From contig NC_064540.1 in NCBI RefSeq assembly GCF_023856365.1, positions 16,399,191 through 16,463,190 on the forward strand: a stretch of DNA of 64,000 nucleotides, in the 5' to 3' direction. The position numbers and the translations under genes are program-made. The notes under the pieces were generated by a model. That model did not search any database. It worked only from the letters and a program-made list of their open reading frames with translations, and was not told the DNA's origin. Of this stretch, positions 1 through 64,000 are shown in pieces. The first letter of the stretch is position 1. Each line of letters begins with the position of its first letter. Origin of the DNA: Brienomyrus brachyistius (Eukaryota; Chordata; Actinopteri; Osteoglossiformes; Mormyridae).

Positions 1-897
1 CAGACAGGCAGGCCTGCTCGGGTGGGGTTAGAGCTGAGCGGATGGACAGAGGAGCCACTGTGCCCACAGACAGGCAGCCCTGCTCGGGTGGGGTTAAAAC
101 TGGGTGGATGGACAGAGGAGGTATTGTGCGCACAGACAGGCAGGCCTGCTTGGGTGGGGTTAGAGCTGGGTGGACTGACAGAGGAGGCACTTTGCCCACA
201 GACTGGCAGGCCTGCTCGGTTGCTGTTAGAGCTGGGTGGAGGGACAGAGGAGGCATTGTGCCCACAGACAGGCAGGCCTGCTCGGGTGGGGTTAGAGCTG
301 GGTGGACTGACAGAGGAGGCACTTTGCCCACAGACTGGCAGGCCTGCTCAGTTGGTGTTAGAGCTGGGTGGAGGGACAGAGGAGGCACTGTGCCGACAGA
401 CAGGCAGGCCTACTCAGGTGGGGTTACAGCTGGGTGGAGGGACAGAGGAGGCACTGTGCCCACAAACAGGCAGGCCTGCTCAGGTGGGGTTAGAGCTGGG
501 TGGAGGGACAGAGGAGGCACTGTGCCGACAGACAGGCAGGCCTGCTCAGGTGGGGTTAGAGCTGGGTGGAGGGACAGAGGAGGCACTGTGCCGACAGACA
601 GGCAGGCCTGCTCAGGTGGGGTTAGAGCTGGGTGGAGGGACAGAGGAGGCACTGTGCCCACAAACAGGCAGTCCTGCTCGAGTGGGGTTAGAGCTGGGTG
701 GAGGGACAGAGGAGGCACTGTGCCCACAGGCAGGCCTGCTCAGGTGGGGTTAGAGCTGGGTGGAGGGACAGAGGAGGCACTTTGCCCACAGACTGGCAGG
801 CCTGCTCGGGTGGGGTTAAAACTGGGTGGATAGACAGAGGAGGCACTGTGCCCACAGACAGGCAGGCCTGCTCAGGTGGGGTTAGAGCTGGGTGGTA
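1..897. repeat. 66-bp minisatellite, about 13.5 copies
   Basis: A 66-bp unit beginning CAGACAGGCAGGCCTGCTC repeats head to tail from the window edge, so the array may extend to the left. Copies differ by a few substitutions. A recurrent variant has TTTGCCCACAGACTGGCAGG in place of the usual TGCCCACAGACAGGCAGG. One copy near 727 has lost 4 bp. Because 66 is a multiple of three, several frames stay open across the array, but these are not genes: no start context, domain or splice signal supports them. Confidence 0.95.
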
Positions 898-924
898 TGA
901 CTGTGCTTCACCCATCCGTGTATG

Positions 925-1115
925 TTTCAGGTGAATGCTCTGGGGTTTGGGCATGTTCTGTGTTGTTGTGTAGTTTCCTCTGGGTTCTCTGGTTCCCCCC
1001 ACAGTCCAAAAACATGCCAAGGTTAATTGGAGTTGCCAGATTCCCCATAACCGTGAATGGTGTGCGTGCCCTGCAATGGCTTGGCACCCCATCCTGCGTT
1101 ATTCCCATGCAATCT
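925..1115 (+). mobile_element. SINE fragment (3' body), diverged
   Basis: The stretch contains the core of the main SINE of this window: a GGTTTCC-like segment, CCCCCACAGTCCAAAAACATGC, TTAATTGGAGTTGCCA, and the GTGCCCTGCAATGGCTTGGCACCCCATCCTG tail region described here by its parts. The tRNA-like head and the ATGG tail are missing. It directly follows the 66-bp array. Confidence 0.75.
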
Positions 1116-1199
1116 TGGGCCAGCACACATTTCAACCGGAATTTTCTATTGGCTGTCATCCAGCAAGCACACTTAAAGCATGAAGTCAATGTTTAAAAA

Positions 1200-2804
1200 G
1201 TGTATTTCTGGCGAATAATGATGTATAAATAAAGTTAATTAAGAGGGAGCCTTGCCACACTACACCCATTTCCACCATTAACATTTACTATTTCACTGTT
1301 TCCATTATTTAATGGGGTTTATGGTCTTTGGTATAATGAATGCCTTTTTATTTCCCAACTTGGAATTAATCGCCAGTAACTCAGGAGATGGGAGTGAGCA
1401 CGACATTCAGCAGGTCATGAAGCTGATGACTCTCTGCTGTTGGGGGATATTGCCAGAGTGACTCTTTCCATAACGTGAAATATTGTCTGCTGAAATCTGT
1501 GTATTTACATATGTAAAGGACAGTTCAGTCGAGTACAGTCTAGACTTTAGAGGATTAACGCAAACCACAGAGGGAAAGTCCAATACATAAAAAGCCAATA
1601 TTTGGATACTTCCCCCTAATTCCGCTACAAACACCCTTTTCCTCCTTCACATATTAGCCCGTGGAGTTCGGTGCTCTGGTGGTTTGTTAATTGCATTTTC
1701 AAAGCGCACCCCTCGTGAACGCGGGATAATTGCGGTTTCATTTTCCAGCTGTTCTCGCAGCACGCGAGCAGCATGCCATGCGGCAGCAGATCCTGAGACA
1801 GTCAGGTGATGCTGAGAGATCAGCCCTGTCTTACGCCTGCATTCATGTTCATGAGTGACACATGGTTACACTGAGCTGTAATGAGCTCAGTCGAACATGT
1901 TACACCTCAAAGTTACAGTTAAGTGTTTTCTGCTGTGGAGTAGAAGATTCATCTTCCCGCTGTACTCATCTTTTCACTGTAGTTTTCAGGATTGCTCAAA
2001 ATTTGAATTGGATGGAATGGTCCTTTACTTACTGGCCAAATGATGTGTATTTTCGCATAATGCTGTGCCCATGTAGGTGCACATAATTATAATTTTATTA
2101 TTTTTTACTAAAGGTGCCCTTTCCTTTTAAGATACAAAGTAGATACATGGAGGAATCTTTCTGTTTGCCGAAAGTCAGATTAATGGCAGAATGATCTCAT
2201 GGTCGTTTGGGCCTGGTAACACACAAGCAGGCAAGCAGGAATTGGCGCTGATCTTCACCTGCTGGTAGAAATCTGAATGAAGCTACTGGGAATTGGATTC
2301 CAAAGCAAGGAGTGTTCCGGAATGGCCTTTGATTGCTGGAGGGAGAAAAAAAAAGCACTCTGAAATTTCACCGCCTGTTATTAGAGTTTACTAAACAGCT
2401 TGCAGGTGAAAGCTCAATGGGAGAGTCTTTGTTGTGTGGAACACGCTTCCTGAGTGATGCGTAAGGTGCTGGATACACAGGGTAAAGGCTTTAATTGGTT
2501 ACAAAGAGGCACACCAGGACTGCAGGTAGGCGAGGGTAGGATTCCTGATGCAGCTCGACTTGTTTTGATTGCAAATTTGCTATTTTCAGCAGAATTCAAC
2601 ATTTTAAACCACCATTCCATTTACTGTAATGCTTCTTGGCGACAGTGATCTGATGATCTTATGAATAAGTCATTCTCCTCACTGTCAGCACTTTGCTGTG
2701 GAAGTTTATTGGAATTATCATGTATTAATGTACTAGGCCGTCATTATAAATAAGAAATCGTTCTTAATGACTTTCCTCCAGAATCATCCACTCTCTCCTA
2801 TCTC
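1200..2804. other. No gene seen; unique AT-rich DNA
   Basis: Frames are short and lack exon-like codon use. I see no recognisable domain, transposon end or RNA gene. Confidence 0.6.

Positions 2805-2834
<30 letters not shown>
2805..2834. repeat. (TTA)n microsatellite
   Basis: About ten uninterrupted TTA units, followed by a degenerate AATAATAACAATAATG stretch. Confidence 0.9.
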
Positions 2835-2835
<1 letters not shown>

Positions 2836-4236
2836 GAATAATAACAATAATGATGTATACATTTGTAAACATTTTGACCCTTTCATGCTACATGTAACTG
2901 TGTTTGAATTATAGATCATTGTTTTTTTTTCCCCTAAGAAGCCACACTGTTAAATAATGGAAATAATCTTCTTAACATTGTCCTGTGTTCATCCAGATGG
3001 CCTCTAGATACATCTCCATTGGAAAATGTAATCAGATGCAGATTAATGGAGTTGACAGTTTGTTTTCATTTTTTACAATGGCCCTGGCATTGTATCAGCC
3101 AGACTGTTAACAGATTCGGGCTGTGTCAAGCTATAGAGGTTCTTGTAAGCTTAATGCAGTTCGACAGCAATTTGGAGATAAGTGCATTTTTATAACATTT
3201 GATGGAGTACCTTCCATCTACAGTGGTGATGTCTTTCTCCACATTTTTTATAGTAAAAAATTTAAATCTGTCATGCTGCAGTACTGTATAGTGTGTACAA
3301 GAGAATCCCAAATGGTCTTCACAGTCATTTAAACCCTAAGGAATTAAACAAGGGTGCCTGAGGATAATCTTAGCGAGTTGGATGGTAGCGCTGACTGACA
3401 GAGTAACTGACAAATACTCACACATGACCACATTCCGCCAACGCTGCACAGAATGCTGAGGGCAGGAAAGTGCTAGCCTGTCTTCTTCCTCCTGTTTCCA
3501 CGTGTGAGTGACCATCTGAATGGATTGAAGATGACAGGTCATCCTGCATGTGGAGAATTGCGGATGGAGTGAACCGACTACAGACAACGGTTTCTGTGAT
3601 GCTGAATGTCTTTGTGCTTGTAACAAATGTACCTAGTTCTTGGTTATTATTCTTAATTAAATATTCCAGCTGCCTGTCAGTCTGCTGTCAAAATTTTGGC
3701 AGTGTCTCAAATTGCTGTCTATCAAGTTAAACTAGGTATTAAACACATCCATATATGTACAGCTAGGTACATTAAGATTAAAGATATTGAATGTAGGTCT
3801 GGTATTGTTTTAATGCAGAGTTCAAAACCTTTTTTTTTCCAGGAAAACATGTCCCCCCCCCCCACAGATCATGATATTGTTTCTCTTACATGCATTCTGC
3901 CATGATGACAAAACTTGCCAGTGTTTAATATAAACATAATTTAATTTGATTACCCAGCCAAACAGTGTTATTTCTTTTGAACTCCATGACGTCCATCAAC
4001 AATAATTTTCTTCCTCAGTTCATGATATTGATATGGATGCTTATGAACAAAAAACTAAATCAGAATCCTATTTAGCAAATGGGTCTGAAATCAGAAACCA
4101 TTACATGTACGCTTAATAACTGAGAATACTCTCATTTTAAGGTATTAGCCTTGAACAAAATAAAATAAATGTTGCAAATTACGATATTTTTAACAATGTT
4201 TAAAAATGAAATGAACCAAGTAACAATGATTCCTCA
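2835..4236. other. No gene seen
   Basis: AT-rich sequence with homopolymer runs, including poly-C near 3852. No coding or repeat family was recognised. Confidence 0.6.
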
Positions 4237-4260
4237 CCCCCCCCCCCCCGCCCCCCCCCG
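4237..4260. repeat. Poly-C tract
   Basis: Two near-pure C runs separated by single G bases. Such tracts recur in the window (3852, 13147, 26552, and as G at 40245). Confidence 0.85.
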
Positions 4261-4323
4261 TCAGCTTCCCTGTGAGACACTAACTGAATAGTTTGATTTT
4301 AGCGGACAGTTCTGGGATTCTGT

Positions 4324-4384
4324 GTATTATTATTATTATTATTATTATTAATATTATTATTATTAATAATAATAACAATAATAA
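4324..4384. repeat. (TTA)n / (AAT)n compound microsatellite
   Basis: TTA repeats turn into AAT repeats, so the two halves can pair with each other. The SINE that follows appears to have inserted here: AATAATAAT lies on both sides of it, consistent with a target duplication, although the low complexity makes this ambiguous. Confidence 0.85.
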
Positions 4385-4745
4385 TGGGGCGGCATGGTGG
4401 TGCAGTGGTTAGCACTGTCGCCTCACACCTCTGGGACCCGGGTTCAAGTCTCCACCTGGGTCACATGTGTGTGGAGTTTGCATGCTCTCCCCATGTCGTT
4501 GTGGGGTTTCCTTCGGGTACTCCGGTTTCCCCCCACAGTCCAAAAAACATGCTGAGGCTAATTGGAGTTACTAAATTGCCCATAGGTGTGCATGTGTGAG
4601 TGAATGGTGTGTGAGTGTGCCCTGTGGTGGGCTGGCCCCCCGTCCTGGGTTGTTCCCTGCCTCGTGCCCATTGATTCCGGGATAGGCTCCGGACCCCCCG
4701 CGACCCAATAGGATAAGTGGTTTGGAAAATGGATGGATGGATGGA
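4385..4745 (+). mobile_element. tRNA-derived SINE, near full length
   Basis: Best plus-strand copy of the main SINE. It starts GGGGCGGCATGGTGG. An A-box-like TGGTGCAGTGG and a B-box-like GGGTTCAAGTC, the two internal RNA polymerase III promoter blocks of tRNA genes, lie in the head. The body contains CCCCACAGTCCAAA. The 3' part has GTGCCCTGTGGTGGGCTGG and later GATAGGCTCCGGACC, ending in ATGG repeats. A short direct repeat GTGCCC occurs twice, 47 bp apart, near the 3' end; this spacing equals the amplified unit at other copies. No protein is encoded; such elements move with LINE enzymes. Confidence 0.9.
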
Positions 4746-6664
4746 ATAATAATAATAAAAATAAGTAGTTTAATTTGTAGAGCACTTTGTAGTAGAACAA
4801 AATCTCAGTGCTGACATCAAGTTGAAAATAAGATAATAGTTTATACAGCTGAGAAAAAAGACCAAAAATTCACCACCCAAACTCTTGCGCTGTTTGCAAC
4901 CAGGAAAGAATGATATTGGTTTCAGTTAAGTCTCCAATAAAGAACTCATTTTAACGCACAATTTAAGTATACCGATATAAACGGCATTGTCATCTTATCT
5001 CATTTTGAAAAAATATCGACATACCACAAAAATTCGATATAGCCCTTACTTTACCAATGTCGCATTTTTTGGTGCTTTTCAAATAAATTACATGCCCCCC
5101 CTCGGTCCTTGCTGAGGCCCCCTAGTGAGTTCCAGGTTGCTGGAATAGAGGTAAGTAATCGCTCACAGCCAGGACCGGCACTGGTTAGTGCATATACTGG
5201 CTAATGGACTGTTTTCTCTCCAGCTTGTTATCACACACACCTTTGGTACGGATGCCTCCAGAGCTTCCCGGAGTCAGATTTCAGCCAGACCACAGTGACT
5301 TGATCTGCCGGCATCGAATGACACGTCCGAATAAGCTACCGACCGGATATGTAAACCCTGAAACCCGGAGTTCCGCCCTTAAGTTCATCTTCAGCTTAAA
5401 CATACCAGCTGTGTGGGCCCTTTTGGATACATCTGTTTGCACATGTGTTTGGAACAAAAGCATTAAACTTGAATGTGAGCTGTGGCACTTCAGTGGAGCC
5501 ACTTCTCCGAAGGCTTTTCGATCACACGGCGGGTCACGGGGAGCCATCCCTAAATGAAAAGGGCGCGAGGCAGGAGAAGCAAGCCCCCCCGCCAACTCCA
5601 GCCCCACCCCCAAGAGGCGGCAGGCAATCAAGGAGCAACATGCAATAATGGATTATTCATACCCTCCAATTAACCTAAGCAGCTTGTATATGGAAGGCGG
5701 ATAGAAAGCCAAGTGCTTGGTGGGTGGCAGCAGCAGGAATTCATGTACGCAAAAGGAAACAGGCCCTTAGGCGTATAGGGTTATAGCACAGTATCGTTCC
5801 TGTGATCACAGCAGGTGACGGGGATCCACTCTCGGTCCGAACACGTCGTGCAAAATGATAGACGGTATATGGATAAGATTGGAAATAGAGAGACAATCCT
5901 TCCACCAGATAGAAAGAGAAGCTCCATCAATAGCTCAGCATCGCAAGCAGGTGGCATTTGCTGTGCAGAGAAGGAGCTTTGAAGACGATCACTAGAGCTA
6001 GAACATTTTACCGAGGTCTGTGAGTTATTAATTATTATTACAATGATGGATATGCATGCTATCTATCTGTAATCTATTTTTCTGGTAGGTATATGGTTTT
6101 CATTTGGTTTAAACATTTATCCAGCATAGAAAGATATAAAGTACGAAAGTTAATTGTATGTTGCTGCAAATTTTAAAGTGATCTACAAGAGTGTAATGGC
6201 AGGCTGGCTACCTGTGTGTTATTTCTATGCCTAGGTTAATTTGCATAACCTTATTTTAATGAAAACATCTTCCACGGCTGTATTAACATCACATTAACTC
6301 GGAATGTAATGTCAGAACGATCCTCTGAAGCTCCGTATGGATGTAATTCAGAAAGATCCCCTAGGAACCTCTGAGAAAATAATTTGCCTTTTCTTCGCTT
6401 CTCTCCAAATAGCTGAGAATTTAAATTCTGCGTTCTCGTGCTGAACTGCCTGTTTGTAACGGGACCTCCTGGTCATGCTGCAGAAACGCAATCAGCACGG
6501 GCTGTATTCCCGCATTAACTCCTAATAATATTGTATAATGATTCATAGTTTATTCTGGAATAGGAAAAAAAAAACATTATAAGGTTTTATTTTAATTGTA
6601 TTTCCCAGATATATCGGGTTTTGTAAGCAGTGTGACCTTGTGGTTTGGATGCTGGTTCTGGGGG
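4746..6664. other. No gene seen
   Basis: Contains a TTTAATTTGTAGAGCACTTT segment near 4770 that resembles dispersed fish repeats. A 117-codon open frame at 5204-5557 has no recognisable domain and overlaps an equally long antisense frame, so I do not call it a gene. Confidence 0.5.
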
Positions 6665-6803
6665 GGTCAGTCTGCACCACAGTTTGCAGGTTTCCCTGCG
6701 CAGACGCTCTTACTAACTGACCTTATTCACCTTGCCAGTCAATTGGCAGGTTTAGGACGTGTGTCTGAGCAGGGAAACCTGCAATCTGGGGTGCAGACTG
6801 ACC
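6665..6803. repeat. Long imperfect inverted repeat (41-bp arms)
   Basis: The left arm 6665-6705 (GGTCAGTCTGCACC ... CTGCGCAGAC) pairs with the right arm 6763-6803 (GTCTGAGCAGGG ... GGTGCAGACTGACC) with only a few mismatches. A 57-bp loop lies between and contains its own small palindrome (TGCCAGTCAATTGGCA). This could be a small foldback transposon or another palindromic element. Confidence 0.8.
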
Positions 6804-7039
6804 CGCTGATACCGGAATTGGGGAACCCTGTCATAGGGTGTGTTACCTGGGTACCATAAGTATATGGAATATTAAAGTGTTCATGTCTATGTGTGGCTGT
6901 GTAAGCACTTGCATATATACAGTACCTATTAGTGTCTATGATCATTTTGCCCACGTAGGTGCTTCTGTAGAGTGTATGTGAAGTAAAGCTTGGTCATTAA
7001 CGGAACACCAGCAAGCCGCTTGTTATTTGCATTGCAAGG

Positions 7040-7300
7040 TGCATATAAGGTGCTGTGTCCGACTCGCCGAGGCTCCCAGCCAGTCTCTTGCTCAGGAAGG
7101 TCCCCTGTCGTGCATGCAGCCCAGCGCAGAGGCGTCGAGTGCAGCCCTGGCCCCCATCCCCCGGCCCGCTCCCCTGACAGCGTGCGTGTGAGCAGCTGCT
7201 GCTTCGACCGCGCTCCATCCATCAGGGAGGTTCGCCTCGACAGGGACCTCTGCCGTTTGTCAGCTCCCGTTTTTCCAGGGCAACCCGTGTCCTCGCCCTG
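7040..7300. other. GC-rich, CpG-containing island in AT-rich DNA
   Basis: The segment is much richer in G, C and CpG than its surroundings. Open frames exist on both strands, but none shows a known domain. It could be a small CpG island or an old repeat; no TATA box, start codon with a signal peptide, or splice pattern ties it to a gene. Confidence 0.35.
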
Positions 7301-9164
7301 GAGAAAAATATCTCCCGACATCCGTGATTATTCGAAAGCTTTAAACTGTCCCTTCCACGATACTAAGGGGTCCATGATGGATTCACCTCTGTCTTCATGG
7401 CTCCGTTCTGCCTTGTTGTTCGTCCACTTTGTTTATGTTTGTGTCTAGTTGCAGAAGCTCGTCTTCTGGAAAGATTCATCAACTGCATCTTATTATTTAC
7501 CATTATTTATGGTTCACAGGCTACCAGGTCTTAAAGATTAAGAGCTACACCACCGTTACTCACGCCACGGATGACGCTTTGTCACCGCTTTGCCTGTAGC
7601 TAAGCACGCAGCGTGTTGCCCATGCTCGCCACACAGCAGTGAGTAACGACAATTAGTCCTAACTAGACAGGCAGTCAGTAAGAAACGCAGTGCTTCGATT
7701 GCACACATGACCTTGTGTCTCACGATAAAGACTTTTACTTTTCTAATTAGGTTTTTAGTAAAGATATCGCAGATGTCAGATGTATCAGACTCGCCCCAAG
7801 CTGCCGGACACATACTCAGTGGACCATGGATGGATTAGACAGGAATTTAGTGGCATGACAGTTGCTGCATCCAGGAAACTGAAACCTTAGTTTGTTTTGA
7901 CTTTTTTTTAAACCAGAGTACCCTGATTACACTGGCAAAGGCACGATTCAGCACTGCGGGTGACGTTCAGTGCTCTTCTGCTTTGTCATGGGAGACTTCA
8001 GTGCGTAGCACTATTTTTCTGTATTGACATTCTTAAAAATACACGGCAGCTCCGTGCCTCTCAAGTGATGATGAAAATGTGTAAAATCAGTGAAGGCAGC
8101 ATATCAAAAAGCTTCTAAGCTTGCTGCCCTTTACGCTGCCCGAAGGCCTGTCACTCACCACTGAGTGTTTAAGTAACCATTAATAGATTAGTGATTCCTG
8201 GATGGATGCTGTATGTAAGTTACTATAGCACAGACCCAAACTCCGCAAAGCACGATGCACTGCTTGCATCTTGTCCACTGAGGGACCAGCAACCTCACAA
8301 ATAATTGGGACTCATACAATAATCTGAATAACCTGAGAACTATTTTCTGAGAATGCTCCTCATGATTGAGGTGAAACATTCATGCTTCTTCTGATTTACC
8401 ATACCTGCAATCTTTCTGTTTAAGCATGTCCGGTGCAGTTTACAATGTCCTTAAACTCCTGGTGAGCCAAGAAAAAAGTACATAAAAATTGGTTCTTACA
8501 CAGTAAAAGAAAATTGCTCCAGGATACCATTCAGTACATAATGAACACGCGTGTCTGTTTTCTGCCATAGTGAAGTTCCTCTCAGAAAGTCCGTGAGCCT
8601 ATGGAGTTTCCCAGTCCACGGCTGCAGTTTGGACTATGGGGGCAAAAGAGGGACAGGATGCCAACAGACACATAGTGCAAGGAGGGGATTCAGGCCACCG
8701 ATACTGGCCATTGGCCATGTGAGTCACCGAGCCAGCCAATCAGAGCCTGCTGCCATTAGGTAAATATTCATTGTGCTTTAGGTCAGGTCCAGGTATCCTG
8801 TGAGTGTATTGTGGGGGTTATAAAAAAAGAGACATGAAGATCAGAGCATTGTTATCTCCAAAGGGAAAAGCGAGCTCTGTTAACCAGTTACACATAATTG
8901 CCTGATATAATTTCTTTAATGAATGGGGTACTGAATTAAAAATCAAATAACTACACATTGGGGCAAAACATTCCAGCATCTGCTATTTGTCGAAGGAATG
9001 GTATGAGAATAGCAGCAGAAGACTTTAAGGAGTTTGTGAGGGCACTTTCCTGCGAGCTGGGCCGTGTCTCCTGAATGGCAATGAGAGCTGACCTTGTTGG
9101 TCCCAAGCAGCCAGATGGTTAAGGGATATAAACACATGCCAGGTCACAATGCAGAGAGACCTCA
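7301..9164. other. No gene seen
   Basis: No domain, RNA gene or repeat family was recognised on either strand. Confidence 0.55.
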
Positions 9165-9260
9165 ACCAAATGGCGGCGCCGACTGAGCAGCCCTGCAGTG
9201 ACTCCTCGGAGACACATGAAGCGAGGAGCTCCCCAGCGGCGCCGCGCATTAAAAAGCACC
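9165..9260. other. Short CpG-dense segment
   Basis: Contains ATGGCGGCGCCGACTGAG and AGCGGCGCCGCGCATT, with GGCGCCG repeated about 70 bp apart. It stands out from AT-rich flanks. It could be a regulatory or first-exon remnant, but no continuing exon was found. Confidence 0.3.
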
Positions 9261-12200
9261 GCCATTCACGTCTCTCTTTTCTTTTCTCCCCAAACATTTG
9301 ACTTTGAAGACTAGGTCTACTACTGTACGTCATACATAATGTTCTCTTTAAAGCATAAAAGTTATTACCCAAGTTTCTGTATTTGGATGTCTTTTGTTGA
9401 CCTTTAACTCGGTAGTTTGAGCAAATATTTTAATAAAGAAATGAAAAAATGTCTCCTCTGACCCTGTGCTAGTTGTCTTTCATCTCAAATTTGTGCTTCT
9501 GCATGTGTGATGTCGCCGCTGTTTGCACCTTAATTACCCCTCATGCATCAAAAAACATGTATCCATCCATCCATCCATCAGATCTGCTTTTAAGTACTTT
9601 ACATCTCTAGGTGAGGTGACTGTCTCTCGAAGACTTCCGTGTTTTCTGTGATGTTCTCATGAACATCTCTGGAGACCTAATCATCTATCAGGATCAGTAA
9701 TTGGAAAAAAAATATCCACAGTAAAGGATCATCATCTGGAATAACTGGAATTGTCTTGGACACACCGGAATAATGTTAATACTGTTGACTGGATGCTGAC
9801 TGAATTGAACTATGTCATGTGTATGTATGCAGAGTTAACAATGTATTTTATCTTTACTGTGTAATAATTCATTAAAAATGCATTCCAGTGTCTATTTTAA
9901 GTGTAACCTGGATCACGTCTGGTAATTATCCACTGTTTGCTTTATTTGCACCTAGTAAGTATGTGCTGTAATTTTATTTTCATTGAAATAACTTTGAAAG
10001 CTGAAGTAAACAAATATGCATATTGTGTTAAACTATAGCTTGTGTCCGGAACACCTGTGATTGAAATCAGTGGATGTTCAATACACTGTGTAACCTTCAA
10101 CGCCGAGACAGACGTGTTTCAGAGTGACACTTGAGTGATTCAGCATTTAGGCATATGAATAATGCATTGACCTATCATTTGTGTGAGCAAACTATTGATA
10201 GCCATTTATTTTCTGTGGCAGTTTGCCAAATAAATGGAATATTTCATTGAATGGTGAGCATTTTCGGGCATCCACGCTGCTCGTACTTTGCTGTGCCGAA
10301 TGGGTGTGATTTATACCCGTGACTGTGAGCTCACTGCAACGGCAGCGATATTTATAGTCTCTCACCATCTGCAGCATAATTATGCGGAGGTATGAAATGA
10401 AACTTGCATAAGCAAGACACTCATCACAAGCAAGAATGCTGTCACTGCAGATCTTTTATATAGAGAGGTGGGGTGTTCTATGTTGTACGTCACAAGCCAG
10501 ATTTGGTCATTTAAAGTTGTCTGGCTCTATAAAGGCAGTGCGGGGGCTCCGGTTTGCTGACAAAATGCGTGACATCTTGCACATTCAGCTAAAATGGGCA
10601 GAACCCTTGCCTGTGACGTGCCACATTTGTGAAGGTGTCACACCATTGATAGCTAAAGAGACAGGGAGCATTTGTTGCTAGTTGTATCGTCATGATTACT
10701 CACAGTCATGTAGAGGTTGACCTTTGAATGTATTTATCTGATACTGTTTTCATTGCAAAATACGGATCTGGTAAACAGCTCCAGTGTAAGACATTTAAAG
10801 CTAGAGTAGCTGAATTTTGTTCAGATTTATCACAGTACTTTGTTCATTGTCAATTGAAAAAAAAAAAACGTACTTGATAGAAACGCACTCTTGATCTTAG
10901 GAAAACGTTGGATTTCTGACTACCAAATATATGATCTTGTTGTTTGCAGAACATAGCACTGGAATCTTCCAGTGATCCGGAGCAGATATCTGCAGCGTCA
11001 GCTGTGGGAATTAAAGCAAGAGTTACCACGTTCTGCAGTAGCTCAGCGCGCTGGTGGATTGTGTGAGGAGCAGAGCTAAACACCCGCAGCTTTCTGCCCC
11101 AGATTAGAGTTCTGCACAGTTAAGGTCACAGTCAAGCAGCATACAATTAATTTCTATAGTGTGCACAGACTTAAAATATTTAAGGCATTTTATGTAAAAT
11201 TGGTAGTCAAAAGCAGTGATGTCATGTTGCCACGCTTCCATAGTTTCTCAGAGCTGCATGTATGTCAGTTTTCCTGGAACACGCAGGTAATGGAATCCTG
11301 CTGTTTATCTTCACAAACTTCCATTACTTTGGGTTCAAAGTCACCCCCCCTGATAACCACTGTCCTCTGTTTCTCCTCTCCAGCAATTTGCTCGTGTCGT
11401 CTTTCACAGTTTGTGATTTAATGATGGCAAAATGTTAAAGATCTCTAGTTTAAACAAACTTCCTCTGCCTTCAGGGGTAATTATATAGGGCCTTGTTGGT
11501 TTAAATGTAAAGAAGCATGACTTGATATTTAATGGCTTCTATCAACCATGAAAACCATTTACAGAACAGAGAGACGAGCATCTTAGTGCTTGCAGTAAAA
11601 CTCTGCCTTGAATTCATCGTTTTTTTCTTTAAATGCATACATGTATCACTAACAAAATGTTTGTTAAAACATCAAATCACTAGATTTGACAGCTGTTGAA
11701 AGCACTAGTGGGATTTCGGACACGTACGATTTTATATGATAGAACATAAACTCTGTTAAGTGACATCCATCTATCCTTCCATCCATCCAATTAGTCCAAA
11801 GTTGGACGATTTTGAATGTTGTGAATACTGCACCTTCCTCATCCTCAAGTTACTGTCACGCATGAGGGTCAAACAGTGTCAATCAAAGTTCGGGGTGTTT
11901 CCCAATACGACTACTTATCTGTACTTGTGTTCTCAAGTCCCTGTTTTACCTCATCTTCCATTGCCAGACCAGTTCCAATACTCAAGATGGTAAAGATCCC
12001 AGATGATGTTCTTGCCCCGCGCCCAAATATAAAGGGTATATCGGTTGCTTCCCCGCTCAACGAGACAAATCCCATGATTCATTGCACCCTAAGGTCATTT
12101 TTGGGAGGCAAGTGAGCAAGATCGTTCTTGCCAAAACCTCAAGTACGATCTTTGCATTCTTGGTATTGAGAAACACCCCAGGTAGCTTTTATAACAGTGG

Positions 12201-13080
12201 AATTTGTGTAAATACCATTATGCTGTGTTTTTCAGCCACCATACTTTTCTTACTTTGTATGTTACTCCAGTGTCCTAAAGCTGTCTTGGTTTTCTACTGT
12301 CTAAATTGCCCCAGTGAACTTTGGCGCCCTGCCTTGGACAGGTATCCAATTAAGGGCGTAACCCCTCCCTGAGTCCCCTGCACCTCCAAAGGGTATTCAA
12401 TGAGAGTGTATTTTTATACAATACTTAACCTTGCTGATGTGTGGCTTTTTAAGGGTGACCTAGTTTACACACCCAGTCCACTTTCACATTGATCATATAA
12501 ACAATACACTTTATTGAAAATTTGAAATACCATCAACTTGCTTAGTTTTCATATACAGTTCTACATGTGTTTAGATTTTATTTCCGTAGATCACAAACTA
12601 GGGAATATGTTCGTGTCGGGCATAGATTTTTTTTAGGAAATGCTTCCTTAAAGGTTCCCCAATGTTTAATCTCTATACCCTGTATATAAAAGTGCCTATT
12701 AAATCCATCTGTGAGTCCTTTGGCTTGGAATTCTTGCATTCTTTTATTCTTGTGTGAGAGGCAAAGTGTTCCAGTTGCATTAGTCTGGAGGATTACCCTT
12801 CAGCGTGTCTCTCTAAGCTTATGCGAGATCATGGCTTGCTTCGTATCAGACGATGCAGAAGACGTTTCACCGGCTTTTGTCCTTGTTCCACATCCCTGCT
12901 GTTCCATTCCAATGAGCTCTGGCTCCAAACTAATTGACCTTCTGTGTTTTTAATTTTTTTCCAATACTTTCTGGCATGTTTTGGAGGTAACTTTTGCATT
13001 TTCGTATCTTACACATAAATGACAATAGTATTTTAGATTCATCTGAAGTTTGGTGTATCTTATACATTTTGTTTTTTAAT
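9261..13080. other. No gene seen; small CATC-type repeats
   Basis: Short (CATC)n runs occur near 9560 and 11766. A piece near 12300-12370 (CTAAATTGCCCCAGTGAAC) may be a worn SINE tail. Nothing coding was recognised. Confidence 0.5.
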
Positions 13081-13420
13081 TATTGTTACTTCCTGCCCAT
13101 CATGTCCACCTGACTCTCCTGTCTCTGCCCTGATGTGTCCCTGATCCCCCCCCCCCCCCCCTCCCCGTTGATTGGTGCCCCTCGTTAGTCTTTACAGTAT
13201 ATTTAAGCACCTGTTTATCTCATCAGCCCCAGTCCGGTCATGGACGTCGCCTCCTGTCAGCCCGTATCCTCCGCTTGCATTCTTCTTCGTATTTTGACGC
13301 CTCACAGTCTCGTTTGTTTCCCTACTCTCCTTCAGTTAAATAAACCCCCTTTTTCCAAATGCTCTCCTTCGAAGTCCTTTGTCTCACAAACCGTGACAAT
13401 TAATAATTTACGTTCATTGT
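13081..13420 (+). other. Possible 3' end of a dispersed element
   Basis: A C-rich stretch (poly-C near 13147), then TATATTTAAGCACC and an AATAAA signal at about 13338 in a context like the 3' ends of fish retroelements. No open reading frame or terminal repeat was found, so the class is uncertain. Confidence 0.25.
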
Positions 13421-14103
13421 TTTTTAAATTCAGTACTGTATAATGGAGGGCTCTGTCCTGGTTGTGCAAATCGTCGTGTTCCGTAATGTATTCCGACTAG
13501 TTACACCAACTAATTGGTGCAGACTGATTTCGCAGTGATGTGTTCATGCTGACCTTATTGAGTCTTCCCCATTTCCTTTGTGGAGGACACGTGTAAAATA
13601 TCCGCTACTGAAAACGTTGGCTCTGGATGTGATCCGCAATCCTCCCGAGGGTTATAATTAAGTCACTAGAAACTTGGCATGAATCACACTGCTGACATTT
13701 AAAGAAGCGTAGTGCACAACACCCCAGCAGCTACGGGGGGAGGGGGGTCCATTACTGAGCTACCGAGTCAATCTGAACTTTAACTTTTAGCAGAAACTGT
13801 TCGATACCCTGCGAGGCAGATTTGGTCGATGTTTGCATGACTGCTGACTGACACAGACTAGAAGGTTGCTTACTCTAGGGTCAGGAGTAAGGGCTTGTTG
13901 GACATCGCTGCAGATAAAACTGCCATTCTTCGTATTCACACTCAGCTGGGGACCGCTCGTATATATACTTCATATTGCTTTGGGAAAGCAATAGCGAGCA
14001 GTAGATCAGCAGAGGGCCCTGTTTGCAATCCTCGGGGGAGGATTTGAATGTACAATAGTCTTTATGGCGACTAATGCTGTAACAAGCTTGCCAACTAGAA
14101 TTA

Positions 14104-14460
14104 TATTCAATTCAATTTCAGTTCAGCTTATTTTTATATAGCGCCTTTCATATTAGTCGCCCCAAAGTACTTTACATGGGTGTGTTGTGATACATTACAA
14201 CATCATTAAGACAGAATAATGCAAAGAAAAATGGCAAGACAGAGATAAGAAAGAACGAAAGAAAGGCACATGACAAAGGAGGAGAGCAACCAAAAGTCCC
14301 AAGTAGGGAGAAAAATAAACCTCTGTGGGTCCAAGGTCAATCCCCCCCACCCCTCCCCCAGGAATGCTAACATTATTGAAAAAGAAAGAAAGAGTGGGGT
14401 TGCTTGCTAAAAGCAAGATGTAAACTGTGATGAAGGTCAAAGTCCATCAATGAGTCGGTT
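14104..14460. repeat. Dispersed fish-type repeat with ATATAGCGCCTTTCA motif
   Basis: Contains TTTATATAGCGCCTTTCA followed by CCCCAAAGTACTTTACA, a phrase repeated widely in fish genomes. Further on are purine-rich AAGAAAGAACGAAAG and a GGAGAAAAATAAACC-like stretch. Its family (LINE tail or other) cannot be fixed from this copy. Confidence 0.5.
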
Positions 14461-15419
14461 CAGATAATAGACATTGTCCCTCAATTAATTACAAAGGTAA
14501 AATCAATTTAGGTTGAATCTAATCAACTGAAAACTATACTAGGACTGGTCAGTGAAGTTACTGGATAGGTGGCAGTCAATGCCCTTATTTATCTTGGTCA
14601 GAAAATAAATGGACAGACGGTTTGAAAGGGAATTGGTCAGGAAATTATAAAATGATTTTCAATATGTGATCAAATTTAATTTTATTTTCATGTTATTAAA
14701 ATGCACATTCATATGAATTTGATATTATGTATTTGCTGTGATTAAGGAAAGCTCACATTTTCTATGGCCTGAATAATATTTTTTTGTAAAAGGCTCTGTA
14801 ATGCCATGTAATTAAATGAGTCTTATGTGAATTAAGAAGTTTGTGCTATTGACTTGGAATAGAATTGTTCCAAACAGGCCAGGTGCATCAGCACTGATCT
14901 GTATTCAGCAGTAATCAGAAACAAAATGAAGAGGGAAGCACAGGGCTGGTGCCAGTTAGCACACTGTCTATCCCCCGGGTCTGATATTCCTGGGTGATGC
15001 TTTGACTAAGCCTGAGTGACTCTTCTAATTGAGACCTAAAAGATTGAGCTCCCAGGGGAAGTATGGAGGGTGTGGAACAGGCACCGAATCATTTTACTGT
15101 AAAATACTGGCAAGTGATTAACCAGCAGCAGAATTATCAGAAATTTGACACCACAGCCAAGAAAGTGGCCTTTCAGTGTGTGTCAGGGAAAAAACAAGCT
15201 AGCATATGGATTTGGCAGGTAGGAAATGGGATTATTTACAAAAGGTTCCCTTGCCAGGGGTACAGTAGATACAGAAGAGCCTGGGTCAGGGCCAATACTG
15301 AACACATATGAACGCGATATAATCTGTGTTTACAGAAGAAAATACATAAATTAAAAAATGTGAGTCAAAGGGGCAATTCATACAATCATGATTAGATGAA
15401 TGAATGATTCAATGAATGA
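14461..15419. other. No gene seen
   Basis: An 82-codon open frame at 15063-15311 has no recognised domain and no convincing splice or start signals. Confidence 0.5.
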
Positions 15420-15790
15420 ACTAATGCCTTTTTTGTCATTTAACCAAGTACAACATATCTGGGAGACTATTCTTGGTGCAAGAAAGAAAAAAGTCAGGAA
15501 GAATACAAATAAGAAATAAGATGAATAGAATATAAAATAAAGAAAGAATACATGAAAAACAATATAAAGAAGTAGATAGAATATAAAATAGAATATGTAA
15601 TTGAATATAAAAGGAGTGTAAAGAATAAAATGTAAACATTATAAAAAAAATAACAGTAGGCACTTAAATAAGTGTTACAGTATGTTATACATATTCTTCT
15701 CCTCGTGGTTCGGTTTCACTACAAATATGAAAATATTGCACATTTCATCAGTGTAATTAAGAAAATATTGCACATACTAATAGGTAAAAA
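15420..15790. repeat. Dispersed repeat-like A-rich region
   Basis: Starts with TTTTTTGTCATTTAACCAAGT, resembling dispersed repeats that carry TTATTGTCATT. It continues with degenerate GAATATAAAATA and AAGAAAGAA units, then twice has AATATTGCACAT. Confidence 0.4.
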
Positions 15791-16361
15791 TGGGCAAAAT
15801 AATGCTCACTATATTTTACTGGCTAATATATTTAGATATTTAGGGCTTCAGCATCTGAAGCATAGCAGAACAGGCGGGAGGAATCGATATGAATCTCTCA
15901 CTCTTATACAGATTTAAAATTAATAACATTTAGAAATCATATTCCTTAGCCTGGTGATGATTGTGTGGCATTGATGCTTCAGTGTAATATCCTCTCAAGG
16001 CAAAATATCATGTATTGTGATATTTGACCTTCAGAGCTATCGTTGGCTATTTCTGAGTTTGTAAGTTGTAATCGCGTCATTCTTGACCTTAAACGATGAA
16101 GCAAGCTTGGTACTTTAGCATGATATGACGCAAAAATACATCCCTTCTCCTGCGATGCATTGCCTGATTCTCATTTACGTTTAGCTATTGACAGAGCTTT
16201 GACATGATATGCAGAGTGAGAGATGTAGCTTGCAAAAGCATATTATTTTACCAGCAGAAGAACAGCAAGGCTCTTTGCGGAGCAGGTGGTGATCTCACTT
16301 GAATTGCTGTCATCAATTAATGACTCCCATTTGAAATTTAATCTCAGTACCATCTCTGGGC

Positions 16362-16363
<2 letters not shown>
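15791..16363. other. No gene seen
   Basis: Unique AT-rich sequence without recognised features. Confidence 0.55.

Positions 16364-16394
<31 letters not shown>
16364..16394. repeat. (GT)n microsatellite
   Basis: About 15 uninterrupted GT units. Confidence 0.95.
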
Positions 16395-16395
<1 letters not shown>

Positions 16396-16933
16396 TGTGC
16401 CATGCTGAAATGCAGTAAAAGTATGAGTGCAAGAATCCGATATGAGCAAACCGATCTCAGAGTCAGCTCCTATTTACGATAAGTAAATAAAACTTTTAAC
16501 TGCAAAATGCAAATTGATGGTGTCCCCTGTTTTACAGGAACCACACTCAATGACCATAAACAGATAGTTATCAAACAGGGAAATGATGTTGTTAGCCCTG
16601 GCCAGTACTCCTGAGAATGGCTGCCCTGTCAGTCTGATCGGTCACAGTTCATACCTCACCTTTTACAAAATTAGTCATTATGTGACCCACCTGAGATGAT
16701 GGACCTCTTTCCCTGTCTCTGAAATACCACTGCTGTCTCTAACATTACTCAAGTGAATGACAGTTTAATTCCCCACTGTGATTTCCTACACTAAGCTGAT
16801 GTTATATAGTGTGATAACACCCTTATGGTGTCAGAACCATAGTCTTCCTTCTTCACATTGGAAGATTTATGATTTCATTATCAAAAAAGTGCATGTTCAT
16901 CTAGTGTATACACAAATACTGTGCGCAGGTTTA

Positions 16934-17165
16934 AGGATGGTGTGGACCAGCAGACTAGGTCACTAGGTTTGTAATCAGAAGGTTGCTGGTTTGAATCCCA
17001 GGACTGGCAGATTGATGTTACTGTTGGGTCTTAGAGCAAGGTCAATGGTGGACCCTGGGCTTGGAAGCCAAACTTTGGTCTCACTTGCATGTGTCTCCAT
17101 AAGCAGAACAAGATGGGACATGTGAAAAAAAGCATTCAGATGTGTGTGCAAATAAAGCCCCTTTG
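16934..17165 (+). mobile_element. tRNA-derived SINE, second family
   Basis: Begins GGATGGTGTGGACCAGCAG, then ATCAGAAGGTTGCTGGTTTG, which contains a B-box-like GGTTTGAATCCC. It ends with TGTGTGCAAATAAAGCCC. Related copies lie at 21232-21465 (+) and 47240-47430 (-). It is distinct from the GGCGGCATGG family. Confidence 0.65.
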
Positions 17166-20100
17166 CTATTGCTTTCCCAGAGCTAACAAAATATAAAGAG
17201 AACGTCGGTTTTGTATGTTTTCTATGCCCACAGATGCAAAGAGGACTTGCCTATCCTTTGGGATCTAGTGGAGCAGAGTAATAAAACTGTCAGCTTTCGA
17301 AACCCATGGTCTTTTAAACAGGTAGTATGAAACACAAGCATTATAAAGGAAGATTATTGTAATGCAATAAAGAGTTTATATTAAGAATTTGATGTTATAA
17401 TCAGTATGTAGGTTTAAAAAATTTTGGGGACTTTTATGGTAACAGACACTCGTTCTGGAATATAAAGTGCAATTCCTGTTCAGTATTTTACCTTGTAAGA
17501 AACGAGAATTCTATTTTTAACTGGGAGAAATATGATTTGGCCTTTTATGCTCAAAATGATTTATCAACTTATACTCAACTTTGAATACCAACGAAATATA
17601 AACCTCACTTTCAGATTGGATTGATTCCTAATGGTCATGTAAAAGGCTTTTCTTCTCCTATTGAAAGTCTAAGATCTGCTAAATAAGCTTGTTCTTGGGA
17701 TGGAGAAGAAACTTGTTTTTTACAGTAATGGGGCCCCAGGTCAGGTTTAATGGGTATTCAGCCTTGAGACCACATTAGACTGTCAGTTATCTCTAGTACA
17801 GCTCACACTTTCTGCCTGCTGCAGTCTGTAGTCATTATCCTGCCTGCTATCCTCCACTGAACCAATCGAATGTGGCTGAGATCATGAGTCAGCCATTAGT
17901 CTGTCACTGCTAAATTATTAATTATCTTTAATTTCATCATTATTCAAGGTACGTGGGGCGAAAACACAACTTTATGTTCCTGAGAAAGTGGAGATTCAGA
18001 AAACCTAAGTGTCACAATAGAATTATATAATGATTCTAGGCTAATTTATTCATTTGTATAATCTTATTAACATTTTATTTTTATTAGCGTTTTACTATTT
18101 TTAGTATGAAATACAGCACGGATTTTCGTGCAGAGAGAAGATATACATGAGCAAACTGGTGAATAAATACATAAATAAATGTCTTTAGAAGCAGAATATG
18201 ATTCCCTCTGTTAATTCTGCATGAAAAACAGATTTTAAAGAGAATGCGAGAGTGTCATAAGGGAAGGCTTGTGACAGGCATGTTGACTCTCTGCTCCTGA
18301 GATTTCTGCTGTGACTTTAGCTCCCCGCATGCACCGTAAGTGATGAAATTCCCATATTCTTTGTGATATTACATTGAAGAACATTTACATTGAAGCACTT
18401 TTTGCCCTGCAGTCTTTCAGAGAGTGGTGAACCTCTCTTGTCTTCACTGCACAGAGACTTTCTGGAAGGCTCTTTTCATACCTTTTACTGACCTGTTAAT
18501 TAACCAAACTAGCTGCAAGATATTGAACCAGGTGTTTTGTTTTACACAACTTTTCCAGACTTTTGTTGCCCTTGTCCCATTTTTTTTAACATGTTACTGG
18601 CATCAAGTTGAAATTGAGCGTATATTTGCAGTAAAACTAAATTTCTCAATTTCAACATTTGATATGTCTTTGTTCGATTTTCAGTTAAATATTGGTTTAT
18701 ATGATTTGTAAATCACTGCATTCTGTTTTTTTATGTACATTTTACACAGTGTCCCAACTGTTCTTGAATATTATATGTGATATGTCTGCACATATTTATT
18801 TATATGTTTTTTTTTTTTAATCCTCCTTTTACTTCCTGGTTCAAAGGTCATTGCTTACCTTACTTGCCATAATAATGTAGTATTATCCTGTCTCATAACA
18901 AGCCATCCCTGTGACTTGGATCAGGAGGAAAAGACAAGGGATATTCCTGGTTTGGGAACTGAAGTGGTGTTCATCTAGCCCTCTAACAAGACATCAGTAA
19001 CTTGAGGAACAGAGGGAATTTCTGTTAGCATTTTAGTGATTGCTTTTAGCTTGAATTTGATCCAATGTTAAATTGTGTTTTTTTTTTTTTTTTTTTTGCT
19101 CTGAACATCTATACACCTACTACCCAGATAAACAGCTTTAAACATTTCCCTTCCCTGTCTGAGACTTATGCACAGTACTGTATATAGATCACATTCAGTG
19201 CTCTAACAGGTCCCTGTGTGATTAGTCACATTCACACAAGCGAGTACAGACACAGCTAATGTGGAACAGTCCCCGACAAGCCTCCCCAATGGACGTGAAA
19301 GAACACCACTGCAGATCTTGGCATGTCTTGACTTTAACTGCACAAAGACAAAATAGCACTAAAAATGCAATAATTAGCAGAATGCTAGCATATGTTCATA
19401 ACAGAGGGGACAAGAGAGATATTTATAAAATACACCATTGTTAACCTGCCACAAGAAACTGCCAGTGGCTGCCAGCAGTAGCATTTTTACTGTGCGATCA
19501 TGAAAACAAAAAATAGATAAGACCTCAAACAAATAGTATCCATCTGTCCGTCCCTCCATCCATCCATCCATCCATCCTCTTTAACAACTCCAGTACTGGG
19601 TCATAATAAGCGCAGAGTTTTCCCTGCTTTGCCTGCTGATGTATCTTTCTTATGCTTATTGCTATTTCTGATAACATCTGCCAACTCAGATCTGCTATCA
19701 TTTACACGCCAATTAGTCATTTCACACTATGTTCCTTTCTCTAAGCCAGGTTACTATGCACTGTATGCATATTTCTCCTTTCAAGTAAGCAAAATGCACA
19801 TTTTTCAGTCTTTAAATTGATATCCACAATGAATATTAGGATGTCAAACCGCAAAGGCCAACAGCTATTATTACCCAGAGGGTCCTCAAACTCTTATTTG
19901 AATGCATAGCCATGCCAATTAGTCTTTCAGCTAGTAGTATGGTCTTTTGTTTGCAGTTTTCACTGTGTGTTACCATACGTGTATCACCTTGAGTGACAAT
20001 AGCTGTATCTTTGAAACAGCTGCAAAGTCACTACCATGGTCCCTAACACACATTTACAACTACAAAAAACATCTTTCCTTTTATTCTTTTGGCTGACATA

Positions 20101-20625
20101 GGAAAGCCATAATTGAGTTCATGAACTGAGTGAGTCATTAGTCTGCAAACAAACAGAATGTCAGTGTTAATAACCACAATCTGTTTCATCTGCCTGAACA
20201 CTGGAAGCCCTTGGTATGAGCCCATAGAATCAGTATATCAGCAGCATTCAGAATGCTAACATCCACAGCAAAATGACGCTCTTCTTGCTGGTCTTTAATA
20301 GACCTCTGTAAGCTGAACTGTCGCACTGTGGAAAATATGCAGCTGTTCACTTTGCTTGCTTGCAGAGTTTGGCGTTAAAAGTAAATCAGGATCCAAGCCA
20401 CATGCTGCTGTACTCTGAGTTGTTGCTAGGAGATCAGATGGGCAATCCTGAGACTGTGAGTTTTGTGGATATTAATTAGTGATCTCCTTCAGATCTCATT
20501 GGCCAAGCTTTTGCAGCTGGGCACTGCAGTCTGTGAGGTGACACTGTGGGCAAAGTCTGCAGTTAGGAAAGGAGTTTCTACTTTCCAGGTAGCAAATAAA
20601 CAGCAACACCATGTCATCATTCTCA
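17166..20625. other. No gene seen; poly-T and CATC runs
   Basis: Includes a poly-T run at about 19078-19097 and a (CATC)n run near 19556-19576. The 95-codon frame at 18424-18711 has no recognised domain. Confidence 0.5.
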
Positions 20626-20806
20626 TGGTCATAATAAGAGGTGGGTAATTCAGGTCTAGACTATAAAAGTCCAAACAAACATTTTGTTTCAACGAACCAG
20701 TTGCGCATAAATACTCACAGTCACACATCTGGTTGGTTGAAACAAAATCTTGGGCTGGACTTTTACTCTCTGTACCAGAGCAACCCTCCTCTGGTCATAA
20801 TGACCT
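20626..20806. mobile_element. Foldback / miniature inverted-repeat element
   Basis: The left arm (about 20626-20702: GGTCATAATAAGAGG, AAAAGTCC, ATTTTGTTTCAACGAACCAG) is the imperfect reverse complement of the right arm (20730-20806: TGGTTGGTTGAAACAAAAT, GGACTTTTACTCT, CCTCTGGTCATAATGACC). About 27 bp separate the arms. The layout is that of a non-autonomous DNA transposon able to form a long hairpin. Confidence 0.75.
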
Positions 20807-21231
20807 ATTCAGAAACTAATCGTATCTACCGAAGGTTTTTGTGACCATTCCTTTAAATCCTTGCTGGAAAATGTCTTTAAATTTACCCAATGCTTGTGCC
20901 CTCTCCTAATCATCACAGTAAAGTCAGGAGAAGACCCACTGACCACGTGGAAAATCTCACTGGAGACACTGCTAGCTGCTTTTCACAGCGTATCCCTTTG
21001 CTAAATTGTATCTGGCCAGAAACAGTGACATCAGCCCAAAATAAAGTAAAATGCAAAAGCATAGTTGGTCACCTGTGCTCCATCAGGAGAGAACGGGCTG
21101 AAGAGGCAGAAACTGACCAGCCTTTTGAACCTGCTTGTCATAATCCTCTTAGCTTCTCCTCAGCTCACCAATTTTACTTGCTTATATTTGTTATAATATT
21201 TGCTACTACCTGTCAAATAGGTATACTTGGG
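20807..21231. other. No gene seen
   Basis: A 147-codon open frame spans 20890-21333, but it runs straight into the SINE downstream and shows no domain. Confidence 0.5.
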
Positions 21232-21465
21232 TGGGGTGGCTCAGCAAGTCAGGCCTCTGTGTCTGTGATCAGAAGGTTACTAGTTCAAAACCCATCATCT
21301 GTTCGGCCCACAGAAATGCTCTTGGGTTGCTAAATGAATGGCTGACCCCATGCTCAGATCCAAGATTTACTCTCCCCCGTATGTACAAGAGACAGATGAC
21401 ATACAGTATGTGAAAAGAAGCATTTCAGTATATCTCTTCCTGTGTGAGGCACAAATAAAGCATAA
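21232..21465 (+). mobile_element. tRNA-derived SINE, second family
   Basis: Head GGGGTGGCTCAGCAAGTCAG (A-box-like TGGCTCAGCAAG), then GATCAGAAGGTTACTAGTTC (B-box-like GTTCAAAACC), ending in a TGTGAGGCACAAATAAAGC-type tail. It matches the copy at 16934 in layout. Confidence 0.65.
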
Positions 21466-22950
21466 CATTATACTATATACTCAATTTTCCCTAAAGTGCT
21501 GGATAAGCCAATCAAGGACTGTAAAATACTTTGCATTCATCTTACATAAGAGGGATAGTTACATTTCATGAAGCTACAAGTGGTGCATAGGTGACAGATA
21601 AGCCGGAAAAGGGTAATTGTCTTTAAAAATCACTATCCATATAGCTGAAGTACCTGCCTCTCTGAGTTTTTTTATTGTATTTTATTTTTTAAGAACCTTG
21701 GGCATAATGTTATCTTCACTTACTAAAGTCAGGAGAATTTTCAGAATATCTGGTTCCAACAATCAAATTTCTCTTTTTCAATATGAGAAAAGTTGATGTG
21801 GAACCCCATGTTGATGAGCGTTTCAAAATATTACCGTAAGACACAACCAGATGTCAGCTACAGGGTGACACTGTCACAGTATGCTGCTGGTTTCTGGGGG
21901 GAAAAAATCTGTGGCATCTCACAACGCATTCAGTTACATTAAGTGTGGTTTGCATATTAAAATGAAGGCCAGCTGACTGTGCTGGAGAAAAAGTTCCAGT
22001 CCTTCAGAGTTTCAGTCAGCTGGGTCATTTAAACAGATGTGCGGTTAAATATGGACATTCGCAGAAGTTCATGTGCCGCGTCGTAGTCTGGACTTTAAGA
22101 AACACACTGACAACACAGAGCTGCGAACCATAAACCTCCTCCTGACAAGATCTATACGTGAAACTCTACAGGACTCAGGTCATACACAGAAATCACTTAA
22201 GTCAACTCATGACGATATGGTTGTATGTGTAGACAGAGCTTTATGAATTCATAAGAGTGTGGGGCACAGATAGTCCACCAGTGAGATCTGTGAAATACGG
22301 GACAAATATGGTCATTCATTCTGAGGCAAAAGCTTTTGGCTATCTAGTCGAATCATATCACGCGTAATAGTTTTGTGTTTAACCAGAAAATGTGCTCATG
22401 AAGGATTTTGCTTTAGTCTGTAGCAGCCAATTGACCAGCCACTGCCCTTACACCCTTGGCCTGACAAGTGGATGGACAGCATTTTATGAGTTACGCTAGA
22501 TGGCTAGTTTGCGAACAAATAGTTGTTTTGCGAGTGCTAAGTGAAGATACCCGCATGCTAAACATTTTGTGAACTGTAACAATTCTCATCTGCCATTTTA
22601 AATATATACTTAAGGAAATAATTGATTGCAATATTGCCTGCAACAATTCAATGCCAGCAACCTTGTGCCTTTATTGCATATCTTAGATAAGCTTTGATAT
22701 GTCAGACCTTATGTAAGACTGCTTAGATAAGCTGCCTGAGTCGTCCAATAGAATTAGAACATGCATGCATACAGGTGAGATTTAAATTTACGGATAAACT
22801 AAAATGACACTGATACATCTGAAGTACATAATCCAGATATGAAACCCTTTCTTTTAAACTGGCATGCTTTTACATACAGTACGTGCAGTGTGGACCGCAG
22901 CCTTGTACAGTAAGCAGTGTTTTCTGACCCGATCCTCAGGTCTCTACAGC
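21466..22950. other. No gene seen
   Basis: No coding, RNA or repeat feature was recognised. Confidence 0.55.
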
Positions 22951-23308
22951 CAGTCCATGTTTTTGCTCCCTCCCAGACAGTCCATGTTTTTGCTCCCTCC
23001 CAGACAATCCATGTTTTTGCTCCCTCCCAGACAGTCCATGTTTTTGCTCCCTCCCAGACAGTCCATGTTTTTGCTCCATCCCAGACAGTCCATGTTTTTG
23101 CTCCATCCAAGACAGTCCATGTTTTTGCTCCATCCCAGACAGTCCATGTTTTTGCTCCCTCCCAGACAGTCCATGTTTTTGCTCCATCCAAGACAGTCCA
23201 TGTTTTTGCTCCCTCCCAGACAGTCCATGTTTTTGCTCCCTCCCAGACAGTCCATGTTTTTGCTCCCTCCCAGACAGTTCATGTTTTTTCTCCCACCCAG
23301 ACAGTCCA
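22951..23308. repeat. 27-bp minisatellite, about 13 copies
   Basis: The unit is CAGTCCATGTTTTTGCTCCC plus TCCCAGA. Variation is mainly CCCTCCC/CCATCCC/CCATCCA in the second half. The unit length is a multiple of three, giving spurious nine-residue repeat frames on both strands. Confidence 0.95.
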
Positions 23309-26300
23309 CAAAACAAAACGTAACCAGTCTGTAGGTCCCCGAGGAGCAGATTGGGAAACACTGTTGTAAAGGGTAAGCAGTAATGGAAGATGAAGGGAAA
23401 AATGGAAACATTAAATGAGCTTCTTATGATCGTTCTCACTGTGTACTTAGCCATGTTGGTCTTCAGCGAACCAGAGGCACTCGCAGACAGATAACTCCTT
23501 CTTCTCCTAAGTCCCAGTTATCTACTGATATGTTGCATCCTGCGCTGTGTTATATACCATTAAATACTGCACTATGCGTGTCCCTATACTTCACCACGTT
23601 GTACTCTAAGTGCCGTATTGCATCGTCCTTTTGGTTAAATGTAGCACCGTGGCCCCATGTAAAAAGCCTTTTGTTTTATGAGGCGTTTGTGAAACAGCAA
23701 TAAAACTGAATTGGAAGAATAGAATTCAAACTACCAAGACCGAGATACTAAAGGTCTGACCTTAGATAGGCAGCCATTTGTTTTTTATAACATGAAAGTA
23801 CGTCATTGCTCTGTAGTTTTGCAGGCCACTTAGATACCGAGATATAAAAGAAGATGCAATTACTTCATATGAGTTAGATCACTGATATTAATTCCTGCAC
23901 TGGTTCACTATACCAATTACTCGGTGACTAATGAAATGAAACAGGGATCTTTTTTTCACTCCTGGCACTTGTCTCAATTTGGTTCCACTCTCTGATCATA
24001 ATCATTTATAGGGATTAAAGTCAGTCTCATTTCAATTGATTTGTATACCTGCATTGTCAATATCTCTTCATCACTTAATCTTTTTTTCATCAGCATATCT
24101 GTGGCAAACCAGAAAACAGCGTGTTATCTAACCCTGGGAATTATTGGGCATTAGCACTGATGGATGGCTTCCTTGCAGGCATCATTAGTTTGGATTCATC
24201 CCACTTGGTATTTTCAGCACCTGCGACCACTGTCTGCTAGGCACAAGAATTATTACCATTGTATCTTCTCTGGTGTATAAATTAATCATGGATATCATGA
24301 GCAACTAATTATAATTTCTGGACTATGACCAAGAAACACAATTCCCAGAGGAACATATAAGACGTATACATCAATAAAAGGGGGTTGTGAGACCTGAAGA
24401 AAACAATACTCCCTGCCTCCGGCACACAGGTTGTCCGCGTGTGTTTGAAATGCAAAGACGGAGCTGCGTCACTTGCAAGATTGGCTTTCTGCTTACCAAG
24501 GGTCACACCGGTGTCACTATTCCTGTGAGTAGGAGGATCTCAAACATAACAGCAGCCCAGAGTGCATATCAATGAGCAGTGACCATTTTTCTGAGCTGAA
24601 GCGTTAATGACTCACAGGTCTGGGGCTTGTTAGAGAACTTCCAAAGATTCGCATCACATCTGATCCCCCGATTATCTATTAAAGACATTCAGACTTTCTT
24701 TTTAGCCTTGCAAGCTGGTGCATCAACAAGGTCATCTTTATATATACGATAAATATGTATACATAATTAGTATCCAAAGGGAACAGCTAGTCAAGATTGA
24801 AATATGGTTATACTAAAAGTCTGAAATGCATTCAAGCATAAAATGGCCTGGAAAACTGACAGAACTTGTACTTGTTAATTTGTCTGGACAAGTTTACAGC
24901 AACATTGTAATTTTCCTCTAAAAGTCTTTTCCATTTGCTTTTCCCATCAGTTTCAGTGTGACTTTATGAATCTCTATATAGTTAAATAAAAGCACCTAAG
25001 TTACCTCATGTAAATAAATAGCTCAACGACTGCGTGCCGTGCCTCATGTAAAGGACAGACTTGGGGATTCAGTTTCGTAGAACTTCAATTATTTTTAATG
25101 TAATTCCTGACCAAGTTCAGAGCATCAATATGAACTACAGATGCTGGGCTTCAACTTAAATCAATGAAAAAAGTCGGTGATTCAACTGTGTTGATGCTCA
25201 AGGCCGTGTCTCCAGGAATTTCAATGCCTCTTTTCACAGCAGGGAAAAAACGGTTCCCTTATCTGAAGTGTACCATTTGTGTCACTGTTGTGATATAATC
25301 TTAGCTCAATAATATTATGTCATTTTATGAAATAAGTATTTCCCACTTTCTCTGAATGTGTCTGTGGACGGGGAAGCAGTGACCGGGCACAGTCCATACA
25401 GGAGGGTAGGTCAGCCCTGTTCTGGGTGGCTATTTATATGAAGATATCTTTTCCCCAGAAATAATTCTGAAATAAAACTGTTTAACATCACAAAAAACAG
25501 TGCATTTCTTCTGTATGCTTTGTTAACTTTCCAGTGTGCCTAGTACTCCATCTCTCGGTCCCTTGTTCACTTCACAAAAGCAGTTACATCAATAAGAAAG
25601 CTCAGGTCCTTCTTATCTCCTACCTGGGTCGTGTGGTTTTCATCCCACGCCAACTGGCTTCACACACTCTGCTGTTTCAAGTAGCTTTGCATTGCGTCAC
25701 ATAGCCAGCGGACTGTTGCATTGCTGTTGCAACTACATAATGACTTCACACCAATAAAACTTACAAAGATTCCTAATCAGTCAAACTTCACTCTCCCTTT
25801 GCTGGAGCAGAGCAGTGAATCTGTGCCACTGAAATGATTGAGATTAAAATGATTAAGATTATTGGTAACACTTCCTATGAATGCCATATCTACAAGAATC
25901 AATGAACACATTCATAACGCATTATAATGCATTCATAAAGCATTATTAAGATGCTGTAATGTTTTATTAATTCTAGATTATTATAATAATATGTTATAGA
26001 TGGTTTTAAGTGTTACATAATTATTCAGTGTTCATTTGTTTTGAAAAGTATTAATTGTATGAGTTTTTTTTTGTCTGAAAACAACAGTTTTACTGATTTG
26101 TTGCCTTAAGAACACGGCTGTAGTACAACAGAAAGGGTCCCTGCTATTGACTTGCTCTGTTACACTTGATTGTGAATTATAGCAATGTTATGCCTGGAGT
26201 GACAGACAAAGGCAGCAGGTCAAAAAATGGAAATGAAATCAATAGGGGCGCCTGGGGAACAGAGCCTGGGAAGGTCAGCGTCCTCAGGTCTTCCTGGAAT

Positions 26301-26551
26301 TAATAATTGAGCATCATGATCAGAATCATTCTCACATGACATCTTTCCATCCTGAGCATGATCTGCTTGTATTTGTCTTTGGGTCAGTGGTTTTTACTTA
26401 CATAACTTTCATTACGATTGGCCTTTTGAGGAAACTTCAACTGATGTTAAAGCAGAATTTTTGTATGGGCTGCCCAAAGGTCTATATGTTCATAGTTAAA
26501 ATTGCATTGTTGGTCAGTATTATTTTATCTTATAATTTTATCACACAGACA
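23309..26551. other. No gene seen
   Basis: Unique AT-rich DNA. No open frame shows a domain. Confidence 0.55.
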
Positions 26552-26565
26552 ACCCCCCCCCCCCC

Positions 26566-27190
26566 TTGGGCCAGCATAATGGTGCAGTGATTATCACTGT
26601 TGCCTCACACCTCTGGGACCAGGGTTTGATTATTTGCCATAGTTTCTCATGTGTGGAGTTTGCATGCTCTCCCGTGTTATTGTGGCATTTCCTCCAGGTA
26701 TTATGGTTCCCCCCACAGTCCAAAAACATTGTGAGGTGGATTGCAGTTACCAAGTTGGTAGTATGTTGGTAGTAGGTGTGAGTGTGCCCTGTGATGGGTT
26801 GGTGCCCCATCCTGAGTTGTTCCCTGCCTTGTGCCCTGTGATGGGTTGGTGCCCCATCCTGGGTTGTTCCCTGCCTTGTGCCCTGTGATGGGTTGGTGCC
26901 CCATCCTGGGTTGTTCCCTGCCTTGTGCCCTGTGATTGGTTGGTGCCCCATCCTGGGTTGTTCCCTGCCTTGTGCCCTGTGATGGGTTGGTGCCCCATCC
27001 TGGGTTGTTCCCTGCCTTGTGCCCTGTGATGGGTTGGTGCCCCATCCTGGGTTGTTCCCTGTCTTGTGCCCTGTGATGGGTTGGTGCCCCATCCTGGGTT
27101 GTTCCCTACCTTGTGTCTGTAGCCTCTGGGATAGTCTCTTGGCCGCCCTCATCCTTGGATAGAACAAGTGCTTACAGAAAATTGATGGAC
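26566..27190 (+). mobile_element. SINE with 7-fold 47-bp internal amplification
   Basis: The SINE head (GTGCAGTGATTATCACTG, CCTCACACCTCTGGGACC) and body (CCCCCCACAGTCCAAAAAC) are followed by seven tandem 47-bp units from 26784 to 27112, each GTGCCCTGTGATGGGTTGG ... CCCTGCCTT. The normal SINE 3' end (GTCTGTAGCCTCTGGGATAG and onward) follows. The amplification is inside the element, between two GTGCC(C)-like motifs. The open frames through it are artefacts. Confidence 0.9.
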
Positions 27191-29689
27191 AACGCCCTCC
27201 GCAACTCCCAAACAGAGCATTAGGCTTGCTTATTAGTTGATTGTTTAGTTTAGTTGTCGTTCTTTCTGTACTAAAACTAATACTGTAAAATAATAAATAG
27301 CACCTCTCTAAGAAGTCAAGCTTGTGAGCTGGGATGCCACATCTTCACAGAGGGAGGGTCCGGAAGATGGTCAATCACACAGGTTACAGGACCGCTGATT
27401 TCCTGTGTGGATTCAGATGCTTACTTCTCAATACAGATGACTCTGTCAGGACATGGTCACGGAGAGCCGAGGTCCTGCTGGAAATTACCTTCATGACAAA
27501 GAGTCACCCAGACATTTAATGGTTAATCAACACTCACAACGACACTCATAAGGAAAGGAAATCGTTGACTGTACCTTCCCTCTAGTATAAATATTCAGTT
27601 GTCCTTTTCGTACACACATACTCATCGTATCCCAAACAGCAGTATAAATACCACTTTAATGAATTAAAGTGTTCTGAAAAGAATTTGAAAGTGCTTATTC
27701 ACCACTTTCAGAGTTATTGTATCTTCACTGATTGGTATAGCCTGGAAACAACAGCGTAATAAGAGCATAGATAGGTGAGGGGGAAAAAACAATGGCTGCC
27801 ATGTAAAGAGAATGTATACAGGAGGCAAATATTGGAATGTACACATTGGGGGGCTCTGGGCTGCTGTGCTTTCCCACATAGTTCAGAGTGGATTTCATGT
27901 CTGGCTGATCTACTGTGAAGGAACAGATAGATTTACTCCCCCAGCCCTCCTAAACAAAGGGCAGCTTAATTTCACATGTTTCACTTCACAGTCATCTTTG
28001 TTGCCCTTTTAAACTGCTTCATATACCTCACATTGGTCTTTTCAGCCAATAAATGGCTAGATAAAATGAGTGAGAGTATGCCACTTATTCTTTTTTTTCC
28101 AACATTGCCCACGGCAGAGAGCTGCACTTGTCTCGTGCCGCTGTAAGCTGGTGAGTTTCCTGCTCACTGGCTCCTTTGAGATATTGTAGCTGCATTGTGT
28201 GTACATTCAGTATCAGCTCTGCCGTGGGACCCCAGCTCCATTTATTTGGATGAATGAATTATTAATGGCCTGCTGATTTTCCAGGGCTCCAGATGCATTA
28301 AAAACACACAATCTATGCATATAACAGATGCATTTCCCAGTGCCATTTTTCCCCTACACAGAAAAAAGGCTGGAGTTTTCAGAGGAAGCCTTCTGCACTC
28401 TGATGATCGGATGGGAAGAAAATTGTTGACCTTGGAGACTGAGGATGCTGTTGCCATGGGAACTGTTAATCCTCCTGCCACTCATGGAAAGCCTTGCAGG
28501 TAAGGTGTCCCACAAGTATCTTTGATATAACACCTGATATGCAGACTTTTTAAGGGATCCATATCACATTTTTTGAATGTAGTCATTTTATTGTTCTCAT
28601 TTATTTTTTTAAAGTAAATCTTGATTTTTTTTTTTCCTGACAGTAACTTGTTTATATAATGCCACTCGGATTATACTGTCCCTCATCTTTCATTAAGAAC
28701 TCTTTTTATACTTAAGGAAGTGACTTCCTCAAACTTCAAAAAAGTATTAGGCTGTACTTTCAAATTACCTGATGTGCAGGATCACACACTTGCCACTTAT
28801 TGTTCTGCATAAATGAGCACTAGCTGTTCTCAGTGGCTGCCCGCCCTGTTATTACAGCTCTCTGAAGTTCACCGTATGCAGTTATTGTTGGGACTGGGTC
28901 ACAAAGGAGCTGATTCAGTTCTTTGGTCATTTTTGAGGCTGGGCTTTTGTGCTGTTTAGCGATTGTCCTCCTTTGTTTGCTACATGCCGTTATGATTTTT
29001 CAGCCATGCATCTGCAGGATGGTGCTAACATGGTACCCCAGTCCCTACCACTGTCACCAGTGCTGCTTCAAGGCCGTCAAAGAACATCTACCCAGTTACC
29101 ACATCATGTAAGAAAACAAGGCTTTCTTTTACCTCGGGGGCGATATCACCATGTTTCTTAAATCAATGGGTCTTTAAGTGAAAGGTTTATTAATTCATTA
29201 CACGTCAGTCAGGCAACTGCCTGTGAGCTGTGGCAGGAAGGCCATTGCCTCAGATGAAAGATCTTCGCCTTCCCTCTCGGTTCTTCTTTCCTTGTCAATT
29301 AGCTTGTGATGCAAAAGGTAGCCCTAGCATTTGCTTTGGCAGGGTCAGGGACCTGTGGACGAAAGTTGTCACTGAGATAATTAAAAAAAAAAAAAGAAAA
29401 TGCAGTAGACATACAAAATGCTTGGAGAGATGAATGTGGAACGTAATGGGCAGGTACGTTAGAAATTATCAAAGGGACATATCATTTCATTACCTGCTTT
29501 TTTTCTAAAACCATTAGGTTCCTTTAAATCATTTTTTTATTTGAATAGACCAGAAATTTGGTGTGTTATTTAGTCACTGTGTGCAGTAATAAGTGACTTT
29601 TACAAAAATTTTATTGCCTTTCATACATCAAGTGCCTCTGATTTCTTTCCTCCAAGGGCATTGATTTGTGTGTAGACGGTTGGGGTGTG
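27191..29689. other. No gene seen
   Basis: Contains poly-T runs near 28090 and 28626. I looked here for contactin signal-peptide exons and found none I could defend. Confidence 0.5.
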
Positions 29690-29775
29690 TCCCTGCTAAT
29701 ATTGCAAGAGTACTGTATGTATTTAGGGGGGCAGGGGGCTGATTTGGACCCTACCAATGTCGAAACCAAACCTAC
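29690..29775. repeat. Dispersed segment shared with 38230-38300
   Basis: Both places have GTACTGT/GAGTACTAT, then TTTAGGGGGG, then GCTGATTTGG followed by C-rich sequence. The shared order suggests two copies of one dispersed repeat. Confidence 0.5.
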
Positions 29776-29815
29776 AGCCTTGCTCTCTTCCATACATCTT
29801 CCAGCTGCTAGGCAA

Positions 29816-29964
29816 CACAGGGCACAAGGGCTGGGGTACATCCTGGATGGGATGCCGGTCCATCACAGGGTACAGGGCTGGGGTACACCCTGGATGGGAT
29901 GCCGGTCCATCACAGGGTACAGGGCTGGGGTACATCCTGGATGGGATGCCAGTCCATCACAGGG
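29816..29964 (-). repeat. 47-bp tandem repeat in a reverse SINE, 3 copies
   Basis: Units of 47 to 48 bp start with CACAGGG at 29816, 29864, 29911 and 29958. Read on the minus strand they match the 3' segment of the SINE (CCCTGTGATGGACCGGCATC). This is the same segment that is amplified at 26784, 42964 and 43712. Confidence 0.9.
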
Positions 29965-30790
29965 CACAGACAAAGAACTGCACACTCCTGGGCAGTTTGG
30001 AGACACTTGTTAACCTAACTGCATGTCTTTGGACTGTAGGGGGAAATCGGAGTGTCCAGAGGACGCCTGTGCATGGGGAGAGAACATGCAATCATGCAAA
30101 CATGCAAAGAGGAAGCACAGCTCAAACCTCTGCCCTGTCTGAAGGCACCCGTTCATGGGAAGAGAATATGCAATCATGTAAACATGCAAAGAGGGAGCAC
30201 AGCTCAAACCTCATCCCTGTCTGAGGCACCCATGCATGGGGAGAGAATATGCAATCATGCAAACATGCAAAGAGGGAGCACCGCTGAAACCTCATTCCTG
30301 TCTGAGGCACCCATGCATGGGGAGAGAATATGCAATCATGCAAACATGCAAAGAGGGAGCACAGCTGAAACCTCATCCTGTCTGAGGCACCCATGCATGG
30401 GGAGAGAATATGCAATCATGCAAACATGCAAAGAGGGAGCACAGCTGAAACCTCTGCCCTGTCTGAGGCACCCATGCATGGGAAGAGAATATGCAAACAT
30501 GCAAAGACGGAGCACAGCTGAAACCTCATCCCTGTCTGAGGCACCCATGCATGGGGAGAGAATATGCAATCATGCAAACATGCAAAGAGGAAGCACAGCT
30601 GAAACCTCTGCCCTGTCTGAGGCACCCATGCATGGGAAGAGAATATGCAAACATGCAAAGACGGAGCACAGCTGAAACCTCATCCCTGTCTGAGGCACCC
30701 ATGCATGGGGAGAGAATATGCAATCATGCAAACATGCAAAGAGGGAGCACAGCTCAAACCTCTGCCCTGTCTGAGGCACCGGTGCTCCTC
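29965..30790 (-). mobile_element. Reverse SINE body with 81-bp tandem amplification
   Basis: After the 47-bp units comes minus-strand SINE core (CATGTCTTTGGACTGTAGGG, near 30023), then about nine units of 81 bp starting CACCCATGCATGGGGAGAG. Some units have lost 8 bp (TATGCAAACATGCAAAG in place of the longer form). The unit corresponds to the SINE stretch from the GTTTGCATGTTCTCCCC core back to the worn B-box region. One SINE therefore carries two separate internal expansions. Confidence 0.85.
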
Positions 30791-31093
30791 AGTTAGCCAG
30801 CATGCTGCTCTATTGTTTACTTTCTTGTTGCAGTTCCAGCAATATAAAATAAATGTGTATTTATAAGTTATATCTATTTTACCACAGTACTGGAAAAGCA
30901 TTGTAAAATTGATGGATTTATGTCAACAGATTTATAAAGATTCCATGTAAGATGTCATTTAAAACAGCAAATTACTTGGAAAAATGCCAAGTGCTTGGTT
31001 GAAGACATTGCCCCACAGGAATCCTATCCAGGGAGTTGGAGTTTGATAGCCTTTTGACCTGCACTGTTTGGGATAGGAATCAGTCTCACCGTG

Positions 31094-31140
31094 ATGATGG
31101 ATGGATGGATGGATGGATGGATGGATGGATGGATGGATGA
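31094..31140. repeat. (ATGG)n microsatellite, SINE-tail type
   Basis: About eleven ATGG units preceded by GGGATAGGAATCAG-like sequence, probably the worn 3' end of a plus-strand SINE. Confidence 0.85.
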
Positions 31141-31215
31141 TTATTCCTTTTTTGCATTGTTTGTATATTGTTACAAATTTAACTCTAATACTGCATTTTA
31201 AAAATTATTTTACTG

Positions 31216-31328
31216 CATGGATCTCGCTTTACTCAAGAACCAAGTGACATTATTTTTCCATTGAACTGTGATGACAGTGTGGTCTTCATTAACTGTAAAG
31301 CCAAGGGCAACCCAATGCCAGGTTATAG
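31216..31328 (+). pseudogene. Contactin exon: Ig1 first half (open)
   Basis: Reads [17 protein letters not shown], then the first Ig cysteine in INCKAKGNPMPGYR, a typical contactin Ig1 start. It ends AG|GTGAGT with phase 2, and the next exon supplies the missing base for arginine. The 5' limit is uncertain because no clean acceptor AG lies before the HGS codons. No lesion seen. Confidence 0.85.
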
Positions 31329-31511
31329 GTGAGTAATTTTGCCATTCTAGTCAAATTGCTTAAAGATTTACCACAGTTGAAAACGTGTGACGTAACACAG
31401 ACATTTTATTGCTGATAAATGGCTAGTGCTTATCAGACATACTTCAGAAAGTAATGAATCTGTTTGAAATTTTTGTATTGTATGAAAAAATGGACTGAAA
31501 TTGCTTCACAG

Positions 31512-31684
31512 GTGGAAATTTAATGGAGAAGACATTGCGATAGGCGGTGATTCAGAGTGCAGGCTGACAGAAGGAAACCTGCTGATTAACAGCCCAGAAG
31601 CGACGCAACATGGAGGAATATATCAGTGTATCGCCAGTAATCCCCTAGGCACCACTGGCAGGAAGGCCAAAGTGCAGTTTGCAT
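31512..31684 (+). pseudogene. Contactin exon: Ig1 second half (open)
   Basis: Acceptor CTTCACAG, donor T|GTAAGA. Encodes WKFNGEDIAIGG ... EGNLLINSPEA ... YQCIASNPLG ... KVQFA, with the second Ig cysteine and the contactin-type GGIYQC motif. The frame is open and joins the previous and next exons in phase. The best preserved part of the locus. Confidence 0.9.
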
Positions 31685-32159
31685 GTAAGAGAGCTTCTTC
31701 TAATTGTGTCACAAGGTTGACTTCCTGCCAGTGATAGACCATTTTAAGAAGTGCGGCAGGCCTGATTTCTGTTGCTTTTTGAGTTTAAACGCTTTCACTA
31801 CAGGTGCATTCCGATTTAAAAAATGCTAATGTTACTTTTAAATAGAATCTTGAAAATGAGTAACCAGCCTCTTTCCATCAGTTTCATTCATCCCTTCCTG
31901 TAAAAGACAGAAAAGCAAACGCTTACATGCAGTTAATTGGCAGTAAGCATCAATGTGATATTCGTCGTTAAGTCAACTTGCATCATGCACAATTGGTTGC
32001 TGATGTTAAATCAAATTGTTCTTTAATAAACATTTAATATGAGTGAGAATAATTCATTTTTTTCAAAAGGTAATTTGTAGATTCTCCAACTAGACATAAA
32101 AATTTCCAAAAATGTATATTTGCCCATTAGTCTGAAATAATCCATGAAAGGCCTGTAAT

Positions 32160-32478
32160 TTGGTAGCATGCAGGTGCTGTACTTGACACTATTGCCTCAC
32201 GCCTCTGCCAAGGTTCCATGTGTGTGGAGTTTGCACGTTCTCTCCGTGTCATTCTGGGGTTTCCTTTGGGTCCTCCAGGTTTCCAGTTACCAACTCCACA
32301 GAGTGAGTGTGCCCTGTGGTGGGTTGGCACCCCATCCTGGGTTGTTCCCTGCCTTGTGCCCGTAGCCTCCAGGATAGGCTCCAAACCCCCTGCGACTCTG
32401 AATAAGACAAGTGGTTACAGAAAATGGATGGATGGATGGATGGATAGATGGATGGATGGATAGATGGATGGATGGATG
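32160..32478 (+). mobile_element. SINE, diverged, in contactin intron
   Basis: Contains GCCTCACGCCTCTGCC, TGTGTGGAGTTTGCACG, GTGCCCTGTGGTGGGTTGG and GGATAGGCTCCAAACCC, then GGAT/AGAT repeats from about 32424. The tail has a single 47-bp segment (GTGCCC to GTGCCC), unamplified. Confidence 0.85.
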
Positions 32479-33666
32479 ATTGCCACATGCTGTTTCAAAG
32501 AAGCAACACTGGGCACTGTTTAATGGTTAGACCACTGCATAATCATTAGCGTAAAAACCATCAGAAAAGCCAGAGTGACTGAAACAGGCTAGCTGACTTG
32601 GAAGTATTTATATGTACAAAGATATATGTATTTACTGAGGATAACTTGGCCATAATTAAAATAAGTCTAACTGGCAATCAGGTTACAAGGGAACTGTGAA
32701 CAGAAACTAAAATCTGGCTGTTTTTAATTATAGCAATGCCACTTTAGGCATAATAGCTATTTTATTGTGTTTGTTTATTTTTTTTATCTGTATTACTTAC
32801 ATATGCAGGTATGCAATACCATGTCACACCACAAAAAATGCATGCCCTGGGTATCGCATGTGATGCACAAAGTTCTATGCATAATAAAAAAAAACAAAAC
32901 ATGCAAATAAACTAAAGAGTCTGAAGTAAAGTTCATTGCACAGTTTATGCTCCAATTCAAATGGAGGCCTGCAAAGACATTTACTGATTAAGTGGCTCAC
33001 ATTTAAGGTTTTGTCTGATAAAATTCAGCTGTTTTTAAAAATGAAGTAATTAGGTCACTCTGGATGAAAATGTAATAGCTTGTTCCACCACCTTATACTA
33101 ATATTAAAAGAGGTGGATTAATAGATTATTGAAATCAGTTTGAAGGCTAAGGGCACATTAGCCATTAGCTATGGCACAGTGACTGTTTTTGGCAGAAATC
33201 CAGTTCTCACCTTTTCTTTTTTCCCCACTTTACAGGCTTTTAACACACTTTCCAATGCTGTCTAATGGACACATGTTTTAAAAAATGAAAGACTGAATGT
33301 GAATTATCTTAGGAAGCAAGGCACAATTGTGCTGTGGCCCCTGCATGTTTTATGAGAAATGTAAGTTAGGATTTTATTCTCAAGATAAGCTTTTCCTTTC
33401 AAAGAGCACTATATTACACATTTTGAGGGTTTTTAGTCACGAAGTGTAGTTTCTGTCCTAGGATTTTTTCATCTATTATTTCATAAAAGCCTAACACGAT
33501 GGGGTGAGATGGAAGGCCTGATGTATTTTGTACTTTATGTATTTTCTGCCAGAAACACTTACTGTATGAGTATGCTGTGAGTGACTGTAAGATGATGTAA
33601 TAGTCACTCAAACAATGGCAGGGCCGCATGCCTGGATTATTTGAAGACGTGTTTTTGTTCTCACAG

Positions 33667-33761
33667 ATATGCAGAACTTTAGCAGCAAGCCGGGAGCGTG
33701 GTAAATGTGCAAGAGGGTCAGGCTGTGGTGCTGCTCCGTGCTCCTCTGCATCACTCTGGAG
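33667..33761 (+). pseudogene. Contactin exon: Ig2 first part, frameshifted
   Basis: Acceptor GTTCTCACAG; the first two bases complete the tyrosine started by the previous exon (contactins have FAY here). It reads YMQNFSSKPGA, then shifts frame near 33697-33703, and continues VNVQEGQAVVLL-R-APLHHSG, matching the contactin segment that ends in HSG. The conserved Ig2 cysteine codon reads CGT (Arg). Donor G|GTACGC. Confidence 0.8.
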
Positions 33762-35732
33762 GTACGCCCTTTCTGGCATAGTCTCAATCCTCGGAGTTAC
33801 ACTCGTCTCTCGTGGCAACTTCCGCTCAACTACTAATAAATACTGTATGTAGGTCATGTGAACAATGCAACAGCGAATGACCTTGTTCAGTGAAAATGTC
33901 ACTGGGAGTCAAAGGGCTCAAAGACTTTAGCAGTCATAGCGTGTAAGTGCTAATGTATCCCGTTAGTACGCATTCCCTAACCACCCTCGAACCAAACAAG
34001 TCCTCGTCTGTTTCCTGCCGATTTTTTCCCCTGATAATGTTAGTGAGGATGTTCTACACAAGTGAAGTTCCTTCTCCTTGAGTCATTTTTAGTGTAGCAA
34101 GATGGAGTGTGTGGGGAGAGTGCAGGTTTTTTAAAAAAACGTTTTAAGAGTAGCAGGTAATACAGGCATCAGAGCCATTCGGGCAGTGTTGTACTGCGTC
34201 TACAATGGTGCATTTCTCCCATGCAGAGCTGCACGGGCGCTCAGGTGTGCGCTGCTGATTAGCGCACCCTCCCTGCCGTCTGCCTCCGTCAGTGGCAGGA
34301 AGCACAACTTCACGCTCTGCTTTTTCTTAGCTATTTACCTCCATTACGTCTCATTCTCAAAGACTCTTATATGTTACTTTTGTCGTTATGAGATCCTTCG
34401 TAAAACTTGATGACTTTCCGCCGTTTTCAACATTTCTGTCACCGCACTCTGAGAGCTTTAATTGTTTTAATTCACTCTGTCCCACAAGGAGGCAAAAGCG
34501 ACTAACTGCCCAGGCAACAGAAAAGAGGCTCTAGGATATAATATTTTTCTCACTATGATGCCTTTTTTTCCCTCTTCCTCACTCTAATAAAAGTTTCTTC
34601 ATTTGGACCTGATGTCCCCAGACCCTGACATGCTCTGTTTTGTTAAATGGAGCTCTGGTTTCATAACGGTCTACAAATCAGGTGGAACTCACTTCCAGGC
34701 TTGGGCATTCCAGAGGGAATGCAAATCGACAGCACCCAGAAGCACCAGCAGTTAATGAGTTCCAGTGACTGTGTAAACAGACAGCCACCACAGCTTGCCT
34801 CACACTTTTGTTTGGCCCTTGGGTCTTGTTTGCTTCACTACACTTTTGTCTGGTTTGTCTGGTTGTTTGACTTGGGTGAATATTCGGGCTGGTTTTTCTC
34901 ATCTGGTTTCTTGGTTATCCTGTCCCTTGACTGGGTGAGTCTGTTCCATTGTCTTGTGTTTGACCCTACTCACCTGCATTCTGTGCACTTCTTCTCATGC
35001 TGGGAAACCCTTTCCTGCCAAATCCCATCAACACTAAGCACCTGGTCATCCTCCATGTGGGGCTAAGGAACCTGGGTTCCCCGACCGGTGGTGACCTGGT
35101 TCAGGAGACCTGGTACTTTGCTGACTGTTTCTTTGGACTCCATTCCTTGTTTTGTAGTCAGTAAAGCTCTTGGCTTTGTTGGCTGGTCTTGCCTGTTGAT
35201 GTAGAAGCTTTGGTGAAAGTGCTTATAGAAAAAGTGTCCCATGTAGTATCTGAGTTAGTATCCTTGTACAGAATTACATTTAAATGATTGTATTGACAGT
35301 AATTTCGTAAACAGAGCACATTATAAATTAGCCATTATCTTATTGTCATCAAGGCAAAGCTTCCGCAATGAAAATGGTTTCCACAATTAATATGGCTGCA
35401 TTTTGGCAAAAAAATAGCAGGGAACAGCTTGACCAAGAAAAATGCTTACAGTATATAAAAAAAAATAAATAAAACCAGGGCAGTTTTCCCCCCAGCAATG
35501 ACCAATTGTTCTCCAGACACAGTCTTTCCTGGAGCATATGTGTTTGCTTCAGAAATTCCACCATTTAGCTAATGTGAAGCTCTCATGATGTGGACCTTGT
35601 GTTGGGACATTTTCTCGTCAAATGCACTGCTCACCAGGACAGCGGATTTTCAGAGATGAGCCAGAGGAAGAGTCTCCAGAGAGCACCGATAGGGTGCTAG
35701 CCCAATCTTAAAGTCTTCTAAAGTCTTCTCAG
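33762..35732. other. Contactin intron region, no other feature
   Basis: No second gene was seen. Segments around 34790-35190 are rich in TTTGTC/TGGTTTG phrases and may be an old dispersed repeat. Confidence 0.45.
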
Positions 35733-35832
35733 CTGGAGGGGGAAATTCTATATTGATTCTCATCCTTTGCATCATTGTCACACCCAGAGAGAGCACCAGC
35801 TGCTGACCAGAAGGAAATGGTTCAGTATTTCG
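35733..35832 (+). pseudogene. Candidate contactin exon: Ig2 middle, with stop
   Basis: Good acceptor (AAGTCTTCTCAG) and donor (CG|GTAAGTG). One frame reads EGEILY, a TGA at 35754-35756 where contactins have a tryptophan codon region, then FSSF. The rest does not align clearly. This is the weakest exon assignment. Confidence 0.35.
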
Positions 35833-35924
35833 GTAAGTGAGAGGGTTTTACAGCTGAGTGTGTTATTTCATCCTTGAATTTTGGTTTGTTTTTAGAGATT
35901 TAAATTAAATCAAAATTTCTTCAG

Positions 35925-36081
35925 CAACACCTTCGAAGCTTTGTGTCCCAGAAGACAGGAATTTTGTACATCGCAAAGGTGGATGCTTCAGGGGTAGGAA
36001 TCTATACCTGTGTAGTGAGACACCTGATGACGAACAGTACAGGGTTCAGCTCCCCCATGCCAGTGCTCCTGAGCAGTGATG
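35925..36081 (+). pseudogene. Contactin exon: Ig2 last part (open)
   Basis: Acceptor TTTCTTCAG, donor G|GTGAGC, phase 1 as expected. Encodes RSFVSQKTGILYIAKVDASG, then VGIYTCVV with the second Ig2 cysteine, and ends PVLLSSD. The RxFVSQxTGxLYIxKV phrase is a contactin signature. No stop. Confidence 0.9.
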
Positions 36082-36608
36082 GTGAGCTGCTAATTGTACT
36101 TATTGTTCTAGTATCAGTGGCACAATGCTGTGGTACACTGAATGTGAGCAATGGATGAACTACTGTCTCAGCTGATTAAAACATTTGTTTTTTTTTTTTT
36201 TCTCATATGCAGTTGTAATGCATTCCTTATTCCAGGTAGTGCTGACTTGTGCTCTGTACTCTTGTCAGTGGGGTTAATGCCTACAGTATGTCTGAATTTT
36301 CCTCCCACAGTCACAAAACGCACAAACATGCTGGGTTTAGCACTTGTATTGACCTTAATTTCCTGCATGAATGGACAAGTTCAATTGCTGATCATAGCAC
36401 AGTTAGGTGTGTAGATATCATCTATTCCTTATATCTTCCTAACTCTACAATGGATGGGAAATCAGAAAGTAGATGGGAAACCTCTTCTTGTCCTTCATTT
36501 CATCTTCCACACGGGGCCACAGGTTGCAGTGAAGTTAGTCTGAGAAGCTGAACTTTATAACGCTAACGGTTAACATCTTTAAAATCTTTTCTTTCTGCAT
36601 CCCTGCAG

Positions 36609-36669
36609 CTCTGAAGCCTACTCCGCAAAAGGGATCGTCTGTGAAATTGGAATGTTTTGCATGGGAAAA
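36609..36669 (+). pseudogene. Contactin exon: Ig3 first part, damaged
   Basis: After CCCTGCAG it reads LKPTPQKGSSVKLECFA, matching the contactin AAKGSTVKLECFALGN segment. Directly after CFA one base appears lost (TGGGAAAAG where TTGGGAAA.. is expected), so the frame breaks before the likely donor GTAGGT. The upstream part of this segment (usually with KIEVQFP) is missing. Confidence 0.75.
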
Positions 36670-36905
36670 GTAGGTCTCAAGTTATATCAGCATCCTGGCA
36701 GGGTGTCCAGAGAAATGCCTGTCATCCTCCAACGGGCACTTAACCCTCAATAGCCACACTCTATATGGATCAAGCTGGAGAAGATATTTTGAATGTTTTT
36801 CCAGTGTCCACTCGCCATATCTTTCCCTTGAACGACAGGCGTTTTGTTTCATTTGGAAAAGCAGGTGACTTACCTGTCCTTTCTGCTTGATCTACTGTAC
36901 TGTAG

Positions 36906-37089
36906 CCCAGTACCTGCTTTGACATGGAGAAGAACAGACAGAAATCCTTTTCCTGAAAGATCAAAATCAACAGCCACAACAACACCCTTGAAATCCCATA
37001 CTTCCAACCAGAAGATGCTGGCTCCTTTGAATGCATGACAGAGAATACCAGGGCATGAAGTGCTGGAAAATGACAGCTAACTGTCTATG
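36906..37089 (+). pseudogene. Contactin exon: Ig3 second part, frameshift and stop
   Basis: After CTGTAG it reads PVPALTWRRTDRNPFPERSK, then shifts frame near 36958-36966 to TLEIPYFQPEDAGSFECMTE, the contactin Ig3 end with its cysteine. A TGA follows at 37056-37058. QLTVY in a third frame marks the original exon end, so there are at least two frame changes. No clear donor remains. Confidence 0.85.
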
Positions 37090-37742
37090 ATATCAACATT
37101 CACTGACATTTTTGCCAGATTAGAAGTTTAAAATGATGTGCTGTTTTTAAAAGTGTGAAAAAGAAATATTTGCTTTCAGGCTTAGAAAATATTTTATTAT
37201 GTATAAGAATTCTTGTCTCTGTTGTGAAGTGCATTTGGGTTTCCCTGACTCTTATCAGTTAGATCAAAGAGTGACATCTAATCGAATGTCAGATAATTAA
37301 GCATACCTCATAACTCATCCAGAGTGGCTTTATCTCGATTCGTCCAAAGTTCAGCAAAGTAAGTCTGATTAGAATGGCTGTTTCACAAATCATAGAATGG
37401 GATTTGATAATGATTTTGTTCATTTTATTAAAGAGTGCCATGAAACCTATAAGATGTCAATTTAATTTGTTGTGTTTTACCGTTCTGCTTTACGATTTCC
37501 AAGCTGTTGCTTGTCTGTATGAATTCTGCTAGCCGCTACTGTGCATGGAGAAAAGAAATAAACAGGCTATCAATTACACCCTTAGGTGGTACGAAAAGTA
37601 CATGCAAATGTATACAGTATACTGATTTCGTTCAAGGAGTAGCTGTGCACGTATTCCTTACAATGTGCTTTGTAACAGTTTTCAGACTTCCCCTAATATG
37701 CTGAATTCATGTGAAACCCGAGCTTAGTGTATTCCCTTACAG

Positions 37743-37878
37743 ATGTTGAACAGCTGCAATGGATTCAGACGTTGAAAGACACCCATGTGGCCTTTGAAGC
37801 AGACCTTTCCTGGGAACGTGGAGCCAGTGGGAAGCCTAAGCCACTGTACAGATGGCTGAAGAATGGCCAGTGGCAAAG
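37743..37878 (+). pseudogene. Contactin exon: Ig4 first half, cysteine lost
   Basis: Acceptor TTCCCTTACAG. Reads QWIQTLKDTHVAFEADLSWE, then R-GASGKPKPLYRWLKNG. Contactins have W-E-C before RASGKPKPSYRWLKNG; here the cysteine codon is CGT (Arg). The frame is open. The donor is unclear (AAAG|TATAGT or CCA|GTGGCA). Confidence 0.88.
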
Positions 37879-38229
37879 TATAGTGTGTATATACAGTATA
37901 GTGTATATGCGTCATATTTGTATTCTCCACACCAACAATACATATGGAATTTGGACCTTTCTAGCTAGCATGGTCACTCAAAAAGTAGTTGGAAATTTTT
38001 TTCCAGACTTTGAAAACAGACTTTATGGGAAGAAGACCTGATACTGATAAAATTTTGAGAAAATTCATAACAAAATTGCAGCAGCACCACGTCGTGATAG
38101 CAAAGAGAAGGGGGGTATCAGGCACTCAGTCTGCTTAGTGTGAAGCTCAAAAAGTATCTAACCCATTATATTGACACGTTGTGTTGGTGAAGACAATGGT
38201 GTGGATTTAGGTATGGATGGTAAAAACAT

Positions 38230-38300
38230 GCCCCTACCAGTACTGTGGGAGTACTATGTGTTTAGGGGGGTGGGGCTTTGGTGCTGATTTGGTCCCCCCT
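38230..38300. repeat. Dispersed segment, second copy
   Basis: Shares GGGAGTACTATGTGTTTAGG, GGGGTGGGGC and GCTGATTTGGTCC with the segment at 29690-29775. Confidence 0.45.
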
Positions 38301-38429
38301 TAAAAGCAATCTTCTACTCTTCTGGAACTGATCGAATTTTTAAACAAATTGCGCCAAAACTGAAGCAACACCATCAGTGACAGCAAAGGGAATGGAGACT
38401 GCAGAAGACATTTGGCATTTTGAGCTTCC

Positions 38430-38787
38430 ATCCATCCATCCATTTTCCAAACCGCTTATCCTACTGGGTCGCGGGGGGTCCGGAGCCTATCCCGGAAGCA
38501 AGAGGCACGAGGCAGGGAACAACCCAGGATGGGGGGCCAGCCCATCGCAGGGCACACTCACACACCATTCACTCACACATGCACTCCTACGGGCAATTTA
38601 GCAAGTCCAATTAGCCTCAGCATGTCTTTGGACTGTGGGGGGAAACCGGAGTACCCGGAGGAAACCCCACGACGACATGGGGAGAACATGCAAACTCCGT
38701 ACACATGTGAGCCAGGCGGAGACTCGAACCTGGGTCCCAGAGGTGTGAAGCAATAGTGCTAACCACTGCACCACCGTGCCGCCCCTC
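38430..38787 (-). mobile_element. Full-length SINE, reverse orientation
   Basis: From the plus strand: CATCC repeats, TTTTCCAAACCGCTTATCC, GGGGTCCGGAGCCTATCCC, a single 47-bp segment, the GGACTGTGGGGGGAAACC core, CTCGAACCTGGGTCCC (reverse B box) and CCACTGCACCACCGTGCCGC (reverse head). It is little diverged, so probably young. It sits inside the ~180-bp tandem repeat. Confidence 0.92.
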
Positions 38788-39867
38788 ATTATGAAATTGA
38801 TAATTCAAAAAGTATATGATGGGTCTTACTGCATTATCACTTCACATAAACATTATATGGATGAAGATCTACACTTGGTTTTACATCGCGAAAAATTGCA
38901 CCAAAACTGAAGGAGCAGCGCTGGGAAAGTAGGGAAAGGGAGGCTGCAGAAGATTCTTGATATTGTGAAGATAGTAACTCTAAAAGTATTTGATGGACCT
39001 TTTTCACACTTCCCTTGAACATTGTGCAGGTGATGAATTGGGGGCTGTTTCACTTTGAGACAAATCATACCAAAGTGAAAGCAGTGTCAGTGCACTGTCA
39101 GGGTACCGCTCTCGTGCAGTTTTGTAATCCAAGGTAATGTACCTCCAATGGTACAAAAATGTCTTGCCAATTGTACCTACAGCTAGGATACAATTTCCGG
39201 ATCCTTAAGTGCCCCACTGGTAAGTAATTGTACAATCAAAGATATAAATTGGTCCTTTTTTCTGTGTGAAGGTACATGTGATTACATCGAGACAAGTCAC
39301 ACAAAGCTTTTAATAAAGATTTTTTTGAATAGTGTGCAGGAGGGCTCTAAATTGTAGATGGTTCTATGGGAGGTGTTGGGGTTTGAAGGGGTAACTGGAC
39401 TGTCCAGGGAATGCGCTGCTGTCATTCCCACAGCATTTAGCTTTCTTCAGTATGATAAATGGATGTGCAAATGCAGGATCTTCCAGCAAACTTCCAGAGT
39501 GTGAACTGTTTTCATTTTTCCGTATGCAACAGTCATCTCTTAATATTCCCGCTGCAAATTTCTCTTTTATTTTAGTGGTTGTATTGCCAGTGAAACATGC
39601 CAGTGAACATTGACATGTTTGTCAGTGTTCTCAGTGATTGTTTGACTAGTTTTGTAACTGACTGATTACCTGAGACTGTCACAAATTGAGGCTTTTATTG
39701 ATGATGGATGATATAAATACAACAGTACAAGTAATGAAAAAAACTGGAAAAGTGTTTTGATATGAGTATTAAATGATCAGCTCTGGAATTTTATCATACT
39801 TATATATGCATTCATATGAATGACAGTTTATATATGGACTGAATCATTTGTGCATATTTTTCACTAG

Positions 39868-39997
39868 GACAGAATCCAAGTAGATGGTGGTAAATTATCC
39901 ATTTATAACCTCAACCTGATGGATTCTGGGATGTACCAGTGCTTGGCAGAGAAGGATGATGGAGAAATCTATGCCAGCGCTGAACTCAAGGTTGTTG
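39868..39997 (+). pseudogene. Contactin exon: Ig4 second half (open)
   Basis: Acceptor TTTTCACTAG. Encodes DRIQVDGGKLSIYNLNLMDS, then GMYQCLAEK with the second Ig4 cysteine, and ends YASAELKVV, a nearly exact contactin phrase. Donor G|GTGGGT (or GTGAGG four bases on). The last base pairs in phase with the next exon to give V-D-F-S. Confidence 0.92.
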
Positions 39998-40298
39998 GTG
40001 GGTGAGGATTGTGTAATACAAGATCTGACATTAGAACAAACATCACATCACTCAAGCAGCTCGCGAGACACCTATGTGTTGACATGATTAAATAGTTTGA
40101 CATATTATGCACTTTAGATACGGCTAATCAAAAGCAATCAAGTCGGAACAAGTCAGTCATTTAAGTGTAATGTACTAGCATAATTATAAATCCATTATAG
40201 AGTTGACATTTAAATGTAATATTTGTGGCCCTACCTTAGGCATTGGGGGGGGGGGGGGGGGTCCTGAGTATTGTTTTGCCTATGAGCATCTCCTCCAG

Positions 40299-40428
40299 AT
40301 TTCTCTATGAGCGCAGTAATGCTGTCTGTGTCAGTCCAGAGAGGGCGGTGGGTAGTCGCCCCCACACCTTTTCAAAAGGCGTCTTTCTCTTGGAAGGAGG
40401 ATGGAGGATCCCTGCAGGGTGGCCGCAG
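40299..40428 (+). pseudogene. Contactin exon: Ig5 first half (open, cysteine lost)
   Basis: Acceptor ATCTCCTCCAG, donor AG|GTGCAG. Reads FSMSAVMLSVSVQRGRWVV, then APTPFQKASFSWKEDGGSLQ and GGR. The KASFSWK-x-x-x-x-LQ part fits contactin Ig5. The conserved cysteine after V-V/I-I is absent. No stop in frame, but the phase to the next recognised exon no longer fits. Confidence 0.65.
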
Positions 40429-41021
40429 GTGCAGAACCTTTCTGGTGGTACCACTCCTGAGTGCCCGTAACAGGTCCCACGCGGCCATTGGGAGACCTAC
40501 TGTATGTGGTAAAAACCACGAGGTGCACGACCGCTAGCTGCAGCACTGACACAGCCACTGAGGACATTCTCTCGCTTGGGAAGGTGATATTGCTGCTCAA
40601 GTGCTCACTTCACATATATTTTATACTGCAGGTTCATATTAAATGCGGCTCTCATTAGCACAGCTGTTCGTTTAGGCCTTAGTGCTTCTGGGCAAGGAGC
40701 CGTTTCACTCACTGCTATTAGATTTCCAGAATTCCATTTGGCAGCACTCCAGAAGTTCATACCGAGAGTGGAATCCCTATATGTCTCGTGGGTTTATTCT
40801 AAACATGTTATCTAGGGGTGAGTAAGGGCTTAACTGCCAGTCTTAATGGTTAAATGTTTTTTTATTGGTTGCTGCCTCATGTATTGTACACCTGGTGAAG
40901 TTATTCACTGCAGATGGTATCAGTTGATGGCCACTATAGTTTTCCTGTAGGAGCTGCAGTTTATCCACTTCTTGTACAGTGTTAGTGTTGAAGGTCAGTA
41001 CTTATTACTCATTAGCAAGTA

Positions 41022-41340
41022 CAGACGCTCCTCTACTTATGAATGAGATATGTTCCGAACGGCCATTTGTAATTTTAAATGTTCGTAAATCATTATTTAA
41101 CATCTTTTTAAGGGTATATGCTAGTACAAAGAACTAGGATGCTGGGAGTACGCAGGCTACGCTGCTGCGTGACAGGAGTAGCAGCCAGAAGTCGTACTGG
41201 GCGGAATTGGCACGCAGAAAACAAATTGATGTTGCAGACAGGAAAGGGCAGCCCAATGAGCACAATTTGGACATACGGTCCTCTTCGTTTGTATGTCTGA
41301 AAGTTCGTAAGTTGAAAGTTCGTAAGTAGAGGAGCGTCTG
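41022..41340. mobile_element. 319-bp miniature DNA transposon (TA-flanked, CAG ends)
   Basis: Left end CAGACGCTCCTCTACTTA and right end TAAGTAGAGGAGCGTCTG are exact inverse copies. A TA dinucleotide flanks both sides (41020-41021 and 41341-41342), as for Tc1/mariner-superfamily insertions; CAG termini point to the pogo/Tigger group. GTTCGTAA recurs near both ends. No transposase is encoded. Confidence 0.9.
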
Positions 41341-42775
41341 TACTTATTTATTTTTTAAAGAAGTGATTCTTTCCAGAGGAGCCTGGAAAGAAAACTGGGG
41401 TGCATCCTGGGGGTGTCTGTCACCAGGCACATGCTGCGGGCAGCTTAGATAGTCAGGGCTGCAGGAGCAAAGTAGAATAGCTGATGGGAACATGCAAGCT
41501 CAGCAGGGATGGAGCAGAGGATAGATCCAAAGTTTCAACCCTGGAGGTCCACTGACCTACCCTGCCACCCTCGCTGATATTATCATGTGAAATTTATTTT
41601 AAATAAATAAATATTGGTGCTTGGTGCAAATAATACTACGTCCTTTGAATATGTATGCCATCATCTGGTTTCCATTATCCGTGAGTATTATTTATGAACG
41701 GTAGTGCCTCAGAGGATTGACCAGATAATTACTGCAATAAAGCAATTGAGAGGCAAAGTTCAACCCTCAAGGAGAAAAGTTTGGTAATGCGAGATTTAGA
41801 ATTAAATAGCCAGCGTGCTAATTCTGTTCTTTATGGCATTTACGTTACGTCAGAGGAATCAACAGTCACGATATTGTGGTTTTACTCCCGCTGTGGGCTT
41901 TCGTAAAATTCACGCTCACACGGTGCCCGGACCCCTGCATGTGCTTGGCCTTGTGAGGAAAACAGAGCTGTCGCTCACATGGACGCAGGAAGCGCATGCT
42001 ACTGTAACTCCCCAGACAGAGAACGTCAGGACGGCAATCAAACCCACTTCCCCGGATGTGTCAGGCCTTTGCGCTATTAATAACAAAAATAGGAAATGAT
42101 GATGAAGAACTGGATTCTATTATCAGTTTGTCTCTCTAACATGGACCTTTTTCTCAATTACTGTTGTCTTCCATCTCTACATACCTGCCCACCATTTTGC
42201 TGAGCATGCAGTCTGTGTGTCGCCTGCAGGTCCTCACCCAGAACTTACGTCTTTCTGCTTAAGAACCGTAACAGTGCCTACAAGGCTTGATGCTTCCGTG
42301 GCCTGCTGGTACTATCCTGACAGTCCATTACCGGGTCTGGACCGTCTGCCTCAACGCGTTGTGCTCATCTGCAGGATGACTTCTTTATTTCTATGAAATA
42401 AGTGAAATTATCATAGTTTTATAGCTGTTCCTACCAGATATGAACTATTAGGTCATCTAGAAATGTGCAACACTTAGGAAACTGCTGTATCCTATGTGAT
42501 AAAGCAGAAAAATAAGAAACCCCTTAGTGTCTCTTGTGTGAATTTTGCTAAATCAATACGCATGGTTAAGTGCCTTTAGCATTTCCATAAATCACACCAG
42601 CTGCCCACCCAGGCCCCTAACTTGGAATTGATTGGTTTTGAAAAGGCTCTCATAGAAACAAGTATAAAGGGTGAACGCAGTTTGCAGGGTGGAAAAATAA
42701 ACATATCAAGAAGAATGTGTGTTTGTGAATTAATAATTCATGTATTTACTATTTGGTATGAGAGCAGTTTGTGCA

Positions 42776-43093
42776 GGGCGGCCCGGTGGTGCACAGGGGA
42801 CACATGAGTTCCATGTGTGTGGAGTTTGCATCTTCTCCCCGTGTTGTTGTGGGGGTTTCCTTTGGGTACTCCGGTTTCCCCCCACAGTCCAAAAACATGC
42901 TGAGGCTCATTGGAGTTGCCAAATTGCCCATCAGTGCACATTGCGAGTGAGTGGTGTGTGAGTGTGCCCTGCCATGGGTTGGCGCCCCATCTCGGGTTGT
43001 TCCCTGCCTTGTGCCCTGCCATGGGTTGGCGCCCCATCCTGGGTTGTTCCTTGCCTTGTGCCCTGCCATGGGTTGGTCGCCCCATCCTGGGTG
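42776..43093 (+). mobile_element. SINE with ~2.7 copies of the 47-bp tail unit
   Basis: Head GGGCGGCCCGGTGGTGCA (internally deleted across the B box), body CCCCCCACAGTCC, then 47-bp units at 42964, 43011 and 43058 (GTGCCCTGCCATGGGTTGG). The normal 3' end is missing. Confidence 0.88.
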
Positions 43094-43236
43094 CTTTAGC
43101 AAGCAGAATCATGGTCTGAATGCATTGCTGTGCCAAACATGTTTGCTTTACCATGAGGGGCTCTATAAGCTCTGTATAGGCCCCTCATGTTGATCGATTT
43201 CTTTTTATTTTAATTTAATTTATTTATTTAATTTTT

Positions 43237-43364
43237 AACACATCTGCGATGGGCTGGCCCCCCATCCTGGGTTGTTCCCAGCCTCGTGCCCGTTGCTTCC
43301 GGGATAGGCTTCGGACCTCCCGCGACCCAGTAGGATGAGCGGTTTGGAAAATGGATGGATGGAT
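43237..43364 (+). mobile_element. SINE 3' fragment
   Basis: Contains GCGATGGGCTGGCCCCCC, GATAGGCTTCGGACCTCC and CGACCCAGTAGGATGAGCGG, then ATGG repeats. The head is absent. Confidence 0.85.
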
Positions 43365-43687
43365 TTTTAACACATGTAAAAACATTGCAGTGGGTGAGCT
43401 GGCCGTAGAGGAGGAACATACAGTATTAGGAGGGGGAAAAAAAGAAGGAAAAAGAAGAAAAAGGAGAAAAAAAAGGCAGAAACAAGAAAAAAAGAAGTGG
43501 ATAGATTCAGAAAGGAATAAACAAAATTAAAGCGTGCAAACAGTAACACAACTATACAAGCATATAAAATCTTAGTGTGTGCTTGAATGGGTGCGTGCAA
43601 GTATATGTAGATGTGTGCTTAATTGTGTAGGCGAGATGCAGGCTAGTGCTGTGTGCATGTGTTGCGTGTGTATGTTGTGTGCGTCAA

Positions 43688-44205
43688 ACATCCTGGGTTG
43701 CTCCCTGCCTTGTGCCCTGCGATGGGTTGGTGCCCCATCCTGGGTTGTTCCCTGCTTTGTGCCCTGTGACGAGTTGGTTACCCATCCTGGGTTGTTCCCT
43801 GCCTTGTCCCCTGTGACGGAATGGTTCCCCATCTTGGGTTGTTCCCTGCCTTGTGCCCTGCGATGGGTTGGTGCCCCATCCTGGGTTGTTCCCTGCCTTG
43901 TGCCCTGCGATGGGTTGATTCCCCATCCTGGGTTGTTCCCTGCCTTGTGCCCTGTGACGGGTTGGTTCCCCATCCTGGGTTGTTCCCTGCCTTGTGCCCT
44001 GTGATGGGTTGGTGCCCCATCCTGGGTTGTTCTCTGCCTTGTGCCCTGCGATGGGTTGGCGCCCCATCCTGGGTTGTTCCCTGCTTTGTGCCCTGTGACG
44101 GGTTGGTTCCACATCCTGGGCTGTTCCCTGCCTTGCTCCTGTAGCCTGCAGGATAGGCTCTGGATCCCCGCGACCCTGACTAGGATAAGCAGTTTCAGAA
44201 AATGG
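43688..44205 (+). repeat. SINE-derived 47-bp array, 9 copies
   Basis: Nine units of 47 bp from 43712 to 44134 (GTGCCCTGCGATGGGTTGG ... TTGTTCCCTGCCTT), then a normal SINE 3' end (GTAGCCTGCAGGATAGGC, CGACCCTGACTAGGATAAGC). No SINE head precedes the array. Unit variants (TGTGACGGGTTGGTTCC versus TGCGATGGGTTGGTGCC) alternate, hinting at a higher-order period. The 141- to 180-codon frames here are artefacts. Confidence 0.92.
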
Positions 44206-45094
44206 AAGCATGGAAGTTTTATACACTATATTTTCAGCAGAAACTTCCTAGAAATAACATTATGACAAAAAATTAAATGAATACTACTATATTACTAGTT
44301 TTTTAAACACATACAATATTAGCATATTACACAACCCTGACCAGGATAAATACTTTCCAGATAGATGATGGTGGTGATAGTGACACACCTCTGGAAAGTG
44401 GTCCTTTGGTAGATTCCCATGCAGGAATAAAGTTATGTGTATCATCGTAATTGAGTGAAATCTTCTATATTTTCTAATTAAGTGTATTTTTTTCCTAGTA
44501 TCATCTAAATCTTTGTGTTTTTATTTTTAGCAGACAATTCTGCGACTCAGCCTGCCCTATATCCATATCTTGTTCCATTACCTTTCAGAAATAAGCGTAG
44601 GTGGATTGATAGCATCGCACACATGCTGTATGGTGATAAGACTCTAGCTCAAGATTCATTACAGGTTGAATCACCGTACCACAATGCACCTCTCTACCCC
44701 TACCTCTCTCGTCTTAGACCCTAATGTACCGCTGTGCATCATATTACAATACACGCATTTAATCTTTTCAGGAGCCGGTATCATGCCATTCCACTGCAAA
44801 TTCACCCAACATAAAAACATACACAATTGCCGTATGCAAGAATGGTGGGAAATATTCAGATATTTTGCAAATGATTAAAAAGTGATAGATGGGTTCATTA
44901 TTGTCATTATATCCAGATTTCTAATAATGCATTTGAACCGTGTTAATCTGCATACATTTCCTAAGGAAATAGTCACGTATTGCACATATCATCTCCTCCA
45001 TAAAGTGCTGCAGGGGGGTGCATCTGTCTCCAAGGTGAGCCCTTATCATCCTCACAGTAGTGCAGCCACTTCTGTTCCTCCACCAATCATGCAG

Positions 45095-45218
45095 ATGGTT
45101 ATGGAGGACGGCAGCCGCCGAATGACCAGTGTCAGTGAGACCGACTGAGAGCTCTACACCTGCATGGCGCTGAGCCCTTTCAGCGCCTCGAGCAGCTCCA
45201 GCATGCTGGTGGTAAAAG
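45095..45218 (+). pseudogene. Contactin exon: Ig5 second half, stop codon
   Basis: Acceptor CAATCATGCAG, donor G|GTATTT, phase 1. Reads MVMEDGSRRMTSVSETD, TGA at 45146-45148, then ELYTCMALSPFSAS and MLVVKG. Contactins have x-x-EDGSLRI ... SDAG-x-YTC ... LVVKE here. The nonsense codon sits just before the second Ig5 cysteine. Confidence 0.85.
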
Positions 45219-46132
45219 GTATTTGTCTGGACCAAAAATCCACTGCTTTTTAAGCAGAAGGTTCAAACCATGGCAGGGTGGGGGGGGGGGATCCTAATAA
45301 CCCAACCATGAAATTGATAATGAAATATATAGTTGTTTTATGGTCCCGCTAGTGTGACAGAGGCATAACTCATCTCAGGTTTTGTCAGCTGTGAGTTATT
45401 GGTCATACAGGAAAGTGGAGAAAATCTCCCGCATCTGTGGAGGAGTTTTCTGTCTCCTCCATTCACACGTCGTCCTGCTTGCGTAACTTAAAAAAAAAAT
45501 GCAAGCGTTGCACTTTTATAATTTTGTTGTTTTTTAAAAGTGGGCTGGGAGATGTTCTTCATCTTACAAGCTGATTGTATAACTTTAATGTTCCATTTTC
45601 GAGGCAATTTGAGTAAGGCGTTACACAATTTATTTGTTTCTTCAGAATGCTAAAGGTGTCCAAAGGCAAAGACGTCTTTAATCCTTTTGTCATTAAAACT
45701 TGGAGCGACCTCAAAGAAAAGTGCGGACACTTATTCCACTCCTCACTATCACACTTCATTTTAATTAGGGCCCATTTAATGAGCTATCCTCATCCCTTTC
45801 TTTATTATTCACACAAATGTCACAGTTTGTGCAAATAAATGAACACGAGACCTCTAAAGGCACTTCTACACACCGCCTCCTCATGTGCGATCCACAAAGA
45901 TGTTTGTGTTCACAGAGGTACTGAAGGTACACTCACGTACACAATTCCTAGCTGGTGTTGGGACTGTTTGGACACACAAATGCTGTCGTGAAACATTTAT
46001 TTTTTTTAACCAAGTGGTTTATAATGGTAATATGGTATAATATTCTAATTACTACAAACCTCTTGGTTATACAGCAATATTTATGTATGTATGTGTGGTT
46101 TGCGTGCTGTAATATAGATTTTTCTTCTACAG

Positions 46133-46291
46133 AACCAACTAAGATCATTGTTCTGCCTCGAAACTCAGATGTCAGTGTGGAAGAGAGCGTGGTGTCAGGC
46201 TGCTCGAGATCCCACTGTACTGTACATCCCATGTTTAAATGGTTCTTTAATGGGAAAGCAGTCTATGTAAAAAAGCAGAAGCAGAATGTCA
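46133..46291 (+). pseudogene. Contactin exon: Ig6 first half
   Basis: Acceptor TTTTCTTCTACAG; the first two bases join the previous exon's G to give E-P-T. Reads KIIVLPRNSDVSVEESVV, a cysteine in SGCSRSHC, then FKWFFNGKAV. It fits the contactin EPTR-I ... SMDVSVGESVILPC ... FTWYFNG pattern. The 3' limit is approximate and I see no clean donor. Confidence 0.82.
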
Positions 46292-46805
46292 GAAGTCTAT
46301 ATACCTTGTTTACATATATAAGCATAGCTAGAATATGCAGAGACTTCTGTCCATTAATGTACCTGCAAATGTTTTTTTTTGGGAGGAGAGGGAGGACGGA
46401 TTGACATTATTTCATTGGATGAGAACAAGCTTGATCTAAGAAGAGAATTATGTCTGTGTCTGGCTGGACCACAAAACGATTTAGTGTAATTACTTTGCGT
46501 ACACTGGGATGGCATACAGTCTGAGCATATGAAGGATTTTTTAAATTCCGAGCATTACCTAACCGAGAAGTTCTCCATTCCACCCTCTAACTCCACTCAT
46601 GTCTCCCACTGATAAATCCTATAGAGTGAGAAGAATTTCAGATCGGCCTCAATTTCAGAGTTTGTGCTGATGAGATTCACCTTGGTAGACATTTCCATCA
46701 CCCCACAGTTTGACTGGCTGATGTTTCTTACGATACAAACCAACAATACGGGACTTCCTTCCATTTTACATTGGATGCACGTCTTTCTCATCCTCTGTTG
46801 GTAAG

Positions 46806-46922
46806 ATTCTACTGGAGATCTGTTGCTCAGGAACATTCAACTAAAACATGTGGGAAAGTATGTGTGCATGGTCCACATAGCAGTGGACGGCACATCTGCA
46901 GTGGCAGAGCTGATTGTAGAAG
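46806..46922 (+). pseudogene. Contactin exon: Ig6 second half (open)
   Basis: Starts after GGTAAG and reads [20 protein letters not shown], then [20 protein letters not shown]. This is a close match to the contactin GDLMIRNIQLKH-x-GKYVCMVQT ... LIVRG block, including the second cysteine. Donor G|GTAATC, phase 1. Confidence 0.92.
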
Positions 46923-47239
46923 GTAATCTCCTGTAATGCATTCAGCATGCTTGACTGGAACATGGATGGAATAATGCATCGAGAAACATGACAATATTTG
47001 GTAGAACATTCTGTATTACATAATGTGCTTCCAGGGCTTGATGTTAAATATCCACAGCTTGGTGTGAAGTTAGGAGTATCCAAAATCAATGCTTAAATCT
47101 CACACTTTGTGTTCATGAGGATCTATTGTATTCCCATGATGGAGAATCTCTAATCTGTCTCCTGAATAATAATCTAAACTTTCATGGTCAGAGAAGCCTC
47201 CTTTACATTATCTATCTACTTTACATAATCACTTTTTTA

Positions 47240-47430
47240 GCAGATCCTTTTACCCAAAGTAACATGAAATTTAGGAAGCAGGGTCAGGTAATTCCTATAG
47301 CCATTGGGGTTAAGGGTCTTGTTCAAGGGCCCAATGGTGAAATCACTCTGTAGATCTTGGGATTTGATCTGGTGACCTTCCGATGAAAAGCACGGCATCC
47401 TAACACACTGAGCTATACACCATCCCAACT
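47240..47430 (-). mobile_element. tRNA-derived SINE, second family, reverse
   Basis: Plus-strand phrases TTAAGGGTCTTGTTCAAGGG, GATCTTGGGATTTGATCTGG (reverse B box), CACTGAGCTATACACCATCC (reverse A box/head). On the minus strand it begins GGGATGGTGTATAGCTCAG, like the copies at 16934 and 21232. Confidence 0.65.
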
Positions 47431-47510
47431 GGCTATTCTTTTTTCTTTTTATGTGTACAATAGACCTACAAGGTCCCTTACGAATTGTGTCTGCAGTCTT
47501 TGTGTCTCAG

Positions 47511-47652
47511 GGCCTCCTTGTACTCTAGAAGGGCTTGTGGTTGAGGACATGGACATGATTGCCCAGCTGTCTTGGGGCACCGACCCCGATAACCACAGCC
47601 CTGTCACTGCAAACATCGTACAGGCCCATACACCCTATTCCATTGGATGGGA
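47511..47652 (+). pseudogene. Contactin exon: FN1 first half (open)
   Basis: Acceptor TTGTGTCTCAG; phase 1 joins to give E-G-P-P. Reads LEGLVVEDMDMIAQLSWGTD, then PDNHSPVTANIVQAHTPYSI and GW. The AQLSW, DNHSP and QA-x-TP-x-S-x-GW motifs are diagnostic for contactin FN1. Donor GA|GTGAAA. Confidence 0.93.
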
Positions 47653-48039
47653 GTGAAAACGGGTATGGACAGTTAATGCAGAGTCATGATACCAAATGCT
47701 GGGATGCAGCTGTATGCAGCTGGGATAGTGGCTTCACACGTTTAATCCCATCAGAAAAATATCGAATACTGATTTGTTGCTATTAGATTAAATAGTGTGA
47801 TGACTTCCATGTATAAAAATTCCAGTGACATTCCATAATTCATTATCGCTCTGATTTTTGTTTGCCTCTCTTTAATCCTCTTTGATAAAAGGCACCGTAT
47901 AGAAGATACAATGAATCATTTAGAAGATGGACAGTACAGGCAGGTAATCCAGTATGGTGGCGCAACAGATGTGGATGAGAACTGCCATGTATTTCGACTC
48001 TGATTCTTGAATTCCTCGTTCGTGATTCTGTGACCTAGA

Positions 48040-48153
48040 CAGATGTTTCGTATCCATTGTGGCTGAATTGAACCTCTAGGGAATCACATATTCAGGGTGG
48101 TTACCACAGGAGACCCCAGCAGGCCGTCGAAGCTGCTGAGGACCAAAGCGGCA
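48040..48153 (+). pseudogene. Contactin exon: FN1 second half, stop and frameshift
   Basis: Reads FVSIVAELNL, TAG at 48077-48079, GITY, then in another frame FRVVTTGDPSRPSKLLRTKA. This is the contactin VVELNPWVEYEFRVVA ... GTGDPS-x-PS ... RT-x-EA block with several residues deleted. The 5' end is approximate and the donor after GCGGCAG is not recognisable. Confidence 0.8.
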
Positions 48154-48645
48154 GGAATTCCTAGTCTACTTTCATGCTTCGAAAAAGATTGTTCAAGCAC
48201 AATGCAGATTAGGGATTTTTATGCGGTATATTTGTGGTGTGCAGTCACAGTCAGTAATTAAGGAATTTACACAGCATTTGACTCAAATTGCATATTTATG
48301 TATATCTGTAATCTGTATGCTTAGGTAAATTTTAAAGGGGGATTAATGTATTTTCTTGTCTGCTAAAATTTAAAAACATTGCACTTTTAAAATTACAGAT
48401 ATTTTGGACATCAGTACATTGAGAATCCAGTTAAGCTACGCACACATGATCGGAATCCTCCCTAATAATCACAATCTCCATAATCTGTGGCTCAATGTAT
48501 CATTATAGTTTAAGATTACATACAGCTAACCCTAAGCTTTCCTTAATTAAAGTTAACTTATCGGGGAGTTGTGGTAACTTTCCATCCAGCTCTCTAAGGA
48601 CCCCAGAAGAGTAGCCCTTCATATGCATCGCTGCCTTGTGTCTAG

Positions 48646-48713
48646 TGCCTGAAGCTGCACATCTCTGTGTCAGTGGTGGTGGAGAGTCAGGAGCAGCTGG
48701 TCATCAAATGGAA
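48646..48713 (+). pseudogene. Contactin exon: FN2 first part, frameshift, donor lost
   Basis: Acceptor CCTTGTGTCTAG. Reads VPEAAHLCVSGGGES, then shifts to EQLVIKWK, matching contactin VPE-x-x-P-x-x-V-x-GGGGSRSELVITW. The bases after the exon are CTAAGA, one change from a GTAAGA donor. Confidence 0.78.
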
Positions 48714-48940
48714 GCTAAGATTTACTAACAGCATTTTTATTACTGTATATATTCATTTATTAACTTGTACTATGACAGAATTGTCCCACTATAGTAATAA
48801 TATGTATGATACATGACGATGATACAATATGCGCATGTAGCTAGGTTTAGTTTCTGTCATCCGATTTAATTTAGGGCAACAGCATATGGGCGCCTTGTGG
48901 TGTAACTTCTCTTGCCTTCATATGAGTATAACCTATACAG

Positions 48941-49170
48941 AAGTTCTCTTCTATCCGGTCCCAGAGGAGCTGCTCAGTGGGAATGGGTTCAGGGACGTTG
49001 GGGCACAAAAACCTGGATACAGACTCTGGTGGCGCCTGCTGATGTATAGATACACCTTTGGGAATGAGAGCATCCCACCTCTCTCCCCATTTTAGGTGAA
49101 AGCTGATGTCTATAGCAGTATGGGAGAAGGAACTTGAGTCACGCGGCCACCGTTTATTCAGCTGGGGAAG
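48941..49170 (+). pseudogene. Contactin exon(s): FN2 second part, stops
   Basis: Reads PVPEELLSGNGF, then YRYTFGNESIPPLSPF, TAG at 49093-49095, VKADVYSSMGEGT, TGA at 49135-49137, and in another frame ATVYSAGE before donor G|GTACTG. This follows contactin PVPEELQNGEGF ... YVFRNES-x-PP-x-SPFEVKVGVYN-x-KGEG ... VYSAEE. TAG replaces the conserved glutamate codon. Confidence 0.9.
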
Positions 49171-49607
49171 GTACTGTACAGAAGCGTTGCTTCTACTGTG
49201 TTCAGATATTCATTTGCTTATTTGCAGGAGTGTACCTGCAAATTCTGGCCCCCCTAAGAAAATGTCACCTTCCCCCCCCATCTAAGTAATTTTACGTATC
49301 CAGTGGCCCCTTTCAGGTGGCAGACCCCCTGAATCTGGCTCGGTATCCATGCCCCTCTTACTCCCCTGCTTATTTGTAACTAATTATGAAATGAATCGGC
49401 TTTACACTGGAGAGGAAAATGCCAATAGTTATATTAATTGCTGTTAAAAGACTGAAACCAAATGTATTAATCACTTATTCTGCCTCAGAGCTGAGTGATT
49501 TCCTAAGAACAAGCTTGAGCACATAAACATGAAGAAAGAATTGTGCATGAGATAAGTGAATATAAAAGCTAGCAGATGTGTAGAGTTTTCCCATCCATCC
49601 TGCGTAG

Positions 49608-49707
49608 AACCTTCAGAGCGGTATGGGTACGGCGTGCCTCGTAAGTCAAGAGCTACCAGAGAACCAGACCACTGGAAAGCCAGCGATGGACAAATTCGGG
49701 GCTATGA
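49608..49707 (+). pseudogene. Contactin exon: FN3 first half, diverged
   Basis: Acceptor ATCCTGCGTAG; phase 1 gives E-P-S, the usual start of contactin FN3. The middle is poorly alignable; WKASDGQIRGYE at the end fits the W-x-x-(x)-x-G-x-x-x-GYE pattern. No GT follows GYE, so the donor seems lost. Confidence 0.65.
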
Positions 49708-50339
49708 ATCAGAGCAGAGAGACAGGCCCTTTCTGAGAGTATGGCAACTCGTTCAGTGCCTGCATTTGCATGACAGTGTATAATCTCAGCTCAACTGTCG
49801 CATTTAGCGTGATGAAGAATAATCTTTCAAAATTAGTCACCTTATTTAATAATTTTCTGATTCGCTTGAACGGTCTAGCATCACAGAAGCAGACGCAGAA
49901 AACATGCTGCATTGAGTGATAAAAAATAAATTGAAGAAGAGAGACAATGAGGCAACCAAAAGAGGGAAAAAAGGCAAGAAAAGTGAATGCAGAAAAAGAG
50001 GTATAAAGATGCAAGGTCTACAGCCACATTGATTCTCTGAACAGTTTAGCAGTTTTTTAATTTAATTATTTTTTTCGTTTTGTTGTTTGCCTTCCCTGTA
50101 AGGTTGCCTCGTACCTCCTGAATTTTCCCAAGGCCCCTTTATTGGCCCAGAATCCCCGTGTTCTGCCTGCGATGGCGAAGAGGGATCAGCCTCTTCATAA
50201 TACTCGAGATGACCCAGCTGCTGTGGGGATTTTTATGAATTTCCCCCCTATAGCAGTGTTAATTTGACAAACGCTGTGTGGCCGCAGGGACAGAGGGAAG
50301 GCAGCGTATGTCCTTTGCTGGCTGCTTCTGTTTGCCTAG

Positions 50340-50508
50340 GTGGCCGACTGGGAGGAAGGGGGACTGGAGAGGGAGTAGCGGGCAGACACAGCTGCCAGAT
50401 TCGCAGGTCTGAAGGGCAGCACTGCGTACCTCATCACAGCCCAGGCTCGCCATTGTGCTGGCTCTCACCCTCCAAGTGCCCCTGTCAGTGTTACCACCAG
50501 GAGGCGAC
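50340..50508 (+). pseudogene. Contactin exon: FN3 second half, stop codon
   Basis: Acceptor CTGTTTGCCTAG, phase 0. Reads VADWEEGGLERE, TAG at 50376-50378, then GLKGSTAYLITAQARHCAGS and PPSAPVSVTTRR, matching contactin V-x-YW ... GLKGSTAY ... AGTGPPSA-x-VNVTTKK. Donor C|GTGAGT is intact. Confidence 0.9.
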
Positions 50509-53263
50509 GTGAGTCTGCGTCCAGGAGGACAGATACGTCTCTTTAATATGAACTAAACTTGTCGGCATTTTTTATTTGTTTGTGTTGAACTACAGTAAAA
50601 TGGTCTTCCATTTATCCATCCATCCATGCATCCGACTTCCATCCTTTTGTCCTGAGCAGTCAGCTGAGCAGCATTGACTGCATATATTTCCGCTAAATTT
50701 TTTACTGAGAGTAATAAATTTTTTTTATGAAAATAATTGCAACAGTACCAGTTTGAGGCAAAATTGGATGTACAGGTTTCAGGACAGATTCTAATATGTA
50801 CCATACACAAAAGTAGTTTGGAAGTATTCAAAGAAAATGCAATGTTTTCAAACTGAAGATTAGAGCGTTTGGAAAGTTTTTTTTTTTTTAAGAAAGTCTG
50901 CAGTACTGTGAGAACCTTAAAAGTAAGAAGGATAGTTAGATTACGACACTTGAGCTTTGTTAAGCAGAGAGATCTAGATGGTTTCACAAATGGTCAACCT
51001 TACCGTCTTAACTTGCGCAATTACCTTGCGTATGAATTTGAACATTGTCATTGTTAACATACACAAAATGATAAAATATATCCAAAATCCTCATTGGGGG
51101 ATATCTGTGAGGTAATTTCAGTTAATAAGATAATCTTGAAATTAAACGTACACAAAAATGAATAGGCATCAATTAAACCTAAATCAGAGCTAAAGTTTCT
51201 CACAGATTTTTTTTTAATCCCAAATGTTCCTAGTTTTGTGACATTCACAGATTGGATTCTCAGCGGCCTCTGATTAGAGAATCTGCTTAAATGTAGACCG
51301 TAGCCCACATATGAATGAATATGATTGTGATATTCCCCTTCAAAAGATCCTGACAATTCTAATACATATTTCACAACACATCATATATTAAAGGCCTGGT
51401 ATGTCTTACTGCATGCTCCTCAGCTGAGACACTGGTAATCCTCAGTTTTAACATCACTAAATCATAACTGAGCAGGATTTACTAAAATATATCTAGCTGT
51501 TTATTATAAATATTAAATTTTTTGTTGCCGTTACTGCTAAGTCAGGCACCAGGGAAAATTGAGTGAAACCTGACAAACTAAAGTTGTTCTGAGCTGGAAT
51601 CCCATGAAAGCAGGTGGGGAATGAATCAGAGTTAACAGGATTCAAGGTAACAGTCTCATTGTAGGAAGTCCCCCTCCACCTCAACCCCCGGAAACATCTC
51701 TTCATGTGTTTACGCCTTGATTGATTTTTTTTTCCAATAGTAGACAGGACCGCATAATTAAGCAAAGCAAGATAAGCGAGTATTATTCTGCCAGCTTAAA
51801 TAAACACTGAGCCACCATTGGTATATTGCCGTCATTCCACCCTGCTGTAACAGCAGCCATTAGCCTCGATCAAATGGTCGGATGTAATGTTCCCCACAGC
51901 CAGAGGCCCAACAGGAATTTCCATTTGCTTTACAAATCAGCCTGCTGTGCCGCATTGGCCAAGAAAAACACTAACATTGTCCACAAATATTTTATATTGA
52001 CCAGTAATGTTTTATGCCCTGTGTAAAAATGAAATTTAGCAACCATTTAAATAAAAATGTTTATTTGATTTACATTTAGGGCCGGCATTAATCTTGAGGA
52101 ATGTCACTAAAGTGAAGTGACATCAGCAGTCCTTAGCAAATCTGTGCTTAAGACCCGTAAGTCAAAGCCCTGGGTGAGCAGGCCACAGTGCACTGTGGGT
52201 AATGAGGCAGCAGCCTCCATTCGCTGACAGCCGAAGCAGTAGTGAGAGATTAAAGAGTTTCGAGAGAAAAGAAGCAGCTCCGCTCATGTGTGTGTGAAGG
52301 TGAGCTGGTGGTTCTCTTAGAAGCTGTTTCTGTATGAAAGTGCCTCACATGCAGTATCAGGATCACTGCACACTGGGTTCACCACAGTCTCCACTGATGA
52401 TCATTTTAAGTTCATGCCATCATTAAATTGTCTGAAGATGTCATTTTTGCATCCAGTAAGTTAGCTTTTTAAGTCTCTCCTACCTGTTTTTTTTCTGAGT
52501 AGATTATTGTTTTTTAAGTCTTTATTTTATTGTTCACATGTTTTTATAACTTATATAAAATAAATATTTAAGAGTCTGTTCATTTTAAAGTAAAAGTAGT
52601 TGTAGCCCAGACTACTTCAGCTCTGTTCAGTTCGGTCAGTTTGAGTGCTCTCATTTTATATTAGTGGACATATTTTCTAACTTTTTAAAATATAAGTTAA
52701 ACACTGATATTGCAGAGAAGTAATAACAAATGTACTGGAAAGGTTTTGAAAATGTGTTTTCATCCAGGTTGCTGGCGATGGATTTTCATGTAGAATTCCA
52801 TGTAAAGTTGTATTTTATTTGCAGTGGTTTACCTGTATTGTTTCTTTGAGGAAACCTACTTGTAAGATTCGTAGTTGGAGGTACTAGGGATATAATCAGT
52901 GAACAATGTCTGCCGCTCTCCCATTTAGGACGCCAAATAATCAATGTCTTTTACATTATTGAAGAATTAAGAATAACCTTTGTCTTGCCAAATGATAAAT
53001 GAAAAAAAAATGGAGGAAACTGGTAGACCGAGAGGGGAGAAAAGAAAAAGCCTGAAATGCGGATTGAAGCCCAAACCCTCATGGTGTGTGCAAATAGTTC
53101 TAGCCTCATAGCTGCAGTCGCAGTTAAATCGATGGTCAAACAGTCAGTTTTATCTAAAGCGGTTACAATTGCAGTTGATGTTCAGCCAAGTTCCTTAATC
53201 ATTACAACGCCGGCGACAATCTCAGTGCAGGCACTGGCGAAGTGTTTTCGCTTTTTCATCCAG
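50509..53263. other. Long contactin intron; FN4 first half not found
   Basis: I searched for the proline-rich FN4 start and the ENESEV-x-GYK segment and found nothing convincing. The missing exon may be deleted or decayed beyond reading. No other gene was seen. Confidence 0.5.
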
Positions 53264-53440
53264 GTGGTTTACCGTCAGGGCAGGCAAAGCTGGAGCAGTG
53301 TACTAGAGGCTGCAGTTAACTTCTAATGATGACTTCCACCTCCTCCTCCTCTCCTTCCTCTTCCTCCTCCTCCAACTGATAAGTAAGGGGGTGAGGGCAT
53401 GGGCACTGGTCCCATCAGGATATCCCTGGTGTCCAGTAAG
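53264..53440 (+). pseudogene. Contactin exon: FN4 second half, decayed
   Basis: Acceptor TTTTTCATCCAG. Reads VVYRQGRQSWSSVLEAAVNF, then TAA TGA. This fits contactin (GYK)VLYR ... V-x-ET. A CCTCCT-rich tract (53338-53375) follows, and then in another frame GGEGMGTGPIRIS resembles the GGDGTxxxxIRIP end. It is probably one exon broken by a pyrimidine-tract expansion. No GPI-signal exon was recognised downstream. Confidence 0.65.
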
Positions 53441-54455
53441 ACTTCACCCTGTCTCGTCTCATTCATTAAAGCTCTATCAACTGAACGGATTCAGTTAATT
53501 CATTCCTTCATACCTCTATACATTTATACGATATTTTTCCTATGTTCGATCATATCTGCATGTGCCTTGCATTTACTGTATGATTGTTTGTTTTGTATTT
53601 ACATTTAAAGCAGATAAAATATGATGTAGTTATATATCTACAGTGTATAGAACAAACTCCCTGCCATGTTTCCTAAAGGGCCAGGGTATGAATGTAAAAA
53701 TGTGATCTCGGTCAATTTTTTGCTAATATACAGTATTATTTATTTGTTTGTTTTCTGTTTTAGGTGTTCATCCAAGGGGCCATTTTTGTTGCAATGCCAA
53801 TATTTTCACGGTGATGATTATAATATCTTCAAGATGTATCCATGTAAGATAAATCCACATACGTTTTACAATCTTAGTTCTATCTCAGTAAAGACTTTAC
53901 ATCTTCATTACCTCACGCTTGGATATAATCATAGCTATATTAATTAATGAGAGTAACTGTGCTGAGCTTTGCTGGGTCAGAGTTCCCACGAAGAATTAGT
54001 AACTGTGAAAACTCAGAATACTAAGTGACATGACTTTAACAGAAGACTAAATGCCACTCTTGTTTTGAATCCTGCTTATTAAAAAAACCTGCCTGCATAC
54101 TGCAAGTGCTACTGAGCACAGAGTAATGGAGACTTCATTGACAGTCACCTGCAGTCTTCATGGGAAAAAATCATTTTTTTCCTTTCCAGTCAAAGTCTCT
54201 TGTGTGACCTAATTCACAATCATCAGTGAGTAAAACCCAGACGAGAACATAAACAAATTCAAAATATCAGAAATATGATTTCAAGTTTTATAACAATTTA
54301 TTCAGTATATTTATACAATTAAGGAAATACTGCTGTCAGATGAAGCTAAGCACTGCCATTGGAGAGAATCATATGGCAAAAAATAAAAGGTATAAAACAA
54401 GCAGAATGCGAATGCTTTAATAACCCCTGTGCCTTTAAATAAAACGTCCCACGTG
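53441..54455. other. No gene seen
   Basis: This is where a contactin GPI-signal exon would be expected; no small Ser/Thr-rich plus hydrophobic exon is evident. Confidence 0.5.
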
Positions 54456-54900
54456 CTAAAAAGCAGAAGGGAAGCTACTGGAAGGCAGAGACAGACACAT
54501 TCTGCACTGGCAGTGAACAGAAAGGAAGCTAATGGAAGGCAGAGACAGACACAGTCCGCACTGGCAGCGAGCAGAAAGGAAGCTATTGGAAGGCAGAGAC
54601 AGACACAGTCCGCACTGGCAGTGAGCAGAAAGGAAGCTACTGGAAGGCAGAGACAGACACAGTCCGGACTGGCAGTGAGCAGAAGGGAAGCTAATGGAGG
54701 GCACAGACAGACACAGTCTGCACTGGCAGTGAGCAGAAGGGAAGCTAATGGAAGGCAGAGATAGACACAGTCCGCACTGGCAGTGAGCAGAAGGGAAGCT
54801 ATTGGAAGGCAGAGACAGACACAGTCCGCACTGGCAGTGGGCAGAAGGGAAGCTAATGGAGGGCACAGACAGACACAGTCTGCATTCGCAGTGAGCAGAA
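54456..54900. repeat. 54-bp minisatellite, about 8 copies
   Basis: The unit starts AGCAGAAGGGAAGCTACTGG and contains GGCAGAGACAGACACAGTCC and GCACTGGCAGTG. Copies vary in ACTGG/AATGG/ATTGG. The unit is a multiple of three, which opens frames on both strands (the longest, 219 codons, lies antisense); these are not genes. Confidence 0.95.
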
Positions 54901-55224
54901 GCTCTCCAGAGGAGTCTGCACTCCCCCTCACTCGCCTCCTCCCCAGTTCTCCTCTCAAACCAGCTGGCACTCCGTTATCTGGATACTTTACAAGCAGGGG
55001 GCCATTTAACTGTAAAATTCATCATGGGGCATCGTAAGTGTAAAAGTTAGCTCTCTTATTTCCAAGCCAGCTCCCACTGGCTTGCTTGCCTCGCTTAAAG
55101 CTTTTCAGAACTTGTGACTTTAGTTTAGTTCAAGCCCCGTCTGGAAAGACAATACTGTGAAGTGGTGGAATAATGTCAAGGTATATAAGTACATTCAGAC
55201 TGAAAGATGACTATGTAATCTTTG

Positions 55225-55400
55225 AGACTGAATACATTCACACATACATGCCTGTGTGTGGATTATGTTTATATTACATTTTGGGGACCAAATGTTCCCC
55301 ACAATGTAATAAAAACCTGTTATTTTGATGTCGTTGAGACCATTTTTCAGGTCCCCAAAAAGATCTGTGACTGCGATCAAAAAACTAATATTGCCAAAAG
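55225..55400. repeat. Dispersed GGGGACC-type repeat
   Basis: Contains GGGGACCAAATGTTCCCCAC, AATGTAATAAAAACCTG and AGGTCCCCAAAAAGATC. A related copy, GACCAAATGTCCCCATAACG ... GGGGTCCCCACAAAGAT, lies at 58528-58650. Confidence 0.55.
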
Positions 55401-55779
55401 TCTCATATTCTGTTTGCCTACTTATGGCTAAGGTTAGGGCTGGGTGGGGGGTAGCCCTTCCGTTACAATGTGCTAGACAGGACAGCTGTCATTCACACGG
55501 CCTGGTCACCCATCACCCTGTCAGCAGATGATGGTTTCCGCTTCTCAGGTGACTTTCAGGAGGTATGGCTGACCATCAGCACCCCAAATCTTGCCGTTTC
55601 AGAGCTGCTCTGACTCAGCCGTCTGGCCATATTGATCTGGCCCTTATTAAAGACTCTGGGATCTTCGCCCCTGTCCGTTTCTCCTACATTCAACATGTCA
55701 AGTTACAAATGTTAGCTTACCATGTAATATATCCCAGACCTTGACCTGATCTGATTGTACTAGATGGTCAACATTATTC

Positions 55780-56137
55780 ATCCATCCATCCATCCATCCT
55801 CCAAACCGCTTATCCTACTGGGTCGCGGGGGGTCCGGAGCCTATCCCGGAAGCAATGGGCACGAGGCAGGGAACAACCCAGGATCGGGGGCCAGCCCATT
55901 GCAGGGCACACTCACACACCATTCACTCACACATGCACACCTATGGGCAATTTAGCAACTCCAATTAGCCTCAGCATGTCTTTGGACTGTGGGGGGAAAC
56001 CGGAGTACCTGGAGGAAACCCCACGACGACATGGGGAGAACATGCAAACTCCACACATATGTGACCCACGCGGATACTCAAACCCGGGTCCCAGAGGTGT
56101 GAGGCAACAGTGCTAACCACTGCACCACCATACCGCC

Positions 56138-56140
<3 letters not shown>
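55780..56140 (-). mobile_element. Full-length SINE, reverse orientation
   Basis: Nearly identical to the copy at 38430: CCAAACCGCTTATCCTACTG, GGACTGTGGGGGGAAACC, AACCCGGGTCCCAGAGG, ending CACTGCACCACCATACCGCC. One 47-bp segment only. A (TA)n run directly follows the head. Confidence 0.93.

Positions 56141-56141
<1 letters not shown>

Positions 56142-56177
<36 letters not shown>
56142..56177. repeat. (TA)n microsatellite
   Basis: About 18 TA units beside the SINE head. Confidence 0.95.
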
Positions 56178-56180
<3 letters not shown>

Positions 56181-58527
56181 AATACACAATTTATAATTTA
56201 TTGGAATTCCTTTTAACAGCTTTGCTTACCAACATCAGTTTACTCCTTTTTTGGAACTTGAAATATTATATATTTTATAGTAAAGGCTTATTTTTTAGCA
56301 ATACGATTGTTATTTCCAGCAGATATGCACCGCTGGTTTAATACCACTGGGGTAATATGTAAGAATATCTCTGAGATGATTATGCAGTTATATAAATTTT
56401 CATATTGAAAAATGTCATTCTCCTACAAAAATGCTTCATTTTTAAAGAATAATAATTTTATCGATATCAAAACAAAATTAAAACTACTTATTCAGGAGTA
56501 ATTGAGAATGTATTATGTGGAAATAGGAGGCTGTTCGTTATTGTAACAAGGAAGAGCTGTACCCACACATTCATGCGTAAGTATTTCTTTGTAGCTCATC
56601 TCTATGACATGGAAGTCCTCCCTCACCACGTATCAGTGACCGCAGTCCCAGGGTGCTTCCGGCTTGCTGTGAAGCCTGTGTAAGGCAGCAAAGACCAGCT
56701 TCAGTGGCCCAGGACAAGCTGCAGGCTACAGTAGAAAACTTTCATTAGCTGACTGGAGTGACCTTTTCAGTTAGAGACAAGTCTGCACACACATTTACGT
56801 GTATATATCTGTTTGATTACCTGGTAAATAGTCTGTGGGATTTGCAGACTACCCCAACGCTTTTGATGTGGCTAATTTTAGGTTTATAAGGGAATAATAT
56901 AGATTTGCCCTATGATTTCTCGCATGAGCATGAGAGTCTGAACGCGCGAGTGTCACGTCAGAGGCGTGAAAGTCAGCAACCCAGAAACTGACACCTCTGC
57001 AAGGTTTTGGACCGAACACTGTGCGCAACAAAGGCAATCTGTAGTGTTTGTCAAACACCTGGGAACCTCACCACAGCCTCAGAGACGTGGATGTCGTGAA
57101 GCAGAGCATTTTCAGTTTTGGGGAGAGGTGGGTTAACATACTATTAATATGACAACTATACGTGCAGCAAAGCATTCTTATGTAACCAAATGAAACTGGA
57201 CTTGGCCGTGACCTCAAATCCTTCCGAGGATAACCCAGAAGAGCCCATCTAATGACCCCATATGGTAGCTGTGCTAGAATCTGCAGAACATGCGGAGATC
57301 ACTGATGCGATCTCAAGGTGCGAGTCGATATGAGATGGTGTGAGGCGCTTGGACCTGCACCGAGAGGTGAAAAATTTAAAGCAAAGCTCCCTCTAGAAGG
57401 TGATAAAAGCCCAACTCCTGCTCTTTGCATGGGGGCTGTTCTACATACATCATCCCAGAAACGGACCGTAAATCCATTGCATTTTTAAAATTCCTGAAAC
57501 CTTCCCTTTGGAGATCGCTGTGTGTCCCAGTGACAAAAAGGACTACCAGTCTGTTCCAAGTTCAGGCACTATATCCCTACCTGCTTCCAGATCCGCCTTC
57601 ACCCTGCCTGCCCAGACCAGCAAAGACTTGCTGTCCCCGAGGATGGATGACCTTTCTGTGTGAAATATTCATCAGGTTTTGCACTTATGTCTTCATCTAT
57701 TGTAATTGGCCATTAAACATTTAACTTAATCTATCAAAACATTTTTTATGATAATTTGAAAAGATATAGCTGTTGCTTAAAAGTACAAAAGAACATGATT
57801 CATTATTTAAAGGCATTTTTATTAAACATAAATAAAATAATGCTGTATATCTTATACTGTATGGTATACAAATGAATAAATATAGGTGTTTCTATGAATG
57901 TATGATTTCAAATGTTTTCACATTGTTTATAAAGCAGTATTTCATTCAAAGTCATTGAATTTGTAATATTCTACTGTTCAATATTAATAAGTCCTCTTTA
58001 GCATTTTTTGTGTGTTTTTTTCTTTGAATAAGAAATGTGCATTTAGTAAGTGTACCTGTCTGAAGCTGCCTTTTAACTTTACAATACTTCTAAAAGTCAG
58101 ACTACAAAATATGAAGAATAGGAAAGTAGACTTCAGCTGGAGCACGCGGAGGTGTTCCAGCCAGACGTGTCAGGCGCCCTGACAGCTCAGTGTCGGGATA
58201 ACCACATTAATCTGCAGAGAGCCGCTCTGACTCAGGTATGCCAAAGGATTAAAATGTCTGCACCTAAAAGAGAGCAAGGCGACGGGAACATTAGCTGCTT
58301 TCCATATGCACAATTAGGCAAAGTTATAAAATCTGCATATAAAAATTAAGTAAAACTGAAAAGCAGTTTGTTGCAAGTCCATAGTCGATTATCCAGCTTA
58401 CCCAGCCTGATACTGATAAGACGGTAATAGTGGCCATTTGTTTCCTTTTACAGAAATAGAAAATTTGAAATTAAATGGAACACAAAACAAATGTCATTAT
58501 TTTGGCACAATCCTATATAACACTTCA
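56178..58527. other. No gene seen
   Basis: A 99-codon frame at 57425-57724 has no recognised domain. The region is AT-rich with short unique sequence. Confidence 0.5.
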
Positions 58528-58650
58528 GATAGACCAAATGTCCCCATAACGTGAGGAATACCGGTTTGTTGACCTTATGCAGACCAGTTTACCGCATTAG
58601 CATTTTTCCCATAGAAATGAATAAGGGGTCCCCACAAAGATATCATAACA
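58528..58650. repeat. Dispersed GGGGACC-type repeat, second copy
   Basis: Shares ACCAAATGTCCCC and GTCCCCACAAAGAT phrases with 55225-55400, in the same orientation, and runs into the (GT)n tract. Confidence 0.5.
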
Positions 58651-58651
58651 G

Positions 58652-58653
<2 letters not shown>

Positions 58654-58698
<45 letters not shown>

Positions 58699-58708
58699 CG
58701 TGTGTGTT
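58654..58708. repeat. (GT)n microsatellite
   Basis: About 27 GT units with GC interruptions near the end. Confidence 0.95.
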
Positions 58709-58724
58709 TTCCTGTGGACTGGCA

Positions 58725-59805
58725 TCCTGTCAAGGCTGTAAACCTGTCCTGTGCAGCCCAGGTTAGCCTCCCCTGTAAGCCAGCCCTGTGCAACCCGGGT
58801 TAGTCTCCCCTGTAAGCCTGTCCTGCGCAGCCCAGGTTAGCCTCCCCTGTAAGCCTGTCCTGCGCAACCCAGGTTAGCCTCCCCTGTAAGCCTGTCCTGC
58901 GCAGCCCAGGTTAGCCTCCCCTGTAAGCCTGTCCTGCGCAACCCAGGTTAGCCTCCCCTGCAAGCCTGTCCTGCGCAGCCCAGGTTAGTCTCCCCTGTAA
59001 GCCTGTCCTGCGCAGCCCAGGTTAGCCTCCCCTGTAAGCCTGTCCTGCGCAGCCCAGGTTAGCCTCCCCTGTAAGCCTGTCCTGCGCAACCCAGGTTAGC
59101 CTCCCCTGCAAGCCTGTCCTGTGCAGCCCAGGTTAGCCTCCCCTGCAAGCCTGTCCTGCGCAGCCCAGGTTAGCCTCCCCTGTAAGCCTGTCCTGCGCAA
59201 CCCAGGTTAGCCTCCCCTGCAAGCCTGTCCTGCGCAGCCCAGGTTAGCCTCCCCTGTAAGCCTGTCCTGCGCAACCCAGGTTAGCCTCCCCTGCAAGCCT
59301 GTCCTGTGCAGCCCAGGTTAGCCTCCCCTGTAAGCCTGTCCTGCGCAGCCCAGGTTAGTCTCCCCTGTAAGCCTGTCCTGCGCAGCCCAGGTTAGTCTCC
59401 CCTGTAAGCCTGTCCTGCGCAACCCAGGTTAGCCTCCCCTGCAAGCCTGTCCTGTGCAGCCCAGGTTAGCCTCCCCTGTAAGCCTGTCCTGCGCAACCCA
59501 GGTTAGCCTCCCCTGTAAGCCTGTCCTGCGCAGCCTGGGTAAGTCTGCCCTGTAAGCCTGCCCTATGCAGCCTGGGTTAGTCTCCCCTGTAAGCCTGCCC
59601 TGTGCAGTCTGGGTTATTCTCCCTTGTATGCCTGCCCTGCGCAGCCCAGGTTAGTCTCCCCTGTAAGCCTGCCCTGCGCAACCCGGGTTAGTCTCCCCTG
59701 TAAGCCTGCCCTGCGCAGCCCAGGTTAGTCTCCCCTGTAAGCCTGCCCTGCGCAGCCCAGGTTAGTCTCCCCTGTAAGCCTGGCCGGTGCAGCCCAGGTT
59801 AGTTA
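58725..59805. repeat. 37-bp minisatellite, about 29 copies
   Basis: The unit is AGGTTAGCCTCCCCTGTAAG plus CCTGTCCTGCGCAGCCC. Two-state sites (GCAGCCC/GCAACCC, TGTAAG/TGCAAG, GCGCA/GTGCA) recur in ordered blocks, so the array has a higher-order structure. The right third is more diverged (CCTGCCC, CTGGG). It contains many CpG and CCTG motifs. Confidence 0.96.
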
Positions 59806-60905
59806 GATGGATGGGGTAAGAAAGGCAAGTTCAAGTTCGGTCCTTAGGATACGTCACTGGTCACAAGCAAGAGAGTGAACTCAGGCCAGATTTCTATGCA
59901 TAGCTAGAGGAGAAGGAGAAGATCATTCTTTGATACACAAAGGAAGGGAAAATGTAAAAGGCCAGAATAGAAATTAATCATTTCAGTGATAGAATAGGGT
60001 TGTCTCTCGTTGCAATTGCTGGGGAAAATGATAGGAATGGAACTGCTGATATAATGAATGGTTAAGGTGAACTGTGCCTATTATGCCTTCAAAAGACTCT
60101 TGGGGTTTCACTGTTTCTCATTAATTATCCTCAGCTTCTCCAAACACCTGTATATTAAAGATAAAATTGCATGTCAGTTTCACTGTCCCATTTAATTGGA
60201 AATTACAACACTGCGTGCTTTCATTTCCGCGCATGGCAATGGCATCTGTGTGGCGCGGTCATTCCGCGCTCTACACCAGCCACAAGGCCACGAGCCTCAG
60301 TCCTCAAGGCCCTAGAATAAATCAGGGGGAAAGGCGCTGCCACAGTAAATGCATTATAAAATAGTATTACAATATTACATAATATAATGCATTATGCATA
60401 CACACTGCTTGTTCTTGCTAACGACAACAAAATGCTCAAATGTTGTATTTGCTTATTCATTTCTGTCCAGTACAAAGATCATAATAAATATTAGTATTAT
60501 ATATTACAATATTCATATTACATATTTTATAAATCGGACTAATGCACCTTGGAAATGCACTGCAATGCATTTTTTCCTTAGTGCATTTATTATTTCATTA
60601 TCATTGTAAAATGCATAAATAAACATACACAGCAAATATGAAGAATATGAAGAGTGGGGCAGAGAAAGGACGATCGCACGGCAGACATAGCTCAGACACG
60701 GAAAGGTGAGCGTATGTGCGTGACTTCATATGTTTGCACTTATTCGGTATAGATGATGAACACCAGGAGTGTGACTTTCGGTAGAATGCGAAATCATTGG
60801 TCAGTGTTGGAATGAAACTCAAATGTTTTTTTATTTGTCCAGTTCCTTGCAATAGTGATAAATTACCATGTCTGAATGCTACTATTCCCCTTTGATATCT
60901 TTTCC
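59806..60905. other. No gene seen
   Basis: No recognised coding or RNA feature. The sequence around 60360-60600 is very AT-rich. Confidence 0.55.
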
Positions 60906-61010
60906 ATGCCATCCATCCATCCATCAATCCATCCATCAGTCTTCCAGCCACTTACTGTACCTGGTCTCATACAACACAGGGCATAAGGCTGGAGTATACA
61001 GTACACTGGG
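60906..61010 (-). mobile_element. SINE 3' fragment, reverse, diverged
   Basis: CATCC repeats, then CAGCCACTTACTGTACCTGG and ACACAGGGCATAAGGCTGG, a worn minus-strand SINE tail. Confidence 0.6.
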
Positions 61011-62429
61011 TAGGCGTACCATACAGATCATTTAATAAATATTCAGTCAATTCAACACATTTTTAAGTCTTATTAGAATTCAGTTTAAGTCTTATTAGAC
61101 ATTAGACTTCTAACAGTGAAATGCATGTTTATTTTGACAATGGTCTCCACTGGTTTGATCACTGATGCTTACAGGCTTTTCTTCTCATGCACACAGTCCA
61201 GTTCTCCTCAGAGAATTTCACCGTCAGTCCCTATTTCGTATTTAGCTGTTACTACATTAGCTGTAACCTGCAATTTCCATCTGTCATTTTGATATATTAT
61301 AGCTTTTATAGTCATGTTCCACACATACTCCTGTGTTATATGAAGCACTTCTTAAATGTACAACTTCATCTGACAATTATATCTATAAAAATATTACGTA
61401 ATAAAGATGCAAGAGTAGCGAGCACATAAGAGAGAGACCAGGCGCGGGCTTGCTAACAGTGCAGACTAGAACCATGTGTGCATCTGTGCAGATGTTCTTA
61501 CTGGGGGAGTAGCTAGACATACCCACCCCCCCACCCCCCTCCCCCACATTACATTACATTAATTTTATTATTTTAAGTTTTCAAAGGTCCCTGTAAAGCC
61601 AGCAAGAGCACCTGCAGCATTATTCATATAAGCCATGCTAAGCTAAGCTAGGCTAACATAATAGCTCTTCAGTCTGGATGTAAATACAAAAAGGACACTC
61701 CTTATATTGGTTTTTGTACCGTTTCATAGACTAGGAGTCTGATAGCTGTAGCCTTTGCCACCGACCATAAGATAGAAAGCACACATCTTTCGACCTGAGA
61801 TTGCATTCTATATTTCAGGCATTAATCAGCTCAGTTAGATAAGTCTTATAAAGCCTTTCAAGGGAGGAGAATATTGAAACCCATTCTGAACGTAACATGA
61901 GGTCAGTAGAGCAATATAAGAACAGGTGTAATGTGGTCATATTTTCTGCTTTGGCTGACAATTCTCGCATCATTTTAAATTTGCTGCAGGGCAAGTTTTC
62001 GCAGTTTGTACTCGCTGAGAGTAAGGCATCGCACGTCTCTGATCTGCCGTAAACAAATGCATCTATTCATTTTCAGTATCTCGATCAGAAAGGAATCTTG
62101 CATTTTAGTTTGTTTCCGAGCGGTAAGAAGCATAGCCAGAGGGAGATCGAGAACTCAGATGAGTGTGAGAGGGACAGACCAAATGTCACCATGACGCAAC
62201 AAAAACAAGGGTTAACAGGCGACAGTGAGATGCTCTGATCTTTGTTGTTACTTCCATGTAATAAAACTTTCAGGGTTTAAAGGCAGATCATTTTCTCTCA
62301 TCAGTTTTTTTTTTTTTGACTTTGCATTATTAAAGCAATTTGTTAAAGAGACTAGGACTGTTCAAACATTTTTATATATTCAGCGTAAGTATGAAATTGA
62401 ATTTCATACTTTCTTTAATTTACCTGGGT
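61011..62429. other. No gene seen
   Basis: C-rich run near 61523-61547 followed by three ACATT units. No domain on either strand. Confidence 0.55.
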
Positions 62430-62675
62430 CACACAAGGTTCAATTCCCTCCCCCCCCGTGCCGTTTGAATGCATTCTCTGTGCAGTGTGTGCTTCCTCCT
62501 ACAAAGACATGCAGTATGGCCGAATGGAGTCTCTAAAATGCCCGTAGCATGTATGTGTTGCGGTGGACAGGCCTCCCCTGCAGGTTGTGCCCTGCCTCAT
62601 GCCCTGTGCTGTCCACTGTAGGCTCCACCCCCCATAACCCTGTCCAGAATAGGTGTTTAGAAGATAGATGGATTA
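62430..62675 (+). mobile_element. SINE, old and diverged
   Basis: AAAGACATGCAGTATGGCCG, CTCTAAAATGCCCGTAGC, GTGCCCTGCCTCATGCCC, GTAGGCTCCACCCCCC and AGATAGATGGA preserve the order of SINE landmarks, with many changes and deletions. Confidence 0.6.
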
Positions 62676-63339
62676 CATCTACCTAAGCAGAACCATAAAA
62701 TAATCCTGGCCCCAGCACTGACCCCTGTGGGATGGCACATCTCAGGAAGGTGATGGAGCACCAGCAGCAAAAAGGGCTGGGAGGAAGGGAGGGGGGGCTC
62801 TAGTGCGCATAGATCTGCGTCCTGGGGGAGGAGGTTCACCCCCAGAGCCCCAGTTGTCAAAAAGGTCAGCAGACTGCCCACAGGGCACAGGGAGGAAGAG
62901 AAGGCGAGGATCGAATGTGCAAATGGGGAGGAACCGGCGCAGAGAACAGGGGAAACAGCTGCTGCCCCATCCTGAGTGTGAGGCCGGGCCCTGCCACCTC
63001 CCCCCCGAAGGCTGCCAACTGCTGCGCCCACTGGCACCTCAGCCACGCCCTGCCACGATGCACCAACCTACAGCCCCTCGCCGGGCAAAGGACACAGCAT
63101 TCACGGTTAAATTAAATACTGGCAATAATTTTCTCCTTGTTACCTGCCTGGTATGTGACAGTCTCCAGACGGTGCAGAACCCAGAGAGGAGACGCAGTTA
63201 TGAGGATGGGGTGTAGCCCTAAGGCTGGGATGACTCAGACATGCTGGATGAATGCCCAAAGGTTCTACTAGCTTGAATCCGGACAGCTGTATAGACACAG
63301 CTGTGTCCATCTTAACCGTACTAGTGGGACCCTGCAAGA
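62676..63339. other. GC-rich, no supported gene
   Basis: Open frames exist on both strands (129 codons antisense, 137 sense) but neither has a domain, start context or splice pattern. It may be unannotated repeat or untranslated sequence. Confidence 0.4.
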
Positions 63340-63790
63340 TGTCCCAGCCTCTAACCTGGTCTTCTGCTTCCTACCAGATGTCCCAGCCACTGGTCTGCTC
63401 CTCCATACCCTGCCGGACATCCCAGCCGCTAGCCTGCTCCTCCACACCCTGCCGGACATCCCAGTCGCTAGCCTGCTCCTCCACACCCTGCCGGACATCC
63501 CAGCTGCTAGCCTGCTCCTCCACACCCTGCCGGACATCCCAGCTGCTAGCCTGCTCCTCCACACCCTGCCGGACATCCCAGCTGCTAGCCTGCTCCTCCA
63601 CACCCTGCCGGACATCCCAGCTGCTAGCCTGCTCCTCCGCACCCTGCTGGGCATCCCAGCCTCTAAGTTGCTCCTCCGCACCCTGCCGGACATCCCAGCC
63701 TCTAAGCTGCTCCTCCGCACCCTGCCAGATGTCCCAGGCACTAGCCTGCTCCTCCACGCTCTGTCAGACAGCTGCTAGCCTGCTCCTCTG
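63340..63790. repeat. 39-bp minisatellite, about 11 copies
   Basis: The unit is CCTGCTCCTCCACACCCTGC plus CGGACATCCCAGCTGCTAG. The central copies are nearly identical and the edges diverge. The unit is a multiple of three, so 13-residue repeat frames run on both strands; they look like by-products. Confidence 0.95.
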
Positions 63791-64000
63791 TGCCCCATTG
63801 GACATCCCAGTCATTAGCCTGCTCAGCCATAGTCATCCTGATGCAGCAGGCACCAGTTTACAAGTCAGTGGTCAGGGTGACATAAATAGCACTGTCCGTT
63901 TATGTTCCTGAGGTGGCCATCCAGACTTTGCCAGCTGCTGACCCTATGGCAGATATCCAGATTTCATGTCTGCTACCTGAAGCAGGTCTGACGTGGTCAC
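63791..64000. other. Flank of the 39-bp array
   Basis: Short degenerate relatives of the unit (CATCCCAGTCATTAGCCTGC, GCCATCCAGACTTTGCCAGC) continue for some distance, then the window ends. Confidence 0.4.

Follow-up and report, generated by a model that had tools for sequence, protein, structure and literature searches.

The window, a stretch of 64,000 nucleotides located at C8:16,399,191-16,463,190 (genome assembly of 985 Mb, 1384 contigs, of a basal teleost that is probably an osteoglossomorph), contains a contactin relic and is flanked by a cntn3b-type gene on the minus strand and a cntn4-type gene on the plus strand, both intact. Contactins are GPI-anchored neuronal adhesion proteins of the Ig6-FN4 type. 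Contactin homology is colinear on the plus strand from 28,445 to 53,447, where 21 exon remnants lie in order with introns between them; the architecture is that of an Ig6-FN4 contactin, remnants of all ten domains following the signal-peptide exon in order, with FN3-3 being weak.

The gene model was obtained by a frameshift- and intron-aware alignment of the region 27.5-54.6 kb of the window against four fish homologues, from which the exon boundaries were also inferred. The plus strand scored 2253, as compared with 453 on the minus strand and 465-520 in four block-shuffled controls; a translated comparison with contactins had been proposed in an earlier note, made from the letters of this DNA alone, and its contactin reading is borne out by these scores. 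The alignment model consisted of 27 pieces, six short ones of which were dropped as spurious, leaving the following remnants.

28445..28499, plus strand: exon remnant 1, signal-peptide exon; ATG and donor GTAAGG intact; MLLPWELLILLPLMESLAG compared with MLLPWELLILLSLKDCLAE of eel P0001
31199..31328, plus strand: exon remnant 2, Ig1 first half; acceptor AG not found, donor GTGAGT intact
31512..31684, plus strand: exon remnant 3, Ig1 second half; splice sites intact at both ends
33667..33761, plus strand: exon remnant 4, Ig2 start; 1-base deletion near 33690, invariant Cys144 changed to Arg
35898..36081, plus strand: Ig2 second part; 5' portion absent or not in frame, donor GTGAGC intact
36609..36669, plus strand: Ig3 start (KGSSVKLECFA); GEYEPKIEV piece upstream not found
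36906..37092, plus strand: Ig3; frameshift near 36955, TGA at 37056, TGA at 37071, AT at the expected donor GT
37743..37877, plus strand: Ig4 first half; invariant Cys341 changed to Arg
39868..39997, plus strand: Ig4 second half; splice sites intact, no disabling lesions seen
40287..40447, plus strand: Ig5 start; invariant Cys433 lost by an in-frame deletion
45092..45218, plus strand: Ig5 end; TGA at 45146
46133..46287, plus strand: Ig6 start; uncertain 3' end
46805..46922, plus strand: Ig6 end; donor GTAATC intact
47511..47663, plus strand: FN3-1 start; frameshift or stop near 47651-47656
48039..48154, plus strand: FN3-1 end; stop and frameshift near 48070, GA at the expected donor GT
48646..48713, plus strand: FN3-2 start; 2-base deletion near 48684
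48954..49170, plus strand: FN3-2; frameshifts near 49000, 49047 and 49132, TAG at 49093
49608..49708, plus strand: FN3-3 start, weak; donor GT not found
50340..50508, plus strand: FN3-3 end; TAG at 50376, donor GTGAGT intact
51542..51646, plus strand: FN3-4 start; TGA at 51564 (Trp codon), frameshifts near 51579 and 51613
53264..53447, plus strand: FN3-4 end (...GGEGMGTGPIRI...); CT-rich repeat disrupts the middle

In this alignment the 5' portion of the second exon of Ig2 is missing or unreadable, as is the greater part of the FN3-3 start; the VMGEYEPKIEV piece upstream of the Ig3 start was not found, and there is no readable match to the GPI-anchor end downstream of 53,447. The earlier note had placed the relic at 31216..53440. 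The signal-peptide exon falls outside this range, and the 5' end at 28,445 lies 2.8 kb upstream of its start. A processed pseudogene (retrocopy) was rejected because the 21 remnants are separated by introns and spread over 25 kb; many of them have GT and AG ends, which the alignment favours. The C8 relic is an unprocessed pseudogene that has kept its exon-intron structure and carries disabling lesions in several exons.

Sixteen lesions were checked on the bases, namely eight frameshifts, six in-frame stops and two sites at which either a stop or a frameshift must be assumed. An apparent stop at 39,865 was not accepted as a lesion, since the TAG belongs to an intact acceptor. Additionally, four exon ends lack GT or AG at the boundary placed by the alignment, and two of the nine family-invariant cysteines in the relic are changed to arginine and one is deleted. 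The earlier reading of a full-length decaying contactin and not a retrocopy, with 18 to 20 remnants in order, readable introns and at least eight disabling lesions, is therefore upheld, the counts now standing at 21 remnants and 16 checked lesions. The C8 gene is predicted to make no contactin, because exon 2 has no acceptor, joining exon 1 (phase 1) to exon 3 (phase 2) would be out of frame, and stops and frameshifts occur throughout the remaining exons.

The residues point in the same direction. After three poorly aligned stretches had been masked, 37 of 151 residues were found changed at sites readable in the relic and invariant in 135 database homologues (a set that includes several isoforms per species). 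When each homologue was left out in turn, the changed fraction had a median of 0%, the highest value being 10.7% (P0105, perhaps a faulty model) and the next 2.6%; judged against this background, the C8 relic appears to be under relaxed constraint. It is extremely unlikely that the gene works and that the lesions are errors of a noisy assembly. Several frameshifts are indeed one- or two-base indels, as such errors would be, but the six point stops, the lost cysteines and the changed invariant residues are not accounted for in this way. Moreover, four paralogues from the same assembly, aligned by the same method, are free of stops and frameshifts from about residue 150 to about residue 960; the events listed for them fall in the N- or C-terminal parts, where coverage by the retrieved stretches is poor. 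One stop was flagged by the genome search in each of three paralogue matches; for L002 it is the codon with which the match opens, ahead of the exon, and the other two stretches had none on alignment.

The neighbourhood of the relic is repeated in the genome. On C6, a pair of cntn3-type and cntn4-type genes flanks a second contactin relic (29,566,506-29,599,451, minus strand), with an alignment score of 1937 against 495 for the control; its lesions are given as listed by the alignment, unlike those of C8, which were checked base by base. Synteny within the same genome was among the checks proposed in the earlier note. The cntn4-type copies of C8 and C6 are 76% identical and the cntn3b-type copies 73%. 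Ten teleost sequences form a group with the cntn4-type copy of C6 (support 92/97) to the exclusion of the C8 copy, which fits a twin predating teleost diversification. The C6 block is accordingly a second copy in a paralogous block whose matching neighbours are of the same age, as would be expected of a genome-duplication twin. Both relics could be read at 138 invariant sites, of which one relic has 30 changed and the other 39; eight are changed in both (8.5 expected by chance), and only one of these eight to the same residue. On the basis of these sequences, we consider that the two relics decayed independently of each other.

A topology with the two relics as sisters was not rejected (p 0.08), and it is therefore on the neighbouring genes that their status as twins depends. 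The same result would suit a C8 relic that arose later by local or segmental duplication and has no connection with the genome duplication; we regard this as highly improbable, given that both relics lie between the same two paralogue types and that the C6 and C8 cntn4-type neighbours split before the ten other teleost sequences diverged.

No intact copy of the relic gene was found in three whole-genome protein searches, each of which scored the best 45 of 688-727 candidates, and no match of the grade of its closest fish relatives (group A, described below) was present among the matches listed with P0002, P0001 or P0003 as queries. The Arapaima and eel proteins of this group are 79% identical; hence an intact orthologue should match at about 75-85%, above the listed paralogue exons (up to 74%). 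With P0001 as the query, the list even included three exon pieces from the relics on C8 and C6, and no closer protein occurred among the 120 listed of 756, 2440 and 149 database matches. With two relics present and no intact copy found in the three genome searches, both duplicates appear dead. The assembly, being in 1384 contigs, may miss sequence, and about 700 candidates were narrowed to 45 in each search; an intact copy that is unassembled or was missed, which would make the relics surplus and not a complete loss, is nevertheless very unlikely in view of the expected identity and of the relic pieces that did surface.

Group A comprises ray-finned fish contactins such as P0001 (eel), P0002 (Arapaima), P0003 (gar) and P0004 (Scleropages), whose records are labelled contactin-4, -3 or -2. 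The relic nests with this group with support 100/100 in an earlier tree with fewer rows, scores 847 bits against the eel protein (499 for the next family), and shows 62% identity to the Arapaima and eel proteins across 855 residues. The earlier note had named cntn3/4/5/6 as candidates, choosing none, and had suggested a phylogeny, which secured the group A placement and gave a divided answer beyond it. In the best-sampled tree, group A joins tetrapod CNTN6 (86/94), and a topology uniting group A with CNTN4 was rejected (p 0.023); we therefore favour, with moderate confidence, a cntn6-type relic. Trees and plain similarity disagree on this point. In the earlier tree it was group B, not group A, that joined CNTN6 (88/89), and groups A and B as sisters were not rejected (p 0.19). 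The relic scores 499 bits with CNTN4, 492 with CNTN3 and 414 with the CNTN6 record, its alignment identity is 46% to the CNTN4 record and 39% to the CNTN6 record, group A proteins score slightly higher with CNTN4 than with CNTN6, and most group A records among the matches listed are named contactin-4. These observations would suit a relic belonging to CNTN4 or to a fish lineage of its own, which we hold to be possible but the less likely assignment. Besides the rejected topology, two observations speak against CNTN4. A group B gene that is open lies 0.2 Mb downstream from the relic, and zebrafish CNTN4 (PDB 7mro/7mrs, assigned to zebrafish by elimination) scores 511 bits with a protein of group B but just 377 with one of group A from a cyprinid. 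Going by these matches, the closest records, though labelled "contactin-4", do not represent the gene of zebrafish Cntn4.

A dead contactin with a dead twin is very strongly indicated, and it is likely, if somewhat less secure, that the C8 relic is an unprocessed cntn6-type contactin pseudogene, one of two teleost-genome-duplication duplicates that both decayed in place. An ancestral block cntn3 - cntn6 - cntn4 would have been duplicated in the teleost genome duplication; the gene bodies of both cntn3-type and both cntn4-type duplicates are open in this fish, and both cntn6-type duplicates would have decayed in place, independently. Selection on the cntn6-type pair may have been lifted long after the duplication, with the role of the lost gene possibly covered by the retained pairs of cntn3 and cntn4 or by other receptors. 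The C8 relic is probably the copy that other teleosts keep. The earlier note had offered a genome-duplication duplicate or a lineage-specific loss as alternatives; the genome points to both at once, the C6 twin being also a relic and an intact copy not being found among the matches listed.

Gene loss is a known kind of event, and after duplication it is usually seen as absence; a pair of readable relics is unusual. As both twins can be read between the open twins of two neighbours, it is possible to study in which order, and when, the two genes died. A naming fault is also indicated: fish "contactin-4" records cover two genes, one of them maybe the CNTN6 orthologue, which concerns users of fish models of CNTN4 or CNTN6. 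More speculatively, and doubtfully, an osteoglossomorph clade (possibly mormyroids or kin) might have lost cntn6 entirely, both duplicates being silenced long after the duplication and both cntn3 and cntn4 duplicates being kept, as part of a rewiring of cerebellar/sensory circuits.

Compared with known systems, the relic shares exon order, the Ig6-FN4 plan and the signal peptide with the group A contactins of eel, Arapaima, gar and Scleropages, which are open full-length proteins, whereas the relic is disabled many times over. Like unitary pseudogenes, it lies between its expected neighbours and has no intact copy among the best 45 of 688-727 candidates per search; it differs from them in that two relics remain here, since both genome-duplication twins were lost. 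In mammals CNTN4 adjoins CNTN6, and the relic likewise adjoins a cntn4-type gene; tetrapod CNTN6 (NB-3), the sister of group A in the best-sampled tree, is functional, and the relic shares 39% identity with its record. Zebrafish Cntn4 (PMC8808184) is likewise of the contactin family, in which the FN2 region binds APP in CNTN3-5 (PMC8808184), but it falls in group B, whose genes are open on both C8 and C6 of this genome.

When the window was compared in translation with contactins, as the earlier note had proposed, a single colinear series of matches was obtained on the + strand. An alignment against four fish proteins that allowed for frameshifts and introns scored 2253, as against 453 for the minus strand and 465-520 for four block shuffles. 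The alignment comprised 27 pieces, six short ones of which were discarded as spurious, and the 21 exon remnants retained are delimited as follows:

28,445, + strand: first remnant, the signal-peptide exon, with its ATG still present and a good donor
ending at 53,447, + strand: final remnant, the last FN3 exon, as placed by the alignment

The ordered contactin exon remnants that had been noted at 31216..53440 are present on the + strand, but that range is too short, as it leaves out the signal-peptide exon at 28,445. At least eight disabling lesions had also been claimed; reading the printed bases directly, we located eight frameshifts, six stops and two sites with a stop or a frameshift:

near 33690, 36955, 48684, 49000, 49047, 49132, 51579 and 51613, + strand: frameshifts
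37056, 37071, 45146, 49093, 50376 and 51564, + strand: stops
near 47651 and 48070, + strand: stop-or-frameshift sites

Position 39,865 was rejected as a stop; it belongs to an intact acceptor. At the exon ends placed by the alignment, an AG is missing upstream of exon 2, and a GT is missing after 37092, 48154 and 49708. Of the nine cysteines that are invariant across the family, two have become arginine and one is deleted. Over its 855 readable residues the relic has 62% identity with both Arapaima and eel, and these two share 79% with each other at the same sites. Among 135 near-full database homologues, which include several isoforms per species, 166 columns are fully conserved, and 37 of the 151 readable in the relic are changed (24.5%); leave-one-out over these homologues gave a median of 0%, a worst value of 10.7% (P0105, whose gene model may be faulty) and a next value of 2.6%. 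The relic is most likely non-functional as a gene.

The 64 kb contain ten minisatellite arrays whose units measure 27-154 bases:

1-895, 22947-23308, 26783-27115, 29816-29969 and 30070-30780: arrays 1-5
42963-43092, 43689-44135, 54462-54901, 58736-59802 and 63381-63757: arrays 6-10

A 47-base segment is tandemly expanded at 26783, 42963 and 43689 (7, 2-3 and about 9 units, respectively) and occurs singly at 4616, 32308, 38510 and 55864, with two further weak matches; it apparently lies inside an interspersed repeat.

The whole assembly (985 Mb, 1384 contigs) was searched with the Arapaima (P0002), eel (P0001) and gar (P0003) proteins of group A, the ray-finned fish contactins nearest the relic. 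With 45 of 688-727 candidates scored in each search, no working copy of group A grade was found. The matches listed were exons of paralogues, with identities of up to 74%, CNTN5 on C17 (L005; 80% to CNTN5 records), a contactin-like exon at C8:29.49 Mb that was left unplaced (44-49%) and more distant Ig/FN3 genes, and the P0001 search also listed pieces of two relics. The whole-genome protein searches placed four paralogues on contigs C8 and C6:

C8 16.157-16.174 Mb, - strand: cntn3b-type gene
C8 16.650-16.688 Mb, + strand: cntn4-type gene
C6 29.313-29.375 Mb, - strand: cntn4-type gene
C6 29.906-29.923 Mb, + strand: cntn3b-type gene

The synteny comparison suggested by the earlier note shows, within the same genome, that the window (C8:16,399,191-16,463,190) and its relic sit between a cntn3b-type and a cntn4-type gene, and that the same pair recurs on C6. 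Read by the same method, all four paralogues have no stop or frameshift from about residue 150 to 960, their ends being poorly covered; in the C8 and C6 contactin blocks (L009-L026), the gene bodies of the cntn3-type and cntn4-type genes are therefore open in both genome-duplication copies. The C8 cntn4-type gene groups with Scleropages (95/90). The C8 and C6 copies are 76% (cntn4-type) and 73% (cntn3b-type) identical. In a tree, the cntn4-type copy of C6 clusters with ten teleost sequences (92/97), the C8 copy lying outside. The two blocks thus look as blocks duplicated in the teleost genome duplication should.

Between the two C6 genes, the eel protein matched C6:29,570,771-29,570,989, and the surrounding 40 kb was read:

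C6:29,566,506-29,599,451, - strand: second group A relic, ordered (L027-L030), score 1937 versus 495 on the other strand

No signal exon was found in the 40-kb stretch. The accepted pieces carry 10 stops and 15 frameshifts as listed by the alignment, unchecked on the bases, and 44 of 152 readable invariant sites are changed. At the 138 invariant sites readable in both relics, 30 are changed in one relic and 39 in the other; eight are changed in both, with 8.5 expected, and one of the eight to the same residue, which shows that the two relics decayed independently.

Calculated with the relic's own codons, the 24.5% of changed sites translates into some 0.10-0.18 neutral changes per site, at which about 8-16 stops are expected and 6-8 are seen. 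If 2e-9 to 1e-8 changes per site and year are assumed, and with a reading biased toward similarity, the decay would have taken very roughly 10-90 million years. The teleost genome duplication is far older, at about 350 million years according to PMC4166920, so the C8 copy was probably kept under selection long after the duplication. Both duplicates most likely lost function through mutation, and the kept cntn3-type and cntn4-type pairs, or other receptors, may cover the lost role.

When both relics were placed in one tree, that of C8 grouped with Arapaima and Scleropages (83/87), whereas that of C6 fell at the teleost base, as expected if C8 were the copy that other teleosts keep; a topology with the two relics as sisters was not rejected (p 0.08). 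The position of the C8 relic varies with the reading used, and in a reading made without osteoglossomorphs it fell at the base of the teleosts without further resolution. The best 120 of 2440 matches, from a database that may lack such species, included no group A protein of a mormyrid, notopterid, pantodontid or hiodontid. The accessible text of a mormyrid genome study (PMC10029256) describes faster gene-family turnover in Osteoglossomorpha, and the words 'contactin' and 'cntn' are absent from its main text.

The database proteins nearest to the C8 relic (best 120 of 756 and of 2440) are ray-finned group A proteins, mostly named contactin-4, and the phylogeny that the note had called for places the relic inside group A (100/100, smaller tree). 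Fish 'contactin-4' records span two different genes, P0001-P0141 (group A) and P0209, P0213, P0211 and others (group B). The zebrafish CNTN4 of solved structure (PMC8808184) belongs to group B, with 511 bits to a group B protein and only 377 to a cyprinid group A protein, 7mro/7mrs being taken as zebrafish by elimination from the data-set list of that paper rather than by an organism label. The residue at P0002 position 750, apparently the APP-contact position named M749 in the available text of PMC8808184, is Met in 6 of 141 group A records, including those of gar and sturgeon, Ile in 66 (including eel, Arapaima and Scleropages) and Lys in 63.

In a tree with more tetrapod rows, three of them human sequences entered by hand, group B joined CNTN4 (89/88), fish '3b' joined CNTN3 (96/93) and group A joined CNTN6 (86/94). 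Group A may be the CNTN6 orthologue, in contrast to PMC8808184, where clear fish orthologues are given for cntn1-5 only. Joining group A to CNTN4 was rejected (p 0.023); joining it to group B was not (p 0.19). A name other than CNTN6 would fit the smaller tree, in which group B joined CNTN6 instead (88/89), and plain similarity, which ranks CNTN4 and CNTN3 above CNTN6, but the larger tree and the rejected topology argue against it. Since the smaller tree and plain similarity speak against CNTN6, we regard the overall explanation, a dead cntn6-type contactin with a dead duplication twin, as likely rather than certain, and another name as unlikely, though worth weighing; that the relic gene itself is of cntn6 type seems reasonably likely. 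In Albula, the gene models JZ751_017890 (group A) and JZ751_017891 (group B) have consecutive numbers. In mammals CNTN6 and CNTN4 form a pair, which these consecutive A and B models recall.
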